From Planctomycetota bacterium (GTDB taxonomy: Bacteria > Planctomycetota > Phycisphaerae > Phycisphaerales > SM1A02), in the NCBI GenBank assembly GCA_016873255.1, contig VGXR01000008.1, positions 1 to 64,000 on the forward strand: DNA of 64,000 bases. The letters are read 5' to 3'. Positions 1 through 64,000 of the stretch are shown piece after piece; within the stretch, counting starts at the first letter, position 1, and the number at the start of each line of letters is the position of its first letter. A model generated the notes under the pieces. It ran no database searches. It saw only the letters and a list, made by a program, of their open reading frames with translations, and had not been told where the DNA came from. A program made the position numbers and the translations under genes.

Positions 1-462
1 GGCGACTTCATCCTGCCCATCGCGGCCATCCGGGGCGAGGGCACCAGCAACGAGTACATGCCGGCCGAGGTTCCCGCGCTGCCCAGCTTCCGCCTGCAGC
101 GGGCCGTGAGCGCCACCATCGTCAAGTACGACCGCGACTACTACACCGGCACCGTCTACACCACCAATCGCCGCGTGTGGGAGCACGATGAACGCTTCCG
201 CGACTACCTGCGCTCCATCCGCGCGGAGGCCATCGACATGGAGACCGCCACCATCTTCCTGGTGGGGTTCGCCAACGGCATCCCCAAGGGAGCGCTGCTC
301 CTCGTGTCGGACAACCCGATGACGCCGGAGGGCGTGAAGACCGGCGAGAGTGACCGGTTGGTGACCGATCGCTTCGTCCGGCAGCACCTTGACATCGGCA
401 TCGACGCGCTGCGCGAGCTGCGCGACCGCGGCGAAAGCGTCAAGCACCTGCGCTTCGAGTGA
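1..462 (+). CDS. amn: AMP nucleosidase, C-terminal part (5' end outside window)
   Basis: The open frame runs in from base 1, so the N-terminus is missing and 153 residues remain. AMP nucleosidase hydrolyses AMP to adenine and ribose 5-phosphate in the cytoplasm. Recognisable segments are RGEGTSNEYMPAEVPALPSF, the TGTVYTTNRRVWEHD stretch, and IDMETATIF, which is the nucleoside phosphorylase-fold signature containing the ribose-contacting glutamate. It ends in VKHLRFE, as in the short (about 260 residue) AMP nucleosidases of Bacteroidetes and planctomycetes rather than the long E. coli Amn. It is convergent with the decayed gene downstream. The family assignment is firm. The symbol is used by analogy. 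Confidence 0.9.
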   Translation, partial: GDFILPIAAIRGEGTSNEYMPAEVPALPSFRLQRAVSATIVKYDRDYYTGTVYTTNRRVWEHDERFRDYLRSIRAEAIDMETATIFLVGFANGIPKGALLLVSDNPMTPEGVKTGESDRLVTDRFVRQHLDIGIDALRELRDRGESVKHLRFE

Positions 463-507
463 GCGCGAGTCCTGCTCCCGGAGGGGCCCGGCACGAGCGT
501 TGGTCCG

Positions 508-871
508 TCAGCGCCGTCGCCTGCGCGAACCGACGAGCCCCGCTGCGGCAAGGCACGCCACGCTTCCGGGTGCCGGCACGCCGGCCACCACCAGGCCGCC
601 CACCGTGGCGAACCGCGCATCCGCGCCGGCCACCCGTCGCTGGATGGTGATGGACGTGATGGCCTCGGTGCTCACGAGGCCCGCGACGCTCGTGGCGGAG
701 CTGTTGGCCACGTACGACTGCCTGCCGGCGAGCGAGGAGTAGGCACCTGGCGCGGTGAAGGCGAACGACTCGCGGACGTCGGCACGCGAGGTGGTAATGA
801 TGTTGAATGCCGATTGGCTGCTCGTGGTGGCGACGCCAGCCTTGGCGGATGCCGTGACCGCGAGGGGGCAT
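508..871 (-). pseudogene. Decayed PEP-CTERM-like secreted protein, paralogue of the next two genes
   Basis: The minus-strand frame ending at 508 encodes a stretch starting AGVATTSSQSAFN and ending VPAPGSVACLAAAGL...RRRR. It aligns to the neighbour at 1068-1670 at both ends (for example STEAITSITI against STEAIASITI), but roughly 70 central residues are absent. No ATG lies in this frame near the expected signal peptide. The plausible ATG at 871 is one nucleotide out of frame with the C-terminal part. I therefore read it as an internally deleted, frameshifted copy. A non-ATG start or a sequencing error could rescue a short product of about 120 residues. The TTGCTT...GAG leader motif of its paralogues is still recognisable at 888-904. 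Confidence 0.6.
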
Positions 872-1005
872 GGGAGGCGCCGCTCAATCTCTGAGGAAAG
901 CAACAATTCTTCAAAAGAACAAGAACCGCGACATGAGTCTCGTCGGAATCGCTTCCTTTCGCTGTGCGATGAGTGATTTGCCGGAGTGTGCCACGAGATG
1001 AGACC

Positions 1006-1034
1006 GGCCCCTGGCGCAGCATCCGCCAGGGGCC
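1006..1034 (-). terminator. Hairpin after the 1068-1670 gene
   Basis: A perfect 11-bp inverted repeat (ggcccctggcg / cgccaggggcc) with a 7-nt loop lies about 33 nt past the stop codon of the PEP-CTERM gene. No long T-run follows, so termination is inferred from stem strength and position. Confidence 0.7.
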
Positions 1035-1067
1035 GTCGGCCCACACAACTCGGACCGTGTCTCGTGC

Positions 1068-1670
1068 TCAGCGTCGGCGACGCGAGGCGATCAGTCCCGC
1101 TATGCCGAGGAGTGCTACGGCGCCTGGGGCCGGCACGCCCGCCACCATCAGTCCGTCGACCGTGGCGAATTGATCCACGCTCAGGTTCTCCACCTGCGGC
1201 TTGATCGTGATCGAAGCGATGGCCTCCGTGCTGATGAAGCCGGCGAAGTTGCTTGCTCCGTTGGCGCTCACGTAGCTCTGGCCGCTTGCGAGGGTCACCT
1301 TGACGAGCGATCCGGGAATCACCTGGTAGCTCGAGTTGCTGACGAAGAAGGTGCCGCCTACCGCATACACCGAGTTGGGCGCAAACGTGAAGGTCAGCGG
1401 AATGTCCGTGAACGTCGTCTGCAGCAGCCCGGTGCCGGAACGCCAGACGCCCCCCGGAGCCGTTGCCTCCCAGGCGTTCCACGCGCTGCCGCCCGAGAGG
1501 CTTGGCGTGGAGCTGGCGACGCCGTCAAACCCGAACGCTGCGGTTTGCAGCGCGCGTGATGCGACGATTGCATTGAAGGCCGCCTGGCTGCTGGTGGTGA
1601 CCAGGCCGGCGTGGGAAGAGGTGCAAGCGACAACTGCGGCCGCGATCGCGGCGATGGGAGACCGTTGCAT
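1068..1670 (-). CDS. PEP-CTERM-like secreted protein
   Basis: A 200-residue protein with an N-terminal signal peptide (hydrophobic stretch to about residue 22, then HAGLVTTSSQ). A body rich in Gly, Ser and Thr follows, then a C-terminal sorting tail: VPAPGAVALLGIAGL, a short hydrophobic helix and RRRR. PEP-CTERM tails are recognised by exosortase-type membrane proteases, and the PAPG spelling is the form common in Phycisphaerae. The body function is unknown. It probably forms an extracellular beta-sandwich (IDQFATVDGLMVAG-like end). It is paralogous to the genes at 508-871 and 1904-2497. It has a leader of at least 100 nt with two palindromes and its own terminator, so it is likely monocistronic. 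Confidence 0.88.
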   Translation of the reverse strand: MQRSPIAAIAAAVVACTSSHAGLVTTSSQAAFNAIVASRALQTAAFGFDGVASSTPSLSGGSAWNAWEATAPGGVWRSGTGLLQTTFTDIPLTFTFAPNSVYAVGGTFFVSNSSYQVIPGSLVKVTLASGQSYVSANGASNFAGFISTEAIASITIKPQVENLSVDQFATVDGLMVAGVPAPGAVALLGIAGLIASRRRR

Positions 1671-1724
1671 GATGTGCTCAGACGTGAAGGGAGTGAGGGA
1701 ACGGGAACGAAGGGGAGACCATGT

Positions 1725-1777
1725 CTCCGGAGGGAAACCGGATGTGCAGAGGATGCCTGATTTCTCTGGAGAAGCAA
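1725..1777 (-). promoter_or_regulatory. Palindromic leader element upstream of the 1068-1670 gene
   Basis: It contains ctccggag (1725-1732) and ttctctggagaagcaa (1762-1777), 55-107 nt upstream of the start codon. The same 17-18 base core, TTTCTCYRGAGAAGCAAG, occurs upstream of the paralogous gene at 1904-2497. It could be an operator or an RNA hairpin. Its role is not known. Confidence 0.45.
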
Positions 1778-1845
1778 GTACTGTGCTGGAATTGCCGTGT
1801 TTTCATGGAGTTACGGACGTTCCTGCGCGTGTGCGCACGAAACAT

Positions 1846-1876
1846 CGCCGCCCCTGGCGCATGGCCAGGGGCGGCG
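1846..1876 (-). terminator. Strong hairpin after the 1904-2497 gene
   Basis: A perfect 13-bp inverted repeat (cgccgcccctggc / gccaggggcggcg) with a 5-nt loop begins 27 nt beyond the stop codon. It is very GC-rich, without a clear U-tract. Confidence 0.75.
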
Positions 1877-1903
1877 AAAGGCTGTACCGAGAAGTGACTC
1901 GGT

Positions 1904-2497
1904 TCAGCGGCGCTTGCGGCGGGCGGTCAGGCCCGCGGCGCCGAGCAGGGCAAGTGAACCGGGCCCCGGCACGCCGGAGATCATCAAGCTCGAGACCGTC
2001 GCATACTCGCCACCGGCCACCGGCATGAATGGCTTGATGGTGATGGACAAGATGGACATCCCGGCATCGGCCACGAAGCCGGCGAAGTTCTTCTGCGAGC
2101 TCTTGCTCACGTACATCTCTCCGTTGCTGAGCGTGATCTCGATGAGCGAGGAGAGCACGGTCGAGCGCGAGCTGTCGGTCAGGTAGAAGGTGCCGCCGAC
2201 GGCGCCGACTTCACCGGACGAGAAGGTGATCTTCAGGGGGTCGTTGGCCACGGCTGTCGAGAGCGTGCTGCCGGAAAGATAGAGGCCGCCAGGAGCGTCG
2301 GCCGCCCACGCATTCCAGCCCGCGCCTCCCTCCGGCGCGGAGATGGCCGAGCCCATGAACTCAGCCGTGAGGTATCCGCGGCCGGCGATGGCGTTGGAGT
2401 ACCCCTCCATGCTGCTTGTGACGGTGATGCCGGCGCCGGCCGCTGATGCGGCACCGAGCGCAAGAAGGAAGCCCGCAAGCGAGGCGATGCGATTCAT
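1904..2497 (-). CDS. PEP-CTERM-like secreted protein
   Basis: A 197-residue protein starting MNRIASLAGFLLALG with a signal peptide to about residue 22. The tail is VPGPGSLALLGAAGL then RRKRR, a PEP-CTERM-like sorting signal with PGPG in place of PEPS. The body aligns with the 1068-1670 product: GWNAWAADAPGGLYLSG against AWNAWEATAPGGVWRSG, and NFAGFVADAGMSILSITIKP against NFAGFISTEAIASITIKP. This shows a local tandem duplication. It is presumably exported and anchored in or processed at the envelope. No catalytic motif is seen. The leader contains two closely spaced palindromes (2559-2593), and a 13-bp terminator follows. Confidence 0.88.
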   Translation of the reverse strand: MNRIASLAGFLLALGAASAAGAGITVTSSMEGYSNAIAGRGYLTAEFMGSAISAPEGGAGWNAWAADAPGGLYLSGSTLSTAVANDPLKITFSSGEVGAVGGTFYLTDSSRSTVLSSLIEITLSNGEMYVSKSSQKNFAGFVADAGMSILSITIKPFMPVAGGEYATVSSLMISGVPGPGSLALLGAAGLTARRKRR

Positions 2498-2558
2498 GGC
2501 GGGTCTTTGCTGATCCGGAGGCGGGAAACGACTGCGGCAGCACGACGCGCCACAGATC

Positions 2559-2593
2559 CTCCGGAGAATGCAGCGTTTCTCCAGAGAAGCAAG
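2559..2593 (-). promoter_or_regulatory. Tandem palindromes upstream of the 1904-2497 gene
   Basis: ctccggagaa (2559-2568) and ttctccagagaagcaag (2577-2593) lie 62-96 nt upstream of the start. They match the element before the 1068-1670 gene. A perfect form of the palindrome (ttctccggagaa) recurs at 41408-41419. Confidence 0.45.
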
Positions 2594-2677
2594 GCGCTCA
2601 AGCGAAAGTCCCGGCCTCCGCCCCTCGTGGAATGATGAAATCTTCTTTCCGGCGTTGATTGTGGCAGTTTTATCAGA

Positions 2678-3115
2678 CTATTGAGTCGCCCGTGCCATCG
2701 GCTGGTATGCAATTTTCCCGAATCCGGCATCGCGGCACATCTGCAGCGCCGCCGCCGCGTCGTTGACGGGGACGTCGTCGGCAACCCGCACCACCACGCC
2801 TGGCTCCTTGGGCAACCCGGCGATGAGTTCCGCCATGGCCGCCCGCCCCATCGGCGGGCGCGTGCCCATCCGGAACACGGTGGTGCCGCCCTGCACGGTC
2901 ACCTCGATCGCCTGCGGCGTGAACCCGCCCGAGTCGCCCGAGACGCTGGTGCCGCTCCCGAGCGCCGATGCCAGCTCGCGTTCCTCCGACTCAAGGCTTC
3001 CGGCGAGCAGGAAGTACATCAGGAGGAACAGGATCACGTCGATCAGAGCGATCAGCGGCAGCCGCATCTCGGCCAGGTCGAGCAGCCCCGATCGCCTCGA
3101 GGACACCATCCGCAT
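2678..3115 (-). CDS. ExbD/TolR-family biopolymer transport protein
   Basis: A 145-residue protein with a short cytoplasmic N-terminus, one membrane helix (about residues 18-42, ALIDVILFLLMYFLLAG) carrying the conserved proton-conducting Asp, and a periplasmic domain. ExbD partners ExbB in an inner-membrane motor that uses proton flow to drive outer-membrane or envelope machines. The start codon overlaps the stop of the preceding exbD by one base (TGATG), so translation is probably coupled. It is the last gene of an exbB-exbD-exbD set lying between PEP-CTERM genes. What the motor drives here is unknown. Confidence 0.87.
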   Translation of the reverse strand: MRMVSSRRSGLLDLAEMRLPLIALIDVILFLLMYFLLAGSLESEERELASALGSGTSVSGDSGGFTPQAIEVTVQGGTTVFRMGTRPPMGRAAMAELIAGLPKEPGVVVRVADDVPVNDAAAALQMCRDAGFGKIAYQPMARATQ

Positions 3116-3531
3116 CAGTCGCCCTCCGGTGCGACGGCCAGCGACCAGTTGGCGACCTTCGCCGCGGCCAGGCGCTCGGCAAGCCGGTTGAGGGCCGAGG
3201 ACTGCGCGTTGCGGTCGGCGCGAACCACCACGCCGCTGTGCCGCGTGCCGGTGCCTTCCTGCGCGGCGGCAAGCCGCGCGGCCAGCGCGTCGAGCGTCAG
3301 CCCTTCGCCGAGAATCGAGTAACTGCCCCCGCGGTCTACGTCGATCACCAGCTTCGCGGCCGCGGATTCGCTGGCGGGGGGCGCACCCTCCTCGCGCGGC
3401 AGGTCCACCGGCCGCAGCTCGCTGGTGGCGAACTGCGAAGACAGCATGAAGAAGATGATGAGGAGCAGGATGACGTCAATCATCGGCGTCAGGTCGAAGG
3501 ACGCATCCGATGCATCGGCGCCGCCCGCCAT
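3115..3531 (-). CDS. ExbD/TolR-family biopolymer transport protein
   Basis: A 138-residue protein. The hallmark FDLTPMIDVILLLIIFF segment (about residues 12-28) carries the conserved Asp within the single membrane helix, followed by a periplasmic domain ending at VANWSLAVAPEGD. The ATG overlaps the TGA of the exbB gene by one base and its own TGA overlaps the next exbD start. The two ExbD copies are only distantly alike, which suggests a hetero-pair in the ExbB5-ExbD2 type complex. This is family knowledge plus inference. Energised substrate unknown. Confidence 0.88.
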   Translation of the reverse strand: MAGGADASDASFDLTPMIDVILLLIIFFMLSSQFATSELRPVDLPREEGAPPASESAAAKLVIDVDRGGSYSILGEGLTLDALAARLAAAQEGTGTRHSGVVVRADRNAQSSALNRLAERLAAAKVANWSLAVAPEGD

Positions 3532-4298
3532 CAGGGCACCTGCGTTCCCGGCGATGCGCCCACCGGTCGCGCGGCCGGCTGTGCGGCGCGCGCGCCTGCG
3601 GCACGCCGCGCAAGCCCCGCGGCGAGGTCCTCGGCGAGCCGCTCGAGCACCTCGCCCGCAACGTCGCCGGCGAGGCGGTCGATGCGCTGGCGGAACAGCG
3701 CGAACGCCACGGTGCACGGCACCGCCACCACCAGTCCCTGTGCGGTGTTGACCAGTGCCAGCGACATGAACCGCGCCAGTTCCGTGGACCGCGCCGACCC
3801 CTGCAGCGACCCGATGGCGTTGAACGCGCCGATCATGCCGATGACCGTGCCGAGGAGCCCCAGCATTGGGCCCACGGCGGCCAGCACGCCGAGTCCGTTG
3901 TTGAGCCGCTGCAGCTTGGTCACGGCCGCCTGTCCCGCTTCCTCGACCGCGGCCCGAGCCTCGAACTGGCCCATCGGGTTGCCGGCGCAGCGGCGGATGG
4001 CTGCCGCCATCACGTTGGACACGAACGAGTGGCCCGGGTCTTCCTCGCAGGACTTTGCCGCACCGGGAATGTCGCCCGCTCGCAGCTGGCGCGACAGCGT
4101 GTCCACCAGGTCGGCCGGCGCCATCAGCCCTCGCCGAACCACCAGCAGGTTGCGCACGATCAGGGCCACCGCAAGCACGGAGAGCGCCATCAGCACGTAT
4201 CCGAGCGAGCCTCCGGCGCGGACGTACTCGAGCAGGCTCATCGACCCGGATCCCTCGGCAAGGATCGACGCGGCTGGCATCAGGTGGAGCGGTGGCAT
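3531..4298 (-). CDS. MotA/TolQ/ExbB proton channel family protein
   Basis: A 255-residue protein. The core begins near residue 20 with MSLLEYVRAGGSLGYVLMAL (first helix). Two further helices follow around LAAVGPMLGLLGTVIGMIGAF, the signature GLLGTVxGM of the family, and around LVNTAQGLVVAVPCTVAFALF. ExbB forms the pentameric stator around ExbD. I chose the ATG at 4298 because a TACATT hexamer ends 9 nt before it, matching the leaderless pattern seen across this window. The ATG at 4241 has a GAGGGA ribosome site and is a credible shorter start. It is the first gene of the exbB-exbD-exbD operon. Confidence 0.88.
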   Translation of the reverse strand: MPPLHLMPAASILAEGSGSMSLLEYVRAGGSLGYVLMALSVLAVALIVRNLLVVRRGLMAPADLVDTLSRQLRAGDIPGAAKSCEEDPGHSFVSNVMAAAIRRCAGNPMGQFEARAAVEEAGQAAVTKLQRLNNGLGVLAAVGPMLGLLGTVIGMIGAFNAIGSLQGSARSTELARFMSLALVNTAQGLVVAVPCTVAFALFRQRIDRLAGDVAGEVLERLAEDLAAGLARRAAGARAAQPAARPVGASPGTQVP

Positions 4299-4340
4299 GC
4301 GGCACGGAATGTAGCCGGGCCGCGCACGCGCCGCGAAACG

Positions 4341-4375
4341 CCGCAGCCCCGGGCCGTGAGGCACCGGGGCTGCGG
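4341..4375 (-). terminator. Hairpin after the 4425-5075 gene
   Basis: A 12-bp stem (ccgcagccccgg / ccggggctgcgg) with an 11-nt loop lies about 50 nt beyond the stop codon of the PEP-CTERM gene and just upstream of the exbB promoter region. Confidence 0.7.
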
Positions 4376-4424
4376 GAGTGGACGGGGCGTGCCGGTGGCG
4401 CGCCGGGCGGGTTTGGCGCCGCTG

Positions 4425-5075
4425 TCAACGGCGGCGGCTTGCCGCAAGGCCTGCGACCGCGAGGAGCGCCACGGCTCCGGGGGCCGGCACCTGCGACACG
4501 AAGCCGACGTTGTAGTTGGCCACGGCGTTCGTGGCGCTGACCGATGCGGCCGTCGCCAGGATGCTCACGCGATAGGTGTGCCCCGCACTCACGGCGAAGG
4601 CGCCTGAGCCGATCGCGGGTCCCGTGAACGCAAGGGCCACCGAGGATGCGGTCAGGTCGACGACCGCGAGGCTGATGGTCGCCGCGTTGCCAACCCCGCT
4701 GGCCTCTTGCCAGAGGTCGGCGATCCAGAGGACTTTCGCCGCGGCATCGGCGGTGAAGGTCACGGTGGCCGCGCTGCGCGCCGCCAGGGTGGCGTCGCCG
4801 CTGGAACTCACCTGTGCGGAGCCGACGAAGTTCATCTCGTCGGCAAGGAGGCTGGAGCCAAGGGTTGCGAGGATCGACTGCGCCACCGACGTGGAGCGCG
4901 CGGAGCCGAACCACGACGTGAACGAGGTTGTCGCCTGCGACTGGACCACCACGCCTCCAATGGAGGCCTCGGTTTCCCGGGCGGCGGACTGGAAGACAAA
5001 CCCGGCATTCGCGGCAGCCGTCAGCGAGAGGGCGACAGCACCAAATGCACAGCGTGCAGCAACGGAGGACGACAT
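4425..5075 (-). CDS. PEP-CTERM-like secreted protein
   Basis: A 216-residue protein. The ATG at 5075 is preceded by a good ribosome site (GAAAGGAAAGG). A signal peptide runs to about residue 26 (ALSLTAAANAGF). The body is Ala/Ser/Thr-rich, beta-type, with no recognisable catalytic motif. The tail is VPAPGAVALLAVAGL followed by ASRRR, the PEP-CTERM-like sorting signal. It is not obviously related in the body to the other PEP-CTERM proteins here. It is monocistronic by layout, with its own leader and terminator. Likely a surface or matrix protein. Confidence 0.87.
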   Translation of the reverse strand: MSSSVAARCAFGAVALSLTAAANAGFVFQSAARETEASIGGVVVQSQATTSFTSWFGSARSTSVAQSILATLGSSLLADEMNFVGSAQVSSSGDATLAARSAATVTFTADAAAKVLWIADLWQEASGVGNAATISLAVVDLTASSVALAFTGPAIGSGAFAVSAGHTYRVSILATAASVSATNAVANYNVGFVSQVPAPGAVALLAVAGLAASRRR

Positions 5076-5244
5076 GGCAGGCCTTTCCTTTCGAGACCGA
5101 TGACACCTGAGCCACTGCACAGATGCCCGTTCCCCTGCCACCGGACGCGAACTACTTGAGCGCCCAATCGAAGATGCACCGATCCGGGCCCCTGTCCAAC
5201 GGAATCGCAGGGAATATCGTGGATCGTTTCCCCCGGGAAATGGA

Positions 5245-5280
5245 CCGCCGCCCCGGACCATTGCGGGTCCAGGGCGGCGG
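5245..5280 (-). terminator. Hairpin after the secreted protease gene
   Basis: ccgccgccc pairs with gggcggcgg, and after one mismatch ggacc pairs with ggtcc, giving a long stem with a 6-nt loop about 44 nt past the protease stop. A second small palindrome, tttcccccgggaaa, lies just beyond at 5227-5240. Confidence 0.7.
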
Positions 5281-5323
5281 GCGAATACAAGTCATTGTCA
5301 CGGCGCTGTTTGCGCCGGAACGG

Positions 5324-7597
5324 TCACGGGCAGGCGCCCCAGGCGCCCAGCAGCACGCCGAGGTCGGTGCCGTCGGTGTTGCCGTCACCGGAGATGTCGG
5401 TCACGGCCGTGCCCCAGCCGCCGAGCAGCACCCCGAGGTCGGAGCCGTCGATCTGGCCGTCCACCACGAAGTCCCCGAGGCATGCTGCGCAGCTGGTGGT
5501 CAGCGATCCGCTGCCCGAGGCTGCCGAGGGCGAGCCCACGCGGATGTACCACGTGCTGCCCGTGGTCACGGGCCATGACACCGTGCTCGTGCCCGAGGCG
5601 CAGCCGGCGGTGTTGTCGTCGCAGGCGGTCACGGCGGTGGCCGCGGTCGGGCAGGCGCTGCCGGGGTAGACCGCGAGCCGGGTGTCGAACGCTGCCAGCC
5701 CGCAGGTGGTGGCGCGCGCGTTGCCGTTGCACGTGGCCGTGTAGCGGAACCAGACGTCCTTGTTCATGGCCACGCCGGCACCCTCGTCGCACGAGGCCGG
5801 GATGGCGACGGCGCTGTTGGTGGCGGTGGTGGTGTTGAACGCGGAGGTGCCGTTGCCGATGGCGGTGGCGCCGGTGCACTCGTCGTTGCCGGGGACCGCG
5901 ATCGACGTGCTGAAGGTCAGCGTGTAGTCGTTGCGGGTGTCCGCGCCCAGGTACACGCGCATGTACACGGTGCTGCTGGCGCTGTTGTTGACGTAGGTGA
6001 ACGACTCGTTGTTGGTGTTTGCGTTGCGGTCGACCGCGACGGCGCCGCCGCAGGCGTTGAAGAGCTGGACGTCGACGTCGCCATTTGCGTGCGTGAAGGT
6101 CATGCTCACCGTGAGCGTGGAGCCCACCGGGACGGGCAGGGCGTACCAGTCCTCGTCGAGGCGCTTCACGACCAGTGCGCTGTAGGTGCCGGCCGTCAGC
6201 GCGCGCGCCGCGGCGCACGAGTCGTTCGGCTCCTGCGCATCGTCCGAACCCACGGCCAACGAGGTCGCGAACCCGGTTGAGCTGGTGTTGACGGCCACGT
6301 CCCAGCGTCCGTAGCCGTCGTCGGCGGCCGTTGCCGAGCAGGCGCTGGCGCCGCAGGTCAGCACGCCGTACATCTTCTTGTCGCTGTTACGGTAGATGGC
6401 GCTGCCCGAGGAGCCGCCCTCCGTCACGCCCGTGTTGGTGACGCCGTACTGCGTCGCCGAGTTCCAGGAGAGCGACGACCAGTTGGACGTGGGCGACCCG
6501 CAGTTGAACGAGTTTGCGTTCTTGGTGCCGAACGAGATGCGCTGGTAGCTGCCGTCGGGGTGGTGCAGGCCGGTGCTTGCGGTGCTGGTGGGGACGGTCG
6601 CGCTTGTCCAGCCGACCCAGTAAGCGGTGGTCGGAAGCGTCGGGCGCTCCATCAGCAGCGTGCAGTCGCTGTTGAGGTGCGTGCGCACGAGGTCGCCGCC
6701 GGTGACGTTGGTGCCTGCCGCCGCCGTTGCCGCGGACGCGCAGGTGTTCCGGCGGTAGAAGAAGTTGAACTGGCAGCTGTTGGCCTCGGCCTGCGTCGAG
6801 ATGCAGTGGTTGGCCGTGGAGACGTAGGGCGTCTCGTCCGCGGCCGTGGTGGCGATCAGCTGGCCCGAGCAGACGAAGCCGCCGAAGATCAGGCGCACGG
6901 TTCCGTTGGACTCGTTGGCCCACGTGGGGAAGCAGATCGGGTCGAGGTGGCACGGGCCCACGGCCACGCCGCCCTCGGCGAGTTCGTCGAGCTTCCAGAT
7001 CTTCCGGTAGCCGTGGTAGTAGTCGACGCCGGTGAAGGGGAGGTCGGTCACGGACTGCCCGTGCGGCACGAACCACTCGATGAGCGTCCGGTTGGTGGCA
7101 AGAGACATGCCCCAAATCGATCCGTTGCCGAACTCGCCCACGCCCTCGATCGGGCCGACGACGCTGTCGAAGAAGCCGGGGTTCGAGAGGCGCAGTTGCT
7201 GGCCCTGGGGCAAGTTGATGCCCGTGAGGTGCAGGCGCGCGGTGGTGGCGTTGTAGGAGAGGAGTTCGACGCGCCAGAGGCGGCCGCCCGGCACCTGCAG
7301 CCACTGGCCGTCATCGATGCTCATGGACGCCGCGACGGGGATGGCGAAACGGAGCGGCTTCGAGCCCGCGCTGCCGCGTGAGAGCTCGTCTTCCATGAGG
7401 TACGCCTCGTTGTCCTGGTTGGGCAGGACGAAGAGCGGCGCGGGCACGATGTCGAAGCCGAACTCCGCCGACAAGGTCGGGGTGGGGGCCTGCTCGGGCC
7501 AGGCCTGTCCCGCGAGCGCGTGGCCTTCCGCGTCGGCGTGGACAGCGCCCGTGAAGGCGAGGGTGACAAGCCCGATGGATCGGATGAGTTGCTTCAT
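5324..7597 (-). CDS. Secreted trypsin-like (lysyl endopeptidase-type) serine protease with PPC and dockerin-like domains
   Basis: A 757-residue exported protein starting MKQLIRSIGLVTLAFTG (signal peptide). The S1 protease domain shows the His region STANHCIST and the nucleophile region GVTEGGSSGSAIY, with Cys pairs and a TGLHHPDGSYQRIS stretch as in bacterial lysyl endopeptidases. Next come a pre-peptidase C-terminal type beta-sandwich (DDAQEPNDSCAAA to YTLTFS) and a second beta-sandwich (NDECTGATAI to LTTSC). The last 50 residues hold two Asp-rich dockerin-like loops (QIDGSDLGVLLGGWG, NTDGTDLGVLLGAWG) that may bind calcium and mediate attachment. The specificity for lysine is not proven by the sequence. 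Confidence 0.9.
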   Translation of the reverse strand: MKQLIRSIGLVTLAFTGAVHADAEGHALAGQAWPEQAPTPTLSAEFGFDIVPAPLFVLPNQDNEAYLMEDELSRGSAGSKPLRFAIPVAASMSIDDGQWLQVPGGRLWRVELLSYNATTARLHLTGINLPQGQQLRLSNPGFFDSVVGPIEGVGEFGNGSIWGMSLATNRTLIEWFVPHGQSVTDLPFTGVDYYHGYRKIWKLDELAEGGVAVGPCHLDPICFPTWANESNGTVRLIFGGFVCSGQLIATTAADETPYVSTANHCISTQAEANSCQFNFFYRRNTCASAATAAAGTNVTGGDLVRTHLNSDCTLLMERPTLPTTAYWVGWTSATVPTSTASTGLHHPDGSYQRISFGTKNANSFNCGSPTSNWSSLSWNSATQYGVTNTGVTEGGSSGSAIYRNSDKKMYGVLTCGASACSATAADDGYGRWDVAVNTSSTGFATSLAVGSDDAQEPNDSCAAARALTAGTYSALVVKRLDEDWYALPVPVGSTLTVSMTFTHANGDVDVQLFNACGGAVAVDRNANTNNESFTYVNNSASSTVYMRVYLGADTRNDYTLTFSTSIAVPGNDECTGATAIGNGTSAFNTTTATNSAVAIPASCDEGAGVAMNKDVWFRYTATCNGNARATTCGLAAFDTRLAVYPGSACPTAATAVTACDDNTAGCASGTSTVSWPVTTGSTWYIRVGSPSAASGSGSLTTSCAACLGDFVVDGQIDGSDLGVLLGGWGTAVTDISGDGNTDGTDLGVLLGAWGACP

Positions 7598-7749
7598 GTG
7601 TGGGTCCGTGGGGGTGCGGGGCAACGAGACAGTGCGGCCCGGAGGTCTCCTGTACGACTACGGTAAGGTCCGGGATCTGTTTGGCAAGCGTGAAGGCGCC
7701 CAAACGACCGGATTTGGCGCTTCCGGCGAGCCAGATTTTAGTCCTATAA

Positions 7750-8814
7750 TCAGGTGTGTCGCGCGGACTTGTAGGCCACTTCCGCGATCCGGCTCAGCCG
7801 GCGCGTGATGATCGCGCCAAGCACGACGAGCGCGAGAAGCACCGCGGCGGCGACGCCCGCCAGGAGCCACAGGCCTTCCCGAAGCACCTCCCGGGCCTTG
7901 GCGACCTCGCCCAAGTGATCGCCGAGCGCCTTGACCGAGGACGCAAGTTCGTCGGCGGCGCCGCTGACCGACGAGAGCGTCGCCTGCGTCTCGTTGAGGC
8001 GCTGTTCGATGGTGACGGCGCTCGCAAGGGCCGCCTGCACTTCCTTGCCCTGGCGGACCTCGTCGATGACTGCCTGCGCCTCCCAGCCCGCGGCCGTCGG
8101 CAGCCTGCTGGCCAGCCACACCATCCGCGCGCCCACCAGTCGCGCACGCTCCAGCTCCGCGCGCGCGTCCTCCACCGGGCTCAGCATGGCCTGCGGTGCC
8201 TGCGCGATGACCTGCATGCGGCTTCCCGAGTAGTCGCGCAGGTCGTCGATGCGGAACAGCCCGGCGCTCAGGAGGTCCGGATGGCGCACCTGGAAGTCCG
8301 CCACGAGTGCGTCGAGCTGCTGGCGCTGCTCCGCGGAGAAGACGGGCTCTCCGTTGAACCCGGTCTCCATGATGGTGTCGATCCGGCGCTTGACTTCGCC
8401 GTACGTCGCCGTGCAGTCGTAGGGTGCGTCCTTGAACGCGGGCATGATGGCATTGCGGTAGGCGCATGCCTGCTCGGCGAGCCGTACCCACACATACATG
8501 TCGACCAGCGTGCCCGTCGGGTCTTGCCCGAGCGCGAGCGCCCGAAGGTTGTTGACCGTCGTGTTCCGCGTCACCTGCTTCAGGAGGTACAGCTCGCCCG
8601 CCTCCTGTCTGGCGTAGCTCTTGGTGACCTCGGTCGCAAACAGCGTCATCCCCACGTCGGCGATGTCCAGCAGGTTGGCGGCCAGCTCGAGGCGCAGCTT
8701 CGTGCCCTCGTCGATCGGTCGCGGCGGTGCGGAGCAGGAACTGAGCGCGATCGCAATCGTTCCCGAGAGTGCGGCGAGTGCGCGGAGGGCGGCGGTGCGT
8801 GCGGTGCCGGTCAT
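7750..8814 (-). CDS. Membrane-anchored lipoprotein of unknown function, helical, with C-terminal transmembrane helix
   Basis: A 354-residue protein. The N-terminus has a lipobox (IAIALSSCSAP, Cys about residue 27), so it is probably acylated. The long body is mostly helical with heptad-like Glu/Arg/Leu patterns, especially near VTIEQRLNETQATLSSVSG, which resembles the coiled-coil region of sensory or tethering proteins. A single hydrophobic helix (AGVAAAVLLALVVLGAII) is followed by a short basic tail. No enzymatic motif is seen. The start at 8814 has TAAGAT 10 nt upstream. It is divergent from the S9 peptidase gene. A lipid-anchored chemosensory-like domain is possible but unproven. Confidence 0.75.
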   Translation of the reverse strand: MTGTARTAALRALAALSGTIAIALSSCSAPPRPIDEGTKLRLELAANLLDIADVGMTLFATEVTKSYARQEAGELYLLKQVTRNTTVNNLRALALGQDPTGTLVDMYVWVRLAEQACAYRNAIMPAFKDAPYDCTATYGEVKRRIDTIMETGFNGEPVFSAEQRQQLDALVADFQVRHPDLLSAGLFRIDDLRDYSGSRMQVIAQAPQAMLSPVEDARAELERARLVGARMVWLASRLPTAAGWEAQAVIDEVRQGKEVQAALASAVTIEQRLNETQATLSSVSGAADELASSVKALGDHLGEVAKAREVLREGLWLLAGVAAAVLLALVVLGAIITRRLSRIAEVAYKSARHT

Positions 8815-8859
8815 CAGGCGCGGGATCTTAGCGGTGCACGGCATGCGTATCGTGCGTCG
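8815..8859. promoter_or_regulatory. Short divergent promoter region
   Basis: Only 45 bp separate two divergent start codons. A minus-strand TAAGAT (8830-8825) ends 10 nt before the lipoprotein ATG, and a plus-strand TATCGT (8848-8853) ends 6 nt before the peptidase ATG. Both fit a TANNNT -10 element giving leaderless or nearly leaderless transcripts. Confidence 0.45.
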
Positions 8860-10557
8860 ATGGCCCTTGTCACGCGCCTCGCCCCGCTTGCCGCCGCTGC
8901 GTTCGTTGCGCTGACCGCACCGGCCGGCGGCGTGCCCGTGCCGGCCGGGCTTGCCGCCCCCTCGACCGCGCCGGACGGGCGACACGCCGTCGCGTGGGAG
9001 GTGGTGCCGGCGCAGGAGCACCCGGTGACGGTCGTCGAGAGCTCCCCGGTGGACCAGGTGCAGCCGCGCGTGCGCACGCTGAACTACCTGAAGCCCGGAG
9101 ACCGCATCGAGGAACGGTGGCCGCGGCTCTTCCGGGCCGACGGCACCGAGGTGCCCATCGATCGCGCGTCGTTCACGACGCCCTGGTCGAACGACGGCCT
9201 GCGCTGGGCGGCGGATGGCCGCAGCTTCACGTTTGTCCACAACCGGCGCGGCCATCAGCTGCTGCGGCTCGTGAGCGTGGATGCGGCGACGGGGGCGGTG
9301 CGCACGGTCGCGGAGGAAACCTCGCCGACCTTCGTGGACTACGCGCACAAGACGTGGATGCACTGGCTCGCGGAGGACGAGCTGCTCTGGATGAGCGAGC
9401 GCGACGGATGGAACCACGTCTACCTCATCGACGTGCCGACGGGCAGCGTGCGGCGGCAGGTGACGCGGGGACGCTGGATGGTGCGCTCCGTGGAGTCGGT
9501 GGACGCGGCCGCGCGAACGGTCACGCTGCGTGCCATGGGCATTGATGCGGCGCAGGACCCCTGCTTCGAGCACTGGATGCGCGTGCCGATCGACGGCGGC
9601 GAGGCGGTGCGGCTGACGCGCGGCGACGGCACGCACCGCGTGGAGTGGAGTCCCGGCGGCCGCTGGTACGTGGACACCTGGTCGCGGGTGGACCTGCCGC
9701 CCGTGAAGGAACTGCGCGACGGGCACGACGGGTCGCTCGTGTGCGAGCTCGGTCGCGGGTCCGTCGCGACGCAGCTGGATGCGGGCCGGGTGCTTCCCGA
9801 GCGCTTCGTGGCCAAGGGCCGTGACGGCGTGACCGACATCCACGGCGTCATCTTCCGGCCCCGCGGCACGGCGAACGACCCGACGCCGAGGCCCGTGCTG
9901 GAGTGCGTGTACGCGGGGCCGCAGGACTTCCACGCGACGAAGGAGTGGTCGCCGAACCACGGCCTGCAGGCGATCGCCGATGCGGGCTTCGTGCTGGTGC
10001 AGGTGGACGGCATGGGCACGAACTGGCGCGGCAAGGCGTTCCACGACGTCTGCTGGAAGAACCTGAAGGATGCGGGGTTCCCCGATCGCATCGCGTGGAT
10101 CAGGGCCGCGGCGGCGACGCGGCCGTGGATGGACCTCTCGCGCGTCGGGATCTACGGCGGCAGCGCGGGCGGCCAGAGCGCCATGCGCGCGTTGATCGAC
10201 CATGCGGACTTCTATTCCGTGGCGGTGGCCGACTGCGGCTGCCACGACAACCGCATGGACAAGGCGTGGTGGAACGAGCTGTGGATGGGGTGGCCCGTCG
10301 ACGAGAGCTACGAACGCAGCTCGAACGCCGCCGATGCCGCGCGGCTGCGGGGAAGGCTGATGCTGGTCGTGGGCGAGCTCGACGAGAACGTGGACCCCGC
10401 GAGCACGATGCAGGCGTCCGCCGCGCTCGTGCGCGCAGGGATCCTGCATGAGCTGGTGGTGGTTCCCGGGGCAGGGCACGGCGCGGCGGAGACGCCCTAC
10501 GGCTATCGCAAGCGGCTTGGCTTCCTGCGGCGCCACCTGCTCGGCGCGCCGGAATGA
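8860..10557 (+). CDS. Prolyl oligopeptidase family (S9) serine peptidase, DPP IV-like
   Basis: A 565-residue protein with an N-terminal signal peptide. It has the C-terminal part of a DPP IV-type beta-propeller (LLWMSERDGWNHVYLIDVPTG, GDGTHRVEWSPGGRWYVDT) and then the alpha/beta-hydrolase domain. The triad is visible: Ser about 435 in GIYGGSAGGQSAM, Asp in VVGELDENVDP, His in VPGAGHGAAE. S9 enzymes cleave short peptides, often after proline. Compared with the usual 700-800 residue relatives, the first propeller blades appear to be missing, so the propeller may be incomplete. There is no clear Shine-Dalgarno; TATCGT lies 6 nt before the ATG. Confidence 0.9.
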   Translation: MALVTRLAPLAAAAFVALTAPAGGVPVPAGLAAPSTAPDGRHAVAWEVVPAQEHPVTVVESSPVDQVQPRVRTLNYLKPGDRIEERWPRLFRADGTEVPIDRASFTTPWSNDGLRWAADGRSFTFVHNRRGHQLLRLVSVDAATGAVRTVAEETSPTFVDYAHKTWMHWLAEDELLWMSERDGWNHVYLIDVPTGSVRRQVTRGRWMVRSVESVDAAARTVTLRAMGIDAAQDPCFEHWMRVPIDGGEAVRLTRGDGTHRVEWSPGGRWYVDTWSRVDLPPVKELRDGHDGSLVCELGRGSVATQLDAGRVLPERFVAKGRDGVTDIHGVIFRPRGTANDPTPRPVLECVYAGPQDFHATKEWSPNHGLQAIADAGFVLVQVDGMGTNWRGKAFHDVCWKNLKDAGFPDRIAWIRAAAATRPWMDLSRVGIYGGSAGGQSAMRALIDHADFYSVAVADCGCHDNRMDKAWWNELWMGWPVDESYERSSNAADAARLRGRLMLVVGELDENVDPASTMQASAALVRAGILHELVVVPGAGHGAAETPYGYRKRLGFLRRHLLGAPE

Positions 10558-10578
10558 CTGCGCGGGCCCGGGCGCGGC

Positions 10579-11040
10579 TCAGCGCGGCGGGCCGAGGCCG
10601 CTCCGGCGGAGCATCTCGGCGGCGTCGGGGCCCGCGTCGGCCGCGGAGAGCTCGTCGACCGAGACGTACGTGAGCCGCCAGGAGAGCGAGGGCTTGCGCA
10701 CGATCCGCCATGTCCCGTGCCCGTGCACGACCGACAGCAGCCCGGTGGCCACGGTCACCGCGATCGACAGCGCGATGCCCGCCGCCGGCAGGGCCCACAG
10801 CGCCTGGCGCGGCACGCCGGCTCCCTCCGCGCGCCGCTTCAGGGCCTCCATCCAGGTGCGGGCGATCGCGAACTCCAGGCCGAGGACGCCGAGCCCCGCG
10901 AGCAGGAGCGGGATGCCCGGCCCGGGCAGCACCAGGAGCGCGATTCCGGCCAGCGCCATCGTCCCGCCCACAGCGCCCACGAGCAGCCTGCGCGCCGTGC
11001 CGCCGTTGGTGGCGCGGATCCACTCGAGGAACGGTCCCAT
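10579..11040 (-). CDS. PGPGW-family transmembrane protein
   Basis: A 153-residue membrane protein with the motif LLVLPGPGIPLLLAGLGVLG in its first hydrophobic hairpin, the hallmark of the PGPGW family of small inner-membrane proteins. A third helix lies around LPAAGIALSIAVTVATGLL. Family function is unknown. The ATG at 11040 is preferred because TATCCT ends 6 nt upstream; a longer start at 11097 would run into the neighbouring gene's promoter. The C-terminus ends 22 bp from the convergent S9 peptidase gene. Confidence 0.75.
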   Translation of the reverse strand: MGPFLEWIRATNGGTARRLLVGAVGGTMALAGIALLVLPGPGIPLLLAGLGVLGLEFAIARTWMEALKRRAEGAGVPRQALWALPAAGIALSIAVTVATGLLSVVHGHGTWRIVRKPSLSWRLTYVSVDELSAADAGPDAAEMLRRSGLGPPR

Positions 11041-11099
11041 GCGTGCAGGATAGGTGCGCGCGTTGCGTAGAATCGCGCGCCTCACCAGAGGATCCACGC
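11041..11099. promoter_or_regulatory. Divergent promoter region between PGPGW gene and ettA
   Basis: In 59 bp it holds a minus-strand TATCCT (11052-11047, 6 nt before the PGPGW ATG) and a plus-strand TAGAAT (11068-11073, 26 nt before the ettA ATG). Only ettA has room for a ribosome site (agagga, 11086-11091). Confidence 0.45.
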
Positions 11100-12806
<1,707 letters not shown>

Positions 12807-12818
12807 GCCAGCGGCGGC

Positions 12819-12836
12819 CCGGGGACAGTTCCCCGG
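12819..12836 (+). terminator. Weak hairpin after ettA
   Basis: A 7-bp stem (ccgggga / tccccgg) with a 4-nt loop, 13 nt after the stop codon, with no T-run. It may be incidental in GC-rich DNA. Confidence 0.35.
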
Positions 12837-12871
12837 CGGGCGCCTGCCGGGCGGGCCTATCCTCCGCGCCC

Positions 12872-14026
12872 ATGCCGTCCGCACGACTGATCGCGGGTAT
12901 TCCCGCCACCAACAAGAGCCTGTTCCACGCCGTCCGGTTCAACGTCGGCGACCCGGCGGCGTGCATCGACTTCCTGCGCGACGGGCAGAAGCCCCACCGC
13001 GTCTTCATCTGCCGCGACATCGAGATGGCGCGGGCACGGCAGCACGCGCACGCGGACGCGGTGTCCTGCCCGCGCGACTTCGAGCCGCATGGCGGGCTCT
13101 CGGGCGACCGCGAGACGGCCACCGCGCAGGCCGTGGCCGAGTGCCTTCGCCGCCAGCGCGTGACGTCCGTCGAGGCCGACCGGACGCTGCCCTTGATCTA
13201 CGCGGAGCACCTGCGCGCCGCCGGGATCGCGGTGAAGTACGACCCGCAGCTCGGGGTGCTCGGGCGCCGGGCGAAGGACCCGCAGGAGGTGGAGTTGCTG
13301 CGCGAGGCGCAGGCGGCCACCGAGGGCGCGATGCGCATGGCCTGCGAGACGGTGGCGCGCGCCGCACCGGACCGGCGCGGCGTGCTCATGCACGACGGCG
13401 AGCCGCTGACCTCCGAGCGCCTGCGGTTCATGATCGACGTCCACCTCCTCCGCGCGGGGTTCCAGAATCCGCCGCCGATCGTCGCGTGCGGCCCGCAGGG
13501 CGCCGACTGCCATGACCACGGGCACGGCGACCTGCGCACGGGCCAGCCGGTGATCGTCGACATCTTCCCGCGCTGCCAGCGCACGCTCTACAACGGCGAC
13601 TGCACGCGTACCGTGGTGAACGGACAGGCGAGCCCCGAGGTGCGGAGGATGCACGAGGCAGTGGTGGAGGCGAAGCGCGCGGCCATTTCCGCGGTGCGCA
13701 CCGGCGCGACGGGCGAGGACGTGCACCGCGCCACGCTCGGGGTGATCCATGCTCGCGGGTACGCGAGCGGGTTGCCTGCGTCGGACGCCCCGGACACGTG
13801 GTGCGGGATGACCCATGGCACGGGACATGGGATCGGGCTCGACGTGCATGAGCCGCCGCTCCTTGACTTCAAGGGGCCGGCGCTGGTGACGGGCGACGCG
13901 CTCACCGTGGAGCCGGGCCTCTACTGCCGCGCGCACGGGGGCGTCCGCGTCGAGGACCTGGTGATCGTCGAGGAAGGCGGCTGCCGGAACCTGAATTCGC
14001 TGTTCGAGGGGCTCTGCTGGGACTGA
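12872..14026 (+). CDS. M24-family aminopeptidase (Xaa-Pro dipeptidase-like)
   Basis: A 384-residue protein with an N-terminal creatinase/prolidase-type domain (residues 1 to about 160) and a C-terminal pita-bread metallopeptidase domain. Putative metal ligands are Asp in VIVDIFPRC and NGDCTRTVV, His in MTHGTGHGIGLDVHE, and Glu in LTVEPGLYC and GVRVEDLVIV. The family removes N-terminal residues next to proline using two metal ions. TATCCT ends 8 nt before the ATG and no Shine-Dalgarno is visible, so a leaderless transcript is likely. The stop codon sits inside a hairpin shared with the convergent neighbour. Confidence 0.88.
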   Translation: MPSARLIAGIPATNKSLFHAVRFNVGDPAACIDFLRDGQKPHRVFICRDIEMARARQHAHADAVSCPRDFEPHGGLSGDRETATAQAVAECLRRQRVTSVEADRTLPLIYAEHLRAAGIAVKYDPQLGVLGRRAKDPQEVELLREAQAATEGAMRMACETVARAAPDRRGVLMHDGEPLTSERLRFMIDVHLLRAGFQNPPPIVACGPQGADCHDHGHGDLRTGQPVIVDIFPRCQRTLYNGDCTRTVVNGQASPEVRRMHEAVVEAKRAAISAVRTGATGEDVHRATLGVIHARGYASGLPASDAPDTWCGMTHGTGHGIGLDVHEPPLLDFKGPALVTGDALTVEPGLYCRAHGGVRVEDLVIVEEGGCRNLNSLFEGLCWD

Positions 14027-14043
14027 CGGCGGCGGCCGTCAGT
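14022..14043. terminator. Compact bidirectional terminator containing both stop codons
   Basis: actgacggc (14022-14030) pairs perfectly with gccgtcagt (14035-14043) around a 4-nt loop. The stop of the M24 peptidase (14024-14026) lies in one arm and the stop of the convergent gene (14041-14039) in the other. Being symmetrical, it can act on both transcripts. Confidence 0.6.
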
Positions 14044-14803
14044 CCTCCGAGGCGGCGTCCCTGCGGGCGCGCGGCTTGCCGCCCTCGAGGTCCTCGAGAT
14101 CGGGCTCCTCCTCGGCTGCGGCGAGCTCCGCGTCGAGGTCGTCGGTCGTCGTGGTGCGGACGAAGCCCTTTGCGGCCTCGCGGCAGACTTCGGCGAGCGC
14201 CTGGTGGAGCTTCTCGTGGTCCGGCACCGCGTCGAGCGCCGCGAGCAGGAAGTCCACCTGCCGGTCGAGCTCCATGCCGGTGTCGAGCATCTCGACGGCG
14301 GCGTCGCCGAGGGCCTCCATCGCCCCGACGAACCACTTGTGGTCGGGCTTCTCCCAGTCCTTCGGCGGCTCGATCCGCGCTCGGATCGTCACCTGGCCGA
14401 TGGCGACGATCGGGCAGAGGCCCATCCTCGACTTCGGCTCGCGGCAGAGGATCGCGACGGCGACCTCGCGGCGCAGCGCGGCGAGTCGCAGGCGGCGCGC
14501 GTCGGCGCCGACCGACGGCGGCTGCACGAGGTAGCACCCGGGCTTGAGCGGCATGTCCTCGGTGATCCCGGTGTGGAGGATCGTGACCTTGCGGCTGCCG
14601 GTCGCCTCCTGGATGCGCTGGCGGCGAGACTCCTGGAGGGGAAGGGTGATGCGGGCGAGGAGGTTGAAGTCCTCCTGCGCGCGGGCGAGCTCGACCGCTC
14701 GCTGCGCGAGGCGCTCGGCCTCGAACCACTGCGACCTGCGCAGGGCGGCCTCGGCACGCTCCATGATCTCGTCGACCTTCTCGTGCCGGGGAGCTCCGCT
14801 CAT
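14039..14803 (-). CDS. Conserved hypothetical protein (planctomycete type)
   Basis: A 254-residue soluble protein that I do not recognise as a characterised family. The N-terminus (MSGAPRHEKVDEIMERAEAA) begins a helical hairpin region resembling a single TPR-like unit (EAERLAQRAVELARAQEDF). A mixed alpha/beta domain follows (KVTILHTGITEDMPLKPG, MGLCPIVAIGQVTIRARI). The C-terminus is strongly acidic (DDLDAELAAAEEEPDLEDLEGG) and then basic. The ATG at 14803 is chosen because TATGCT ends 7 nt upstream; ATGs at 14815 and 14872 are less well placed. The function is unknown. Confidence 0.72.
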   Translation of the reverse strand: MSGAPRHEKVDEIMERAEAALRRSQWFEAERLAQRAVELARAQEDFNLLARITLPLQESRRQRIQEATGSRKVTILHTGITEDMPLKPGCYLVQPPSVGADARRLRLAALRREVAVAILCREPKSRMGLCPIVAIGQVTIRARIEPPKDWEKPDHKWFVGAMEALGDAAVEMLDTGMELDRQVDFLLAALDAVPDHEKLHQALAEVCREAAKGFVRTTTTDDLDAELAAAEEEPDLEDLEGGKPRARRDAASED

Positions 14804-14868
14804 CGCACGCAGCATAGCCTCGGCCGGGATGGTCTCCCGCGATGCCCCCGGACGGCGTGCGTTGCGGC

Positions 14869-15690
14869 TCATTGCCGGCGGTGGCGGTCATCCGGGCGCT
14901 GGGTCTCCAGCGAGCGCCCGTGGACGCCGCGCGCCTGCGCGTTGACGGCGTTGACGAGGATGTCGACCGACCGGACCCCGGGGTACTTCGCCACCAGCCC
15001 GCTGATCTTCTCCGCGAGGCTGCCGCCCCGGTCCCGGAACAGGCGCTTGTACGCCTCCTTCATGGCCTCGATGTCGGTCTCGTTGAAGCCGCGCCGCGCC
15101 ATGGCGATGTGGTTGTGGCCGCGCACCTCGGCGGGGTTGCCCTCGACGATCATGAAGGGCGGCACGTCCATGCTCACGCGCGCCATCGCGCCGACGAAGG
15201 CGCAGGTGCCGATCACCACGAAGTGGTGGATGCCCGCACCGCCGCCGAGGTTGGCATGGTCCTGCACGACCGCGTGGCCCGCGAGCATGGCGTTGTTGGC
15301 GAGGATGCACCCGTTGCCCACCACGCAGTCGTGCGCGATGTGCACGGTGCCCATGATCAGGTTGTCGCTGCCGATGCGGGTCCAGCCGCCGCCGTTCTGC
15401 GTGCCGCGGTGGATGGTGACGTGCTCGCGCACGTGGTTGCGGTCGCCGATCTCGCACCAGGTGCGCTCGCCACCGAACTTCTTGTCCTGCGGCGTGCCGC
15501 CGACGTAGGAGAACGGGAAGAGTCGGTTGTCGCGGCCGATGCGGGTGTGGGACTCGATCACCACGTGGCTGTCGAGGGTGCAGCCCTCGCCGATGGTGAC
15601 CTCGGGGCCCACCACGCACCACGGGCCGATGCTCACGCTCGGCGCGATGCGCGCTGCCGGGTCGACGATTGCGGTGCTGTGGATCGGCAT
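14869..15690 (-). CDS. lpxA: Acyl-ACP--UDP-N-acetylglucosamine O-acyltransferase
   Basis: A 273-residue left-handed beta-helix protein with hexapeptide repeats from residue 1 (PTAIVDPAARIAPSV-like spacing) to about 190, then a helical C-terminal domain. LpxA performs the first step of lipid A synthesis, transferring a 3-hydroxyacyl chain to UDP-GlcNAc in the cytoplasm. The catalytic His lies in the VHIAHDCVVGNGCILANNAM segment. The sequence SYVGGTPQDKKFGGE is characteristic. It is the last gene of the bamA/lpx run, 40 bp after lpxC-fabZ, with a good ribosome site (AAGGAAAG). Usual length is 255-265. Confidence 0.95.
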   Translation of the reverse strand: MPIHSTAIVDPAARIAPSVSIGPWCVVGPEVTIGEGCTLDSHVVIESHTRIGRDNRLFPFSYVGGTPQDKKFGGERTWCEIGDRNHVREHVTIHRGTQNGGGWTRIGSDNLIMGTVHIAHDCVVGNGCILANNAMLAGHAVVQDHANLGGGAGIHHFVVIGTCAFVGAMARVSMDVPPFMIVEGNPAEVRGHNHIAMARRGFNETDIEAMKEAYKRLFRDRGGSLAEKISGLVAKYPGVRSVDILVNAVNAQARGVHGRSLETQRPDDRHRRQ

Positions 15691-15730
15691 CTCTTTCCTT
15701 GCGTGTCTCGTCCCACTCGAAGTCCAGGAC

Positions 15731-17104
15731 CTACTCGAAGTCCTGATCCACCATCATGAAGCGGATCTCCGCCTCGGCCGCGACCTTCTCGCCCACCACG
15801 GCGCGCGCCTTGACGGCCGCGCTGCGGCTGGTGGCGCGCATGGTCTCCACCTCGAGCACCAGCTGGTCGCCCGGGGTGACGGCCTTGCGGAGCTTCACCT
15901 TGTCGAGCGAGAGCAGCACGGCCACCTTGCCGGTGTGCTCGAGCGTCTGGCTGAGGAGCAGGCCGCCCATCTGCGCCAGGGCCTCGACGATGAGCACGCC
16001 GGGCATGATGGGGGTGCCGGGGTAGTGCCCCGGGAAGAACGGCTCGTTGATGCTCACGTTCTTGACGCCGATGGCGCGGCGGCCGGGCTCGAGCTCGAGC
16101 ACGCGGTCGACCAGCAGCATCGGGTAGCGGTGCGGCATCAGGCGGCTGATGGCGCGCGCGTCCATGGCACGGCCCTCCACCAGCTTGCGCGCCTGGCGGT
16201 CGCGCTGCACCAGCCTCAGCAGCTTCATGCCCAGCTGGCGGTTGAGGCCGTGCCCGGAGCGGTTGGCGATGACCTGGCACTCGACGATGGTGCCCACCAG
16301 CGCGAGGTCGCCGATGGCATCGAGCATCTTGTGGCGGACGGGCTCGTCGCGGAACCGGAACTCGTTCTGGATGGGCCCCTCGTCGCCGATCACGAGGACG
16401 TCGCGCGGGGTGAGGTGCCGGCACAGGCCTGCCTGCCACAGCGCCTCCGCCTCCTCCTTGAGCGAGTAGGTGCGGGCCGGGGCGATGTCCGCCGCGTAGT
16501 CGTCGCGCGCCGGGTCGAAGCTCCACGCCTGGTGCGGGATGCGCGACGAGTTGGCGCCGTAGTCGAGGTCGTACATCAGCCGCATGCCGCCCGGGCTGTC
16601 GGCGGGCACCGCGGTGATCGACGCATCGCCCTCCTCGACCGTGACCGTCTCGTTGAGGCGGTACATGCGCCGCGGCGCGTCCTGCTCGGCGATGCCGGCG
16701 GCGCGGATCGCCTCCACGAACGGCATGGCGCTGCCGTCGCCGCACGGGAGCTCGGGGCCGCTGATCCGCAGGAGCGCGTTGTCGATCCCGAGGCCGCGCA
16801 GCGCGCTCATGCAGTGCTCGACGGTCTCGATGGTGGCGTCGCCGGACTTCAGCGTGGTGCGCCTTGCGTTCGGGATGACGTTGGTGACGAGCGCCGGGAT
16901 GACCACCGGCCGGTCGAGGTCGGTGCGCTCGAACACGATGCCGTGGTCGGGCGGCGCGGGCAGGAACGTGACGGTCGCGTCGCGCCCGAGCATGAGGCCC
17001 TTGCCGCCGACGGACGCGGTGGACGCCACGGTCCGCTGGCGCACCTGCGCGCCGGGGGCGGCGCGGTCCACTGGCTGGGGCTGTCGGACGGCGGAGGCGG
17101 TCAC
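15731..17104 (-). CDS. lpxC-fabZ: Bifunctional UDP-3-O-acyl-GlcNAc deacetylase / 3-hydroxyacyl-ACP dehydratase
   Basis: A 457-residue fusion with a GTG start. Residues about 20-310 are LpxC, the zinc deacetylase that commits UDP-3-O-acyl-GlcNAc to lipid A. The zinc-ligand segments VEHCMSAL and HKMLDAIGD are present. Residues about 318-457 are FabZ, the hot-dog-fold dehydratase of fatty acid elongation, with LMPHRYPMLLVDR and NEPFFPGHYPG plus the EALAQMGG acid residue. The fusion links supply of 3-hydroxyacyl chains with lipid A synthesis. LpxC-FabZ fusions are known from Bacteroidetes and some other groups, so this is not an artefact. Confidence 0.95.
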   Translation of the reverse strand: MTASAVRQPQPVDRAAPGAQVRQRTVASTASVGGKGLMLGRDATVTFLPAPPDHGIVFERTDLDRPVVIPALVTNVIPNARRTTLKSGDATIETVEHCMSALRGLGIDNALLRISGPELPCGDGSAMPFVEAIRAAGIAEQDAPRRMYRLNETVTVEEGDASITAVPADSPGGMRLMYDLDYGANSSRIPHQAWSFDPARDDYAADIAPARTYSLKEEAEALWQAGLCRHLTPRDVLVIGDEGPIQNEFRFRDEPVRHKMLDAIGDLALVGTIVECQVIANRSGHGLNRQLGMKLLRLVQRDRQARKLVEGRAMDARAISRLMPHRYPMLLVDRVLELEPGRRAIGVKNVSINEPFFPGHYPGTPIMPGVLIVEALAQMGGLLLSQTLEHTGKVAVLLSLDKVKLRKAVTPGDQLVLEVETMRATSRSAAVKARAVVGEKVAAEAEIRFMMVDQDFE

Positions 17105-17145
17105 GGGGCTGGCTCGGGTGGCCGGCCGCGGTGCGGCGCGGCCCT

Positions 17146-18192
17146 TCAGTCCCGTGCCTGCGGTTCCTTCAGGAGCCGCAGCAGGGGTTTTGCCGAGTCA
17201 GCAAGTTTACGGAGCGCGGCTTCCTCCCGCAACGCATGCCGGATCTCCTGCGCCGGGTATCCGCCCCAGGTCTCGCCGGCGGGGATCTCGCTCATGACGG
17301 CCGCGCGCGCGGCGATGCGGGCCCCGGAGCCGATGCGCACGTGGGGCGCGATTCCCACGCCGCCGCCCATCTGCACGCCGTCGCCCACCACCGTGCTGCC
17401 GGCGATGCCGGTGTGCCCGCTGATCATGCACATGCGCCCGACCTGGACGTTGTGGCCGATCTGGCAGAGGTTGTCGATCTTGGTGCCCGCGCCGATGCGC
17501 GTGGCGCCGAACTTGCCGCGGTCGACCATGGTGCCCGACCCGATCTCCACGTCGTCCTCGAGCACCGCGTTGCCGAGGTGGGGGATGCGCAGCACGGAGC
17601 GGCCGTCGGCGCTCGCGCGGTAGCCGAAGCCGTCGCCGCCGATCACCGCGCCCGCGCCGACGATGCAGCGGCGGCCGACGATGCAGCGCTCCCGGACCAC
17701 CGCGCCGGCATGGACGATGCTCCCGTCGCCGACCTGCGCGTCGGGGTAGAGGACCGCGTTCGGGTGGAGCGATGCATCCGCGCCCACCACGGCGCGCGCG
17801 CAGACCACGGCGCCGGGCGCGATCCGGGCGGAGGGGTGCACCGACGCCGACGGGTCGACGTGCGCGCCGTGCGCGATGCCGGCATCGGGGAGCACGTCGC
17901 CCGCGAAGAACCGCTCGAGCACCGGGATCATCGCGAGGTCGGCGTTGTCCACCTCGATGAGCGCGCGCGTGGCGGGGTCGTGGCCGGGCACCGCGATGCC
18001 GCGCGTCACGACCGCGGTGCCTGCGCGCGAGGCCGCCCAGCGGTTGGCGTTGACGAGGTCGCCGATGAAGGTGAGCTGGTCGGGCTGCGCGTCGGCGACG
18101 GCCGCCACGCCGTGCACGGGGATGCCCGCGGGGCCCACGAGGGTGCCGCCGACGAGCTCGGCCACGGAGCCCGATGTCAGGGCCTGGCTCAC
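17146..18192 (-). CDS. lpxD: UDP-3-O-(3-hydroxyacyl)glucosamine N-acyltransferase
   Basis: A 348-residue protein whose GTG start overlaps the stop of the upstream ompH gene by 4 nt (GTGA). An N-terminal uridine-binding domain (about 1-105) is followed by a hexapeptide-repeat beta-helix, with the catalytic His in QIGHNVQVGRMCMISG, and a C-terminal helix. LpxD adds the N-linked 3-hydroxyacyl chain, the third step of lipid A synthesis. The order ompH-lpxD-(lpxC)fabZ-lpxA resembles the skp-lpxD-fabZ-lpxA order of proteobacteria. Length is as expected (340-350). Confidence 0.95.
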   Translation of the reverse strand: MSQALTSGSVAELVGGTLVGPAGIPVHGVAAVADAQPDQLTFIGDLVNANRWAASRAGTAVVTRGIAVPGHDPATRALIEVDNADLAMIPVLERFFAGDVLPDAGIAHGAHVDPSASVHPSARIAPGAVVCARAVVGADASLHPNAVLYPDAQVGDGSIVHAGAVVRERCIVGRRCIVGAGAVIGGDGFGYRASADGRSVLRIPHLGNAVLEDDVEIGSGTMVDRGKFGATRIGAGTKIDNLCQIGHNVQVGRMCMISGHTGIAGSTVVGDGVQMGGGVGIAPHVRIGSGARIAARAAVMSEIPAGETWGGYPAQEIRHALREEAALRKLADSAKPLLRLLKEPQARD

Positions 18193-18812
18193 GGCTTCGG
18201 TGCCGGCACGGGGGCGGCCGGGGGCGGCGCGATGCCGCCGCGCGCCTTGAAGTCCGCGTTGGCCTTGGCCACCACCGCGTCCGTGATGTCCATCGACTGG
18301 TCCGCGAAGAGCACCCGGCGCATGGCCATCTGCTGCTTGGTGGCCACGAAGCCGGCGGGCTCGATCGGCGGGATCGAGTCGTTCACGAGCACGTAGTCGA
18401 TGCCCGCGCCCTTGGCGACCGCGGCCGCGGCCTCCTTCACGTGGCCGTACAGCGTGCGCATGGCGGTGGCGCGCTCGGCCTCCACCTTGAGCTGCCCGAA
18501 CTGGTCCTGCGCGCTCATGGCGCCGATGGCGGCCTCGACCTTCTTCAGCGCCTCGTTGTAGGGCGGGGTGCCGGCCTTGTAGCTCTCGAGCTCCGCGTTC
18601 AGGTCCTGCAGCTCGCGGCTCAGCCTGTCCTTGGTTGCCACCATCGACTCGCTGAGCTTCTTGATGTCGGCCTCGACGGCGCGCTGCTCGTCGAGCTGCA
18701 CGAAGATCCGCTCGATGTCGACGCTGGCGACCTTGGCGGGGCGGTCGGGGAGCATGGCGGCGGCCGCGAGCGCGGCGCATCCGAGTCCGATGGCGATCGT
18801 GGTCTTTCGCAT
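18189..18812 (-). CDS. OmpH/Skp family periplasmic chaperone
   Basis: A 207-residue exported protein. After a signal peptide (MRKTTIAIGLGCAALAAAAM) comes VASVDIERIFVQLDE, the usual OmpH start, then long charged coiled-coil helices (SESMVATKDRLSRELQDLNAELESY) forming the tentacles that hold unfolded outer-membrane proteins. The end is Ala/Pro-rich. It is one of two consecutive ompH genes between bamA and lpxD. Placement supports a role in delivering outer-membrane proteins to BamA. Confidence 0.88.
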   Translation of the reverse strand: MRKTTIAIGLGCAALAAAAMLPDRPAKVASVDIERIFVQLDEQRAVEADIKKLSESMVATKDRLSRELQDLNAELESYKAGTPPYNEALKKVEAAIGAMSAQDQFGQLKVEAERATAMRTLYGHVKEAAAAVAKGAGIDYVLVNDSIPPIEPAGFVATKQQMAMRRVLFADQSMDITDAVVAKANADFKARGGIAPPPAAPVPAPKP

Positions 18813-18838
18813 GTGGTGTTCCGTGTCTCGGTGCGGGT

Positions 18839-19510
18839 TCACTTCGGGGCGGGCGGTGCCGCGGGGGCGCCGGCGTCGCCGCTCTTGGCGGCGGCGGTGC
18901 GGGCGTTGTTCATCCGCACCACCAGCTGGTCGGTCACGTCGGTGGACCTCGCGGCGTAGAGCACGCGGCGGCGGACGATCTGCTCCTGCGCCTGCTGCTC
19001 GAGCGGCGTCTTCGAGTCGCGCTGGAGCTGGATGTCGCTGACGCCGTCGTGGACGAGCACGATGTCCCAGCCCTCCGCATCGGCCAGCTTCTGGCTCTCG
19101 TTGCGGATGTTGCGGTACATGCTCTGCCACATCAGCGCGCGCTCGCGGTCCACCTCGACCTTCTTGATCCGCTCCCACTGCTCGAACTGGAGCTGCTCGA
19201 ACGCGAGCCTGTCGCGGATGCCGGCGCGCTGCGCCTCGGCGGCCGTCTCCATCTGCCGGGCCATGTCCTCGAGCGACTTGCGCCTGGCGGTGAACTCCTC
19301 CTGGATCCTCTTGCCGAGCGCGGTGATCTGCACCTCCCAGTCGCTGCGCTCGGTGAGGCGCTCGACCACCTTCACGAGGTCCACGGTGGCGACGCGCGAG
19401 GGCGCGGGGGCCATGCGGGCGGTGGCCCCGGCCTGGTAGGAGGTGGTGGCAACGGCCGCGCCCGCCGCTGCGGCGACCAGGACGGCCGCGAGGTTCCGGT
19501 TGGTGCTCAT
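18839..19510 (-). CDS. OmpH/Skp family periplasmic chaperone
   Basis: A 223-residue exported protein with an N-terminal hydrophobic segment, then RVATVDLVKVVERLTERSD and a long coiled coil rich in Glu, Gln and Arg. The C-terminus is Ala/Pro-rich. It is divergent from the adjacent ompH copy in sequence but has the same layout, so the two may form hetero-oligomers or serve different clients. TACACT ends 6 nt before the ATG, so it may have its own leaderless transcript in addition to read-through from bamA (45 bp upstream). Confidence 0.85.
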   Translation of the reverse strand: MSTNRNLAAVLVAAAAGAAVATTSYQAGATARMAPAPSRVATVDLVKVVERLTERSDWEVQITALGKRIQEEFTARRKSLEDMARQMETAAEAQRAGIRDRLAFEQLQFEQWERIKKVEVDRERALMWQSMYRNIRNESQKLADAEGWDIVLVHDGVSDIQLQRDSKTPLEQQAQEQIVRRRVLYAARSTDVTDQLVVRMNNARTAAAKSGDAGAPAAPPAPK

Positions 19511-19555
19511 CCCGGAAGTGTACGGGCGGGCGGCTTGCCGGACGGGCCGCGTGCG

Positions 19556-22006
19556 TCAGAAGGGCAGGTCGAGCGTGAAGCTGAAGATCTGCTCCTCGTC
19601 GTACTGCTGCTTCACCAACGGGTACGCGAAGTCGAGGGCGATTGGGGCCTGGCCGAACTGCGGGATGTAGATGCGCAGCCCGGCGCCCACGCCCACGCGG
19701 TACTGGTTCAGCCAGTCGTCGTTGTTGACGGTGCCGCTGTCGACGAAGGTGACCATCGAGAGGAACTCGCCGATCACCGGCACCTCGTACTGGGCGCCCG
19801 TGAAGAACAGGAAGTTGCCGCCGACGGGCGTGAACGTGCCGGAGGTCGTGAAGGTGGACGGCGGGTTGGTGCCGATCACCTCGTTCGACTTGGGGCTGAC
19901 CGTCCGGAACGCGAAGCCGCGCATCGTGCGGCCGCCCATGTACCAGCGCTCGAACACCGGCGCATCGCCGGAGAAGATGTAGTTGGCCTGCGCGCGCAGG
20001 CGCAGCACCTGCCGGCGCCCGAGGAAGTCCTCGTAGGTGGTGAAGAACTGCGTCAGGCTGAGCCCCACCTGCGGGTAGTCGTAGTCGCCGCCGAACACGC
20101 CGTGGTAACCGGCCTGCAGCTCGACCTGCGACCCGCGGCCCGGGCGCGCCGGGTTGTCGACCTCCGTGCGGGTGATCTGCGCCAGCACGGCGCTGTTGTA
20201 GGAGGGCCCTCGCTGCTCCCACACCTCGACCGGGGTGCTCGGGTCGAAGTCGGTGAGCGTGATGTTCTCGACGCGCGGGTTGACGGTGAAGGTCCAGAAG
20301 TCGCCGATGCGCGTGGAGAGCCCGAACACCAGGCTGAGCCGCTCCTCGGTCCACTGGTCGTAGATGCGGTTTCGGTAGTTGAGCGACGCGTTGCCGCCCC
20401 AGTCGCTGTCGAGGAGGTGCGGGTCCCCGATGGAGACGTTGTAGTTGCTGACGTCGATGCCGGGCGCGATGGCGACGTTGAAGTTCTGCCCGGCGCCGCG
20501 GAAGGCGCGGCCCCCGAGGAACTCGTCGAGGCTGCGCGGCCAGTCGGCGAGGTCGAAGTTCTGCTGCTTGAGCGACACCTCGCCGAAGAAGCCGCTGTCC
20601 GTGCCCGCGCCGATGCCGAAGTTGACGGAGCCCGTCTGCTTCTCCTTCACCTCCACCAGCACGTCGCGGGTGCCGGGGTCCTCGGCGTCGGGGGCCTGCG
20701 GCGTGACGCGCGGCTCGCGGAAGAGCTGCGAGCGCTCCAGGCGCTCCTCGGTGTTCTTGATCTCGCGCCCGTCCATCGGGCGGCCCGGCTGGAAGCGCAC
20801 GAGGCGCCGGATGACCTTGTCGCGGGTCACCTGGTTGCCCTGGATGTCGACGAGGCCGGTGGAGAAGGGGCTGCCCTCCCGGATCGAGACAAGCAGGTCG
20901 ACCTCGGGCTCCTCGCCCACGCGCACCCAGTTGTCGCCCACGCGGACGTCCACGTAGCCCATCACCTGGTACGCCTGCTCGATCGCCTTCTTCGTCTTCT
21001 CGATCAGGTTGCGCTGCAGCGGGTCGCCGCGCTGGATGATGGCGAGGTTGGCGATCTGCTCGCGGGTCATCACCCGCGGCGGGCCCGCCGCATCGCCCTT
21101 GATGACGATGTCCCGCAGGCGGTACTGGCGGCCCTCCGTCACCGTGAAGACGATCTTCGCCTCGCGCTGGTCCGCACCCATCTCGATGCGCTTGTCGACG
21201 CGCACGTCCACGTAGCCGCGGTCCTTGTAGTAGCGGTCGACCGTGGCCACGTCCTCGATCAGCAGGTCCTCGTCGAGATCGCCCTTGCGGAACAGGAACA
21301 CCCACGGCTTGGTCTTGAGCTGCGCCTCGAGCTGCTCGGCGGGGAACGCCTCGTTGCCCACGAACTGGATCTCGCGGATGCGCACCCGCGGTCCCTCGAT
21401 GATCTGGAAGAGGAGCAGTCCCTGGTCGAGCCTGCTCTCGTCGACCTTCACCTCCACGAGGTAGTTGCCGCGCCCCTTGTAGAGCTCCTTGATGCGGAAG
21501 ATCGACTGCTCGAGCAGGAAGTCGTCGCGCGGGGCGCCCGCCGCCAGCGGCACGGCCTTCCTCAGCTCCTGGTCGGTGACAACGTAGTTGCCCGCGAAGT
21601 CGATGCTGTCGACGATCTGCTGCTCCTCGACGGTGTAGGACACCTCGACGGAGCCGTCGGGCAGGATGGTGGCGTCCGCGGAGACCTGCCCGAAGCGCCC
21701 CAGGCGGTACAGCGTGCTCACGTCGGCCTTGACCACCTTGGCGTCGAACGGCTGGCCCGCGGCGATGCGGAGGTTGTTGCGGATCTCCTGCTCCGTGGCG
21801 ATGCGCTTGCCGCGGATGGAGACCTTCACCGACGAAACCGGGCGGTCCGCCAGCGACTCGTCCTCGAGGTCCAGCGCGAAGGCGCGCGCCGGCGCGAGCA
21901 GCGTCGCCAGGGCCAGCAGCACCGCCGCCAGCGCGCGCAGGCGGCGGCCCGCGCGGTTCCCGTGCCGGGCGTTCCGGCGTGGGATTCGTGCTCGGGTGCC
22001 TTTCAT
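19556..22006 (-). CDS. bamA: Outer membrane protein assembly factor BamA
   Basis: An 816-residue outer-membrane protein. After a basic start and signal peptide (to about residue 45) come five POTRA domains (for example VSSVKVSIRGKRIATEQEI, VDSIDFAGNYVVTDQEL, VRIREIQFVGNEAFPAEQL), then a 16-strand barrel ending IFSFTLDLPF with a C-terminal Phe. The barrel motif GGRTMRGFAFRTVSP corresponds to the conserved VRGF/Y loop-6 motif. BamA folds beta-barrel proteins into the outer membrane. TATCCT ends 12 nt before the ATG. It is the first gene of the bamA-ompH-ompH-lpxD-lpxC/fabZ-lpxA run. Confidence 0.96.
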   Translation of the reverse strand: MKGTRARIPRRNARHGNRAGRRLRALAAVLLALATLLAPARAFALDLEDESLADRPVSSVKVSIRGKRIATEQEIRNNLRIAAGQPFDAKVVKADVSTLYRLGRFGQVSADATILPDGSVEVSYTVEEQQIVDSIDFAGNYVVTDQELRKAVPLAAGAPRDDFLLEQSIFRIKELYKGRGNYLVEVKVDESRLDQGLLLFQIIEGPRVRIREIQFVGNEAFPAEQLEAQLKTKPWVFLFRKGDLDEDLLIEDVATVDRYYKDRGYVDVRVDKRIEMGADQREAKIVFTVTEGRQYRLRDIVIKGDAAGPPRVMTREQIANLAIIQRGDPLQRNLIEKTKKAIEQAYQVMGYVDVRVGDNWVRVGEEPEVDLLVSIREGSPFSTGLVDIQGNQVTRDKVIRRLVRFQPGRPMDGREIKNTEERLERSQLFREPRVTPQAPDAEDPGTRDVLVEVKEKQTGSVNFGIGAGTDSGFFGEVSLKQQNFDLADWPRSLDEFLGGRAFRGAGQNFNVAIAPGIDVSNYNVSIGDPHLLDSDWGGNASLNYRNRIYDQWTEERLSLVFGLSTRIGDFWTFTVNPRVENITLTDFDPSTPVEVWEQRGPSYNSAVLAQITRTEVDNPARPGRGSQVELQAGYHGVFGGDYDYPQVGLSLTQFFTTYEDFLGRRQVLRLRAQANYIFSGDAPVFERWYMGGRTMRGFAFRTVSPKSNEVIGTNPPSTFTTSGTFTPVGGNFLFFTGAQYEVPVIGEFLSMVTFVDSGTVNNDDWLNQYRVGVGAGLRIYIPQFGQAPIALDFAYPLVKQQYDEEQIFSFTLDLPF

Positions 22007-22061
22007 GCGCGAAGCCCGAGGATAGCCGGGTCCCGGAACCTTCGGCTACCCTTGGCGGACC
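22007..22061. promoter_or_regulatory. Divergent promoter region between bamA and the GcvT-family gene
   Basis: In 55 bp it contains minus-strand TATCCT (22024-22019, 12 nt before the bamA ATG) and plus-strand TACCCT (22047-22052, 9 nt before the gcvT-like ATG). Neither gene has a recognisable ribosome site. Confidence 0.45.
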
Positions 22062-23201
22062 ATGACCACTGCCACCCTCGCACGGACTCCCTTCCATCCC
22101 TGGAGCGCAGAGCGCGGGGCCCGCTTCGTCGACTTCGCGGGCTGGGAGATGCCCATGTCGTACGGGTCGATCATCGACGAGCACCATGCGTGCCGGACGG
22201 GTGCGGCGTTCTTCGACGTGAGCCACATGGGACGGCTGCGGATCACCGGCCGCCATGCCCGGAAGTTCCTCGACCGGGTGTGCACCCGCCTGATCCTGGG
22301 CATGGAGCGCGGCCAGGTGCGGTACTCGCTGGTGTGCAACGAGCGGGGCGGGGTGCGCGACGACGTGCTCGTCTACTGCTACGACGAGGACGACTACATG
22401 ATGGTGGTCAACGCCTCCAACCGACTGAAGATCATGGAATGGTTCCGCGCCATCAAGGAGCGCGAGAACCTGACCTTCTCGATGGAGGACATCACGGCAT
22501 CCACCGCGATGGCCGCCATCCAGGGGCCGAAGGTCATGGAGCTCGTGGGCACGTTCAGCCGCGAGATCCCCACCCTCAAGCGCTACCGGTTCGCGGAGAA
22601 GAGCCTCATGGTGGCAAAGCTCACGGTCAGCCGGACCGGCTACACCGGCGAGGACGGCGTGGAGCTGGTGATGGGCTCCACGGTCGCCAAGTTCGTGCTG
22701 CCGATGCTGCTGCGCGAGAAGGACGGCGTGGCCGGTGCGGTGCGCGCCTGCGGCCTGGGCTCGCGCGACTCGCTGCGCACCGAGGCGTCGATGCCCCTCT
22801 ACGGACACGAGATCACCGAGGAGATCGATCCGCTGAGCGCGGGGCTGGGCTTCGCGGTGAAGCTCGACAAGGGTGCCGCCGACGAGCGCGAGGGCCGCTT
22901 CATCGGGCAGGACGCGCTCGAGGCCGTCGCCAAGGCCGGGCCGAAGCACCGCCTCGTGGGCTTCGAGGTCGAGGGCCGCCGTGCCGCGCGGCAGGGCATG
23001 GGCATCCACCGCGGCGGCGAGCACGTCGGTCACGTGACGAGCGGATGCCTGAGCCCCACGCTCGACAAGGTCATCGCCATGGGCTACGTGCCTTCCGAGC
23101 TCTCAGCCGAGGGCACCGAGTTCGAGATCGACCTCGGCAAGGCGAGGACCGCCGCGCGCATCGTCAAGATGCCGTTCTACAACCCCGTTCGCGCCAAGTG
23201 A
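22062..23201 (+). CDS. gcvT: Aminomethyltransferase (glycine cleavage T protein) family
   Basis: A 379-residue cytoplasmic protein with the three-domain GcvT fold. The N-terminus FVDFAGWEMPMSYGSIIDEH and FFDVSHMGRLRITG are typical, followed by VVNASNRLKI (folate site region), SRTGYTGEDGVELVM and the C-terminal barrel ending VKMPFYNPVR. The T protein transfers the methylene group of the aminomethyl intermediate to tetrahydrofolate, releasing ammonia. No gcvH or gcvP lies next to it, so a related folate-dependent role cannot be excluded. Its stop codon merges into a tandem repeat array. Confidence 0.87.
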   Translation: MTTATLARTPFHPWSAERGARFVDFAGWEMPMSYGSIIDEHHACRTGAAFFDVSHMGRLRITGRHARKFLDRVCTRLILGMERGQVRYSLVCNERGGVRDDVLVYCYDEDDYMMVVNASNRLKIMEWFRAIKERENLTFSMEDITASTAMAAIQGPKVMELVGTFSREIPTLKRYRFAEKSLMVAKLTVSRTGYTGEDGVELVMGSTVAKFVLPMLLREKDGVAGAVRACGLGSRDSLRTEASMPLYGHEITEEIDPLSAGLGFAVKLDKGAADEREGRFIGQDALEAVAKAGPKHRLVGFEVEGRRAARQGMGIHRGGEHVGHVTSGCLSPTLDKVIAMGYVPSELSAEGTEFEIDLGKARTAARIVKMPFYNPVRAK

Positions 23202-23328
23202 CAAGTGGCAAGCGGCCAGTGGCAAGCGGCCAGTGGCAAGCGGCCAGTGGCCAGTGGCAAGCGGCCAGTGACAAGCGGCCAGTGGCAAGCGGCCAGTGAC
23301 AAGCGGCCAGTGACAAGCGGCCAGTGAC
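23197..23328. repeat. Tandem array of a 14-bp unit
   Basis: About nine near-perfect copies of agtgRcaagcggcc run from the stop codon of the GcvT-family gene toward the convergent sigma factor gene, with one partial unit (agtggcc) in the middle. Copies alternate between GTGGC and GTGAC. There are no spacers, so it is not a CRISPR array. The period is not a multiple of three and the array is intergenic. Confidence 0.9.
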
Positions 23329-23362
23329 CGGCTGCAGGTGACGGGCGACTGTCGGGTGACTG

Positions 23363-24286
23363 TCAGGCCTCGTTGCCCGGCGCCCGCTTGCGCCTGCGCC
23401 CGGGGCGACGGCGTTCGACCGGAGCTTCCGACTGGTTCTCGCGGAAGAAACGGCTGGGCTTGGCGTCGAGCAGCTGCGTCTGCAGCTTCTTGAGCGCCTC
23501 CACCTCGATCTGCCGGACGCGCTCGCGCGTGAGGCCGACCTCGATGCCGATCTGCTTGAGCGTGAGCGGCTCCTTCCCCTCGAGCCCGAACCGCAGCCGC
23601 AGGACGCGCGCATCGCGCTCGTCGATGGAGTCGAGCAGCTTCAGGATGGTGGAGAAGTCCTCGCGGCGCTCCACGTCATGGTCGGGAGCCTTGGTGCGCG
23701 TGTCCTCGAAGAGGTCGCCGAGGTCGGCGCCCTCGCCGTCCTCCTTCACCGGTGCCTGGCTGGGCGCGTGGTACGCCTTCACCGCGCGGCGCACGATGAG
23801 CAGCTTCTTGACGGGCAGGCCCATCTCGGTGGCCAGCTCGTGGATGGTGGCCTGGCGGCCGAGGCGCTCCTCGAGCTTGCGGCTGGTCTGCTTCCAGCGC
23901 GCGATCAGCTCCACCATGTAGGCGGGGATGTGGATGGGCTGGACAGCGTTGATCAGCGTGCGCTTGATGGCCTGCTTGATCCACCAGCTCGCGTAGGTGC
24001 TGAAGCGCGCGCCCTGCGCCGGGTCGAAGCCCTCGACCGCCTTGATGAGGCCGATGTTGCCTTCCTCGATGAGGTCGGAGAGCGGCAGGCCCCGGTGGGC
24101 GTAGTTCTTGGAGATGGAGATCACCAGGCGCAGGTTGGCCTTGATCATCCGCTCCTTGGATTCCGGGCACTCGTCGTTGATGATGCGCCAGCCGAGCTCC
24201 TTCTCCTCGTCGGGAGTCAGGAGCCGTTCCTCCTTGATTTCGCGGAGGTAAAGCTGGAGCTCGCTCTGTACGCCGGGTCGCGCCAT
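23363..24286 (-). CDS. RNA polymerase sigma-70 family factor (RpoD/SigA-like)
   Basis: A 307-residue sigma factor. Region 1.2 lies near SELQLYLREIKEERLLTPDEE, region 2 has NLRLVISISKNYAHRGLPLSDLIEEG and ARFSTYASWWIKQAI (promoter -10 recognition and melting), and region 3 contains PIHIPAYMVELIARW. Region 4 ends with a helix-turn-helix LTLKQIGIEVGLTRERVRQI. Region 1.1 is absent and the tail is basic and Arg-rich. It could be the primary factor or a close alternative; planctomycetes carry several. It would be a candidate reader of the TANNNT elements seen here, but that is inference. Confidence 0.92.
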   Translation of the reverse strand: MARPGVQSELQLYLREIKEERLLTPDEEKELGWRIINDECPESKERMIKANLRLVISISKNYAHRGLPLSDLIEEGNIGLIKAVEGFDPAQGARFSTYASWWIKQAIKRTLINAVQPIHIPAYMVELIARWKQTSRKLEERLGRQATIHELATEMGLPVKKLLIVRRAVKAYHAPSQAPVKEDGEGADLGDLFEDTRTKAPDHDVERREDFSTILKLLDSIDERDARVLRLRFGLEGKEPLTLKQIGIEVGLTRERVRQIEVEALKKLQTQLLDAKPSRFFRENQSEAPVERRRPGRRRKRAPGNEA

Positions 24287-24417
24287 ACGCCCTCACTCAG
24301 CGAACCTGGGTCGAGCCACACGCTCGGTCCGGGCCGATCATCGTACGGTTCCGATCGACAATCGCAAGGCCCGACTTTGATCCGTGCCCGGGAGATCGCA
24401 CCTTTCGTTCAGATCCC

Positions 24418-25302
24418 GTGAAGCCGCCCGACGACCAATCCCGCAAGCAGGAGCCTTCCCCGGAAGGCGGCCACGGCGATGGCCGGGAATCCCGGCCCCC
24501 GGAGGGCGCAGGTGATTGCGCGGACGGCTCGGACGAGTCCGTGGCCGGGCCCGAGCACGACCTCGGCCCGGTGCTGGAGGCTTGGAAGTTCGGGAGGCGG
24601 CATCCCACGGTGCGGCTCGTCCGCACGCGCCAGGGCGGTCGGGCGGTCCAGGTGCGGATGGAACTGGGGATCCTCCAGATGGAACTGGAGGGGCGGCCCG
24701 ACGGGCGCCGGCCCCATGGCGCGGAGTCGCTGCTCGCATGGCACGGCGCACGGCTGGAGGCGCACCGAGCCGCGGGCAACGACGACGAGGACTTCCGCCT
24801 GACGGCCAAGGAGTGCGAGGCACTGCGCGCCGAGGGCGTGCAGGTCTACCACCGCTACGCGGCGCTCTTCGCGCTCGAGGAGTTCGAGCTGGTGGTATGC
24901 GACACCGAGCGCAACCTCCGGATGTTCGACCTGTGCGCCCGGCACGGGCACGGCCGCCAGGACCGCACCATGCTGGAGCAGTACCGGCCGTTCGTGCTGA
25001 TGATGCGCGCACGTGCGCAGGCGGCCATCGCGCTGGCGGCCGGCGACGACCGCACGGCGCTCGCCGCCATCGACGCGGCGCTCGCTGCGCTGCGCGCGCA
25101 CTTCGACGAGCACGGCCCCGCGGACGGGTTCGAGAAGTCCAACGAGGCCACGCTCCTGAGCGGCATGCGCGCGGTGCTGGTGCCGCGGCTCCCGACGAGC
25201 CAGCGCGCGGAGCTGGAGGAGCGCCTGCGGAGGGCCGTGGCCGCGGAGAACTTCGAGCTTGCCGCCATCCTGCGCGACGAGCTCCGAACGCTCGAGGACT
25301 GA
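24418..25302 (+). CDS. UVR-motif (UvrB/UvrC interaction helix) protein
   Basis: A 294-residue soluble protein with a GTG start. The first 45 residues are disordered and acidic. The middle (about 50-235) is an uncharacterised helical domain beginning LGPVLEAWKFGRRHPTVRLV and including VQVRMELGILQMELEGRPDG. The C-terminus is a UVR motif (ELEERLRRAVAAENFELAA), the pair of helices used by UvrB, UvrC, McsA and Clp proteins to bind partners. A second UVR protein (McsA) lies at 54 kb. The function is unknown. It ends 4 bp from the convergent repeat-protein gene. Confidence 0.8.
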   Translation: MKPPDDQSRKQEPSPEGGHGDGRESRPPEGAGDCADGSDESVAGPEHDLGPVLEAWKFGRRHPTVRLVRTRQGGRAVQVRMELGILQMELEGRPDGRRPHGAESLLAWHGARLEAHRAAGNDDEDFRLTAKECEALRAEGVQVYHRYAALFALEEFELVVCDTERNLRMFDLCARHGHGRQDRTMLEQYRPFVLMMRARAQAAIALAAGDDRTALAAIDAALAALRAHFDEHGPADGFEKSNEATLLSGMRAVLVPRLPTSQRAELEERLRRAVAAENFELAAILRDELRTLED

Positions 25303-25306
25303 TCGC

Positions 25307-27577
25307 TCAGCCGCGGCGCGCGGCGATCTCGAGGAGCGTGGCGGAGAACGCCGGTCCCCCGAGCGCGGGGTCGAGCGCCTTCAGGCGCTCCACGCGCGGG
25401 GCGATGGCATCCGCGGACCGGCCGACGCGGTCGAGCACCTGGATGCGACGCACCTGGCAGAGCCACCACGCCGGCGAGCCCTCGGGCACGGTCCGCGCCA
25501 CCCGGTCGTAGAGGCCGAACGCCTCCGCGAGCGCGGGCTCGCCGCCGATCCCCCAGAGGGCCTCCGCGAGCGAGAGCAGGAGGTCCGCGCGGTCGCCGCG
25601 CGCGGCCACGGCGCGCCGTGCGCAGCCGAGCGCCGCGTCGTGCATGCCGGCGAGCACCAGCGCGCGGGCCAGGACCTCGTCGCGGTCGGGTGTCGGCGGG
25701 GCGAGCCGGAGCGTGGCATCGGACAGCCTGCCGATGCGGGCCACCAGCTGCGCGTCCGGCTGCGAGGCGGCCGCGGTGCCGAGGTCCGCCGCCGACATGC
25801 GGCGCAGGACGCGCGCGGCGGCGTCTGCCGCCGCGGCGGGGTCGGCGGACGCCACGGCCGCCACGCGCGCATCGCCCTCGATGGTGCGCGTTGCGATCGC
25901 CAGCGCGCGGATCCGCTCCTCGAGCATCCGCAGCCGCAGCGCGTCGGGCACCTCGGCGGACGCGGGGACCCGGTCGAGCGCCTCGATGGCCTGGTCGCCT
26001 CGCAGTTCGTCGTTGAGCGCCTCGGCCGCGGCGATGGCAAGGTCCGCGCGGATGGCGGCATCGGCCACGCCGTTTCGGTCGGCTCGGTCGAGGCCGTCGA
26101 GCGCCAGCGCCGCCCGCCGCGCCGGCGAATCGCGCATGGGCGCCGGCGCATCGGGCGCGAGCGACACCGCCGACTGCTCCACGCGCCATGCGGCGTGGTC
26201 GGGGTGGTCGGGGAAGCGCGCGACGGCGGTGGCCAGCACGCGGGCGAGGAGCGCGGCATCGCCCGTGCCGCGCGCTGCCGCCACGGCCGCGTCGATCGCG
26301 TGGCGCGAGGCCGGCTCGGCGGGGTTGGCCTCGGCAAACGCCAGGAGCGCCAGCGCGCCGTCGGCCGGGTTGCCGAGGAGGAGTTCCGCGCGGCCGAGTT
26401 CGAGCATCGCGAGCGAACGCACCCCCGCATCGAGCGCGGGGTCGGCGATGGCCGAGCGCAGGGCGGCCGTGCCCGGGGCGCGCGTCGAGGGCGCGGCGGC
26501 ATCCGCGAGGGCGCGGGCCACCCGCGTGACGGGGTCGTCGGCGCCGTCGGCATTGCGCGCGATGCGCGCGAGCGCCTCGGCGCGCACCGCTCCTCGCCGC
26601 GCGGGCGCGGCGGCGGTCACGGCATCGATCCAGCCGCGCCACGCGGGTGCCATGGCGGCGCCCGCCGAGGTGGCATCGGTGGCGGCTGACCGCGCGAGGC
26701 GGCAGTCGAGGTCGCCGAGCGTCAGGCGAGCGTCGTCGTCGAGTGCGGGCCCGAGCCGCGAGCGCAGGCCGTCGAGCGCGCGCCGCCTGCCTGCCGCGCT
26801 CGGCGTGGCGCTCTCGGCAAGCCCGGCGATGGCAAGCACCCGCAGCCCGGTCTCGGCCCTCGGGTCGGAGGCAAGCGGCATGAGCGCCGCCTCCGCCTCG
26901 GCGCGTCGGCCGATGCGCGCAAACCCCAGCCCGCAGCAGGCGTCGGCAAGGGATCGGGCGTTCCCGGCGAGCGACCCGCGCATGGCACCGAGCCGCATCG
27001 AGGCGCTCTCGACGATCGCCGCGGCATCGGCATCGGGGAGCGCGCCGGCCCAGGCCGCGAAGACGGCGGCGCACGCGCGCAGGAGCGGGATGCGCTGCGA
27101 GAGTTCCACGGAGTCAAGACGGGCGGCCATGGCAGGGGTGGCGGTCCCGGCGGCCAGCGCGGCGCGCGCGCTTCGCTCGGCGGTCCGCGTGAGCGCGAGC
27201 GCCTCGCGGAGGAGCGCCACGGCACGCTCGCGCTGCGCCGGCGTCGGGAGTCCTGCCACCGATGCCACGCCGCAGCCGTCGATCGCAAGCCCTGTGGTGA
27301 GGTTGTCCTCGGCAGCGTCGGCCTGCCACACGGCGGCGCGCGGATCATCGGACGCAAGGAGCGGCTCGCGAAGCCGGAGGAGCCGGTTCCACGCGGCGTC
27401 GGCCGCCACCGTCGTGCTCCATGGCTTGCGCGCGTCCGCACGCGCGGTCTCCGCGGCCGCGGCCGCCGCGTCGATGCCGGCGGCCGGCGCTGGGACGGCC
27501 GGCGCCGCCGGATCCTGCGTGCTTGCGGGCGCCGCTGCCAGCGCAAGCAGAGCCGTGAGCGCGGCGGCCGTGCTCAC
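25307..27577 (-). CDS. Large exported Ala-rich helical-repeat protein of an ExbB/ExbD operon
   Basis: A 756-residue protein with a GTG start that overlaps the TGA of the preceding exbD (GTGA). The N-terminus is a signal peptide (VSTAAALTALLALAAAPAST). The rest is built of Ala-rich helices that look like degenerate TPR/HEAT-type repeats (for example LLREALALTRTAERSARAAL, LASDPRAETGLRVLAIAGLA). There is no enzymatic motif. As the last gene of the DoxX/VWA/ExbB/ExbD/ExbD operon it may be the periplasmic scaffold or effector arm of that machine, which is inference from context only. Confidence 0.75.
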   Translation of the reverse strand: MSTAAALTALLALAAAPASTQDPAAPAVPAPAAGIDAAAAAAETARADARKPWSTTVAADAAWNRLLRLREPLLASDDPRAAVWQADAAEDNLTTGLAIDGCGVASVAGLPTPAQRERAVALLREALALTRTAERSARAALAAGTATPAMAARLDSVELSQRIPLLRACAAVFAAWAGALPDADAAAIVESASMRLGAMRGSLAGNARSLADACCGLGFARIGRRAEAEAALMPLASDPRAETGLRVLAIAGLAESATPSAAGRRRALDGLRSRLGPALDDDARLTLGDLDCRLARSAATDATSAGAAMAPAWRGWIDAVTAAAPARRGAVRAEALARIARNADGADDPVTRVARALADAAAPSTRAPGTAALRSAIADPALDAGVRSLAMLELGRAELLLGNPADGALALLAFAEANPAEPASRHAIDAAVAAARGTGDAALLARVLATAVARFPDHPDHAAWRVEQSAVSLAPDAPAPMRDSPARRAALALDGLDRADRNGVADAAIRADLAIAAAEALNDELRGDQAIEALDRVPASAEVPDALRLRMLEERIRALAIATRTIEGDARVAAVASADPAAAADAAARVLRRMSAADLGTAAASQPDAQLVARIGRLSDATLRLAPPTPDRDEVLARALVLAGMHDAALGCARRAVAARGDRADLLLSLAEALWGIGGEPALAEAFGLYDRVARTVPEGSPAWWLCQVRRIQVLDRVGRSADAIAPRVERLKALDPALGGPAFSATLLEIAARRG

Positions 27578-28206
27578 CGGCCGGCCTCCGCCGTGCCGGG
27601 CCTGCGCTCGAAGCCGACGTTTCGGAATCCGGCCGCGGTGGCGGCGTCGAGCGCCTCCACCGCCGACTCCCACGGCGTGCCGTCGGCGGGCGCAACGACG
27701 ACCGGGAACGCCGGCTCGAACATGCCGCCGGCCCGGCCGGGAAGACGGATCTCGGCGGCAAGCACCTCGCGCAGCTGCGCGGTGGTCAGGCTGCGGCGCA
27801 GCGGCGGGCCCGCCTTCACGGTGCCGTCGGGCGCCACCTCGAGCCGCAGCGATTCGTCGTCGAGCGCGAACGGGTCCTTCTGCGGCGGCGGGGCGGGCGC
27901 CGCCTCGGGGGCGTTGGTCGCGGCCGCGGCGCGGCGGCCGAGGTCCATGGCGATCACGCGCTCGTCGGGCGCGTAGCGCGTGGTGGCGATGAAGAAGACG
28001 AGGAGCTGGAACACGACGTCGATCATCGGCGTCATGTTGGTGCGCAGCGCCACGCCGATCCCGCGGCTGCGCCGTCCCGCGCGGCGGGCCGATGCCGCAG
28101 CGCCCCGGCGCGGGCGCCGGCCCACGCGGCCCTCGGGCGACGCGAACGCCATCGCGCGCATGGCGTCGATGGCCGCCGAGCGCGGGTCCGCGGCGGCCTC
28201 AGCCAT
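27574..28206 (-). CDS. ExbD/TolR-family protein
   Basis: A 210-residue protein, longer than usual because of an approximately 45-residue basic N-terminal extension (GRRPRRGAAASARRAGRRSR). The ExbD core has TNMTPMIDVVFQLLVFFIAT with the membrane Asp, then a periplasmic part including QKDPFALDDESLRLEVAPDG. The start overlaps the preceding exbD by 8 nt. It is probably one of two ExbD subunits partnering the ExbB encoded two genes upstream. Confidence 0.86.
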   Translation of the reverse strand: MAEAAADPRSAAIDAMRAMAFASPEGRVGRRPRRGAAASARRAGRRSRGIGVALRTNMTPMIDVVFQLLVFFIATTRYAPDERVIAMDLGRRAAAATNAPEAAPAPPPQKDPFALDDESLRLEVAPDGTVKAGPPLRRSLTTAQLREVLAAEIRLPGRAGGMFEPAFPVVVAPADGTPWESAVEALDAATAAGFRNVGFERRPGTAEAGR

Positions 28207-28681
28207 CGATGCTTCCCCCGAGCACCACCAGCCGCACGCGTGCGCGCGACCGGTCGATGCCGCTCTCGGCAAGCCCGTCGGCCACCGCGTCCATCGCCGG
28301 GCGGACCCACGAATACGCCGTGGTGCGGTCGGCACGGATGTTCACCTCGACGCCGGGCTGCCCCTTCATGGCGCGCGCGAGCGCCGCCACCAGGTCCCGC
28401 AGGCCCTCGCGGTCGGGCGCGAACTCGCGCTTGCCGAGCCGGTACCCCGCCGCACCGCCGTCGCGCGCCGGGACGACGTTCAGCACGATGCGCTGCCGGT
28501 CGTCCGGCCGCTGCGCCGCGTCGGAGGCGGGCCGCGGGAGCTCCAGCTGCACGAACTCCGCGCTCGCCACCTGGCTCACGAGCACGAAGAACACGATCAG
28601 CAGGAACGCCATGTCGATGAGCGGCGTCATGTTCGCCTCGAACGAGCCCGGGCCGCGGGAATGGATGCGGCTTGCGCGCAT
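28199..28681 (-). CDS. ExbD/TolR-family protein
   Basis: A 160-residue protein. The transmembrane signature NMTPLIDMAFLLIVFFVLVS with its Asp sits at about residues 17-36, followed by a periplasmic domain (VEVNIRADRTTAYSWVRPAM). The ATG overlaps the exbB stop by one base. The ExbD motif is unambiguous. The driven partner is unknown but probably encoded in the same operon. Confidence 0.88.
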   Translation of the reverse strand: MRASRIHSRGPGSFEANMTPLIDMAFLLIVFFVLVSQVASAEFVQLELPRPASDAAQRPDDRQRIVLNVVPARDGGAAGYRLGKREFAPDREGLRDLVAALARAMKGQPGVEVNIRADRTTAYSWVRPAMDAVADGLAESGIDRSRARVRLVVLGGSIDG

Positions 28682-29469
28682 CAGGCGCCCGCGCCCCCCG
28701 CTTCGCCGCGCAGCGCGGCCACCGGGGTCGCGCCGGACGCGGGACGGAAGCGCGCCACGATCTGCTCCACCTCGCGCGCGCCCTCGGCGCCGGCGGCATC
28801 GATCCGGTTTCGAACGACCGCGTAGGTGCTGAGCGCGGGGATGGCGATGAGCAGGCCCCAGAAGGTGGTCACGAGCGCCGTGCCGATGCCTCCGGCGAGC
28901 GCCACCGGGTCGGCGGTGCCGCCCGCCTGCGCGATGGTGAAGAACGCCACGATCATGCCGTACACGGTGCCGAAGAGGCCGATCATCGGCGCCACCTGCC
29001 CGAACACGTTGAGCACCTCGATGCGCCGCAGCCGGCGCACGACCAGCTCGTCCGACATCGACTCCGCCGCCCGCAGCATCGAGTCATGCCCCGCCGGCGC
29101 GGCGACGAGCGCCGCGTGCAGCACCCGCCCGAAGTCCCCGCCCTGGGTGCGCGAGGCGTCGAGCGCCTCCGCGAAGCGTCCCTCGCCGACCGCCCGGCGC
29201 ATGGATTCCACGGACTGCGCCGGCAGCATGTCCTCGAGGCGGTTGGCCGCGAACGCGATCCAGATGAGCGCCACGCTCGCCATGCTCATGGCGATCAGCA
29301 CCCAGATCATCGAGCTTCCGATCCAGTCGATGCGGGTGCCGCCGTCGGGAAGCTGGTCGAGCGAGATGAAGAACGCCGTGGCGAACGACGGCCCGGCCTG
29401 GGCGGGCGCCGCGGCGAGCGCCGGTGCGGACGCGGCGAGGATGCATCGGAGGCGATGGTGCATGGTCAT
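28681..29469 (-). CDS. MotA/TolQ/ExbB proton channel family protein
   Basis: A 262-residue protein with an apparent signal-like first segment (to about residue 25). Helices follow around SSMIWVLIAMSMASVALIWI, VLNVFGQVAPMIGLFGTVYG (family signature GLFGTVYGM) and LVTTFWGLLIAIPALSTYAV. The ATG overlaps the previous stop by four bases (ATGA). It forms the stator of the motor with the two ExbD proteins. The cleaved or anchored N-terminus is a variation seen in several bacterial ExbB groups. Confidence 0.88.
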   Translation of the reverse strand: MTMHHRLRCILAASAPALAAAPAQAGPSFATAFFISLDQLPDGGTRIDWIGSSMIWVLIAMSMASVALIWIAFAANRLEDMLPAQSVESMRRAVGEGRFAEALDASRTQGGDFGRVLHAALVAAPAGHDSMLRAAESMSDELVVRRLRRIEVLNVFGQVAPMIGLFGTVYGMIVAFFTIAQAGGTADPVALAGGIGTALVTTFWGLLIAIPALSTYAVVRNRIDAAGAEGAREVEQIVARFRPASGATPVAALRGEAGGAGA

Positions 29470-30473
29470 GGCTTGGTGGTTCCGGAAGCGGATGCGCGCA
29501 CGGGCGAGAGGCCGAGCGCCGAGCGGTCGAGGAGAAGGTAGCCCGTGGGCCCGCCGTGGCGCTCGCCGAGGGCGCGGAGCGCGCCGTCGGCCGAGGGCTC
29601 GATGAGTTCGACGCACAGGAACGCCGCGGGCCGCTCGCCGGCCGCGCCCTGCGGGTTCAGGCGGTCGGCCGACGCGAGGAGGCCCGCACCGGAGGTGCGC
29701 GCGGCGCTGCGCCGCGGCGCGGGCGATCCGCGCGCGATCAGGCACACGGCATCCGGGTCGAACGCCGCCCACGTGCGCTGGAGCGCCGTGCCGAGGTCCG
29801 CGGTGCCGCCGGGCGCGGCTCGCTCGGTGAACCAGCGAAGGGCGGTCGACACGTTCTCGCGGGTGGCCAGGGCGGGCGTGCCGGGCGCGAACTCGATGCC
29901 CGTGCCGCGCACCACGGCCACGGTGAAGCGCTGGTCGGGCGCCAGCGCGGCCAGTCGCTGCGCGAGCACCGCGCGCGCGGCGGGAAGCGCGGACAGGAGC
30001 CGCCCGCCGGCGTCCACGACGAACGCGATGCGCCTGCGGTCCATCCCGAAGCTCGAGGCCCGGAACGACTCGGGCAGCGCGCCGCCGAAGCCGAGCGCTC
30101 CCGCCAGCCGGGAGGCGGCGGCGGAGTACTGCTCCTGCGGCGGGACCATCCGTGCGAGGCGGTCCGCGGCCGAGCGCGCGGCGGTCGCTCCGTCGGTGCG
30201 GGCCCGTGCGGCGGGACCGGCGTGGAGCGGCGCGCCGCCCGGCACCGGCAGTTCCGGCGCCGCGGGCGCAACGCCCGGCGGCGGCGGCGGGGTCCAGTCC
30301 GCGACGAGCACCGGCGGCGCCTCGCGGCGCATGGCGCGCGCGGCCGAGATGCCCATGGCAAGAAGCGATCCGGCGATCAGCGAGTGCACCACCACGGAGG
30401 CCACCAGTGCCACCGCCGGGCTGCGCGGGGCAATGCCCGGCGTCGCGTCGGGGGCTCCGGGCACGGTGCTCAT
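29466..30473 (-). CDS. Membrane-anchored von Willebrand A-like protein with degenerate metal site
   Basis: A 335-residue protein with one N-terminal membrane helix (about 18-43), a Pro-rich linker (ADWTPPPPPGVAPAAPELPV) and a VWA-like domain from about residue 145. The MIDAS loop, normally DxSxS, reads RIAFVVDAGGRLL, and the later GGTADLGTAL corresponds to the conserved Thr loop. One Asp is kept but both serines are gone, so metal-dependent ligand binding may be lost. In the operon it sits where a TonB-like linker would be expected. It could be the partner pulled or pushed by the ExbB/ExbD motor. Confidence 0.68.
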   Translation of the reverse strand: MSTVPGAPDATPGIAPRSPAVALVASVVVHSLIAGSLLAMGISAARAMRREAPPVLVADWTPPPPPGVAPAAPELPVPGGAPLHAGPAARARTDGATAARSAADRLARMVPPQEQYSAAASRLAGALGFGGALPESFRASSFGMDRRRIAFVVDAGGRLLSALPAARAVLAQRLAALAPDQRFTVAVVRGTGIEFAPGTPALATRENVSTALRWFTERAAPGGTADLGTALQRTWAAFDPDAVCLIARGSPAPRRSAARTSGAGLLASADRLNPQGAAGERPAAFLCVELIEPSADGALRALGERHGGPTGYLLLDRSALGLSPVRASASGTTKP

Positions 30474-31231
30474 GCGCGCTTGGCGGCCGGTGCCGAGCGC
30501 CGTGACCGTCGGAAGATCGCGCGGTCGAGGCTGAGCGCGCCCGGCCCCACCAGGAACGTGCCGAGCGCCAGCACGAACAGGCCGAGCTGCGCGAGCACCA
30601 TGTTCTGCTGCTCTGCGCCGAGCGCGAACGGCCCGTGCGCCTTCACGGCCGGGAGGCTCGTCATCACGAAGAGCGCGCTCAGGATGACGGACATCAGCAA
30701 TCCCCACACGCGGCTGAAGAGGCCGAGCATCACGCATGCGCCTCCGACGAGCTGCACGCTCGCCACGGCCCACGCGATGGCGGTGGGCATGGGCAGGCGC
30801 GCACGGTCGGCCATCAGCGCCAGCGTGTAGAGGCCGCGCTGCGTGAGCGGGGCGAGCGGGCTCAGCCGCTCCGGCGCGGGCGGGCGCTCGGCCTGCGGGC
30901 GCTCGCGCCCGCCGGGGGCCACGGGCTTCGCGTCATCGGCGCCGGTGGCCGCGGCGGGCGGCGCCGGGGGCGTCGTTCCCTGCGGCGAGCCCGCATCGGG
31001 CTCCGGCGGCACCTGCCAGCCGCGCACGGCTCCCAGCGCCACGTCGGCCTTGGCGGGGTCGGGATCGGTGATGCCGCGCACGCCCAGCTCGCGCAGGCGT
31101 TGCGCATCGCGCGCCGTGTACTCGACGTCGCGCATCAGGTTGTTCCATCCCTGCGGCAGGAATGCCAGGCACAGGACGATCCTCCCCAGGAGCGGCAGGA
31201 CGTTCGTCGCGGCGAACTGGCTGGGGCTCAT
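30470..31231 (-). CDS. DoxX-family membrane protein with a Pro-rich insert
   Basis: A 253-residue inner-membrane protein. The DoxX start LLGRIVLCLAFLPQGWNNLM is followed by an insert of about 80 residues (Pro/Ala-rich, AGSPQGTTPPAPPAAATGAD), then three helices (AIAWAVASVQLVGGACVMLG, VWGLLMSVILSALFVMTSL, VLAQLGLFVLALGTFLVG). DoxX proteins are four-helix membrane proteins of varied roles, often redox-linked. It is the first gene of the six-gene operon; TAGACT ends 8 nt before the ATG. Its stop overlaps the next start (ATGA). Confidence 0.83.
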   Translation of the reverse strand: MSPSQFAATNVLPLLGRIVLCLAFLPQGWNNLMRDVEYTARDAQRLRELGVRGITDPDPAKADVALGAVRGWQVPPEPDAGSPQGTTPPAPPAAATGADDAKPVAPGGRERPQAERPPAPERLSPLAPLTQRGLYTLALMADRARLPMPTAIAWAVASVQLVGGACVMLGLFSRVWGLLMSVILSALFVMTSLPAVKAHGPFALGAEQQNMVLAQLGLFVLALGTFLVGPGALSLDRAIFRRSRRSAPAAKRA

Positions 31232-31340
31232 GGCGCGGGAGTCTAGGGCGTGGCCGCTGTCCTCGCCCGCCGCCGACGGACGCCCCCGCCCCGATGCCCC
31301 GAACTCCCCCGCCGAGGCTCCGCTTGCGCTGGCGGTCTCG

Positions 31341-32233
31341 ATGGACTTCGCCACCAAGCAGGCCAAGGTGGTGGCTGCGTCGGAAGTGAAGGGCGAGGTG
31401 GAGCTTGGGCGGTTCGTGTGGGTGGACGTGGACATCACGCGTGCCGAGGAGGCCAGGGGCCTGCTCGCGCAGCTTGGGCTCTGCGAGTTCTCCATCGTGG
31501 AGGATGCCCTCTCCCGGGACGCCGCCACGCAGCTCGAGCGCTTCGAGGACTGCATCCACCTGGTCATGTCCGGATGCCGCCCGAACGGGAGGCACTTCGA
31601 GCTCGAGCGCCTCGACGCCGTGTTCGGCGAGCATTGCCTCCTCACCATCCGGCGCGGTGAGCCGTCCTTCATGCGCGAGGTGCGCCGGCACTACCGCGCC
31701 GACTTCGTCCGCTTCGCGAGCACGCCGAGCTTCATGCTCTTCGAGCTGTGGGACCGCCTGCTCGACAACTACCTCGCGGTGCACGAGGCCTTCGAGGACC
31801 GCGTGGAGTCGGTGCAGCGGGCGCTGACCGGCGACGTCGACGAGACCATCTTCCAGGAGGCCTCCGGGCTCGGCTCCGACCTCGCCACCCGCAAGTCGGC
31901 GTTCGTCGCCGAGAGCACGCAGCCGTTCCTGGCCAACATGGTGGGGACGGTGCAGGCGTGCTGCAGGACGTGCTGGTGGACCGCGACATCCTGTCGGACT
32001 CGCGCAACAACTGCATGTCGATGGTGGCGCACCGCACCAACAAGGTGATGGGCAAGCTCACCGTCGTCAGCGTGATCTTCCTGCCGCTCACCTTCCCCTG
32101 CGGCGTGTACGGCATGAACTTCGAGGTGCTGCCGGAGCTCAAGTGGAGCTGGGGCTACTGCGGATTCTGGATCTCGGTGGGCGTGATCGCGCTGGGCCCG
32201 ATGGCCTTCATGCGGCGGATGAAGCTGCTCTGA
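31341..32233 (+). pseudogene. corA: CorA-type divalent cation transporter, frameshifted
   Basis: The first frame (from ATG 31341) encodes a CorA cytoplasmic domain (VSMDF..., FVWVDVDITRAEEARGLLAQ, GEHCLLTIRRGEPSFMREV). It derails near 31956-31958, after VGTVQ. The remainder is in the next frame: LQDVLVDRDILSDSRNN, then NKVMGKLTVVSVIFLPLTF, the CorA pore signature YGMN, and a last helix. Adding one G in the gcgtg at 31956-31960 would restore a continuous protein of about 297 residues. CorA channels carry Mg2+, Co2+ or Ni2+. The lesion is either recent or a sequencing error. Confidence 0.8.
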
Positions 32234-32260
32234 GGAGCGTGCAGGCACCCCGCGCGCGGC

Positions 32261-33874
32261 TCAGGGGCATGTTCCCCACGAGCCGAGCAGCAGGCTGATG
32301 TCGGCGCCGTTGACCGCCCCGTCGCGGTTGACGTCGCCTGCGCAGCCGGAGCAGGCGCCCCACTGGCCGAGCAGCGTGCCGAGGTCGGAGCCGCCCACGG
32401 TGCCGTCGCCGTCGAAGTCGCCGGTGCACGCGGCGCGGTAGACGAAGGTCACTCTTGCCTCGTTGAAGCTGCACGAGTCCGCGACCGCCGGCGTCGACGT
32501 GAGCCGCACCGTCACGGATGCGCCGCTCCCGATCGCCGTGTTGAAGGAGGATGCGGGCATCGACGTGCGGCGCGCATGCACGCCGCAGCTGCCGCCGGTG
32601 CCGCCGATCACCGTGCCGAGGTCGCTGTTGCCGATGCGCAGCGACAGCCCCTCGTCCGCGGCGTCGAGGTCGCCGCGCGCCACCACCACCACGTCGACCG
32701 TCGTGCCCGCAGCCGCGGGCGGAACGTTGGTGGCCGTGAATGCGGTGAAGCCGCCGAGGGCGGGAACCGCCAGGAGGGACGACTCCACCTGCGCCCGCAC
32801 GCGGGGATCCGCCACCGAGCACCGGTAGTTCGCCATCGCCGCGGCGGTCTCGTTGAGCGTCCGCGCGTTGTCCCTCTCGGGGAGCCCCGTGGGTGTGCCT
32901 CGGAAGAGGACGGTGGGGCTCGAGAGCCGGGGGATGCGCGTGCCCGGCGAGTAGGCCAGCACCGTGCGGTACTGCACTCCGTCGTCGGCCGTGAACCGAT
33001 GGCCGACGGAGTACGGGAACACGCCGCCCGACGTGCATCCGCCGCCGTCGCCCGGCGCGTGGCAGCAGCCCTGGTTGTGTCCGACCTCGTGCGTGAACGT
33101 CAGGCCTCCCAGCGCGCAGCTCCACACGGTGACGGAGAAGCCCCACTCCGGCGTGTTGCCGCCGAGGAGGTACGCCACGCCGCAGTAGCTCGGGTGCGCG
33201 CCCGTGAGCAGCGCTACGAGGTCTGCGCCCGCTGCGTCGCGCTCGGCATGGACCGTGTCGAGGATGCCATCGCCGATGGTCCTGATCTCGCTGAGCGGCG
33301 ACCCGGCATCGCCTGCGTAGGGCTCGGACACCGGGCCCATGCCGACGCCGCGCATCCGCAGGGCCACGCCGCTTGCGGCGTACACGTGGTTCGACACCGC
33401 GACCGTGGCCTCGGCGAGCGCCGCCATCGCCGTCTCCCCGCCCGCCGCCGCGGACGCCGCGCTCGTCCAGCGGACCATCACGTCGAGCGAGGCGCCGTCG
33501 TCGCATGCGCCGGCGGTACCGCCTTCGCCGGCTTGCGGCACCGGCACCTCCAGGGCGCCGCCGCAGCCGGGCAGCGTGGTGCCGAAGTCGTGCGCGACGA
33601 AACCGACCTCGGTCGGCAGCAGCTGGATGACGCTGCCATCGCCGCCGTGCGCCACGAGGACCGTTCCGTGGTTGGTCTGCACCTCCATCAGCCAGCCCCC
33701 GGCGCGCGGGCCGGGGCCGACGATGGCGCCCTCCCACACGCCGGGCGTGTGCATCGTCTCGGCGGCCAGCACGTCGCCGAGCGGGCCGAACGAGAAGGAG
33801 CGAAGGTCGCCGGAGCCTGCGAGCGAGGCGGGGGCGAGCGCAGCGACGGCAAGTGAGGCGAGTGCGTGGTTCAT
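32261..33874 (-). CDS. Secreted metzincin-type zinc metalloprotease with dockerin-like tail
   Basis: A 537-residue exported protein (signal peptide MNHALASLAVAALAPASLAG). The catalytic domain contains FTHEVGHNQGCCHAPGD, the HExxHxxGxxH zinc site of metzincins (reprolysin-like), preceded by a segment with ILDTVHAERDAAGADLVALL as in that group. A beta-sandwich follows (GGFTAFTATNVPPAAAGTTV to VTFVYRA). The end has two Asp-rich dockerin-like repeats (DGTVGGSDLGTLLGQWG, DGAVNGADISLLLGSWG). Likely an extracellular protease retained at or near the cell surface. The start at 33874 fits the signal peptide. Confidence 0.9.
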   Translation of the reverse strand: MNHALASLAVAALAPASLAGSGDLRSFSFGPLGDVLAAETMHTPGVWEGAIVGPGPRAGGWLMEVQTNHGTVLVAHGGDGSVIQLLPTEVGFVAHDFGTTLPGCGGALEVPVPQAGEGGTAGACDDGASLDVMVRWTSAASAAAGGETAMAALAEATVAVSNHVYAASGVALRMRGVGMGPVSEPYAGDAGSPLSEIRTIGDGILDTVHAERDAAGADLVALLTGAHPSYCGVAYLLGGNTPEWGFSVTVWSCALGGLTFTHEVGHNQGCCHAPGDGGGCTSGGVFPYSVGHRFTADDGVQYRTVLAYSPGTRIPRLSSPTVLFRGTPTGLPERDNARTLNETAAAMANYRCSVADPRVRAQVESSLLAVPALGGFTAFTATNVPPAAAGTTVDVVVVARGDLDAADEGLSLRIGNSDLGTVIGGTGGSCGVHARRTSMPASSFNTAIGSGASVTVRLTSTPAVADSCSFNEARVTFVYRAACTGDFDGDGTVGGSDLGTLLGQWGACSGCAGDVNRDGAVNGADISLLLGSWGTCP

Positions 33875-33998
33875 GGATGCTGGGTGCGCTGAGCGCGGGT
33901 GTGCCAAGCCTAGCCCGTGGCGCCCGAGGCGCCACCATGCATTCCCGTTTCGGCGCCGGACGAGGCCTTGCGCTCCGGGCCGCTAGCATTCCCGGCAG

Positions 33999-34082
33999 GC
34001 GGGCGTGGCGAAATTGGCAGACGCACGAGATTTAGGTTCTCGTGGGGTAACTCCCGTGCAGGTTCAAGTCCTGTCGCCCGCA
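33999..34082 (+). tRNA. tRNA-Leu (anticodon UAG)
   Basis: An 84-nt cloverleaf with acceptor stem GCGGGCG / CGCCCGC, discriminator A and no encoded CCA. The anticodon stem CGAGA/TCTCG encloses loop TTTAGGT, giving anticodon TAG (34033-34035), which reads CUN leucine codons. A long variable arm (tggggtaactcccgtgc) marks it as a class II tRNA, and the T arm has GGTTCAAGTC. TAGCAT ends 9 nt upstream of the 5' end, and a small hairpin (33917-33935) lies further up. The DAHP synthase gene starts 20 nt downstream and may be co-transcribed. Confidence 0.97.
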
Positions 34083-34102
34083 TTCCCGGAACCCCACGGC
34101 CC

Positions 34103-35494
34103 ATGACCGCAGAGCACGCAGCCCGCACCTTCGCCACCGACGGATGGTCGCCGCAGTCGTGGCGCTCGTTTCCCACGTTGCAGCAGCCGGAGTGGCCGGA
34201 CCGCGCGGTGCTCGCTGCAGCGCGCACGGAACTCTCGCGCCTGCCGCCGCTGGTCACGAGCTTCGAGATCGACGCGCTTCGTGCGCAGCTGGCCGAGGCC
34301 GCCGCGGGGCAGCGGTTCATCCTGCAGGGCGGCGACTGCGCGGAGACCTTCGACGGCTGCGACTCGGCGTCGATCGCGGCACGGCTCAAGATCCTCCTGC
34401 AGATGAGCCTGGTGCTGGTGCAGGGCGGCAAGCGGCGTGTCACCCGCATCGGACGCTTCGCCGGGCAGTACGCCAAGCCGCGCTCAAGCGACGGCGAGAC
34501 GCGCGAGGGCGTGACGCTGCCTGCGTACCGCGGCGACCTGGTCAACGGGCCGGCCTTCGATGCCGCCTCGCGCGCGCCGGATCCGCGCCGGCTGGTGCGC
34601 GGGCACGAGCGCGCGGCGCTGACGCTGAACTTCACGCGTTCGCTCATCGACGGCGGGTTCGCCGACCTGCACCATCCTGAGTACTGGGACCTCGAGTTCG
34701 TGCGCCACTCGCCGCTTGCCGCGGAATACCAGCGCATGGTCGACCAGATCGGCGACAGCCTGCGGTTCATGGAGACGCTCGTCGGGGTCAACGTGGCGCA
34801 GGTGCACCGCGTGGACTTCTTCACCAGCCACGAGGGACTGGTCCTCGACTACGAGGAGGCGCAGACGCGGCAGGTGCCGCACCGCGCCGGGTGGTGGGAC
34901 CTGAGCACGCACTTCCCGTGGATCGGCGTGCGCACCGCCGCACCCGGCGGCGGGCACGTCGAGTTCTTCCGCGGCATCGAGAACCCGGTCGGCATCAAGG
35001 TAGGGCCATCGACCGATGCCTCGGACCTGGTGCATGCCATCGAGCGGATCGATCCGTGGGGCACCCCCGGCCGCGTGACGCTCATCACGCGCTTCGGCGC
35101 GCGCGACGTGGCGCGGCTCCTGCCGCCCGTCGTCGAGCGCGTCCGCGCCACGGGGCGGCCGGTCCTCTGGATCTGCGACCCGATGCACGGCAACACCGAG
35201 ACCGTGGTGCCGCAGTCCGGGCCGGGCACGGGCGTGGCCGTCAAGACCCGAAAGTTCGGGCACGTGCTGGCCGAGGTGGAGCAGGCGTTCGAGATCCATG
35301 CGGCCTGCGGCACGCGGCTTGGCGGGATCCACGTGGAACTGACCGGGGAGAACGTCACCGAATGCACGGGTGGCGCCCGTGGGCTTTCGGACGGGCAACT
35401 GGGCGAGGCGTATCGGTCGGCGGTGGACCCCCGGCTCAACTACGAGCAATCGCTGGAATTGGCCATGCTCATCGCGCGTCGGATGAAGGGCTGA
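34103..35494 (+). CDS. 3-deoxy-7-phosphoheptulonate synthase, class II
   Basis: A 463-residue enzyme condensing phosphoenolpyruvate with erythrose 4-phosphate in the first step of the shikimate pathway. Class II signatures are clear: FILQGGDCAETFDGCDSA, FRGIENPVGIKVGPSTD, LWICDPMHGNTETV and GGIHVELTGENVTECTGG. The metal ligands (Cys in GGDCAE, His in DPMHGN, Glu in ELTGEN) are present. Length matches the plant/Mycobacterium type (about 460). No regulatory extension is seen. It lies directly after tRNA-Leu. Confidence 0.96.
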   Translation: MTAEHAARTFATDGWSPQSWRSFPTLQQPEWPDRAVLAAARTELSRLPPLVTSFEIDALRAQLAEAAAGQRFILQGGDCAETFDGCDSASIAARLKILLQMSLVLVQGGKRRVTRIGRFAGQYAKPRSSDGETREGVTLPAYRGDLVNGPAFDAASRAPDPRRLVRGHERAALTLNFTRSLIDGGFADLHHPEYWDLEFVRHSPLAAEYQRMVDQIGDSLRFMETLVGVNVAQVHRVDFFTSHEGLVLDYEEAQTRQVPHRAGWWDLSTHFPWIGVRTAAPGGGHVEFFRGIENPVGIKVGPSTDASDLVHAIERIDPWGTPGRVTLITRFGARDVARLLPPVVERVRATGRPVLWICDPMHGNTETVVPQSGPGTGVAVKTRKFGHVLAEVEQAFEIHAACGTRLGGIHVELTGENVTECTGGARGLSDGQLGEAYRSAVDPRLNYEQSLELAMLIARRMKG

Positions 35495-35544
35495 GTTTCT
35501 CCAGAGGAGTCCGGGCAGGAAAATCCCGTTCATGGCGGCAATCC

Positions 35545-36288
35545 GTGTTGGATTCCCCCGCGGTCCTCCGTTCGGGTGGTCAACAGGAGTTCGATCCCGC
35601 CAGGATCCACGCCCGCTTCGCTGTCTTTGCATCCGTGGTCCTCGCCTCGGCCCTCGCGGCCCCCGCCTCGGCGGCCCTCGAGACGGTCGGTCCGGGTGGC
35701 ACTGCCTCCGGCTTCCAGTTCGCCGAGGTGGCAGGTGCCATCGCGTTCGCCTCCGCGGGCGACACGACCTACGTGCAGGCGCGCGCCGTCGACGGCGCGC
35801 GGCATTCCTATGCGGGGTTCGACCTCGGCCTGGCGCAGCAGGGCGTCAGCATGGAGTGGGGCAACTCGCCCGGCATCATCGAGGTCGGTGGCAACATGCG
35901 CGTCGGCCCGACCGCCGACATGCTCTTCGAGCTCGGCGGCACCGACAACTCGCAGGCGCTCACCTCCGGCCTCGTGCAGTACGACACCGTCTTCGTGACC
36001 GGCAACTTCCGGCTCGAGGGCATGCTCAACCTCGTGAACTTCAACGGCTTTGCGCCGGCGCTCGGGCACTCGTTCGACCTGGTTGCCTCGAGCGGCTCGG
36101 TGACCTGGACCGGAGCGTTCGAACTGCACTTCACCGCCCCGGCGCTGGCCTCGGGCCTGTCGTGGCAGTATTCGGTGGGCACCGGCACGCTCGGAGGCCA
36201 GTCGATCTTCGCCTCGGTCGTCCCCGCGCCGGGAGCGGTCGCGCTGCTCGGCGTGGCGGGCCTTGCCGCTGCACGCCGCCGCCGCTGA
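35545..36288 (+). CDS. PEP-CTERM-like secreted protein (start uncertain)
   Basis: About 225-247 residues. The signal peptide is clear (FAVFASVVLASALAAPASAA) and the tail is VPAPGAVALLGVAGL then RRRR. The body is beta-rich (YDTVFVTGNFRLEGMLNLVN), suggesting an extracellular beta-sandwich. No ATG lies just before the signal peptide. I give the in-frame GTG at 35545; TTG at 35548 or even ATC at 35605, which would give IHARFAVF with aggag 15 nt upstream, are alternatives. A TTTCTCCAGAGG palindrome like those before the other PEP-CTERM genes lies at 35496-35507. A strong terminator follows. Confidence 0.72.
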   Translation: MLDSPAVLRSGGQQEFDPARIHARFAVFASVVLASALAAPASAALETVGPGGTASGFQFAEVAGAIAFASAGDTTYVQARAVDGARHSYAGFDLGLAQQGVSMEWGNSPGIIEVGGNMRVGPTADMLFELGGTDNSQALTSGLVQYDTVFVTGNFRLEGMLNLVNFNGFAPALGHSFDLVASSGSVTWTGAFELHFTAPALASGLSWQYSVGTGTLGGQSIFASVVPAPGAVALLGVAGLAAARRRR

Positions 36289-36313
36289 GGCGCGGCTCCG
36301 TCACGGAACCCTT

Positions 36314-36348
36314 CGAAGCGGGCCGGCCCAACCCGGCCCGCTTCGTTT
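36314..36348 (+). terminator. Strong intrinsic terminator after the 35545-36288 gene
   Basis: A perfect 13-bp inverted repeat (cgaagcgggccgg / ccggcccgcttcg) with a 6-nt loop is followed by TTT, 25 nt past the stop codon. It is the best Rho-independent terminator in the window. Confidence 0.82.
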
Positions 36349-36366
36349 CCGTAGACTGCGCGGCCC

Positions 36367-37698
36367 ATGCCTCGGCAGTCGAGACGCGTCGTCATCACCG
36401 GAACGGGGACGGTCACGCCATTCGGCCTCGGCACCGGCGCGCTCTGGTCCGCGCTGTGCGAGGGCCGGTCCGGCATCGCCCCCTGCCGGACCTTCGATTT
36501 CAGCGGGTTTCCCACCTCGTTCGTGGCGCAGGTGCCGGAGGGCGCCTTCGACGTGAAGGCGGTCGTGCCGAAGTCCTACCGCAAGGCCGCCAAGGTGATG
36601 GCCCGCGACATCGAGCTTGCCGTCGGGGCCGCCATGGAGGCGATGAACGAGGCAGGGCTCCAGACCAAGGCGCACGAGACGGGCAGCGTCACCATCCCGC
36701 CCGAGCGCTTCGGCTGCCACATCGGCGCGGGCCTCATTGCCGCCGAGGAGAACGAGCTGACCTCCGCGCTCGCCACCGCGCGCGGCGCGGACGGGGCGTT
36801 CGACTTCGGCGCCTGGGGCGGCGAGGGCATGAAGAACCTCACGCCCCTCTGGATGCTCAAGTACCTGCCCAACATGCTTGCGTGCCACGTCACGATCATC
36901 CATGACTGCCAGGGCCCCTCGAACACCATCACCTGCGCCGAGGCGAGCAGCCTGCTCTCGATCGGCGAGTCGATGCGCGTGATCGGCCGGGGCGACGCGG
37001 ACGCGTGCATCTCGGGCGGCGCCGAGAGCAAGACCAACCTCATGGGCATGATGCGACAGCACTACGCGCGGCGCGTGGCCTCCACCGCGCCCGGCGAGGA
37101 CCCGGCGACGGTCGTGCGACCGTTCGCGCCCGACGCCAAGGGCTGCGTGCCCGGCGAGGGCGGCGGGCTGCTCGTGCTCGAGGCGATGGAGACCGCGAAG
37201 GCCCGCGGCGCGACCCCGCTTGCGGAGCTTGCCGGCTTCGGCGCGAGCCAGAGCTTCTGCCCCGACACGCTCGGCGTCGAGCCCGAGCCCGACGGGCAGG
37301 GCATCGCCGATGCCATCGAGGCCGCGCTCGCCGACGCGGGCATCGGCCCCGACGCGGTGGACGCGGTCATCCCGTTCGGCACGGGCGTGCCCATGCTCGA
37401 CCGCGCCGAGCGCGCGGCGCTCGAGCGGGTGTTCGGCGCACGCGCTCCGAAGGTGCCGCTCGTGACGCTTGCGCCCGCGATCGGCAACGCCGGCGCCGGC
37501 AACGGCGCGATCGCCGCAGCGGTCGCCTCGCGCTGCATCACCGAGCAGCGGCTCCCCGCGCGCATCAACACGAGGGGCGCGCAGGGCCTCGACGCCGATG
37601 CGTGCCCCGCGCGCGCCGCGAAGGTGGACACGGTGCTCGTCTTCACCCCGAGCCTCGGCGGGCAGAACGCCGCCGCCGTCCTCCGGAGGATCGCATGA
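36367..37698 (+). CDS. Ketosynthase-like chain-length-factor-type protein lacking catalytic residues
   Basis: A 443-residue thiolase-fold protein of the beta-ketoacyl-ACP synthase II family. Aligning TITCAEASSLLSIGE with the active-site segment of its neighbour (CLTACAASTQAIGE) puts Glu192 where the nucleophilic Cys should be. The two catalytic His are also gone: HGTGT is FGTGV and GHxxxAAG is GNAGAGNG. Loss of all three is typical of chain-length factors (KS-beta), which pair with an active KS. Its stop overlaps the start of the active KS (ATGA). TAGACT ends 9 nt before the ATG. It is probably a heterodimer partner. The product is unknown. Confidence 0.85.
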   Translation: MPRQSRRVVITGTGTVTPFGLGTGALWSALCEGRSGIAPCRTFDFSGFPTSFVAQVPEGAFDVKAVVPKSYRKAAKVMARDIELAVGAAMEAMNEAGLQTKAHETGSVTIPPERFGCHIGAGLIAAEENELTSALATARGADGAFDFGAWGGEGMKNLTPLWMLKYLPNMLACHVTIIHDCQGPSNTITCAEASSLLSIGESMRVIGRGDADACISGGAESKTNLMGMMRQHYARRVASTAPGEDPATVVRPFAPDAKGCVPGEGGGLLVLEAMETAKARGATPLAELAGFGASQSFCPDTLGVEPEPDGQGIADAIEAALADAGIGPDAVDAVIPFGTGVPMLDRAERAALERVFGARAPKVPLVTLAPAIGNAGAGNGAIAAAVASRCITEQRLPARINTRGAQGLDADACPARAAKVDTVLVFTPSLGGQNAAAVLRRIA

Positions 37699-39014
37699 CC
37701 GCTCCCCGCATCGTGGTGACCGGCATCGGCTGGATCACGCCCCTCGGCCACGACATCGAGGGCGTGTGGAGGCGCCTGCTGGCCGCGGAGAGCGGCATGG
37801 CGCCCATCACGCGCTTCGACGCGCGCACCTTCCCCACCACGTTCGCGGCGGAGGTGCGCGGCTACGACGTGACGGGCTTCGTGAAGGACGCGAAGGTCCA
37901 TGCGACGGCGGGCCTCAACAGCCAGTTTGCGCTCGGCGCCGCCAGCCAGGCGTGGCGGCAGGCCGGCTTCGAGAAGGCCCCGCCGCGCGACCCGCGGCGC
38001 GTGGGCCTCTACCTCGGCGCCGGCGAGGGTGTGCTCGACACCGCCAACTACGTGGGCGCCAACCTCGACGCATGGGACCCGGCCACGGGCACCGTCGACG
38101 GCGTGAAGTGGGCCCGGTCCGCGCTCGCGCGGATGGCACCCGCGCGCGAGATCGAGCAGGAGCCCAACATGCCGCTCGCGCACCTCGCGCGCGAGTTCAA
38201 CATGCGCGGTCCCGCATACAACTGCCTGACCGCGTGCGCGGCCAGCACGCAGGCGATCGGCGAGGCCTTCAGCATCATCCGCCGCGGCGACGCGGACGTG
38301 ATGATGGCCGGCGGCACGCACACCATGATCCACCTGCTCGGGGTCACGGGGTTCAACCGCCTCACCGCGCTCAGCGAGCGCAAGGGCGACCCCACCGAGG
38401 CAAGCCGGCCGTTCAGCCTCGACCGCGGCGGCTTCGTGATGGGCGAGGGCAGCGGCATGGTCATCCTCGAGACGCTCGAGCACGCCGAGGCACGCGGCGC
38501 GGCGCCGCTCGCGGAGGTCACGGGCTACGGCTCGAGCTGCGATGCCTACCGCATCACCGACATCCAGCCCGAGGGGCGCGGCGCCGCGGTGGCGATGCAG
38601 GCCGCGCTGCACCAGGCGGGCATCGACCCGGCCTCGCGCGGCGCCGACGGCCGGCCGCCGGTCCACTACATCAGCGCGCACGGCACCGGCACGAAGGAGA
38701 ACGACTCCATCGAGACCAAGGCCGTGAAGCGCGTCTTCGGCGAGGGCGCGAGGGACATCCCCATGAGCTCGATCAAGAGCATGATGGGGCACCTGATCGC
38801 CGCGGCCGGCAGCGTGGAGTTCATCACCTGCGTGCTGGCGATCCGCGACGGCATGGTGCCGCCGACGCGCAACCTGAAGGTGCCGGACCCCGAGCTCGAC
38901 CTCGACTACGTGCCGAACGCGGCACGCAAGGTGCCGGTGGACGTGTGCGTCTCCAACAACTTCGGCTTCGGCGGCCAGAACGACTCGCTCGTGGTGCGGC
39001 GATTCGTGCCGTGA
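37695..39014 (+). CDS. Beta-ketoacyl-ACP synthase II-type ketosynthase (active partner)
   Basis: A 439-residue enzyme with an intact triad: Cys181 (TACAASTQAIG), His329 (ISAHGTGTKEND) and His366 (KSMMGHLIAAAGS). The C-terminus has NNFGFGGQNDSLVV. It performs decarboxylative condensation of malonyl-ACP with an acyl chain. A strong ribosome site (GGAGGA) lies 4 nt before the ATG, inside the end of the partner gene. With the inactive partner upstream it resembles KS/CLF pairs of type II polyketide, aryl-polyene or specialised fatty acid pathways. No ACP or ketoreductase is adjacent. Confidence 0.9.
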   Translation: MTAPRIVVTGIGWITPLGHDIEGVWRRLLAAESGMAPITRFDARTFPTTFAAEVRGYDVTGFVKDAKVHATAGLNSQFALGAASQAWRQAGFEKAPPRDPRRVGLYLGAGEGVLDTANYVGANLDAWDPATGTVDGVKWARSALARMAPAREIEQEPNMPLAHLAREFNMRGPAYNCLTACAASTQAIGEAFSIIRRGDADVMMAGGTHTMIHLLGVTGFNRLTALSERKGDPTEASRPFSLDRGGFVMGEGSGMVILETLEHAEARGAAPLAEVTGYGSSCDAYRITDIQPEGRGAAVAMQAALHQAGIDPASRGADGRPPVHYISAHGTGTKENDSIETKAVKRVFGEGARDIPMSSIKSMMGHLIAAAGSVEFITCVLAIRDGMVPPTRNLKVPDPELDLDYVPNAARKVPVDVCVSNNFGFGGQNDSLVVRRFVP

Positions 39015-39661
39015 GCGGGGCAAGCGGCCGAATGCGCTGGCAGCGAAAGCTCTTCCTTGCGATGCTCGCGGCGGTGGCGCTTGCCGCGGGTGCGGCGTGG
39101 CTCGCGCGGCGCGCACCCGCGTGGTGGGCGCCGGTGGCGCGCGATGCGCCGGGCGCCCTCGAGACGGCGCGTGCGCTCGAGCAGGGAATCGCCGGCGAGG
39201 TGACCAAGGTGCGCGGCGCCGGCGCGCAGGAGTGGAGCGTGCGCGTTCGTGCCGCGGACCTGAACGCGTGGCTTGGCGCGCGGCTTCCGCAGTGGCTCGA
39301 GCATGACCGCAGCCTTCCGTGGCCGGATGGCGTGAGGGGCGTGCAGGTGCGGATCGAGCCCGGGGGCCTCGTGCTCGCCGCCGACTGGAACGGGTTCGTC
39401 GTCAGCACGCGCTGGGCGGTCGAGCCGGGCGCGGCGCGCGGCCCTGCGACGCTGCGCGCGGCGGGCACGTCGGTCGGGTCGCTGCCGGTGCCGTTCGGCG
39501 CCGGCGTGGGCGCGTGGTTCGTGCCGGAGCTGGGCGCGGCGCTGCCGCTCGCCACCGGCCTCGGCGACGGCCGCACCGTGCGCGTCGATGGCGTGGAGTT
39601 CGCCGACGGCGAGGCGATCGTGGACTGCAGGACGGACGCGGGTCCGGGCGCGGCGCGCTGA
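39011..39661 (+). CDS. Membrane-anchored protein of unknown function
   Basis: A 216-residue protein from a GTG overlapping the ketosynthase stop (GTGA), or 209 residues from ATG 39032. One N-terminal membrane helix (KLFLAMLAAVALAAGAAWLA) is followed by a periplasmic domain with VRVRAADLNAWLGARLPQW and GVQVRIEPGGLVLAADWNGF, which has the look of a lipid-binding beta-rich domain. The family was not recognised. Overlap with the KS pair suggests a shared operon and possibly a role in handling the KS product, but this is inference. Confidence 0.72.
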   Translation: MSGASGRMRWQRKLFLAMLAAVALAAGAAWLARRAPAWWAPVARDAPGALETARALEQGIAGEVTKVRGAGAQEWSVRVRAADLNAWLGARLPQWLEHDRSLPWPDGVRGVQVRIEPGGLVLAADWNGFVVSTRWAVEPGAARGPATLRAAGTSVGSLPVPFGAGVGAWFVPELGAALPLATGLGDGRTVRVDGVEFADGEAIVDCRTDAGPGAAR

Positions 39662-39709
39662 TTTCACGGCATCCTCGGGGCGGCACCCCCACTACACTTT
39701 GCCGCTCCC

Positions 39710-41374
39710 ATGCCCCAGATCACGATCAACGGCACTGCGTACGAGTTCCAGAAGGGCGAGAAGATCCTGCAGGTGGCCCTGCGCCACGACGTGGAGATCC
39801 CGCACTACTGCTACCACCCGTCGCTGTCGATCCCGGCCAACTGCCGCATCTGCCTGGCCGAGGTGGCCATGCCGAACCCCAAGTCCGGCAAGCTCGAGAC
39901 CATGGGCCAGCTGAAGCCCACCTGCCAGACCGACTGCGCCGAGGGCATGGTGGTCACCACCGACAGCCCGCGCTCCATCGCCAACCAGAAGTCGGTCATG
40001 GAGTTCCTCCTCATCAACCACCCGGTGGACTGCCCGGTGTGCGACAAGGCGGGCGAGTGCTACCTGCAGGACTACTCGCACGAGTACGGCCGCGGGCAGA
40101 GCCGCTTCCTCGAGGAGAAGGTCAAGAACCCGAAGAAGGACATCGGGCCCAACATCCTGCTCTACAGCGACCGCTGCATCATGTGCACGCGCTGCGTGCG
40201 CTTCACGCGCGAGGTCACCGGCACCGACGAGCTGATGGTCGACGGCCGCGGCGACCGCGAGATGATCGACGTCTTCCCCGGCAAGCCGCTCGACAACCCG
40301 CTGGCGGGCAACGTCACCGACATCTGCCCGGTGGGCGCGCTCCTCGACAAGGAGTTCCTGTTCCAGCAGCGCGTGTGGTTCCTCACCAAGACGCCGTCGG
40401 TGGACGGGCTGACCGCGAGCGGCGACAACATCTTCGTCGAGCACAACGACGGCAAGGTGCACCGCATCAAGCCGCGCACGAACATGGACGTCAACACGTG
40501 GTGGATCACCGACGAGGTGCGCTACTCGTGGAAGCACGTGCACTCGGAGTCGCGCCTGCGCCTGCCGCGCGTGAAGGGCGCGCCTGCGGCCGACGCCGCG
40601 CGCGCCGGCGCCGAGTGGAAGACCGCGCTCGCAGCGGTGCAGGGCGTGCTCGCGGCCGCGTGGGCGCGGCAGCAGCGGCTCGGCCTCATGGTCAGCCCGA
40701 TGCTCACCTGCGAGGACGCGTTCGCGCTGGCCTCGCGGGTGCTTGCGCTCGACCCGAGGGCGGAGCTCGCGGTCGGCCCGGTGCCGTTCCGCGGCGAGGA
40801 CCGCACCTTCAAGGGCGGCTTCACGATGTACGCGGAGAAGGCCCCGAACGCGCGCGGCGTCCGCCGCGTGCTCGAGGCGCTCAGCGCCCGCCGCGGCGGC
40901 GGCGCCGTGCACGATTCCGCCGCGTTCACCGCTGCGCTGCGCGCGAAGCAGCTGGGCGCTGCCGTGATCACCGGCAACTACCCGAGCGACTGGGTGACGC
41001 CCGAGTTCCGCGACGCGTGCATGGGCACGCCGATCGTGCTCGTCGACACGCTCGAGAACGCGCTCTGCAACCTCGCCGAGGTCGTGCTCCCGGGCGCCAC
41101 GTGGACCGAGAAGGACGGCACCTTCGAGAACGCCAAGCATCGCCTGCAGGCATTCGGCCGTGCGATCGCCCCCGTGGACTTCGCGCGCGCCGAGTTCCAG
41201 GTCGGCGCGGATCTCGAGTCGATCGCGGCGGGCCGCGCGCTGCGCCCGGTGGACGCCGAGACGATCCGCGCCGCCATGTCGGCGGTGCCCGGCCTCGAGC
41301 GCTTCGGTAGCGAAGTCCACGTGCCGGACCTCTCGTTCCAGCAGTCGGCGGACATGCAGTTCGCCGAGCTCTGA
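39710..41374 (+). CDS. nuoG: NADH-quinone oxidoreductase subunit G-like iron-sulfur protein
   Basis: A 554-residue protein, shorter than E. coli NuoG (about 900). An N-terminal 2Fe-2S ferredoxin domain carries Cys in HYCYHPSLSIPANCRICLAE and PTCQTDC. The His-Cys3 cluster site is HPVDCPVCDKAGEC. The 4Fe-4S pair is CIMCTRCVRF and DICPVGAL. A shortened molybdopterin-oxidoreductase-like domain ends in VVLPGATWTEKDGTFENAKH. Complex I subunit G passes electrons from NADH to quinone. No other nuo genes are near, so it may be scattered or belong to another dehydrogenase. TACACT ends 11 nt before the ATG. Confidence 0.88.
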   Translation: MPQITINGTAYEFQKGEKILQVALRHDVEIPHYCYHPSLSIPANCRICLAEVAMPNPKSGKLETMGQLKPTCQTDCAEGMVVTTDSPRSIANQKSVMEFLLINHPVDCPVCDKAGECYLQDYSHEYGRGQSRFLEEKVKNPKKDIGPNILLYSDRCIMCTRCVRFTREVTGTDELMVDGRGDREMIDVFPGKPLDNPLAGNVTDICPVGALLDKEFLFQQRVWFLTKTPSVDGLTASGDNIFVEHNDGKVHRIKPRTNMDVNTWWITDEVRYSWKHVHSESRLRLPRVKGAPAADAARAGAEWKTALAAVQGVLAAAWARQQRLGLMVSPMLTCEDAFALASRVLALDPRAELAVGPVPFRGEDRTFKGGFTMYAEKAPNARGVRRVLEALSARRGGGAVHDSAAFTAALRAKQLGAAVITGNYPSDWVTPEFRDACMGTPIVLVDTLENALCNLAEVVLPGATWTEKDGTFENAKHRLQAFGRAIAPVDFARAEFQVGADLESIAAGRALRPVDAETIRAAMSAVPGLERFGSEVHVPDLSFQQSADMQFAEL

Positions 41375-41390
41375 GATCCGTTCCCGGTTC

Positions 41391-41454
41391 GTTTGGCACC
41401 AGTTCTCTTCTCCGGAGAACGCGCTTGTCTCGGGAGAGGGAGTTGGTGGCAAAC
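41391..41454. repeat. Inverted repeat with internal palindrome between convergent genes
   Basis: gtttggcacca (41391-41401) and tggtggcaaac (41444-41454) form a 10/11 inverted repeat. Inside is a perfect ttctccggagaa (41408-41419) and a second weaker one, tctcgggaga. The internal palindromes resemble those upstream of the PEP-CTERM genes. It could be a bidirectional terminator or a remnant of a mobile repeat. Confidence 0.5.
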
Positions 41455-41469
41455 TAACGGGGAGCGGAT

Positions 41470-42939
41470 TTAGCGGCGGCCGCGGCGCGACGGGGTGCGT
41501 GCCGATGGCAGCTGGTGCGCGCGCGGATGGCGCGCGGGCTGCCCCGCGGCGGCCGGGTGCTCGAGCTTCGTCGACCCGGTGTCCTGGCGTGCCGCCTTCG
41601 CGTGTGCACCTCCGCGGCCGTGCGCCGGGCTCCTGCCCTTGCCTCCGCCGCCGCTGCCGGCCTTCGCACCCTGGCGCGGCGCCGAGCGGGCGCCGTTGCC
41701 GCCGCCGCCGCCACGCTGCCCGCGGCCGCCGCGCGGGGCCTGGGCCGCGGGCGCCGGCTCGGGCTCGAGCGCGCTGATCGCCGCCAGGTCCTGCGGCATG
41801 GCCATCACGGGCACGGGCTTGCCGATGAGCTTCTCGATCGCCTTGAGCGCACCGCGCTCGGCCGGCTCGCAGAGCGCGATGGCCTTGCCCGTGGCGCCCG
41901 CGCGCCCGGTGCGGCCGATGCGGTGCACGTAGCTCTCGGCCTCCACGGGCATGTCGAAGTTGATGACATGGCTCACGTCGTCGACGTCGATCCCGCGCGC
42001 CGCCACGTCGGTGGCCACGAGCACGCGGATGCTCCCGTCCTTGAACGCGTCCAGCGCGCGCTGCCGCTGGCTCTGGTTGCGGTTGCCGTGGATCGCGGCG
42101 GCATCGACCTTCGCGCGCACGAGGCGGCGCATCACGCGGTCCGCGCCGTGCTTGGTGCGCGTGAACACGACCACGCTGGTGGCATCGTCCGATTCGAGCA
42201 GCCGCTCGAGCATCGACTGCTTGAGCGTGCGCGGCACGTGCACCACCCACTGGTCGATCTTCGGCGCGGCACTGGCCACCGGGGTGACCTCGACCTTCAC
42301 CGGCTCGCGCAGCAGCGAGTCCGCGAGGTGCACGATCTCCTTCGGCATGGTGGCGGAGAAGAGCATCGTCTGGCGCTTGGCCGGCACCATCCCCGCGATC
42401 TGCCGGATCGGCTTGATGAAGCCCATGTCGAGCATCCGGTCGGCCTCGTCGAGCACCAGGATCCGCACCTCCGCCAGCGAGCAGTGCCCCTGCTGGATGA
42501 GGTCGAGGAGCCGCCCGGGGGTGGCCACGACGATGTCGACGCCGGCCTTCAGTGCCTGCACCTGCGGGTTCTGGCCGACGCCGCCGTACACCGTCGCCGT
42601 CTTGCACCTGGCGTGGCGACCGTAGGTGCCGATGCTCTCGGCGATCTGCACGGCGAGCTCGCGCGTCGGCGCGAGCACCAGCGCGTGCGGCCGGCCGGGC
42701 TTGCGCGCCGGCGCGCCATGCCCCGGCGCCGCGAGTTCCCCGAGCTTCGTGAGGCGCTCGATGATCGGCAGCGTGAACGCCGCGGTCTTGCCGGTGCCGG
42801 TCTGCGCGCACCCGAGCACGTCGCGTCCCTCGAGGGCCGGCGGTATTGCCTTCGCCTGGATCGGCGTCGGCTTCTCGTAGCCCTCCTCCGCGAGTGCCTT
42901 GAGGACGGGAGCCGAGAGCCGAAGCGCGCTGAATGCCAT
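41470..42939 (-). CDS. DEAD-box RNA helicase (RhlE-like)
   Basis: A 489-residue helicase. Motifs in order: Q motif (YEKPTPIQAKAIP), I GCAQTGTGKT, Ia PTRELAVQ, Ib TPGRLLD, II LDEADRMLDMG, III SATMPKEI, IV VVVFTRTKHGAD, V ATDVAARGIDVD, VI YVHRIGRTGRAG. The C-terminal 110 residues are basic and RGG-rich (APRGGRGQRGGGGGNG), likely binding RNA. The family unwinds RNA in ribosome assembly and turnover. The ATG at 42939 matches the family start (MAFSALRLSAPVLKAL). TATCGT ends 10 nt upstream. Confidence 0.95.
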   Translation of the reverse strand: MAFSALRLSAPVLKALAEEGYEKPTPIQAKAIPPALEGRDVLGCAQTGTGKTAAFTLPIIERLTKLGELAAPGHGAPARKPGRPHALVLAPTRELAVQIAESIGTYGRHARCKTATVYGGVGQNPQVQALKAGVDIVVATPGRLLDLIQQGHCSLAEVRILVLDEADRMLDMGFIKPIRQIAGMVPAKRQTMLFSATMPKEIVHLADSLLREPVKVEVTPVASAAPKIDQWVVHVPRTLKQSMLERLLESDDATSVVVFTRTKHGADRVMRRLVRAKVDAAAIHGNRNQSQRQRALDAFKDGSIRVLVATDVAARGIDVDDVSHVINFDMPVEAESYVHRIGRTGRAGATGKAIALCEPAERGALKAIEKLIGKPVPVMAMPQDLAAISALEPEPAPAAQAPRGGRGQRGGGGGNGARSAPRQGAKAGSGGGGKGRSPAHGRGGAHAKAARQDTGSTKLEHPAAAGQPARHPRAHQLPSARTPSRRGRR

Positions 42940-43077
42940 GGAGCGGCGGACGATACGCCCGCGCGCATGCCGGTCGGGGCATTCCGGGGAATCCGCCCGG
43001 AATTCGCGCACGCCGCCGCTCTCGCTCGCTACGCTTCTGCCCGCGAACGGGGATCCCCCCCGCGCAGTCCCAGCACC

Positions 43078-44007
43078 ATGCACTCACCTCACCACCACGA
43101 CGACGACCGCCCCGTGGAGGCGCGCGTCAAGCTCATCACCCTCGCCGCCGTGGCCCTGCCGCCGATCGCCCTCGCGGGGGCCATCTGGCTCTCCTGGGGC
43201 ACCGCGTTCCGGACCACCGACCTCGTGCTGCTCCTCGTGGGCTACCCGCTCACGGCGATGGGCATCACCATCGGCTACCACCGCCTCTACACCCACCGCT
43301 CCTTCGAGGCCTCGCCTGCCGTGGCCTGGACGTTCGGCATCCTGGGCTCCATGGCCGTGCAGGGACCGCTTCTCTGGTGGGTCACCACCCACCGCCGGCA
43401 CCACCAGCACTCCGACCGGGTGGAGGACCCGCATTCGCCGCACGCCACGCGCCGCGCGGGCGTGCTCGGCTGGATCTCATCGTTCATGCACGCGCACGTG
43501 GGCTGGCTGTTCTCGCGCGGCTCGCTCGGGAGCACCGCCCGGTACGCGCCAGACGTGGCCTCCGACCCGCGTGCGCAGGCGATCAGCCGATGGTTCCCGC
43601 TCTGGGTGATCCTCGGCTTCGCCGTCCCGGCCGCCATCGGCGGGCTGGTGAGCGGTACCTGGACGGGCGCGCTGCTCGGCTTCCTGTGGGGCGGCATCGT
43701 GCGCATGTTCCTGGTGCACCACATCACGTGGAGCGTGAACTCGGTGTGCCACATCTGGGGCGCCCAGACCTACCGCTCCGGCGACCACAGCCGCAACAAC
43801 CCCGCCATGGGCATCCTGGCGATGGGCGAGGGCTGGCACAACAACCACCACGCGTTCCCCGCGAGCGCGCGGCATGGCCTCGAGTGGTGGCAGTTCGACA
43901 TCAGCTGGGTCGTGATCCGCTCGCTCGCGGCCGTTGGCCTCGTCGATTCGATCCGGCTCCCCGGCGAGCAGCGCCTTCGCGACAAGCGGATCGTGCAAGC
44001 GGCATGA
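43078..44007 (+). CDS. Membrane fatty acyl-CoA/ACP desaturase
   Basis: A 309-residue membrane protein with the three histidine boxes of the delta-9-type desaturases: HRLYTH, HRRHHQHSD and HNNHHAF. Four or so hydrophobic helices surround them (LAAVALPPIALAGAIWLS, VLLLVGYPLTAMGITIGY, WVILGFAVPAAIGGLVSG). The di-iron centre introduces a double bond into acyl chains using oxygen, adjusting membrane fluidity. The His-rich N-terminus (MHSPHHHDDD) is unusual. Its stop overlaps the start of the MATE gene (ATGA). Confidence 0.94.
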   Translation: MHSPHHHDDDRPVEARVKLITLAAVALPPIALAGAIWLSWGTAFRTTDLVLLLVGYPLTAMGITIGYHRLYTHRSFEASPAVAWTFGILGSMAVQGPLLWWVTTHRRHHQHSDRVEDPHSPHATRRAGVLGWISSFMHAHVGWLFSRGSLGSTARYAPDVASDPRAQAISRWFPLWVILGFAVPAAIGGLVSGTWTGALLGFLWGGIVRMFLVHHITWSVNSVCHIWGAQTYRSGDHSRNNPAMGILAMGEGWHNNHHAFPASARHGLEWWQFDISWVVIRSLAAVGLVDSIRLPGEQRLRDKRIVQAA

Positions 44008-45503
44008 GTCCCGCGCCGGGAGCGGACGCGGACCCCGGTCCGCGTCCCGGCGCCCCGGCTCGGTCCTCGGTGCGCGAGGTCTGGGGGTTGGCGTGGCCCA
44101 CGGTGGTCACGATGCTCTCCTACACCGTGATGCAGTTCGTCGATGCGCTCATGGTGGCGCAGGTCGGCGCGGTGGAGGTCGCGGCCCAGGGCAACGGAGG
44201 CGTCTGGGCGTGGGCGGCGGTGATGTCGGTGGTCGGCGTGCTCACGGTGGTGAACACGTTCGTCAGCCAGTCGCTCGGGGCAAGGCGGTCTCACGAGGTG
44301 GCGCGCTACGGCTGGGCCGGCCTCTGGCTCGGCACGGCGTCCTGGGCCCTCCTGCTGGTGCCGTTCGGGCTTGCCATGCCGGCGCTCTTCGGCGCCATGG
44401 GCCACGGCGAGCGCCTCGTCGCCATGGAGACCTCGTACGCGCAGGTGCTCTGCCTCGGCGGCCTCGCGGTCACCGTGGGCAAGGCGATGAGCAACTTCTT
44501 CTTCGGCATCCAGCGCCCGGGCATCATCACGGGCTCCGCGATCGCCGGGAACGCGGTCAACCTCGTCCTCAACTACGCGCTGATCTTCGGTCGCGACGGA
44601 TTGCCCTCGCTGGGGCTGCCCGGAGTGCAGGGCGTCGAGCCGATGGGCGTCACCGGGGCCGCCATCGCCACGGTGATCGGCAGCGCGGTGGAGGCCGCCA
44701 TCCCGCTCTTCGTGTTCCTCGGGCGCGGCATGGATGCCCGCTTCGGCGTGCGCGCGCGCTGGAAGCCGGACCTTGCCGCGCTCCGCGACCTCGTGCGCGT
44801 CGGCTTCCCCGCGGCGCTCCAGCAGGGGAACGAGATCGTCACCTGGGCGATCTTCATGTCGGTGCTCGTCGGCACCTTCGGCGAGGTCTCGCTCGCCGCG
44901 GGCTGGGCGACGCTTCGGTACATGCACGTGTCGTTCATGCCGGCGTTCGGCTTCGGCATCGCCATCACCAGCCTCGTCGGGCGCGCGATCGGCGCCGGCG
45001 ACCCGTCCGCGGCCGCGCGGTTCGCGCGCACCGGCCTGTGGATGACGGCCGGCTACATGACGGCGTGGGGCGCGGTGATGCTGGCGTTCCGCGAGCCGCT
45101 CCTCGGGGTGTTCGCCAACGGCGCGAACACCCCGCCCGACGTGGCGTCCGAGGTGGTCGCGATCGGCTCGCGCCTCATGGTCGCGGCCGCGGTGTTCCAG
45201 GTGTTCGACGCGGTGGGCATCGTGTTCGCCTGCGCGCTTCGCGGTGCGGGCGACACCCTCTGGCCGGGCGTGCTCACCGTCGTCCTCAGCTGGTCGCTGA
45301 TCGTGGGCGGCGGCGTCGCGCTCGTGCGGCTTGCGCCGGGCCTCGGTGCGCTTGGCCCATGGATCGCGGCCAGCGCATACATCGTGGCCCTCGGCATCGC
45401 GCTGGCCTGGCGATGGCGCCGCGGCGCGTGGCGCTCGATCCGTCTCCTTGAGACACCCGCCGAGGAAGCCGCTCGCGAGGCGGAAGCCGGGATTCCAGGC
45501 TGA
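44004..45503 (+). CDS. MATE-family efflux transporter
   Basis: A 499-residue inner-membrane protein with about 12 helices in two related halves (VWGLAWPTVVTMLSYTVMQF, then LVRVGFPAALQQGNEIVTWA). The typical MATE segments GGVWAWAAVMSVVGVLTVVN and LRYMHVSFMPAFGFGIAITS are present. MATE proteins export cationic drugs or metabolites by H+ or Na+ antiport. Translational coupling to the desaturase gene is indicated by the 4-nt overlap. Substrate not predictable. Confidence 0.92.
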   Translation: MSPAPGADADPGPRPGAPARSSVREVWGLAWPTVVTMLSYTVMQFVDALMVAQVGAVEVAAQGNGGVWAWAAVMSVVGVLTVVNTFVSQSLGARRSHEVARYGWAGLWLGTASWALLLVPFGLAMPALFGAMGHGERLVAMETSYAQVLCLGGLAVTVGKAMSNFFFGIQRPGIITGSAIAGNAVNLVLNYALIFGRDGLPSLGLPGVQGVEPMGVTGAAIATVIGSAVEAAIPLFVFLGRGMDARFGVRARWKPDLAALRDLVRVGFPAALQQGNEIVTWAIFMSVLVGTFGEVSLAAGWATLRYMHVSFMPAFGFGIAITSLVGRAIGAGDPSAAARFARTGLWMTAGYMTAWGAVMLAFREPLLGVFANGANTPPDVASEVVAIGSRLMVAAAVFQVFDAVGIVFACALRGAGDTLWPGVLTVVLSWSLIVGGGVALVRLAPGLGALGPWIAASAYIVALGIALAWRWRRGAWRSIRLLETPAEEAAREAEAGIPG

Positions 45504-45601
45504 TAACGGCAACTCGGACCGGGGTGCGCGGGCCCGTGGGTACACTTCCCGATCTTGCCCCCGCTCGTCCGCGCGGCGCAGACCTAGGAGCCTCTCGAGC
45601 A

Positions 45602-46534
45602 ATGCCCACCACCGGCCTGGACACCGTCATCGGCGCCAACACCACCGCGAGCGACCCGCAGGGCGCGGCCAACCACTTCGCCAAGGGGCTCGAGTGCGAG
45701 AAGGCGGGCGACCGGCTGGGCGCCATCGCCCATTACCGCCAGGCCGTCGACCGCGACCCGAAGGCGAGCCACTCGTTCCGCCTCGCCTTCATGCTCGACC
45801 TCGTCGGCGAGGAGGACGAGGCCATGGAGCTCTACCTGCGCCTGGTGCAGCTGCCGGAACCCCACGTCAACGCCCTCATCAACCTCGCGGTGCTGCACGA
45901 GGACCGCGGCGAGATGCACGAGGCCGAGCGCTGCCTGCGCAAGGTCCTCGAGGCGAAGCCCAACCACGCGCGCGCGCGCCTCTTCATGCGCGACGTCTCG
46001 GCCAGCAAGGAAGCGCTCTACGACGAGGGCGACCAGCGCGACGAGGCGAAGCGCAAGGCCGAGCTCGACACCCCGGTGACCGACTTCGAGCTGAGCGTCC
46101 GCAGCCGCAACTGCCTCAAGAAGATGAACATCCGCACGCTCCGCGACCTGCTGATGATCACCAAGGCGGAGCTCCTCAGCTACAAGAACTTCGGCGAGAC
46201 CAGCCTCAGCGAGATCGAGACCATGCTCGCCCAGCGCGGCCTGCGCCTCGGCGAGGGCCTCGACCAGGGCTACGTGGCCCGCGCCGCCAAGGAGTACATC
46301 GACCAGCTCGCGCAGCGGGTCGATGCGGGCGTGCTGAGCCGCCCCGTGTCCGCGATGGAGCTGTCGGTGCGTGCCCGCCGCGCGCTGCAGCTGCTTGCGG
46401 TGCAGACCATCGGCGAGCTGGCCGCGCGCACCGAGGCCGAGCTGATGGGTGTCAAGAACTTCGGGCAGAACTCGCTGGAAGAGATCAAGCGCAAGCTGGC
46501 CGACATGGGCCTGGGCCTGCGCGAGCTCGAGTGA
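45602..46534 (+). CDS. TPR protein with two RNA polymerase alpha C-terminal domains
   Basis: A 310-residue soluble protein. Residues about 21-125 are TPR-like helices (ANHFAKGLECEKAGDRLGAI, ALINLAVLHEDRGEMHEAER). Two alpha-CTD copies follow: about 159-215 (DFELSVRSRNCLKKMNIRTL, YKNFGETSLSEIETML) and about 250-308 (AMELSVRARRALQLLAVQTI, VKNFGQNSLEEIKRKL). The alpha-CTD helix-hairpin-helix binds UP-element DNA and activators in RNA polymerase. Here it is detached from any polymerase core domain. A ribosome site (aggag) and TACACT (45541-45546) precede it. Probably a DNA- or RNAP-associated factor. Function unknown. Confidence 0.9.
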   Translation: MPTTGLDTVIGANTTASDPQGAANHFAKGLECEKAGDRLGAIAHYRQAVDRDPKASHSFRLAFMLDLVGEEDEAMELYLRLVQLPEPHVNALINLAVLHEDRGEMHEAERCLRKVLEAKPNHARARLFMRDVSASKEALYDEGDQRDEAKRKAELDTPVTDFELSVRSRNCLKKMNIRTLRDLLMITKAELLSYKNFGETSLSEIETMLAQRGLRLGEGLDQGYVARAAKEYIDQLAQRVDAGVLSRPVSAMELSVRARRALQLLAVQTIGELAARTEAELMGVKNFGQNSLEEIKRKLADMGLGLRELE

Positions 46535-46621
46535 CCGCGCGCCGCCCGCGGGCGTGCCCCGGGCCGGCGACGGAACGCGCGCAGGCGTAATTTCCCGCAG
46601 GATGCGGGATCGGGTCGATCC

Positions 46622-48235
46622 ATGGACGGAATGGCTTCGCTCCTCAGGAACCCCCGGATCGGCGCGCTCGCCACGAGCGCGGTGTGGGCCTCGCTCGGCG
46701 CCGCGCTGGTGATCCATGGCTGCGCCCCCTCCGCCAGCCGCCCCGACCCTGCTGCGCGGCGCTCGATGCCCCCGGTGTCCCGGGCCGCGGAGCCCGGGCC
46801 GCAGGGCCCCGCGCCCGCGCCGCCAGCGGTGCCTGCCGCAGCGCCCACGCCCGAGCCGCCCAAGCCCGCCTACGCCGACCGTCCCGCGGTACCCGCGGCG
46901 GAACCCGAGGTCCGCGTCCGAATCGCATCGCTGCGGGCCGCTGCTCCGGCCGTGAAGCTCGGCAATCCGTCCGGCCGGCTGTCGATGCGCGCCGGCTCGC
47001 TTCCGCCGCGCGAGGTCCGCGCGCCCGTCGTCGTGCGCCAGGGCGCCGACGGCTGGACCGTGACCGAGGGCAGCGGGCGGCGCACCTCCACGCTCACCGT
47101 GCGGGCGGCCGGGCCGATCGAGTTCCACCCTCCTGCCGGCAACTCGGGCGTGGTCTCCTTCGACCGAGTGGACTGGCCGGGTCCCGTTCGGGTGGTGCCC
47201 GTCGACGATGCCCCGGGCGCGCTCGACCTCGTGGTGGACATCCCGATGGAGCGCTACCTGCCGGGCGTGGTGGCGAAGGAGATGTACCCCAAGTGGCGCC
47301 CCGAGGCCTACCGCGCGCAGGCCATCGCCGCGCGCAGCTTCGCCATCTGCGAGCATGCGCAATGGTCGGCGGTCCGCCACTACGACCTCGTCGCAGGCGA
47401 GGCAAGCCAGGCCTGGGCGGGCGAGTGCAAGGATCCCGTGATCCTCGGTGCGGTGAAGGCGACGCGCGGCATGGTGCTTGCGTTCGACGGACGCGTGGTG
47501 CCGGCGTATTACTCGAGCTGCTGCGGCGGCATCCCTGCCAATGCCGCCGAGGCGCTGACCCGCAACCCGTTCCATGCGATCGCGCCGCTTGCCGCGGGCG
47601 CATCGCCGCGCGCGCGTGCCGCCTGCTGCGCCGCGTCGCCGCGCTACGACTGGTCGCAGTCGCTTGCGGTGTCCGCCATCTGCAGCCAGCTTCGGACGTG
47701 GTCGGCCGACCAGCTGGCCGCCCGCGACGAGCGCATCGAGCGCACGAGCCCGGCCGCGCCGCTGGCCGCGCGCGTCGCGCTCGACGGCGCGGCCCCGGCC
47801 CCCGCGCCCCCCGTTGCGGTGCGCGCGCCGGAGCCTGCGGTGGCCGAGATCGCCACCGATGCGCCGCTCGAGCGCCTCGCATCGATCCAGGGCATCCGGT
47901 CGGTGGAGGTCATCGACGCGAACGCCGCGGGCCGCGCAACGCGTGTCCGCCTGGTCGACTCCTCGGGTCAGCCGCTCGAGATGCGCGCCGAGGACTTCCG
48001 CCGCGCCGTGAACTATGCGCGTCCGGGTTCGGCTCGGCCGAAGGAGACGCTCCCGAGCAGCAACCTGCGCTCCGCCGCGCCTGCGGGCGCACGGATCGAG
48101 TTCACGGGCAGCGGTTTCGGGCACGGCGTCGGCATGTGCCAGTTCGGGGCGCAGTCGGCGGCCGAGCGCGGCGACGGGTTCGCGCAGATCCTGGCGCGCT
48201 ACTATCCGGGCGCGCAGGTCGTGGAGGCCTACTGA
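46622..48235 (+). CDS. SpoIID/LytB-domain protein
   Basis: A 537-residue protein. The N-terminus has a hydrophobic segment with a possible lipobox (GAALVIHGCAPS), then a Pro/Ala-rich linker. The SpoIID domain begins around residue 205 with VVDIPMERYLPGVVAKEMY (catalytic Glu) and EAYRAQAIAARSFA, continues through VVPAYYSSCCGG, and ends in GSGFGHGVGMCQFGAQ. SpoIID of Bacillus is a lytic transglycosylase acting on denuded peptidoglycan. Here it is a probable cell-wall or division-associated enzyme. A long insert (about 320-440) splits the domain. Confidence 0.88.
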   Translation: MDGMASLLRNPRIGALATSAVWASLGAALVIHGCAPSASRPDPAARRSMPPVSRAAEPGPQGPAPAPPAVPAAAPTPEPPKPAYADRPAVPAAEPEVRVRIASLRAAAPAVKLGNPSGRLSMRAGSLPPREVRAPVVVRQGADGWTVTEGSGRRTSTLTVRAAGPIEFHPPAGNSGVVSFDRVDWPGPVRVVPVDDAPGALDLVVDIPMERYLPGVVAKEMYPKWRPEAYRAQAIAARSFAICEHAQWSAVRHYDLVAGEASQAWAGECKDPVILGAVKATRGMVLAFDGRVVPAYYSSCCGGIPANAAEALTRNPFHAIAPLAAGASPRARAACCAASPRYDWSQSLAVSAICSQLRTWSADQLAARDERIERTSPAAPLAARVALDGAAPAPAPPVAVRAPEPAVAEIATDAPLERLASIQGIRSVEVIDANAAGRATRVRLVDSSGQPLEMRAEDFRRAVNYARPGSARPKETLPSSNLRSAAPAGARIEFTGSGFGHGVGMCQFGAQSAAERGDGFAQILARYYPGAQVVEAY

Positions 48236-48257
48236 CCACGGCCGCCGCGCGCCACGC

Positions 48258-48878
48258 ATGTTCACAGGCATCATCGAGCACCAGGGCCGCGTCGCGGCGC
48301 TCCGCCCGGAGCCGTGGGGGGCGCGCCTCGAGGTCGACCCGTGCGGATGGGCGCACGTGCCCGGCGACGGGGATTCCGTGGCCGTGAACGGATGCTGCCT
48401 CACCGTGGTGGGCTCGCCCGGTGCGGGAGGCACGCTTCGCTTCGACGTGGTGCCGCAGACGCTGTCGCTCACCACCGTCGGGTCGCTGCGCGCGGGCGAC
48501 GCCGTGAACCTCGAGCACGCGGCCACGCCTGCCACGCTCCTCGGCGGCCACCTCGTGCAGGGGCACGTGGACGGCATGGGCGAGGTGCTGTCCGTGTCGA
48601 CGGCCGGCGGCGAGTGGCGGACCCGCATCGCGGCGCCCGCATCGGTCGCGCCCTACCTCCTCGAGCGAGGCAGCGTGGCGGTGGACGGCGTGAGCCTCAC
48701 GCTCGCGGCCGTGGGCGACGGATGGTTCGAGGTGGCGCTCATTCCCGCGACCCTGGCCAAGACCACGCTCCGCGACCGCGGCGCCGGCTGCCGCGTCAAC
48801 CTCGAGGCCGATCACCTGGCGAAGATGGTGGCGGAGCAGGTTCGCCGAGCGATGGCGGCGGCCGCGACACGCCCATGA
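48258..48878 (+). CDS. ribE: Riboflavin synthase alpha subunit
   Basis: A 206-residue enzyme with two lumazine-binding repeats. The first starts MFTGIIEHQGRV and has DSVAVNGCCLTVV; the second has HLVQGHVDGMGEV and GSVAVDGVSLTLA. It dismutates two 6,7-dimethyl-8-ribityllumazine molecules to riboflavin. The usual length is 195-215. Its last 83 bases overlap, on the opposite strand, the 3' end of the GIDE-LemA gene. Confidence 0.95.
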   Translation: MFTGIIEHQGRVAALRPEPWGARLEVDPCGWAHVPGDGDSVAVNGCCLTVVGSPGAGGTLRFDVVPQTLSLTTVGSLRAGDAVNLEHAATPATLLGGHLVQGHVDGMGEVLSVSTAGGEWRTRIAAPASVAPYLLERGSVAVDGVSLTLAAVGDGWFEVALIPATLAKTTLRDRGAGCRVNLEADHLAKMVAEQVRRAMAAAATRP

Positions 48879-50088
48879 GCCGTGCGATGGCCCCCTCGGG
48901 GAAGGTCGAGAGGCGCTCGAGCAGCGCCTTGCGGCTCTCGACCTCGAAGTGGCGCGACTGCGCCACGGACGACTCGGTGTCGGTCAGCTGCCGCTGCAGC
49001 GCGAGGAACGCGCCGTCGGCCTGCAGCTGGGGATAGCGCTCAACGAGGATCCGCAGGATTCCCGCGGACGCCGCACCCGCACGCAGCTCCGCCACCGCCC
49101 GCTGCACCGATGACTCGTGGACCGCGGTGGCGCGGGTGACCGTGACCAGGTTCGGGATGAGGTCGGCACGGCGCTTGAGCTGCACGTCGACGAGCGACGC
49201 GGCCCGCTCCCACCGCGTGCGGACGCGGACGGCGCCGTTGCGGATCACCACCGCCCAGAGCGCGCCCACGGTGGCGCACCATGCAAGCAGCCCGAGGCCC
49301 GCGGCCACGGCCAGCACCGCCTCGCGAGGCGCGGGCCCGACCACGGCGCCGACCGGGCGCGCCACGCCGATCCCCGCGCCGGCGGCGGCCACGGCGCCGA
49401 ACACCAGGCCCAGCACCGCGAGCGTCCGGGCGTTGCGCGAGTGGGTCGCCTCGCCCGCCAGCGAGATCATGAAGACGCCTTCGTCGCCGCCGGCCCCGAT
49501 CTCGAGCCGGTCACCCGACTGCGAGGGTCGCGCGTTTCCCATCACCCACGCCTGGCTGCCGACCGGCACCCCGGCCTCGTGGAACGTGCGGACGCCGGTG
49601 CTCCCGCGCACGACGATGCCCGGTGCCTTGGTCGAGTACAGCGCATCGCCGCGCCGCGCCTGGCTGGAGAAGGTGGTGACGGTGGTCCACGAGGCGCCCT
49701 GCGTCCGGACGATGAGTGCGCCCGTGGCATCGCGCAGGCGAAGGTCCACGGTGGCTCCGCCCGATGCCACGGTGTCGCTGCCGTGGCGCACGCGGGTGCG
49801 CGTCCGTCCCTTGGAGTCGCGGTACGTCTCGGTCCGCCGCCAGTGCTCGCGCACGGTCCACCCGTGGTGCACGCACGGGATGCCGCTCAGGCCTCCGAGC
49901 GGCGGATCGTCGTGCTCGATGCGCCCGGCGGTCTCCACCAGGCCGACGAACACGCCGTTGACGGGCGTGCACGGCACGTCGCGCATGAGCCGGGCGAAGC
50001 GCGTGCGGTTCCACCAGAGCCACAGGAGGAGGAGCGCGGGAATTGCCGCGAGCAGCGCCTCCGGTCCCGGAAGTCCGCCGTCGGTCAC
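48796..50088 (-). CDS. GIDE-domain and LemA-domain fusion protein
   Basis: A 430-residue protein with a GTG start overlapping the preceding stop (GTGA). Residues 1-25 form a membrane helix. About 35-200 match the GIDE domain (DVPCTPVNGVFVGLVETAG, GGLSGIPCVHHGWTVREHW), found in bacterial homologues of the mitochondrial ubiquitin-ligase MUL1 but here without a RING finger. Two helices follow (about 220-285). The C-terminal part is a LemA domain (WERAASLVDVQLKRRADLIP, ILVERYPQLQADGAFLAL). Both domains occur in envelope-stress proteins of unclear role. The 3' end overlaps convergent ribE by 83 bp. Confidence 0.82.
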   Translation of the reverse strand: MTDGGLPGPEALLAAIPALLLLWLWWNRTRFARLMRDVPCTPVNGVFVGLVETAGRIEHDDPPLGGLSGIPCVHHGWTVREHWRRTETYRDSKGRTRTRVRHGSDTVASGGATVDLRLRDATGALIVRTQGASWTTVTTFSSQARRGDALYSTKAPGIVVRGSTGVRTFHEAGVPVGSQAWVMGNARPSQSGDRLEIGAGGDEGVFMISLAGEATHSRNARTLAVLGLVFGAVAAAGAGIGVARPVGAVVGPAPREAVLAVAAGLGLLAWCATVGALWAVVIRNGAVRVRTRWERAASLVDVQLKRRADLIPNLVTVTRATAVHESSVQRAVAELRAGAASAGILRILVERYPQLQADGAFLALQRQLTDTESSVAQSRHFEVESRKALLERLSTFPEGAIARLMGVSRPPPSLGEPAPPPSSPGDRPRG

Positions 50089-51317
50089 GGGGCGGTCCGC
50101 TCCACGACCAGCAGCGTGATGTCGTCGGCCTGGTGCACGGATCCGAACTGCATGTCGACGCGCCGGCTCACCTGCTGCACGAGGCTGGAGGCGTCGGGTG
50201 CCGCGCGCACGGCGGCGAACTCGTCGAGGTACCGCTTCGACGGAAGGCGTGCCTGCCGCGTGCCGGTCGGGTCGCCCGGGAATGCCTGCTCGAATCCATC
50301 GGAGTGGATGAGCAGCCGGTCGCCCGGGAGGAGCGTGAACTCGACGTCGGGGTAGTCCTCGCCCTCGAAGACTCCGAGCAGCCCGCCCCCGCAGTCGACG
50401 GGCTCGAGCGCGCCGCCCGCGCGGAGCACCACCGCCGGCGGATGCCCGGCGCTGGCAAGCCGGCACGCGCCGCTCTCGGTGTCCACGACGCAGTACACCG
50501 CCGTCGCGAAGCGCGTGGTGCGCCCCTGGTGGGCGAGCATGTCGGAGTTGATGCGCGCGAGCGCCTCGCCCGGCGGGATGAGCCGGTAGGTGCCGTGGCC
50601 CACGTCCTTGGTGGGCAGCCCGCGGCAGATCACCATGGTGAGGAGCGCGGCCGGCACCCCGTGGCCCACGGCGTCGGCGAGGAACACGCCGATGTGGCGC
50701 TCGTCGAGGCGCACCACGTCGTAGACATCGCCCGAGACGTAGCTCGCGGGCCGACAGAACGCGTCCACGCGAACCGATCCGAGCGCCGGGAACGCGCGCG
50801 GGAGGAACTCGCGCTGCACCTGCGCAGCAAGCTGAAGCTCCTCCTGCATCCGCGCGATCTCGCCGCGCAGGCCGCCCGTGAACCGCGAGGCGATGGCAAG
50901 CTCGCGCGTGAGGCGTTCCACCTCGGGCTGCCGCAGCAGCATCCCCCGCAGGAGCGCGGCAATGCGTGCCGGGTCGTCGCCTGCGCCCTCGACGGGCGTC
51001 GTCGCTGCCGCGGCCCGCGCCGCGGCGGCGTCGTCCACCAGGGTCAGCACGCCCGTGCGCGACTCCTCGGCCGCGTCGAGCAGCGCCGAGAGGCCCTCGG
51101 CGACGTCGGCTCCGTGCAGGAGGAGCACCACGGCGGTGGCGCCCTCCGCGGCGGCCGCACCCTCCGACACGGCGTGGACCCGCGCGGTCGTGCCGCTTCC
51201 CACGAGCGCTGGAAACGCATCGGCGAGCTGGTGCGCGCGGGCGGCGAACGCGGGCGTCGCCGTCACCGAGATCACCGCGGGGGAGGGGCCGGGGCGGCCC
51301 CGCGCCGATCGGGTCAT
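50085..51317 (-). CDS. SpoIIE/RsbU-type PP2C phosphatase
   Basis: A 410-residue protein. Residues 1 to about 130 form a receiver-like or sensor region without a clear match, and about 140-170 a coiled-coil linker (GEIARMQEELQLAAQVQREF). The PPM phosphatase domain has its metal-binding Asp in YVSGDVYDVV, ADAVGHGVPAALL, IHSDGFEQA and DDITLLVVE. Such phosphatases dephosphorylate anti-sigma-antagonist proteins in partner-switching pathways. No kinase or antagonist gene is adjacent. It overlaps neighbours on both sides (ATGA, GTGA). Confidence 0.9.
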   Translation of the reverse strand: MTRSARGRPGPSPAVISVTATPAFAARAHQLADAFPALVGSGTTARVHAVSEGAAAAEGATAVVLLLHGADVAEGLSALLDAAEESRTGVLTLVDDAAAARAAAATTPVEGAGDDPARIAALLRGMLLRQPEVERLTRELAIASRFTGGLRGEIARMQEELQLAAQVQREFLPRAFPALGSVRVDAFCRPASYVSGDVYDVVRLDERHIGVFLADAVGHGVPAALLTMVICRGLPTKDVGHGTYRLIPPGEALARINSDMLAHQGRTTRFATAVYCVVDTESGACRLASAGHPPAVVLRAGGALEPVDCGGGLLGVFEGEDYPDVEFTLLPGDRLLIHSDGFEQAFPGDPTGTRQARLPSKRYLDEFAAVRAAPDASSLVQQVSRRVDMQFGSVHQADDITLLVVERTAP

Positions 51318-51814
51318 CGGAGCGCCGCCTTCAGCGCCGCGGTGTCCAGCGTGACCTTCTGCGATGTCCGCAGCCCAAGCTCCGCCGCACGGCCTGCGCG
51401 CAGCTCGATGGCGTATTGCGCCGGCAGCACGCTCGAGTAGCGGGGGAGCCGGGCCTCGTACGCGCCCTTCGGCTCGCCCTGGCGCTGCGGGGCCTCCTTG
51501 CGCATGGTGTGGATGGCCGTGACGTACCCGAGCGGGTCGAGGTAGACGATGTCCATGTCGACGATGCAGTCGACCATCCAGAACCCGCGCATCCGCGCGT
51601 CAGGGAACACGAACACCATGCCGCCGTCGTCGGCGATCGCGGGAACGCCGCTCAGCCCGCGCGTGCGGGTGGCATCGCTCGCGCTCACCGTCAGCGTGAA
51701 CGGCTTGCCGCCGATGGTGGTGGACCAGGCACCGCCGTCGGTGGTGCCGGCCGGGTCGCAGGCCACGCAGACGATCGCGACGGGGATTGCGGCGGTCAGG
51801 AATCGTGGAGCCAT
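51314..51814 (-). CDS. DUF192-family lipoprotein
   Basis: A 166-residue protein with a lipobox near residue 19 (AIVCVACDPAG). The DUF192 core includes TRTRGLSGVPAIADDGGMVF, GFWMVDCIVDMDIVYLD and YAIELRAGRAAELGL. The family is small, exported and of unknown function. The gene overlaps gluQ by 19 nt and the SpoIIE gene by 4 nt, so all are probably co-transcribed. Confidence 0.88.
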   Translation of the reverse strand: MAPRFLTAAIPVAIVCVACDPAGTTDGGAWSTTIGGKPFTLTVSASDATRTRGLSGVPAIADDGGMVFVFPDARMRGFWMVDCIVDMDIVYLDPLGYVTAIHTMRKEAPQRQGEPKGAYEARLPRYSSVLPAQYAIELRAGRAAELGLRTSQKVTLDTAALKAALR

Positions 51815-52770
51815 GCGAGCGACCTTTCCTCGAGGCGCGGCGGCGATACGCTCGCGCGCGCGTGCCAGGACCGGAGGATATTCGGGTCGATGCGGGCACG
51901 GAATCCGTCCGGCCCGACCGGTTCGGGACGGGCATCGCCGCGGGCCCAGGATGCCACCAGCCCGCGCACCCGGTCCGGGTCCACCCCGGCCTCGCGCAGC
52001 GATGCCAGGGAGCACGCGCCCGCTCGCTTGGCCATCCGCGTGCCGTCGGCATCGAGCACCAGCGGGAGGTGCCACCAGCGCGGCGGCTCGGCGCCGAGCG
52101 CGCGGTGCAGCCGCGACTGCAGCGCCGCCGACGGCAGCAGGTCGTTCCCGCGCACCACGTCGGTCACGCCTTGCGCGATGTCGTCGACCGTGACCGCCAG
52201 CTGGTACGAGGGGATTCCCGACTTCGTCCACACCAGGAAGTCGCCGGTGACCTCCGCCGGCCGAAATGCGTGCGGACCCGCAGCCTCGTCGTCGATGCGT
52301 TCGTCGCCCGCGTCGATGCGCATGCGATGGTTGACGTCGCGGCGCGCGAATCGCCAGGCATCGCCCGGTGCCGGGCGGAGCGACGCAGGGAACGGCCTGG
52401 GTGCGTCGGAGGCGTGCGGCGCGCCGAGCGCCTCCTGCGCCTCGCGCACCTCGCTGCGCGAGTGCGGGCTCTCGTACACCAGTCCCTCGCGCGCGAGGTG
52501 CCCCATCGCCGCGGCGAAGGACTCGATCCGCTCGCTCTGCACCACCGGCTCGCCGTCGCAGTCGATCCCGAGCCACGCGAGGATCTCCGCCGTGCCGGTG
52601 TCGCCCGCCGCCGCGGCACGGTCGCGATCGAGGTCCTCGATGCGAAGCACCAGCCGCCACCCGAGGTTGCGGGCCAGGGCCCAGTTCACGAGGAACGTGC
52701 ACGCGTTGCCCAGGTGCAGCGGCCCCGTGGGGCTTGGCGCGATGCGCGAGCAGCGGTGCATCCGTCCCAT
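51796..52770 (-). CDS. gluQ: Glutamyl-Q tRNA(Asp) synthetase
   Basis: A 324-residue truncated class I synthetase without an anticodon-binding domain. The HIGH-like motif is PTGPLHLGNA and the KMSKR-like motif GTRMAKRAGA. LRIEDLDRDRAA and VVRGNDLLPSA are typical. GluQRS attaches glutamate to queuosine in tRNA-Asp. The zinc-binding cysteines of E. coli GluQRS are not present (segment YESPHSRSEVREAQ). The ATG at 52770 lies 27 bp from the divergent pterin dehydratase gene. An internal ATG at 52761 is also possible. Confidence 0.9.
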   Translation of the reverse strand: MGRMHRCSRIAPSPTGPLHLGNACTFLVNWALARNLGWRLVLRIEDLDRDRAAAAGDTGTAEILAWLGIDCDGEPVVQSERIESFAAAMGHLAREGLVYESPHSRSEVREAQEALGAPHASDAPRPFPASLRPAPGDAWRFARRDVNHRMRIDAGDERIDDEAAGPHAFRPAEVTGDFLVWTKSGIPSYQLAVTVDDIAQGVTDVVRGNDLLPSAALQSRLHRALGAEPPRWWHLPLVLDADGTRMAKRAGACSLASLREAGVDPDRVRGLVASWARGDARPEPVGPDGFRARIDPNILRSWHARASVSPPRLEERSLAWLHDS

Positions 52771-52797
52771 GCGCCAAGGGTATATTCGTCCGGTCCC
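52771..52797. promoter_or_regulatory. 27-bp divergent promoter shared by gluQ and the pterin dehydratase gene
   Basis: The only AT-rich element is ggtatatt (52779-52786). On the plus strand TATATT ends 11 nt before the dehydratase ATG. On the minus strand TATACC ends 8 nt before the gluQ ATG. The -35 regions would have to lie inside the opposite gene's start. Confidence 0.5.
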
Positions 52798-53091
52798 ATG
52801 GCCCGGCTCACCGCCAAGCAGATCCAGACCCGCCTGTCCGCGCTCCAGGACTGGACCCGCAGCGGCGGGGTGATCCAGCGGACCTTCGCGTTCCCCGACT
52901 TCGTGCACGCGATGCGCTTCGTCGACGCGGTGGCGGCGGAGGCCGAGCGCGTGCAGCACCACCCGGACATCATGGTCCGCTACTCGAAGGTGACGCTCGC
53001 CCTCAGCACCCACGACGTGGGAGGCATCTCCGAGAAGGACTTCGCGTTCGCGGGCGCGGCCGACGCGATCTTCGCCTCCGCGGCTCGGTGA
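52798..53091 (+). CDS. 4a-hydroxytetrahydrobiopterin dehydratase (PCD/DCoH)
   Basis: A 97-residue protein of the pterin-4a-carbinolamine dehydratase family. It starts MARLTAKQIQTRLSALQDW and contains the signature QHHPDIMVRYSKVTLALSTHD with the two His. It recycles the oxidised pterin cofactor after aromatic hydroxylation, or acts in related pterin metabolism. No phenylalanine hydroxylase gene is present in the window. Length is as expected (95-105). Confidence 0.92.
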   Translation: MARLTAKQIQTRLSALQDWTRSGGVIQRTFAFPDFVHAMRFVDAVAAEAERVQHHPDIMVRYSKVTLALSTHDVGGISEKDFAFAGAADAIFASAAR

Positions 53092-53163
53092 GCGGGGTTG
53101 CCGGGGGCGGGCGGCTTCGCCGCATGGCCCTGCCCACGCCGCGCGGCCTCGAGCCTTGCCCGC

Positions 53164-54225
53164 CTACGCGGGCCACGCACCAAGCACCGCCCGCGCCATG
53201 CGCGCGCGTGCGGCCCGCTCGTCGTCGTCGGTCTCGATGGCCGGGTCGGCGGCGCGGAGGTGTGCCGACTGCAGCTGGATGGTGAGCCGGTTCAGTTCGT
53301 CGATGGAGACGTCGGGCAGCAGTCCCATGCATGCCCCGAGGCGGACGCTCGAGAGCTGCTTCATGGCCTCGTCCACGCCGAGGAGGCGTGCCGAGCGCAG
53401 CATGGCGATTCCCCGGAAGACCCGGTCCTCCAGGAGCGTCCGCTGCCGCTCGAGCAGCACGCGCCGCGCGTCGCGCTCGTAGGCCACGATCGCCGGCACC
53501 ACGCGGCCCGCGAACTCCTCGAGCAGGGCCTCCTCCGTCACGCCCAGCGTGCGCTGGTTCGACACCTGGAACCAGTCCCCCGATGCATCGCTTCCCTCGC
53601 CGTGGAAACCCCGCACCGCAAGGTGCAGCTCCTTCGCGGCGCGCTTCACCTTCTCGATCTCGTTCGTGACGCGCATTGCGCGCAGGTGCACCATCACGCC
53701 GATGCGGATGCCGCATCCCACGTTGGTCGGGCAGGCGGTCAGGTAGCCCCAGGAGCGGTCGAACGCGAAGTCGAGGCGCTCGCCGAGCGTCGCCTCCGCG
53801 CGCATGGCGGTGTCGAAGGCGTCTCGCAGCCGGTTGCCGGGGCGCAGCACCTGGAGGCGCAGGTGGTCCTCCTCGTTGACCATCAGCGAGACGCGCTCGT
53901 CGGCGGTCACCGCCACCGCGCGCGGCGAATCGCCCTCGGCGAACTGCCGGCTGATCAGGTGGCGCTCCCACAGGAGCTGCCGGTCCCTCTTGGGGAGCGC
54001 GGTCAGGTCGATCCAGGCGAGCGGCTCGGGGCTCTCGGCTCCGACGCGGCCGCCGGCGATGCCCAGGGTCGACTCGGTGGTGCCCGCCGCGGCGCGGACG
54101 GTCTCGAGCACCTCGCGGCGCTGCGGGTGCGTGGCGCGCGCCACGAACGGGAAGCCCGCCACGTTGCGCGCGACGCGCACGCGGCAGCTCATCACGACGT
54201 CGCGGTCGTCCAGTGCCGCGCTCAC
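53164..54225 (-). CDS. mcsB: Protein arginine kinase McsB
   Basis: A 353-residue ATP:guanido phosphotransferase-type enzyme with a GTG start overlapping the mcsA stop (GTGA). Signatures are SCRVRVARNVAGFPF near the N-terminus, VNEEDHLRLQVL, the active-site loop TACPTNVGCGIR and VRGFHGEGSDASGDWFQVSN. McsB phosphorylates arginine residues to mark proteins for ClpCP degradation in Firmicutes. Neighbouring McsA is its activator. ClpC and CtsR are not in the window. Confidence 0.93.
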   Translation of the reverse strand: MSAALDDRDVVMSCRVRVARNVAGFPFVARATHPQRREVLETVRAAAGTTESTLGIAGGRVGAESPEPLAWIDLTALPKRDRQLLWERHLISRQFAEGDSPRAVAVTADERVSLMVNEEDHLRLQVLRPGNRLRDAFDTAMRAEATLGERLDFAFDRSWGYLTACPTNVGCGIRIGVMVHLRAMRVTNEIEKVKRAAKELHLAVRGFHGEGSDASGDWFQVSNQRTLGVTEEALLEEFAGRVVPAIVAYERDARRVLLERQRTLLEDRVFRGIAMLRSARLLGVDEAMKQLSSVRLGACMGLLPDVSIDELNRLTIQLQSAHLRAADPAIETDDDERAARARMARAVLGAWPA

Positions 54226-54740
54226 GCCCTCCCCTCCTGCCCCGCCGCCCCGGCGGGACGGAGCTCGCGGATCCGGTCGCGCAGGCTTGCCGCGCGCTCG
54301 TACTGCTCCGCGGCCACGGCCTCCTCGAGCTCGCGCCCGAGCTGCGTCAGGAGCGCGGTGCGTTCCGCGGCGACCTCGGCGCGCGCGGGCCGCCGGCCGA
54401 CGTGCTCCGTTGCGCCGTCGTGCGAGCGCGCGATGATCGGCGCCACCGTGGACGCGAACGCGCGGTAGCAGGCCGCGCAGCCGAGGAGCCCGGTGGACTT
54501 GAAGTCGTTGAACGTGTGGCCGCATTCCGGGCATGCGGGCCCGCGCGGGCGCGCGGCGCCGACCTGCGCGAGCTGCCCGAGCAGCGCATGGATCGGTGCA
54601 TGGCCGGGCAGCTGGATGCCTGCGGCCGCCGCATGCTCCTCGCAGAGGTGCACCTCGGTGACCTTTCCGTTGACGATCACGGTGTTGTGGACCACCGCAG
54701 GCTTGCTGCAGTGATCGCACGTCCTGAACGGCGCAGCCAT
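54222..54740 (-). CDS. mcsA: McsA-type zinc-finger/UVR-motif protein
   Basis: A 172-residue protein with two CxxC pairs (CDHC near residue 8 with C..H at VHLCEEHAA; CPEC and CAAC around 70-90) and a C-terminal UVR motif (RELEEAVAAEQYERAASLRD). McsA binds and activates the arginine kinase McsB. The gene overlaps mcsB by 4 nt. TAGAAT ends 7 nt before the ATG, so the pair may be transcribed without a leader. Confidence 0.9.
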   Translation of the reverse strand: MAAPFRTCDHCSKPAVVHNTVIVNGKVTEVHLCEEHAAAAGIQLPGHAPIHALLGQLAQVGAARPRGPACPECGHTFNDFKSTGLLGCAACYRAFASTVAPIIARSHDGATEHVGRRPARAEVAAERTALLTQLGRELEEAVAAEQYERAASLRDRIRELRPAGAAGQEGRA

Positions 54741-54750
54741 GGGGGCGATT

Positions 54751-55566
54751 CTAAGCCGCGACCGCCGAATGCACGGCCTTCAATCCGGCAAGCAGCGCAG
54801 GAATCGAGTCGAGGGGCTGGATGGTCCCCGCGTCGCTGAGGCTGCGCGCCGGGTCGGGGTGGCACTCCAGGAACACCGCATGCACGCCTGCCGCCACCGC
54901 CGCGCGGGCAAGCAGCCCGCAGCGCTCCGGGCGTCCGCTCGTGGCGGTCCCGGCGCCGCCGGGCAGCTGCAGGCTGTGCGTGGCATCGAAGCACACGGGT
55001 GCGCCGAGGGCCATCATGTCACCGAGCCCGATGAAGTCCGTCACCAGCCGGTTGTAGCCGAAGAAGGTGCCGCGCTCGGTGAGCATGCGCTGAGTGCATC
55101 CGCCCTCCGCGAGCTTGGTGAGCACGTTGCGCATCTCCTCGGGCGACATGAACTGCCCCTTCTTCACGTTGACGGGCCGGCCGGTGCCCGCCGCCGCCGC
55201 CAGCAGGTCCGTCTGCCGACAGAGGAACGCCGGGACCTGCAGAAGGTCGACGACCTTCGCGGCGGGTGCCGCCTGCAACGGGTCGTGGATGTCGGTGGTG
55301 ACGGGCGCCCCCAGCAGTTCCCGCAGCCGGGCCATCTCCTCCAGGCCTCGCTCGAGGCCCGGTCCGCGGTGCCCCTTGATGCTCGAGCGGTTGGCCTTGT
55401 CGAAGCTCGCCTTGAAGACGAAGGGCAGACCAAGCGCGGCGCAGGCATCGCGGACCGTCGCCCCGATGCGCTCATTGGTGGACCGGTCCTCCAGGATGCA
55501 GGGCCCGGCGATCACCAGGAGGCGTCGGCCCGGGGCCGCGAAGAACTCGGTCAAGACGGTGCTCAT
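54751..55566 (-). CDS. kdsA: 3-deoxy-8-phosphooctulonate synthase
   Basis: A 271-residue TIM-barrel enzyme making Kdo 8-phosphate from arabinose 5-phosphate and phosphoenolpyruvate. Signatures: VIAGPCILED, FKASFDKANRSS, VTTDIHDPLQA, NVKKGQFMSPEEM and CFDATHSLQLPGG. Kdo is the core sugar linking to lipid A, so the gene complements the lpx set at 14-19 kb. The ATG at 55566 fits the family start. It is 10 bp downstream of the mcsA start region on the same strand, but separate in function. Confidence 0.95.
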   Translation of the reverse strand: MSTVLTEFFAAPGRRLLVIAGPCILEDRSTNERIGATVRDACAALGLPFVFKASFDKANRSSIKGHRGPGLERGLEEMARLRELLGAPVTTDIHDPLQAAPAAKVVDLLQVPAFLCRQTDLLAAAAGTGRPVNVKKGQFMSPEEMRNVLTKLAEGGCTQRMLTERGTFFGYNRLVTDFIGLGDMMALGAPVCFDATHSLQLPGGAGTATSGRPERCGLLARAAVAAGVHAVFLECHPDPARSLSDAGTIQPLDSIPALLAGLKAVHSAVAA

Positions 55567-55760
55567 TCGTGGGTTCTCGGCTGTACCAGGCGGCAGGGGG
55601 GCCAATCCGGGCGGCGCAGGCCTCACGGACCGCCCGCGGGATTTGAATTTACGCGATTGCGGCTTCAAGCGGCGGGTCCCGTATCCGATGGTGGTTCCTG
55701 CCCGAGGCGCCTGTGTGGGTCTGCCCGGGCTTCGTGAGCGTCGAGTGGAGCGAATCGGCC

Positions 55761-56558
55761 ATGTCGCGAGTCCCGGAAACCCCTGAGCAGTTCAGCACCT
55801 TCGTCTGCGACCTGGTGCGCCGGCGCCACCCCTCGCGGAAGGTCGAGCTCTCGGCCACGCTGGTGCTCACCATCGACGGCCGCCACCTCGGCCTCGAGAA
55901 CCTCTGGCGCACCGTGCAGCGTGCTCCGGAGGCGTGGCTCGAGACGGTCGAGCACCACGTCGACCGCGTGCTCGAGGGCGACCAGATGAGCTCGCTCGAC
56001 ATCCCGTTCGCCGTGGCGAAGCCGCGCATCATGCCGCGCATCCAGCCCGCGAACATCTTCCAGACGCTCGACCGCGAGCAGGTGGCGCACGTCACGTGGG
56101 TGAACGACACCGTGATCGTGTTCGTCATGGACATGCCGCACTACACGGTCTCCATCAGCACCGAGCAGATGATCCGCTGGGGCGTGACCGCGGAGGACCT
56201 CGAGGAGATCGCGCGCGCCAACCTCGACCGGTACGCGCCGAACCTCGACGTGCAGGTGGTCCGCTCCAACGAGGGCGGCCGCGCCGCCATCATCAGCATG
56301 CACGACGGCTACGACGCCGCGCGGCTCCTGCTGGGTGACCTGCACTCCCGGCTCTCCGCGCAGCTCGGACGCACCTTCTACGTGGCCGCGCCCGCGCGCG
56401 ACATGTTCCTCGCCATGACGGGCGACCCCGAGCCGTTCGTGTCGCGCCTGCGCGCGCGCGCGGAGCAGGAGTACCACCGGCTTCCTTACCCGATCTGCGC
56501 GGACCTGTTCCTGGTGACCCCCGACGGCGTCGCCGGGACCAAGACCGAGGCCGCCTGA
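55761..56558 (+). CDS. DUF1444-family protein
   Basis: A 265-residue cytoplasmic protein without signal peptide. Typical segments: VELSATLVLTIDGRHLGLEN, FAVAKPRIMPRIQPANIF, WVNDTVIVFVMDMPHYTVSI and LRARAEQEYHRLPYPICADL. Members are found in Bacillus (YtpQ) and planctomycetes. The function is not established. A run-in ribosome-like stretch (gtggagcg) precedes the ATG at 55761. Confidence 0.82.
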   Translation: MSRVPETPEQFSTFVCDLVRRRHPSRKVELSATLVLTIDGRHLGLENLWRTVQRAPEAWLETVEHHVDRVLEGDQMSSLDIPFAVAKPRIMPRIQPANIFQTLDREQVAHVTWVNDTVIVFVMDMPHYTVSISTEQMIRWGVTAEDLEEIARANLDRYAPNLDVQVVRSNEGGRAAIISMHDGYDAARLLLGDLHSRLSAQLGRTFYVAAPARDMFLAMTGDPEPFVSRLRARAEQEYHRLPYPICADLFLVTPDGVAGTKTEAA

Positions 56559-56564
56559 GCCCGT

Positions 56565-57218
56565 TCAGCCCGCGAGGGCCGCGATCGCATCGCCCACGGC
56601 CCCGAGCGCCGCAAGCGCCCGGGGCATGTCCCATTGCTGGCGCGGGCGGTCGCCGGTCGTGTTGCTGATCGCGCGGACCTCGATGCCGGGAACGCCCGCG
56701 CGCAGCGCCGCATGCACCACCGCGGCGCCTTCCATCGCCTCCGCGGCCGCGTGCGTCCGCTCGCGGATCCGCCGCGCGGCCGCATCGGTGCCCGAGCACG
56801 TCGCCACCGTCGCGATCGGCGCCACCGGGCCCAGCGCCGCGAAGGGCGCCCACAGCGTGCGGTCGACCGGCACCGAGTTTCCCCGGAACGGGCCGAGCGG
56901 GAACCCGAGCGTCGACATGTCGCCGAATCCCGCGGGAAGCTCGATTCCCTCCTCCGCGTAGACGCACCGCTCCGAGATGACCACCGCACCCGGCGCGAGT
57001 CCTGAGCCCGGGAGCGAGCCGGCGATGCCCGCCGAGACCGCGGCACCGAAGGGGCGCCCGCCTGCACGCGCCAGCGCGAGCGCCTCGGCCGTCGCGGCTG
57101 CGGCGTTCGTTCGCCCGATCCCCGCCACAGCTACCTCCACGCCCGCCGAACCGAGGCAGCGTGCACCGAGCGCGGCGCGCTCGGCGTCCACGGCCACCAC
57201 GACGAGCACGCGGGGCAC
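56565..57218 (-). CDS. mqnB: Futalosine hydrolase
   Basis: A 217-residue nucleosidase with a GTG start. It shows AVSAGIAGSLPGSGLAPG, ERCVYAEEGIELPAGFG, the acid/base segment EAMEGAAVVHAAL and the family-specific VRAISNTTGDRPRQQWDMP. It removes hypoxanthine from futalosine in the alternative menaquinone pathway. The stop of hisS lies one base upstream of its start. A 5'-methylthioadenosine nucleosidase is the main alternative, but the last motif favours MqnB. Confidence 0.88.
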   Translation of the reverse strand: MPRVLVVVAVDAERAALGARCLGSAGVEVAVAGIGRTNAAAATAEALALARAGGRPFGAAVSAGIAGSLPGSGLAPGAVVISERCVYAEEGIELPAGFGDMSTLGFPLGPFRGNSVPVDRTLWAPFAALGPVAPIATVATCSGTDAAARRIRERTHAAAEAMEGAAVVHAALRAGVPGIEVRAISNTTGDRPRQQWDMPRALAALGAVGDAIAALAG

Positions 57219-57219
57219 G

Positions 57220-58569
57220 TCAGCCCCCGCCCGCGCGCAGCGCGGCCGCGAGGTCGGCGATCGACGCGAGGCGCTGCTCGCCGCTCGAGAGGTCCTTGAG
57301 CTGCGCCGCGCCCTGCGCGAGTTCCGCGCCCAGGATCACCGCGAAGCGCGCGCGCTGCTTGGAGGCCTCGGCGAGCAGCTTCCCCACGTTGCGCGTCGCC
57401 TTGTAGGTGTGCCGGACGTGGAAGCCGTCGGCGCGCAGGCGCGCCACGAGCCGCGGCAGCTCCGCGTCGGCGGCCGGGTCGCCGGCCGACACCACGAACG
57501 CATCGGGCCGTGGCAGGAGCTCCGCACCGTCCTTGGGCAGCAGCCCGCGGTCGGCGAGCACCAGGCCCAGCACCACGTCCCCCATGCCGAAGCCGATCGC
57601 GGGCATGCGCGGCCCGCCGAAGAGCTCGACCAGCCCGTCGTAGCGGCCGCCGCCGGCGATCGCGCGCTCGGCACCGGAGGCTTCGTGGACCTCGAACACC
57701 GTGCCCGTGTAGTAGGCCAGCCCGCGCACGATGCCGAGGTCGAGCTCGCACCACTCCGCGAGGCCCGCGGCCGAGAGCGCCTCGCGCAGCGCTGCGAGCT
57801 CCGCAAGCTCCGAGGCGTCGATGCCCGCCGCCGCCGCCAGCGCACCCAGGTCGCCCGCGAGCGGCACGCGCGTGCGCACGGCGTGCTCGAAGCGCGCGAG
57901 CGCGTCGCCAGCGAGGCCCAGCGCCGCGGCGCGCTTCGTGAATTCATCCGCGGGCATCTTGTCGCGGCGGTCGAGCAGCTCGAACGCCGCGGCGACCGAA
58001 CCCTCCGCCACGCCGAGCGCGCGCACGAGCCGCGCCGCCGCCACGCGGTGGCTGATCTTGACGCGCACGTCCTGCGGGCCGAGACCCAGCCGCGACAGCG
58101 CGTTCACGGCCACGCCGATGACCTCTGCGTCGATCGCGGGTCCCTCGAGCCCGAGCAGGTCGACGTTCCACTGGAAGAACTCGCGCAGCCGCCCGCGCTG
58201 CGGGCGCTCGGCGCGGAAGAAGTTCGGCACCGCGAACCACTTGACCGGCACGGGCAGCTGCGCCGCGCGGGCCGCCGCCATGCGTGCGAGCGTGGGCGTG
58301 AACTCCGGGCGCAGCGCATAGTCGTCGCTGCCGCCCTGGCGCCGGAAGCTGAAGAGCTCGCTCACGATTCCGTCGCCGCTCTTGGCGGTGTACAGCCCGA
58401 GGTGCTCGAACGCCGGCCCGTCGATCTCGTCGTAGCCGAACGCCACGCTGGCCTCGCGCCAGGCACGCTCGATCCGCCGGCGAACGGCCATCTCGGCCGG
58501 GTAGAAGTCCCGGGTCCCCTTCGGTGCCTGGAAGCCGTGTGCCTGGAAGCCGTGTGAGTCGGAGCCCAT
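57220..58569 (-). CDS. hisS: Histidyl-tRNA synthetase
   Basis: A 449-residue class II synthetase. Motif 1 is near FQAPKGTRDFYPAEMAVRRR, motif 2 is FFRAERPQRGRLREFFQWNVD, the histidine-specific loop is GLAYYTGTVFEVHE, and motif 3 is IAGGGRYDGL with GFGMGDVVLGL. The C-terminal anticodon-binding domain runs from about 345 (PDAFVVSAGDPAADAEL) with ATRNVGKLLAEASKQRARFA. The N-terminus carries a duplicated HGFQA from a 15-bp direct repeat. It follows a membrane-protein gene with one base between stop and start. Confidence 0.95.
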   Translation of the reverse strand: MGSDSHGFQAHGFQAPKGTRDFYPAEMAVRRRIERAWREASVAFGYDEIDGPAFEHLGLYTAKSGDGIVSELFSFRRQGGSDDYALRPEFTPTLARMAAARAAQLPVPVKWFAVPNFFRAERPQRGRLREFFQWNVDLLGLEGPAIDAEVIGVAVNALSRLGLGPQDVRVKISHRVAAARLVRALGVAEGSVAAAFELLDRRDKMPADEFTKRAAALGLAGDALARFEHAVRTRVPLAGDLGALAAAAGIDASELAELAALREALSAAGLAEWCELDLGIVRGLAYYTGTVFEVHEASGAERAIAGGGRYDGLVELFGGPRMPAIGFGMGDVVLGLVLADRGLLPKDGAELLPRPDAFVVSAGDPAADAELPRLVARLRADGFHVRHTYKATRNVGKLLAEASKQRARFAVILGAELAQGAAQLKDLSSGEQRLASIADLAAALRAGGG

Positions 58570-58570
58570 G

Positions 58571-59155
58571 TCAGCGTGCCGCCGGGCGGATGATGAGCGC
58601 GCACGCGACGCCGGCGAGCGACCAGCCGACGAGCCCGTCCACGAAGAGGGCCAGTGCGTAGGCATCCGGCAGTTGGAAGAAGTTCCACAGGACACCGTGC
58701 GTCGCCAGCACCGCGAAGGCCGGGACGACCAACCCGATCGCCAGGCGGTCCTGCGTGCGTGCGCCGAACTTGGCCGCGATGCCCACCACCGCGGCGAGCA
58801 TCGCCGTGCAGAAGAGCTCGATCAGGAACCCCTTGGCAAGCAGCGTCGGCGACATCGGGTCCGTGCCGTCGCGCCGGACGATGGCCATCACCAGCGGCCC
58901 GCGCCGGTGCTCCTCCAGGAACGCCTGCATCGCGAGCTCGGACTGCTGCGCGGTCATGCCTGCCGTGTCCGGCGGGGCCGGGGCGATCAACACGCCGTCG
59001 CGGTCGGCCGCCGACGCCAGCTGCGCGGGCAGGGTGGAGGCCAGCGCCGGCGGCATCGGGCGGAACGCGAAGTCGTACATGCCCGTCGTCCAGGACATCG
59101 CGCCCCATCCGAAGACGAGCACCGTGCCCACGATCATCGCCACGACCATCCGCAT
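58571..59155 (-). CDS. Membrane protein of unknown function
   Basis: A 194-residue protein with a first helix (MVVAMIVGTVLVFGWGAMSW), a soluble segment of about 70 residues and three C-terminal helices (LIELFCTAMLAAVVGIAA, AIGLVVPAFAVLATHGVL, FVDGLVGWSLAGVACALI). I do not recognise the family. TAGCCT ends 6 nt before the ATG. It is co-oriented with hisS, with a one-base gap, so the two are likely co-transcribed. Confidence 0.75.
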   Translation of the reverse strand: MRMVVAMIVGTVLVFGWGAMSWTTGMYDFAFRPMPPALASTLPAQLASAADRDGVLIAPAPPDTAGMTAQQSELAMQAFLEEHRRGPLVMAIVRRDGTDPMSPTLLAKGFLIELFCTAMLAAVVGIAAKFGARTQDRLAIGLVVPAFAVLATHGVLWNFFQLPDAYALALFVDGLVGWSLAGVACALIIRPAAR

Positions 59156-59164
59156 GGCGGAAGG

Positions 59165-60370
59165 CTAGCGGATCTCGGAGAGCGCCACGGGCCGCCGCGT
59201 GCGAGCGCAGCGCACCGCGGCCTCGAGCACGCGCTGCGTCTCGTAGGCATCCGCGAAGTCGGGGATGGCAACGACGGGCTTCCTCCCCGCGAGCGCCAGC
59301 ACCGTGTCCGCCGCCTGGCTCACGAAGCCGTGCTCGTACCCGAGGACGTGCGCGGCGGGCCAGTAGCTTCCGGCATACGGGTGGCCGGGGTCGGTGCACA
59401 TGATGCGGCTCCACCCGCGCATGCGCGCCGGCAGCGTGTGGTCCCACCACTGCAGCTCGTTCATCCGCTCGAAGTCGAACCGCACGCTCCCGAGCTCGCC
59501 GTTCAGCTCGATCTGGTTGCGGTTCTGGTTGCCCGTGGCCAGGCGCGTGGCCTCGAAGCTGGCGACCGCGCCCCCCGACATGCGCGCGAGGAAGAGCACC
59601 GCGTCATCCACCGTGCTGCGCCCCTTCCGCCGGCCGCGCGACGCCGCGCGCTTCGCGCCCTTGCCGCTGATGGCGCCGCCCGAGCCCTCCACCAGGTCGC
59701 GCTCCTTGACGAAGGTCTCCTCGACGGCGCCGACCACCTCGGTGACCTCCTCGCCCGTGATGAACCGCGCCATGTCGATGACGTGCGCGTTGAGGTCGCC
59801 GTGCGCGCCGCTGCCGGCCAGCTTGCTTTGGAAGCGCCACAGGAGCGGCGTGGAAGGCCCGCCCCAGTCCTGCAGGTAGCTCGCGCGCACGTGGAAGATG
59901 CGCCCGAGCTTCCCTTCCTTCACGAGCTGGTGCGCGAACGCCACCGCGGGGCAGCGCCGGTAGTTGAACCACACGAAGGTGCGCACCCCGCGCCTGGCGG
60001 CCTTGCGGGCCGCGTCGCGCATGCTCCGGGCATCCTCCAGGGTGCCCGCGAGCGGCTTCTCGCACGCCACGTTCTTGCCCGCCTCCAGGGCCTCGATGGA
60101 CACCTCGGCGTGCACGTGGTTCGGGGTGCAGTTGTCGATGAGGCCCACCTGCGGGTCGGTCACGAGGTCGCGCCAGTCGTCGGTGCAGCACTGCCACCCC
60201 CAGCGCTGCGCGAAGCCGGCGACGTCCCCGGCGTTGGTCCCGGCCACGGCGCGCATGGCCACGTGCAGCGGCAGGTCGAAGAACCGGGGTGCCGACATCC
60301 ACGCGTTGCTGTGGGCGCGCCCCATGAAGCTGGTGCCGACCAGTCCGATGCCGAGGGTCTTCTGCTTCAT
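59165..60370 (-). CDS. Gfo/Idh/MocA-family oxidoreductase
   Basis: A 401-residue NAD(P)-dependent dehydrogenase. The Rossmann start is GIGLVGTSFMGRAHSNAW, with DNCTPNHVHAEVSIEALEAG and the family EKP motif in VACEKPLAGT. The C-terminal alpha/beta domain has GDLNAHVIDMARFITGEEV. An Arg/Lys-rich loop (GAKRAASRGRRKGRSTVDD) is an unusual insert. Members oxidise or dehydrate sugars and inositols. Substrate unknown. TAGGAT ends 10 nt before the ATG, in a 26-bp divergent region. Confidence 0.92.
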   Translation of the reverse strand: MKQKTLGIGLVGTSFMGRAHSNAWMSAPRFFDLPLHVAMRAVAGTNAGDVAGFAQRWGWQCCTDDWRDLVTDPQVGLIDNCTPNHVHAEVSIEALEAGKNVACEKPLAGTLEDARSMRDAARKAARRGVRTFVWFNYRRCPAVAFAHQLVKEGKLGRIFHVRASYLQDWGGPSTPLLWRFQSKLAGSGAHGDLNAHVIDMARFITGEEVTEVVGAVEETFVKERDLVEGSGGAISGKGAKRAASRGRRKGRSTVDDAVLFLARMSGGAVASFEATRLATGNQNRNQIELNGELGSVRFDFERMNELQWWDHTLPARMRGWSRIMCTDPGHPYAGSYWPAAHVLGYEHGFVSQAADTVLALAGRKPVVAIPDFADAYETQRVLEAAVRCARTRRPVALSEIR

Positions 60371-60396
60371 CGCGGCGCGTATCCTACGGAACACCT
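60371..60396. promoter_or_regulatory. 26-bp divergent promoter with a shared TATCCTA core
   Basis: gtatcctac at 60379-60387 reads TATCCT on the plus strand (11 nt before the 60397 ATG) and TAGGAT on the minus strand (10 nt before the 60370 ATG). One AT-rich core apparently serves two leaderless genes. Confidence 0.5.
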
Positions 60397-61617
60397 ATGG
60401 CAAACACCAACGCCACCCCCCAAACTTCCGATGTCGACGCACGCCTCGCCCGCCTCGAGGCGGAACTGGCCCTCGCCCGCGGCGACGCGCGCCGCGCGCG
60501 CCGCACCTCGTGCGCGCTGCTGTGCCTGGCCGGTGCCGCGGCTGCCGGCGGCCTGATGGCCGCGTCGCAGGTCGCGCGCGTCGAGGACGTGCTGCGCGTG
60601 AAGCGCCTCGAGGTGGTCGGCGAGGGAGACAAGGTGGTCCTCCTCGCGCAGGCCTCGGAGACGGGCGGCCAGCTCGACCTGTGGTCGAAGGGCGGCACCA
60701 ACACGGTGCGCCTGGCGTGCGCGGCCGACGGCGGCGACGTCGCGGTGTGGAACAACGGCGGAAAGCCGGTCGGCGGGCTGTTCGCCTCGGCGCTCGGCGG
60801 CAGGCTCGAGCTCGGCGGTGCCGACGGCACCACGCTCGCCACCATCTCGCGCGGCGAGGAAGGCGGTTCGCTCCACCTCATGGGCGCCGGCGGCGGCACC
60901 AGCAGCCTGCGTGCCGAGGCCGGCGCCGCGGGCGCCGTGCTCTCGATGCGGCGCGCCGACGGTGCGGTGGGCATGCTCGCGGGCATCTCGCAGGGCGCGT
61001 CGGTGCTCTCGATGTCCAACCAGTCGGGCAAGGAGATCCTCTTCGCGGGCGGAGCCTCGGACCAGTCGGGCACGGTGCGCATCGCGGACGCAGGCGGGAA
61101 CGAGTGCGCGTCGATCGTGTCGTCGATGGGCGGCCACTTCAACGCGAAGGACGGCGCGGGCGCCATGGCTGCCAGCCTCTCCAGCGCCGGCGCGGGCAAG
61201 GGCGGCGCGCTGCAGCTCATGAACGGAGCGGGTGCCTCCGCCATCCGCATGGACGCCAAGGACGAGGGCGGCGGCCGGCTGATGGTGGGCACCTCCACCG
61301 GAGCCCCCGCGTTCCTCGCCGAGGCCAACGGCGGAGCCGGCACGCTCGCTGCGTACCTCCAGGAGCGTCGCGTCGCGGCGATCGGTGCCGGCAAGTCGGG
61401 CGGCCTCCTCAACCTGCTCGACGGCAGCGGCCAGGCGATCGTCGTCGCCGGTGCCGCCGAGGACGGCGATGGCGGCGCCGTGAGCGTCCGCAATGCGCGC
61501 GGCGTGCAGATCGGGCGCCTCGGCGTGGATGCCGCGGGCGCAGGAGAGCTGGCCGTCTACAACGCCACCGCCACCCTCAAGAAGCTCATCGAGGCCCCGG
61601 CGCCCGCCGCCAAGTGA
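60397..61617 (+). CDS. Membrane-anchored repeat protein of unknown function
   Basis: A 406-residue protein. It begins with a short coiled coil (DVDARLARLEAELALARGDA), followed by one membrane helix (CALLCLAGAAAAGGLMAAS). About 340 residues of glycine-rich repeats of roughly 20 residues follow, with pattern (G/A)xxGxxxLxLxxxxG (for example GSLHLMGAGGGTSSLRAEAG). The pattern suggests a beta-helix or similar solenoid on the outside of the inner membrane. No catalytic motif is present. It is divergent from an oxidoreductase gene. Confidence 0.78.
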   Translation: MANTNATPQTSDVDARLARLEAELALARGDARRARRTSCALLCLAGAAAAGGLMAASQVARVEDVLRVKRLEVVGEGDKVVLLAQASETGGQLDLWSKGGTNTVRLACAADGGDVAVWNNGGKPVGGLFASALGGRLELGGADGTTLATISRGEEGGSLHLMGAGGGTSSLRAEAGAAGAVLSMRRADGAVGMLAGISQGASVLSMSNQSGKEILFAGGASDQSGTVRIADAGGNECASIVSSMGGHFNAKDGAGAMAASLSSAGAGKGGALQLMNGAGASAIRMDAKDEGGGRLMVGTSTGAPAFLAEANGGAGTLAAYLQERRVAAIGAGKSGGLLNLLDGSGQAIVVAGAAEDGDGGAVSVRNARGVQIGRLGVDAAGAGELAVYNATATLKKLIEAPAPAAK

Positions 61618-61643
61618 CCCCGCACCGCTAGCATCCCCCGCCC

Positions 61644-62078
61644 ATGTCCACCGCCACCGCCAACGCCGTCGCCCGCGTCGTGCTGGAAGAAGTGCTCCCC
61701 GCCACGGCCGGCGCCCCCGCGCGCGTGCGCGTGTCGCTGCCGACCATGGCCTACCGCACGGAGCTGGTGCTCGCGGGCGACGCGTCGGCGCTCGCCGGCC
61801 GCGTCGGCAAGCGCATCGAGGGGACGATCCGCGGCAAGGCACAGCGCGCGTGGCAGGCAACCGCGGGCGGCTGCTTCATCGAGCCCGTTTGGGGCGCGCC
61901 GCGCGTCGTGCAGGGCCGCGTGCTCGCGGTCGACCTCGACGCGAACGCCGTGCTCCTCGACCTTGCCTTCCCGGCGTGGGTGACGCTGGAGCCGTCCCAG
62001 GGCGCGGGGTCGTTCCAGACCGGCGACATGCTCAACTTCTACGTCGAGAGCGGCATGAGCTTCACGCCGAGGGCGTGA
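61644..62078 (+). CDS. Conserved hypothetical protein
   Basis: A 144-residue soluble protein, mostly beta-strand by pattern (RVRVSLPTMAYRTELVLAGD, RVLAVDLDANAVLLDLAFPA). The family was not recognised. TAGCAT ends 9 nt before the ATG and no ribosome site is visible. Its last 17 bases overlap the convergent amidotransferase gene. Confidence 0.75.
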   Translation: MSTATANAVARVVLEEVLPATAGAPARVRVSLPTMAYRTELVLAGDASALAGRVGKRIEGTIRGKAQRAWQATAGGCFIEPVWGAPRVVQGRVLAVDLDANAVLLDLAFPAWVTLEPSQGAGSFQTGDMLNFYVESGMSFTPRA

Positions 62079-62670
62079 CGGCGGCGGGCCGCATCCGCAG
62101 GAAGTTCGCAAGCAGCGCGGGGCCGTGCTCGGTGAGGAAGCTCTCCGGGTGGAACTGCACGCCCTCGAGCGGCGCGGCGCCCGGCGGCGCCTTCCAGCGG
62201 ATCCCCATGATCTCGCCGCGCGCGGTCCTGGCCGACACCTCGAAGTCCGGGTGCACGGTGTCGGGGTCGATCACCAGCGAGTGGTAGCGCGTGGCGACCA
62301 TCGGGTTCGGCAGCCCGGCGAACACGCCGCGCCCGTCGTGCAGCATTTCGCTCGTCTTGCCGTGCACGGCCACGTCGTTTCGTCGCACCGTCATCGCGTG
62401 GCAGTGCCCGATCGCCTGGTGCCCGAGGCACACGCCGAGCGCGGGGATGCGCCCCTTGAAGCGCATGAGGAGCTCGCCGCTCACGCCGGCCTCGCGCGGG
62501 GTGCACGGGCCCGGCGAGATCACCAGGTGCGTCGGCCGCAGCGCCTCCGCGCCGGCCGCGTCGATGGCATCGTTGCGCACCACCTCGATGCGCAGCGCGG
62601 GATCGATCTCCGCGAATCGCTGCACCAGGTTGAACGTGAACGAGTCGTAGTTGTCGATCAGGAGGAGCAC
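62062..62670 (-). CDS. pabA: Glutamine amidotransferase subunit of aminodeoxychorismate/anthranilate synthase
   Basis: A 202-residue class I amidotransferase with a GTG start. It has DNYDSFTFNLVQRF, oxyanion segment ISPGPCTPREAG, nucleophile Cys in LGVCLGHQAIG and His-Glu in GVQFHPESFLTEHG. It supplies ammonia from glutamine to the chorismate-converting subunit for folate (PabA) or tryptophan (TrpG); sequence alone does not separate these and one protein may serve both. No pabB/trpE is near. TAGAGT ends 9 nt before the GTG. Confidence 0.92.
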   Translation of the reverse strand: MLLLIDNYDSFTFNLVQRFAEIDPALRIEVVRNDAIDAAGAEALRPTHLVISPGPCTPREAGVSGELLMRFKGRIPALGVCLGHQAIGHCHAMTVRRNDVAVHGKTSEMLHDGRGVFAGLPNPMVATRYHSLVIDPDTVHPDFEVSARTARGEIMGIRWKAPPGAAPLEGVQFHPESFLTEHGPALLANFLRMRPAAVTPSA

Positions 62671-62696
62671 GCGCCGACCACTCTATCGCCGCCGCG

Positions 62697-63236
62697 TCAG
62701 GGCCACAGCGCGCCGCCGACGAGCAGCACCCACGCCAGCGCGCCCACGGCGAACTTCACCAGGAGCCCCGCGAACCGTCCCGCCGCGGCGCCGGCCGCCG
62801 GGAGGACCAGGCTGCTTGCGCGCCGGTCGCCGTAGGTCAGTTCGCCGATGAACGCGCCGATCGCCGCGCCGGCCAGTGCCCCCACGAGCGTCCCCGCGAG
62901 CGGGATGAACGCGAGGAGCACCGTGCCTGCCAGCGCCCCGACGATCGACCCGAGGACCGCGCCCCAGACGCCCCGCCCGCGGGCCCCGCCTGCGCGGGCA
63001 CCGGCTGCGCCCATGCCCATCTCCGCCAGCTCGCCCGCGAGCGCAAGCGCCGCGATCGCCGCGAGCGTCCATCCGGAGTAGGGGAGCGGCTTGCCCGCGG
63101 CCATGGCCCAGCCCTGCACGCCCGCGGCAAGCAGCACGATCAGCCAGTTGCCCGGGAGCGTGAGGAGCGTGAGCACCAGGCACCCGCCGCCGAGCACGGC
63201 CATCACCAGCGCGAGGACCATGGTCTCCATCGTCAT
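62697..63236 (-). CDS. DUF456-family membrane protein
   Basis: A 179-residue protein with about five helices. DUF456 features are the LTLLTLPGNWLIVLLAAGVQ start and glycine-zipper helices (LGSIVGALAGTVLLAFIPLA, LVGALAGAAIGAFIGELTYG). The function is unknown. It follows the neighbouring hypothetical gene with one base between stop and start, so the two are likely co-transcribed. Confidence 0.83.
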   Translation of the reverse strand: MTMETMVLALVMAVLGGGCLVLTLLTLPGNWLIVLLAAGVQGWAMAAGKPLPYSGWTLAAIAALALAGELAEMGMGAAGARAGGARGRGVWGAVLGSIVGALAGTVLLAFIPLAGTLVGALAGAAIGAFIGELTYGDRRASSLVLPAAGAAAGRFAGLLVKFAVGALAWVLLVGGALWP

Positions 63237-63237
63237 G

Positions 63238-63660
63238 TCAGGCGATCCTCCAGAGGGTCATCGACTCCGGCGCCACCCGGGTCCGCGTGCCGTCGTCCCA
63301 CGAGAACTCGAGGGCGCCGTCGCGGGCAGTGCGCCAGGACCCGCGCCGAACCGGCACTGCCGTCCCCCGGCCCCCGGAGAGCGCCTCGGGCGCACCCAGC
63401 CGCAGGTAGCGCGCGCGGTGCGCCGGGATCGGCTCGACCGCAAGCACGCTGCCGGGCGGCAGGGCGGCGGGGTCGTGCGCGGCGCGCCAGGTGGCGCAGG
63501 CGCGGTCGTCGTCGCCACTCGGCGTCCGCACGGCAAGAAGCACGTCGAAGTGGTCGCCGGCCGGGGCGCCTTCGTGGCGGATCACGGCGGCCGGAAGCGG
63601 GGCGGGCGCTGTGGGCATGGCGTCCTGCACGGCGATATCATCCCACGGATCCCGAGGCAT
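63238..63660 (-). CDS. Hypothetical protein
   Basis: A 140-residue soluble protein from ATG 63660 (MPRDPWDDIAVQDAMPTAP). A longer frame to 63738 would overlap the divergent TPR lipoprotein gene and is less likely. The content is charged with several Trp and Arg residues, without recognised motifs. It is upstream of DUF456 and probably in its operon. Confidence 0.6.
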   Translation of the reverse strand: MPRDPWDDIAVQDAMPTAPAPLPAAVIRHEGAPAGDHFDVLLAVRTPSGDDDRACATWRAAHDPAALPPGSVLAVEPIPAHRARYLRLGAPEALSGGRGTAVPVRRGSWRTARDGALEFSWDDGTRTRVAPESMTLWRIA

Positions 63661-63695
63661 GTCCCTCGCGGATGCAGTCGCTGCCAGGAGGGCAC

Positions 63696-64000
63696 ATGCT
63701 CGACGCAATCGCTTCGCACGGACGCTCACGATTCGCACCCGCCATCCTTCCGCTCGCGCTCGGGCTGCTGCTCGCGGCCGGCTGTGCCTCGACCGGCAGT
63801 TCCGAGGCCCGCGCCAACGAGGCCGACGAGCGGCTCCGCTACGGCCGCTACGACGAGGCCGCCGCGGCGGTGGAGCCGGTCGTGCAGAAGAACCCCGGCG
63901 ACTGGCGCGCGCAGTTTGCCTACGGCCGTGCGCTGCTCGGCCAGGGCAAGCTCGAGGACGCGCGCCGCGCGCTCGACCGTGCCTACCGCCTGCAGCCCTC
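63696..64000 (+). CDS. TPR-containing lipoprotein, N-terminal part (3' end outside window)
   Basis: The frame is open to the window end (101 codons). A perfect AGGAGG ribosome site lies 6 nt before the ATG. The signal sequence ends in a lipobox (LLLAAGCASTGSS). The rest starts TPR helices (ADERLRYGRYDEAAAAVEPV, RAQFAYGRALLGQGKLEDAR). It is likely an outer- or inner-membrane lipoprotein scaffold, and its full length cannot be judged. TATCAT at 63636-63641 may be its -10 element, so this gene keeps a leader. Confidence 0.85.
   Translation, partial: MLDAIASHGRSRFAPAILPLALGLLLAAGCASTGSSEARANEADERLRYGRYDEAAAAVEPVVQKNPGDWRAQFAYGRALLGQGKLEDARRALDRAYRLQP

Follow-up and report, generated by a model that had tools for sequence, protein, structure and literature searches.

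A start-adjacent TANNNT hexamer points to leaderless gene expression in a Phycisphaerales planctomycete

Introduction

In a 64,000-nucleotide stretch of planctomycete DNA (the window, 71.9% G+C), many genes are preceded by a hexamer, TANNNT, that ends 6–12 nt before the start codon. Is this hexamer a promoter whose transcripts begin at the start codon, a signal for the ribosome, or a product of chance? Deinococcus and actinobacteria are well-known users of leaderless expression, and a sequence-only reading of the window had proposed the same mode here. We analysed 859 kb of the genome of this uncultured freshwater bacterium, 795 kb of it outside the window, using gene starts that we predicted ourselves and called blind to the upstream sequence.

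Results

Hexamers in the window

The sequence-only reading had paired hexamers with 20 start codons (19 ATG and one GTG), and its hexamers, gaps (nucleotides between hexamer and start codon) and strands were all exact. On the reverse strand, TATCCT at 11047..11052 (gap 6, ATG 11040) precedes a PGPGW transmembrane protein gene, TATGCT at 14811..14816 (gap 7, ATG 14803) a gene without a Pfam match, TACACT at 19517..19522 (gap 6, ATG 19510) an OmpH-like gene, TAGACT at 31240..31245 (gap 8, ATG 31231) a DoxX gene, TATCGT at 42950..42955 (gap 10, ATG 42939) a DEAD-box helicase gene and TAGAGT at 62680..62685 (gap 9, GTG 62670) a class I glutamine amidotransferase gene. Forward-strand examples stand ahead of genes for an M24 peptidase (TATCCT, 12858..12863, gap 8, ATG 12872), a beta-ketoacyl synthase (TAGACT, 36352..36357, gap 9, ATG 36367), a NuoG-like NADH dehydrogenase subunit (TACACT, 39693..39698, gap 11, ATG 39710), pterin-4a-carbinolamine dehydratase (TATATT, 52781..52786, gap 11, ATG 52798) and a protein without a Pfam match (TAGCAT, 61629..61634, gap 9, ATG 61644). 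Two divergent genes with start codons 45 bp apart each have a hexamer: TAAGAT at 8825..8830 on the reverse strand (gap 10, ATG 8814; no Pfam match) and TATCGT at 8848..8853 on the forward strand (gap 6, ATG 8860; S9 peptidase/DPP IV).

The gene finder prefers a different start for four of the 20 genes, all on the reverse strand, and their hexamers therefore depend on the start chosen in the earlier reading. These are TACATT at 4308..4313 (gap 9, ATG 4298, blind start 4241; MotA/TolQ/ExbB proton channel family, Pfam PF01618), TATCCT at 22019..22024 (gap 12, ATG 22006, blind start 21922; Omp85/POTRA, BamA-like), TAGAAT at 54748..54753 (gap 7, ATG 54740, blind start 54695; UvrB/UvrC-motif protein) and TAGCCT at 59162..59167 (gap 6, ATG 59155; no Pfam match), where the next ATG, 59149, was called at gap 12.

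Enrichment and position genome-wide

That the signal is widespread held up, with the qualification that the 20 sites were a selection: by blind calls, 42 genes in the window are leading or loosely spaced, and 16 of them have the hexamer. Across the 859 kb, TANNNT lies at gap 6–12 in 150 of 510 genes that are not operon-internal (leading plus loosely spaced genes), where 13.3 were expected, an 11-fold excess (P ~1e-100), and with the blind starts it ranks first among all 64 XYNNNZ patterns at these gaps. Its predicted rarity by chance was likewise confirmed. Among the leading genes outside the window, 117 of 408 carry it, where column shuffles yield 15.9 ± 3.8 (maximum 30 of 500); control windows of equal width farther upstream of these genes contain 11–17, and the reverse complement of TANNNT is not enriched at gap 6–12. 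A small positive control, the D. radiodurans megaplasmid, gave 12/81 (5.7 expected), and E. coli showed no excess (6/79 versus 9.5).

The positional peak is sharp in the independent 795 kb. It spans gaps 6–9 above a hard floor at gap 6, with gaps 0–5 nearly empty. The range of 6–12 here compares with a narrower 5–7 in related families. T1, A2 and T6 are strict; matches to two of the three are depleted, so the signal is not general AT-richness. An in-frame gap-6 pattern arising from upstream stop codons (TAA/TAG) was considered and rejected, as C and T predominate at hexamer position 3. The counts seem to drop at gap 8, flanked by peaks at 6–7 and 9, but with numbers of this size that may be noise.

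A putative −10 element at the start codon

In our preferred reading, to which we assign a probability of about 0.92, TANNNT would serve the housekeeping sigma factor (sigma-70) as its −10 element, adjoining the gene. RNA polymerase would begin transcription on the start codon's first base, or no more than a few bases away, giving an mRNA that has neither leader nor Shine-Dalgarno (SD) site and on which leaderless initiation would take place at the 5' start codon. Recognition would be carried by positions 1, 2 and 6 (T, A and T). No −35 box was visible at fixed or variable spacing upstream of the hexamer, where only positions −1 and −2 exceed 0.1 bit and TTGACA matches 15–19 nt from the hexamer are not stronger than in other places. 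Ordinary SD sites would serve operon-internal genes and many others, and the anti-SD CCTCCTTT is intact in the 16S rRNA of this genome. The start-adjacent hexamer mode would serve between roughly a quarter and 30% of the genes that have their own promoter. The mechanism is of a known kind. The leaderless promoter interpretation offered earlier for the window draws support, at the level of sequence, from SD avoidance, hexamers at tRNA genes, purine-free spacers, short divergent regions and conservation.

The spacer and the transcription start

Where the hexamer lies more than 7–8 nt away, the spacer from +7, counted from the hexamer, tends to be purine-free, which would leave the start codon as the first purine for the polymerase. 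In genes with a gap of at least 9, purines make up 21% from +7 to the start codon, compared with 43% at +3 to +6 and with 44% in other genes at equal distance from the start (P = 9e-9). This part of the spacer is purine-free in 36 of 70 such genes (6.5 ± 2.4 expected). Genes with gaps of 6–7 have no purine depletion at −2 to −4 from the ATG, and the depletion is thus registered to the hexamer, not to the start codon. With purines depleted from +7 at gaps of at least 9, the polymerase would usually meet its first usable purine at the start codon; in all, this is predicted for 111 of 167 hexamer genes.

These data bear on an alternative that we regard as unlikely but worth weighing: the hexamer would be a −10 element and many transcripts would carry short leaders of ~2–8 nt, with initiation that is independent of SD (through S1 or low structure) and not strictly 5'-terminal. 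In its favour, gaps of 9–12 account for 40% of the hexamers, a purine falls between +7 and the start codon in the other 56 of 167 genes, and at ATG 60397 a gap of 11 with a spacer purine is retained in nearly all relatives. Moreover, leaderless and S1-dependent initiation could not be separated for Planctomycetes by Nakagawa et al. (2017, PMC5397173). Against it stand the purine-free spacers, which in most genes leave the start codon as the earliest purine that can be used, and the hard floor at gap 6, which is what a transcription start on the start codon predicts. Within the preferred reading of a start-adjacent −10 element, mRNAs with gaps of 9–12 and spacer purines may be near-leaderless, with leaders of 1–6 nt.

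SD sites and tRNA genes

The claim that hexamer genes lack a ribosome site was borne out. SD-like words occur in 6 of 150 hexamer genes (4%) and in 116 of 360 others (32%, P = 5e-14); in the window, the sole such word at a hexamer gene (60370) is the AGGA within TAGGAT itself. Hexamer genes also start more often with ATG (132/150 versus 262/360, P = 1e-4).

Such exclusion of SD, together with a location where a ribosome site would normally lie, would suit a translation signal, that is, an AT-rich ribosome or S1 site of the Bacteroidota type. We consider this very improbable. A translation signal should be absent before non-coding RNA genes, but TANNNT stands at gap 9–17 ahead of 7 of 15 tRNA genes called by ARAGORN (8 sites). 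Among these non-translated control genes is the tRNA-Leu of the window (mature 33999–34082, forward strand), for which the hexamer reported earlier, TAGCAT at 33984..33989 with gap 9, was exact. Because tRNA genes have the same hexamer, we take it for a promoter element and not a ribosome site. The strictness of T1, A2 and T6 also argues against a broadly AT-rich site, as do the lower frequency of the hexamer ahead of operon-internal genes (17/173) and a purine depletion that keeps register with the hexamer and falls where transcription starts. Chance, or an artefact of starts selected in GC-rich DNA, has next to no probability: the original list was picked by eye and four of its starts differ from the blind calls, but it is refuted by the recurrence of the peak in relatives and, with blind starts and shuffles, in the 795 kb beyond the window.

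Divergent pairs and conservation

Of 114 divergent pairs, 38 have start codons separated by less than 80 bp. Among 37 listed pairs below 80 bp, a gap 6–12 hexamer was found by hand count on both sides in 17 and on at least one side in 34. The smallest spacing with a hexamer for each gene is 26 bp. Hexamers of opposite strands may even overlap. Within TATCCTA, the reverse-strand TAGGAT at 60381..60386 (gap 10, ATG 60370; GFO/IDH/MocA oxidoreductase) overlaps the forward-strand TATCCT at 60380..60385 (gap 11, ATG 60397), and CGTATCCTAC is invariant here in 12 genomes of the genus. The divergent region between bamA and gcvT has kept both hexamers in 11 relatives of the genus: the BamA-like gene's TATCCT, and TACCCT at 22047..22052 (forward strand, gap 9, ATG 22062; glycine cleavage T protein), the latter within a retained CGGCTA[CG]CCT.

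At slightly less than even odds, we tentatively propose that in this genus a purine-free, C-rich spacer, by making the start codon the earliest base on which RNA polymerase can begin, has freed the −10-to-start distance (6–12 nt), with the start codon defining the transcription start, and that shared −10 elements (TATCCTA) let divergent genes sit 26 bp apart without other control DNA.

Comparison with known systems

In Deinococcus-Thermus, a −10 motif adjacent to open reading frames has been described (Zhong et al., 2025, PMC12340547; Zheng et al., 2011, PMC3160421). The likeness lies in TANNNT with fixed T1, A2 and T6, a few nucleotides before an SD-less start codon, and in its use by roughly one third of genes alongside SD genes; the Deinococcus-Thermus motif needs no −35 element, and none is visible here. 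The differences are that the present case belongs to another phylum and is known from sequence alone, and that we found neither its wide gap (6–12) with a hexamer-registered purine-free spacer nor its very compact divergent pairs described in the parts of PMC12340547 and PMC3160421 that were consulted. Actinobacteria, for which PMC3160421 gives ~20% of genes as predicted leaderless, share with the present genome high GC, TANNNT as a −10 element (putative here) and a sizeable minority of leaderless genes (predicted here) beside SD genes (Mycobacterium tuberculosis, Cortes et al., 2013, PMC3898074; Streptomyces); 5' ends were measured in M. tuberculosis, whereas those proposed here are predicted. 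From a single planctomycete genome, and with no motif, Nakagawa et al. (2017, PMC5397173) proposed that translation in Planctomycetes starts by a leaderless and/or S1-dependent route. Their prediction of non-SD initiation agrees with ours; the difference is that the trait is patchy across families here. Apart from that suggestion we found no detailed description for Phycisphaerae among open papers, in keeping with the earlier remark that none was known.

Distribution across planctomycetes

The TANNNT signal was found across the order Phycisphaerales, in a tally covering 80 of 151 genomes, and in several other planctomycete families; family totals in the order and phylum tallies are partial. 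Several well-sampled planctomycete families have no TANNNT excess, which makes for a patchy occurrence in the phylum. Most relatives are represented by pattern counts only, and such counts over whole genomes carry a coding-sequence background. By these statistics a leaderless-type signal extends through the whole order, which would make Phycisphaerales, along with some further planctomycete families, users of leaderless expression on a wide scale. The hexamer offers a rule for fixing start-codon annotation in uncultured planctomycete genomes and yields a testable prediction of where transcription starts. Gain or loss of the putative leaderless mode can be traced inside one phylum, and even within a single orthologous gene: of 79 gcvT orthologs, 57 have the hexamer without SD, 18 have SD without the hexamer, four have neither and none has both.

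A TANNNT hexamer stands before the starts of many leading genes

The window comes from a 2.78 Mb genome in 152 contigs, whose closest named relatives are freshwater Phycisphaerales and planctomycete metagenome assemblies. All 20 pairs of TANNNT hexamer and start codon that a sequence-only reading had listed in the window, and the hexamer of its tRNA-Leu, were found exactly as written when rechecked on the sequence. As an independent sample, a further 795 kb of this genome was added to the window, and a self-trained coding model blind to upstream sequence gave 698 genes. Outside the window, TANNNT lies 6–12 nt before the start codon (the gap) in 117 of 408 leading genes, compared with 15.9 ± 3.8 in column shuffles and 11–17 in control windows of equal width further upstream. 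The positional count against shuffled controls thus gave the peak that the sequence-only reading had predicted, and the hexamer is indeed rare by chance at a fixed spot. The gap profile is near zero at 0–5, sets in at 6, stays high through 9 and tails off at 12. TANNNT ranks first by far among all 64 XYNNNZ patterns (150 vs 13.3). Matches to only two of the three fixed bases are under-represented (13% vs 27%), indicating that the three positions act together.

The hexamer is probably a transcription signal

Shine-Dalgarno (SD) words precede 6 of 150 hexamer genes but 116 of 360 others, which bears out the claimed absence of ribosome sites, and 88% of hexamer genes start with ATG against 73% of the others. 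Operon-internal genes are the opposite, with an SD in 41% and a hexamer in 17 of 173. The 3' end of the 16S rRNA, GGATCACCTCCTTTCTAAGG, is an ordinary anti-SD. TANNNT also stands 9–17 nt before 7 of 15 calls of tRNA genes (8 sites), which are untranslated; some calls without a hexamer appear to be false tRNAs. No −35 signal was visible upstream of the hexamers. As read from sequence, SD avoidance, tRNA hexamers and the lack of a visible −35 are the anatomy of a −10-only promoter whose mRNA would begin at the gene.

RNA polymerase normally initiates on a purine about 7–10 nt past the −10 element. If the mRNA is obliged to begin at the start codon, long-gap genes should therefore have no purines from the seventh position after the hexamer (+7) to the start. 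Purines make up 21% of this stretch, compared with 43% at +3 to +6 in these genes and 44% at positions equally far from the start in the remaining genes (P = 9e-9), and 36 of 70 long-gap genes have purine-free spacers (6.5 ± 2.4 expected). No purine depletion was found at the same start-codon distances (−2 to −4) in genes with gaps of 6–7, so the depletion goes with the hexamer, a pattern to be expected if it reflects where transcription starts but not if it belonged to a translation signal. Counting from +7, the first purine is met only at the start codon's first base in 111 of 167 hexamer genes; the other 56 may have leaders of 1–6 nt.

The best reading is that a sigma-70-type −10 element sits directly against the open reading frame, that transcription would begin at the start codon and that translation would proceed by leaderless initiation. 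Promoters of Deinococcus-Thermus and actinobacteria are of the same kind (PMC12340547, PMC3160421, PMC3898074), and this genome has the sequence features of that kind, in keeping with the likeness first proposed. The wide purine-free spacer is possibly a variant of it. Searches of the open literature brought up no work on promoters or 5' ends in Phycisphaerae, in agreement with the earlier remark that no detailed description existed; a leaderless mode was hinted at for one planctomycete (Nakagawa 2017, PMC5397173). The promoter type is already known elsewhere, and its probable occurrence in this planctomycete would add to the known range.

Divergent genes and conservation

Start codons lie <80 bp apart in 38 of 114 divergent pairs (one third), a spacing too tight for both genes to have leaders. 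Among 37 listed close pairs, a hexamer at gap 6–12 is present on both sides in 17 and on at least one side in 34. Such pairs are few or absent in relatives sampled from other families. In the tightest pair of the window (starts at 60370, minus strand, and 60397, plus strand; 26 bp apart, 60371–60396), TATCCT and TAGGAT overlap in TATCCTA, a heptamer with a hexamer on each strand and a candidate two-way −10 element. Between these genes CGTATCCTAC is invariant in 12 genomes of the genus and its flanks vary. In seven relatives the opposite gene starts about 80 bp away, yet the heptamer is unchanged.

At another divergent pair, CGGCTA[CG]CCT upstream of gcvT (22062, plus strand) is kept in 11 relatives, as is the hexamer facing it before the bamA-like gene (22006, minus strand). 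Across 79 gcvT loci, 57 have a hexamer at gap 5–12, 18 an SD, 4 neither and none both, although the loci are related by descent and a P value for this exclusion is not literal. Given this mutual exclusion, gcvT orthologs appear to switch promoter type, from leaderless to leadered or the reverse. A hexamer lies at 13–40 nt in 12 of the 22 loci without a close one. Several loci of the SD group have TANNNT at 25 nt. Five of the gcvT loci (L232, L294, L296, L243 and L272) come from public genome records titled Chitinophaga, Kuenenia, Bacteroidia or Limnohabitans; these loci are 59–84% identical to this planctomycete, and the titles look misassigned.

Distribution across the phylum

Whole-genome counts of TANNNT-N6-ATG, with in-frame N21 as control, gave a significant excess in 77 of 80 tabulated genomes of the order, with family medians of 129–194 extra sites. 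Outside the order, planctomycete families f54, f60, f67, f48, f56 and f52 also show an excess (ratios about 2–3.4), and none was found in whole-genome counts of the well-sampled families f30, f34, f36 and f37 (0.97–1.04). Within the phylum the trait thus has a patchy distribution. In 200 kb samples from other families of the order, the peak is narrow and lies at gap 5–7. In this genus the excess at gap 9 is 58–64% of that at gap 6, and few others come near this level, so the widened spacing belongs to part of the family. The top gap-6/gap-21 ratio of the tabulated survey (321 vs 18, whole genome) belongs to G179, a genome of family f6 in the order, which may rely on leaderless genes even more than the window's genome does.
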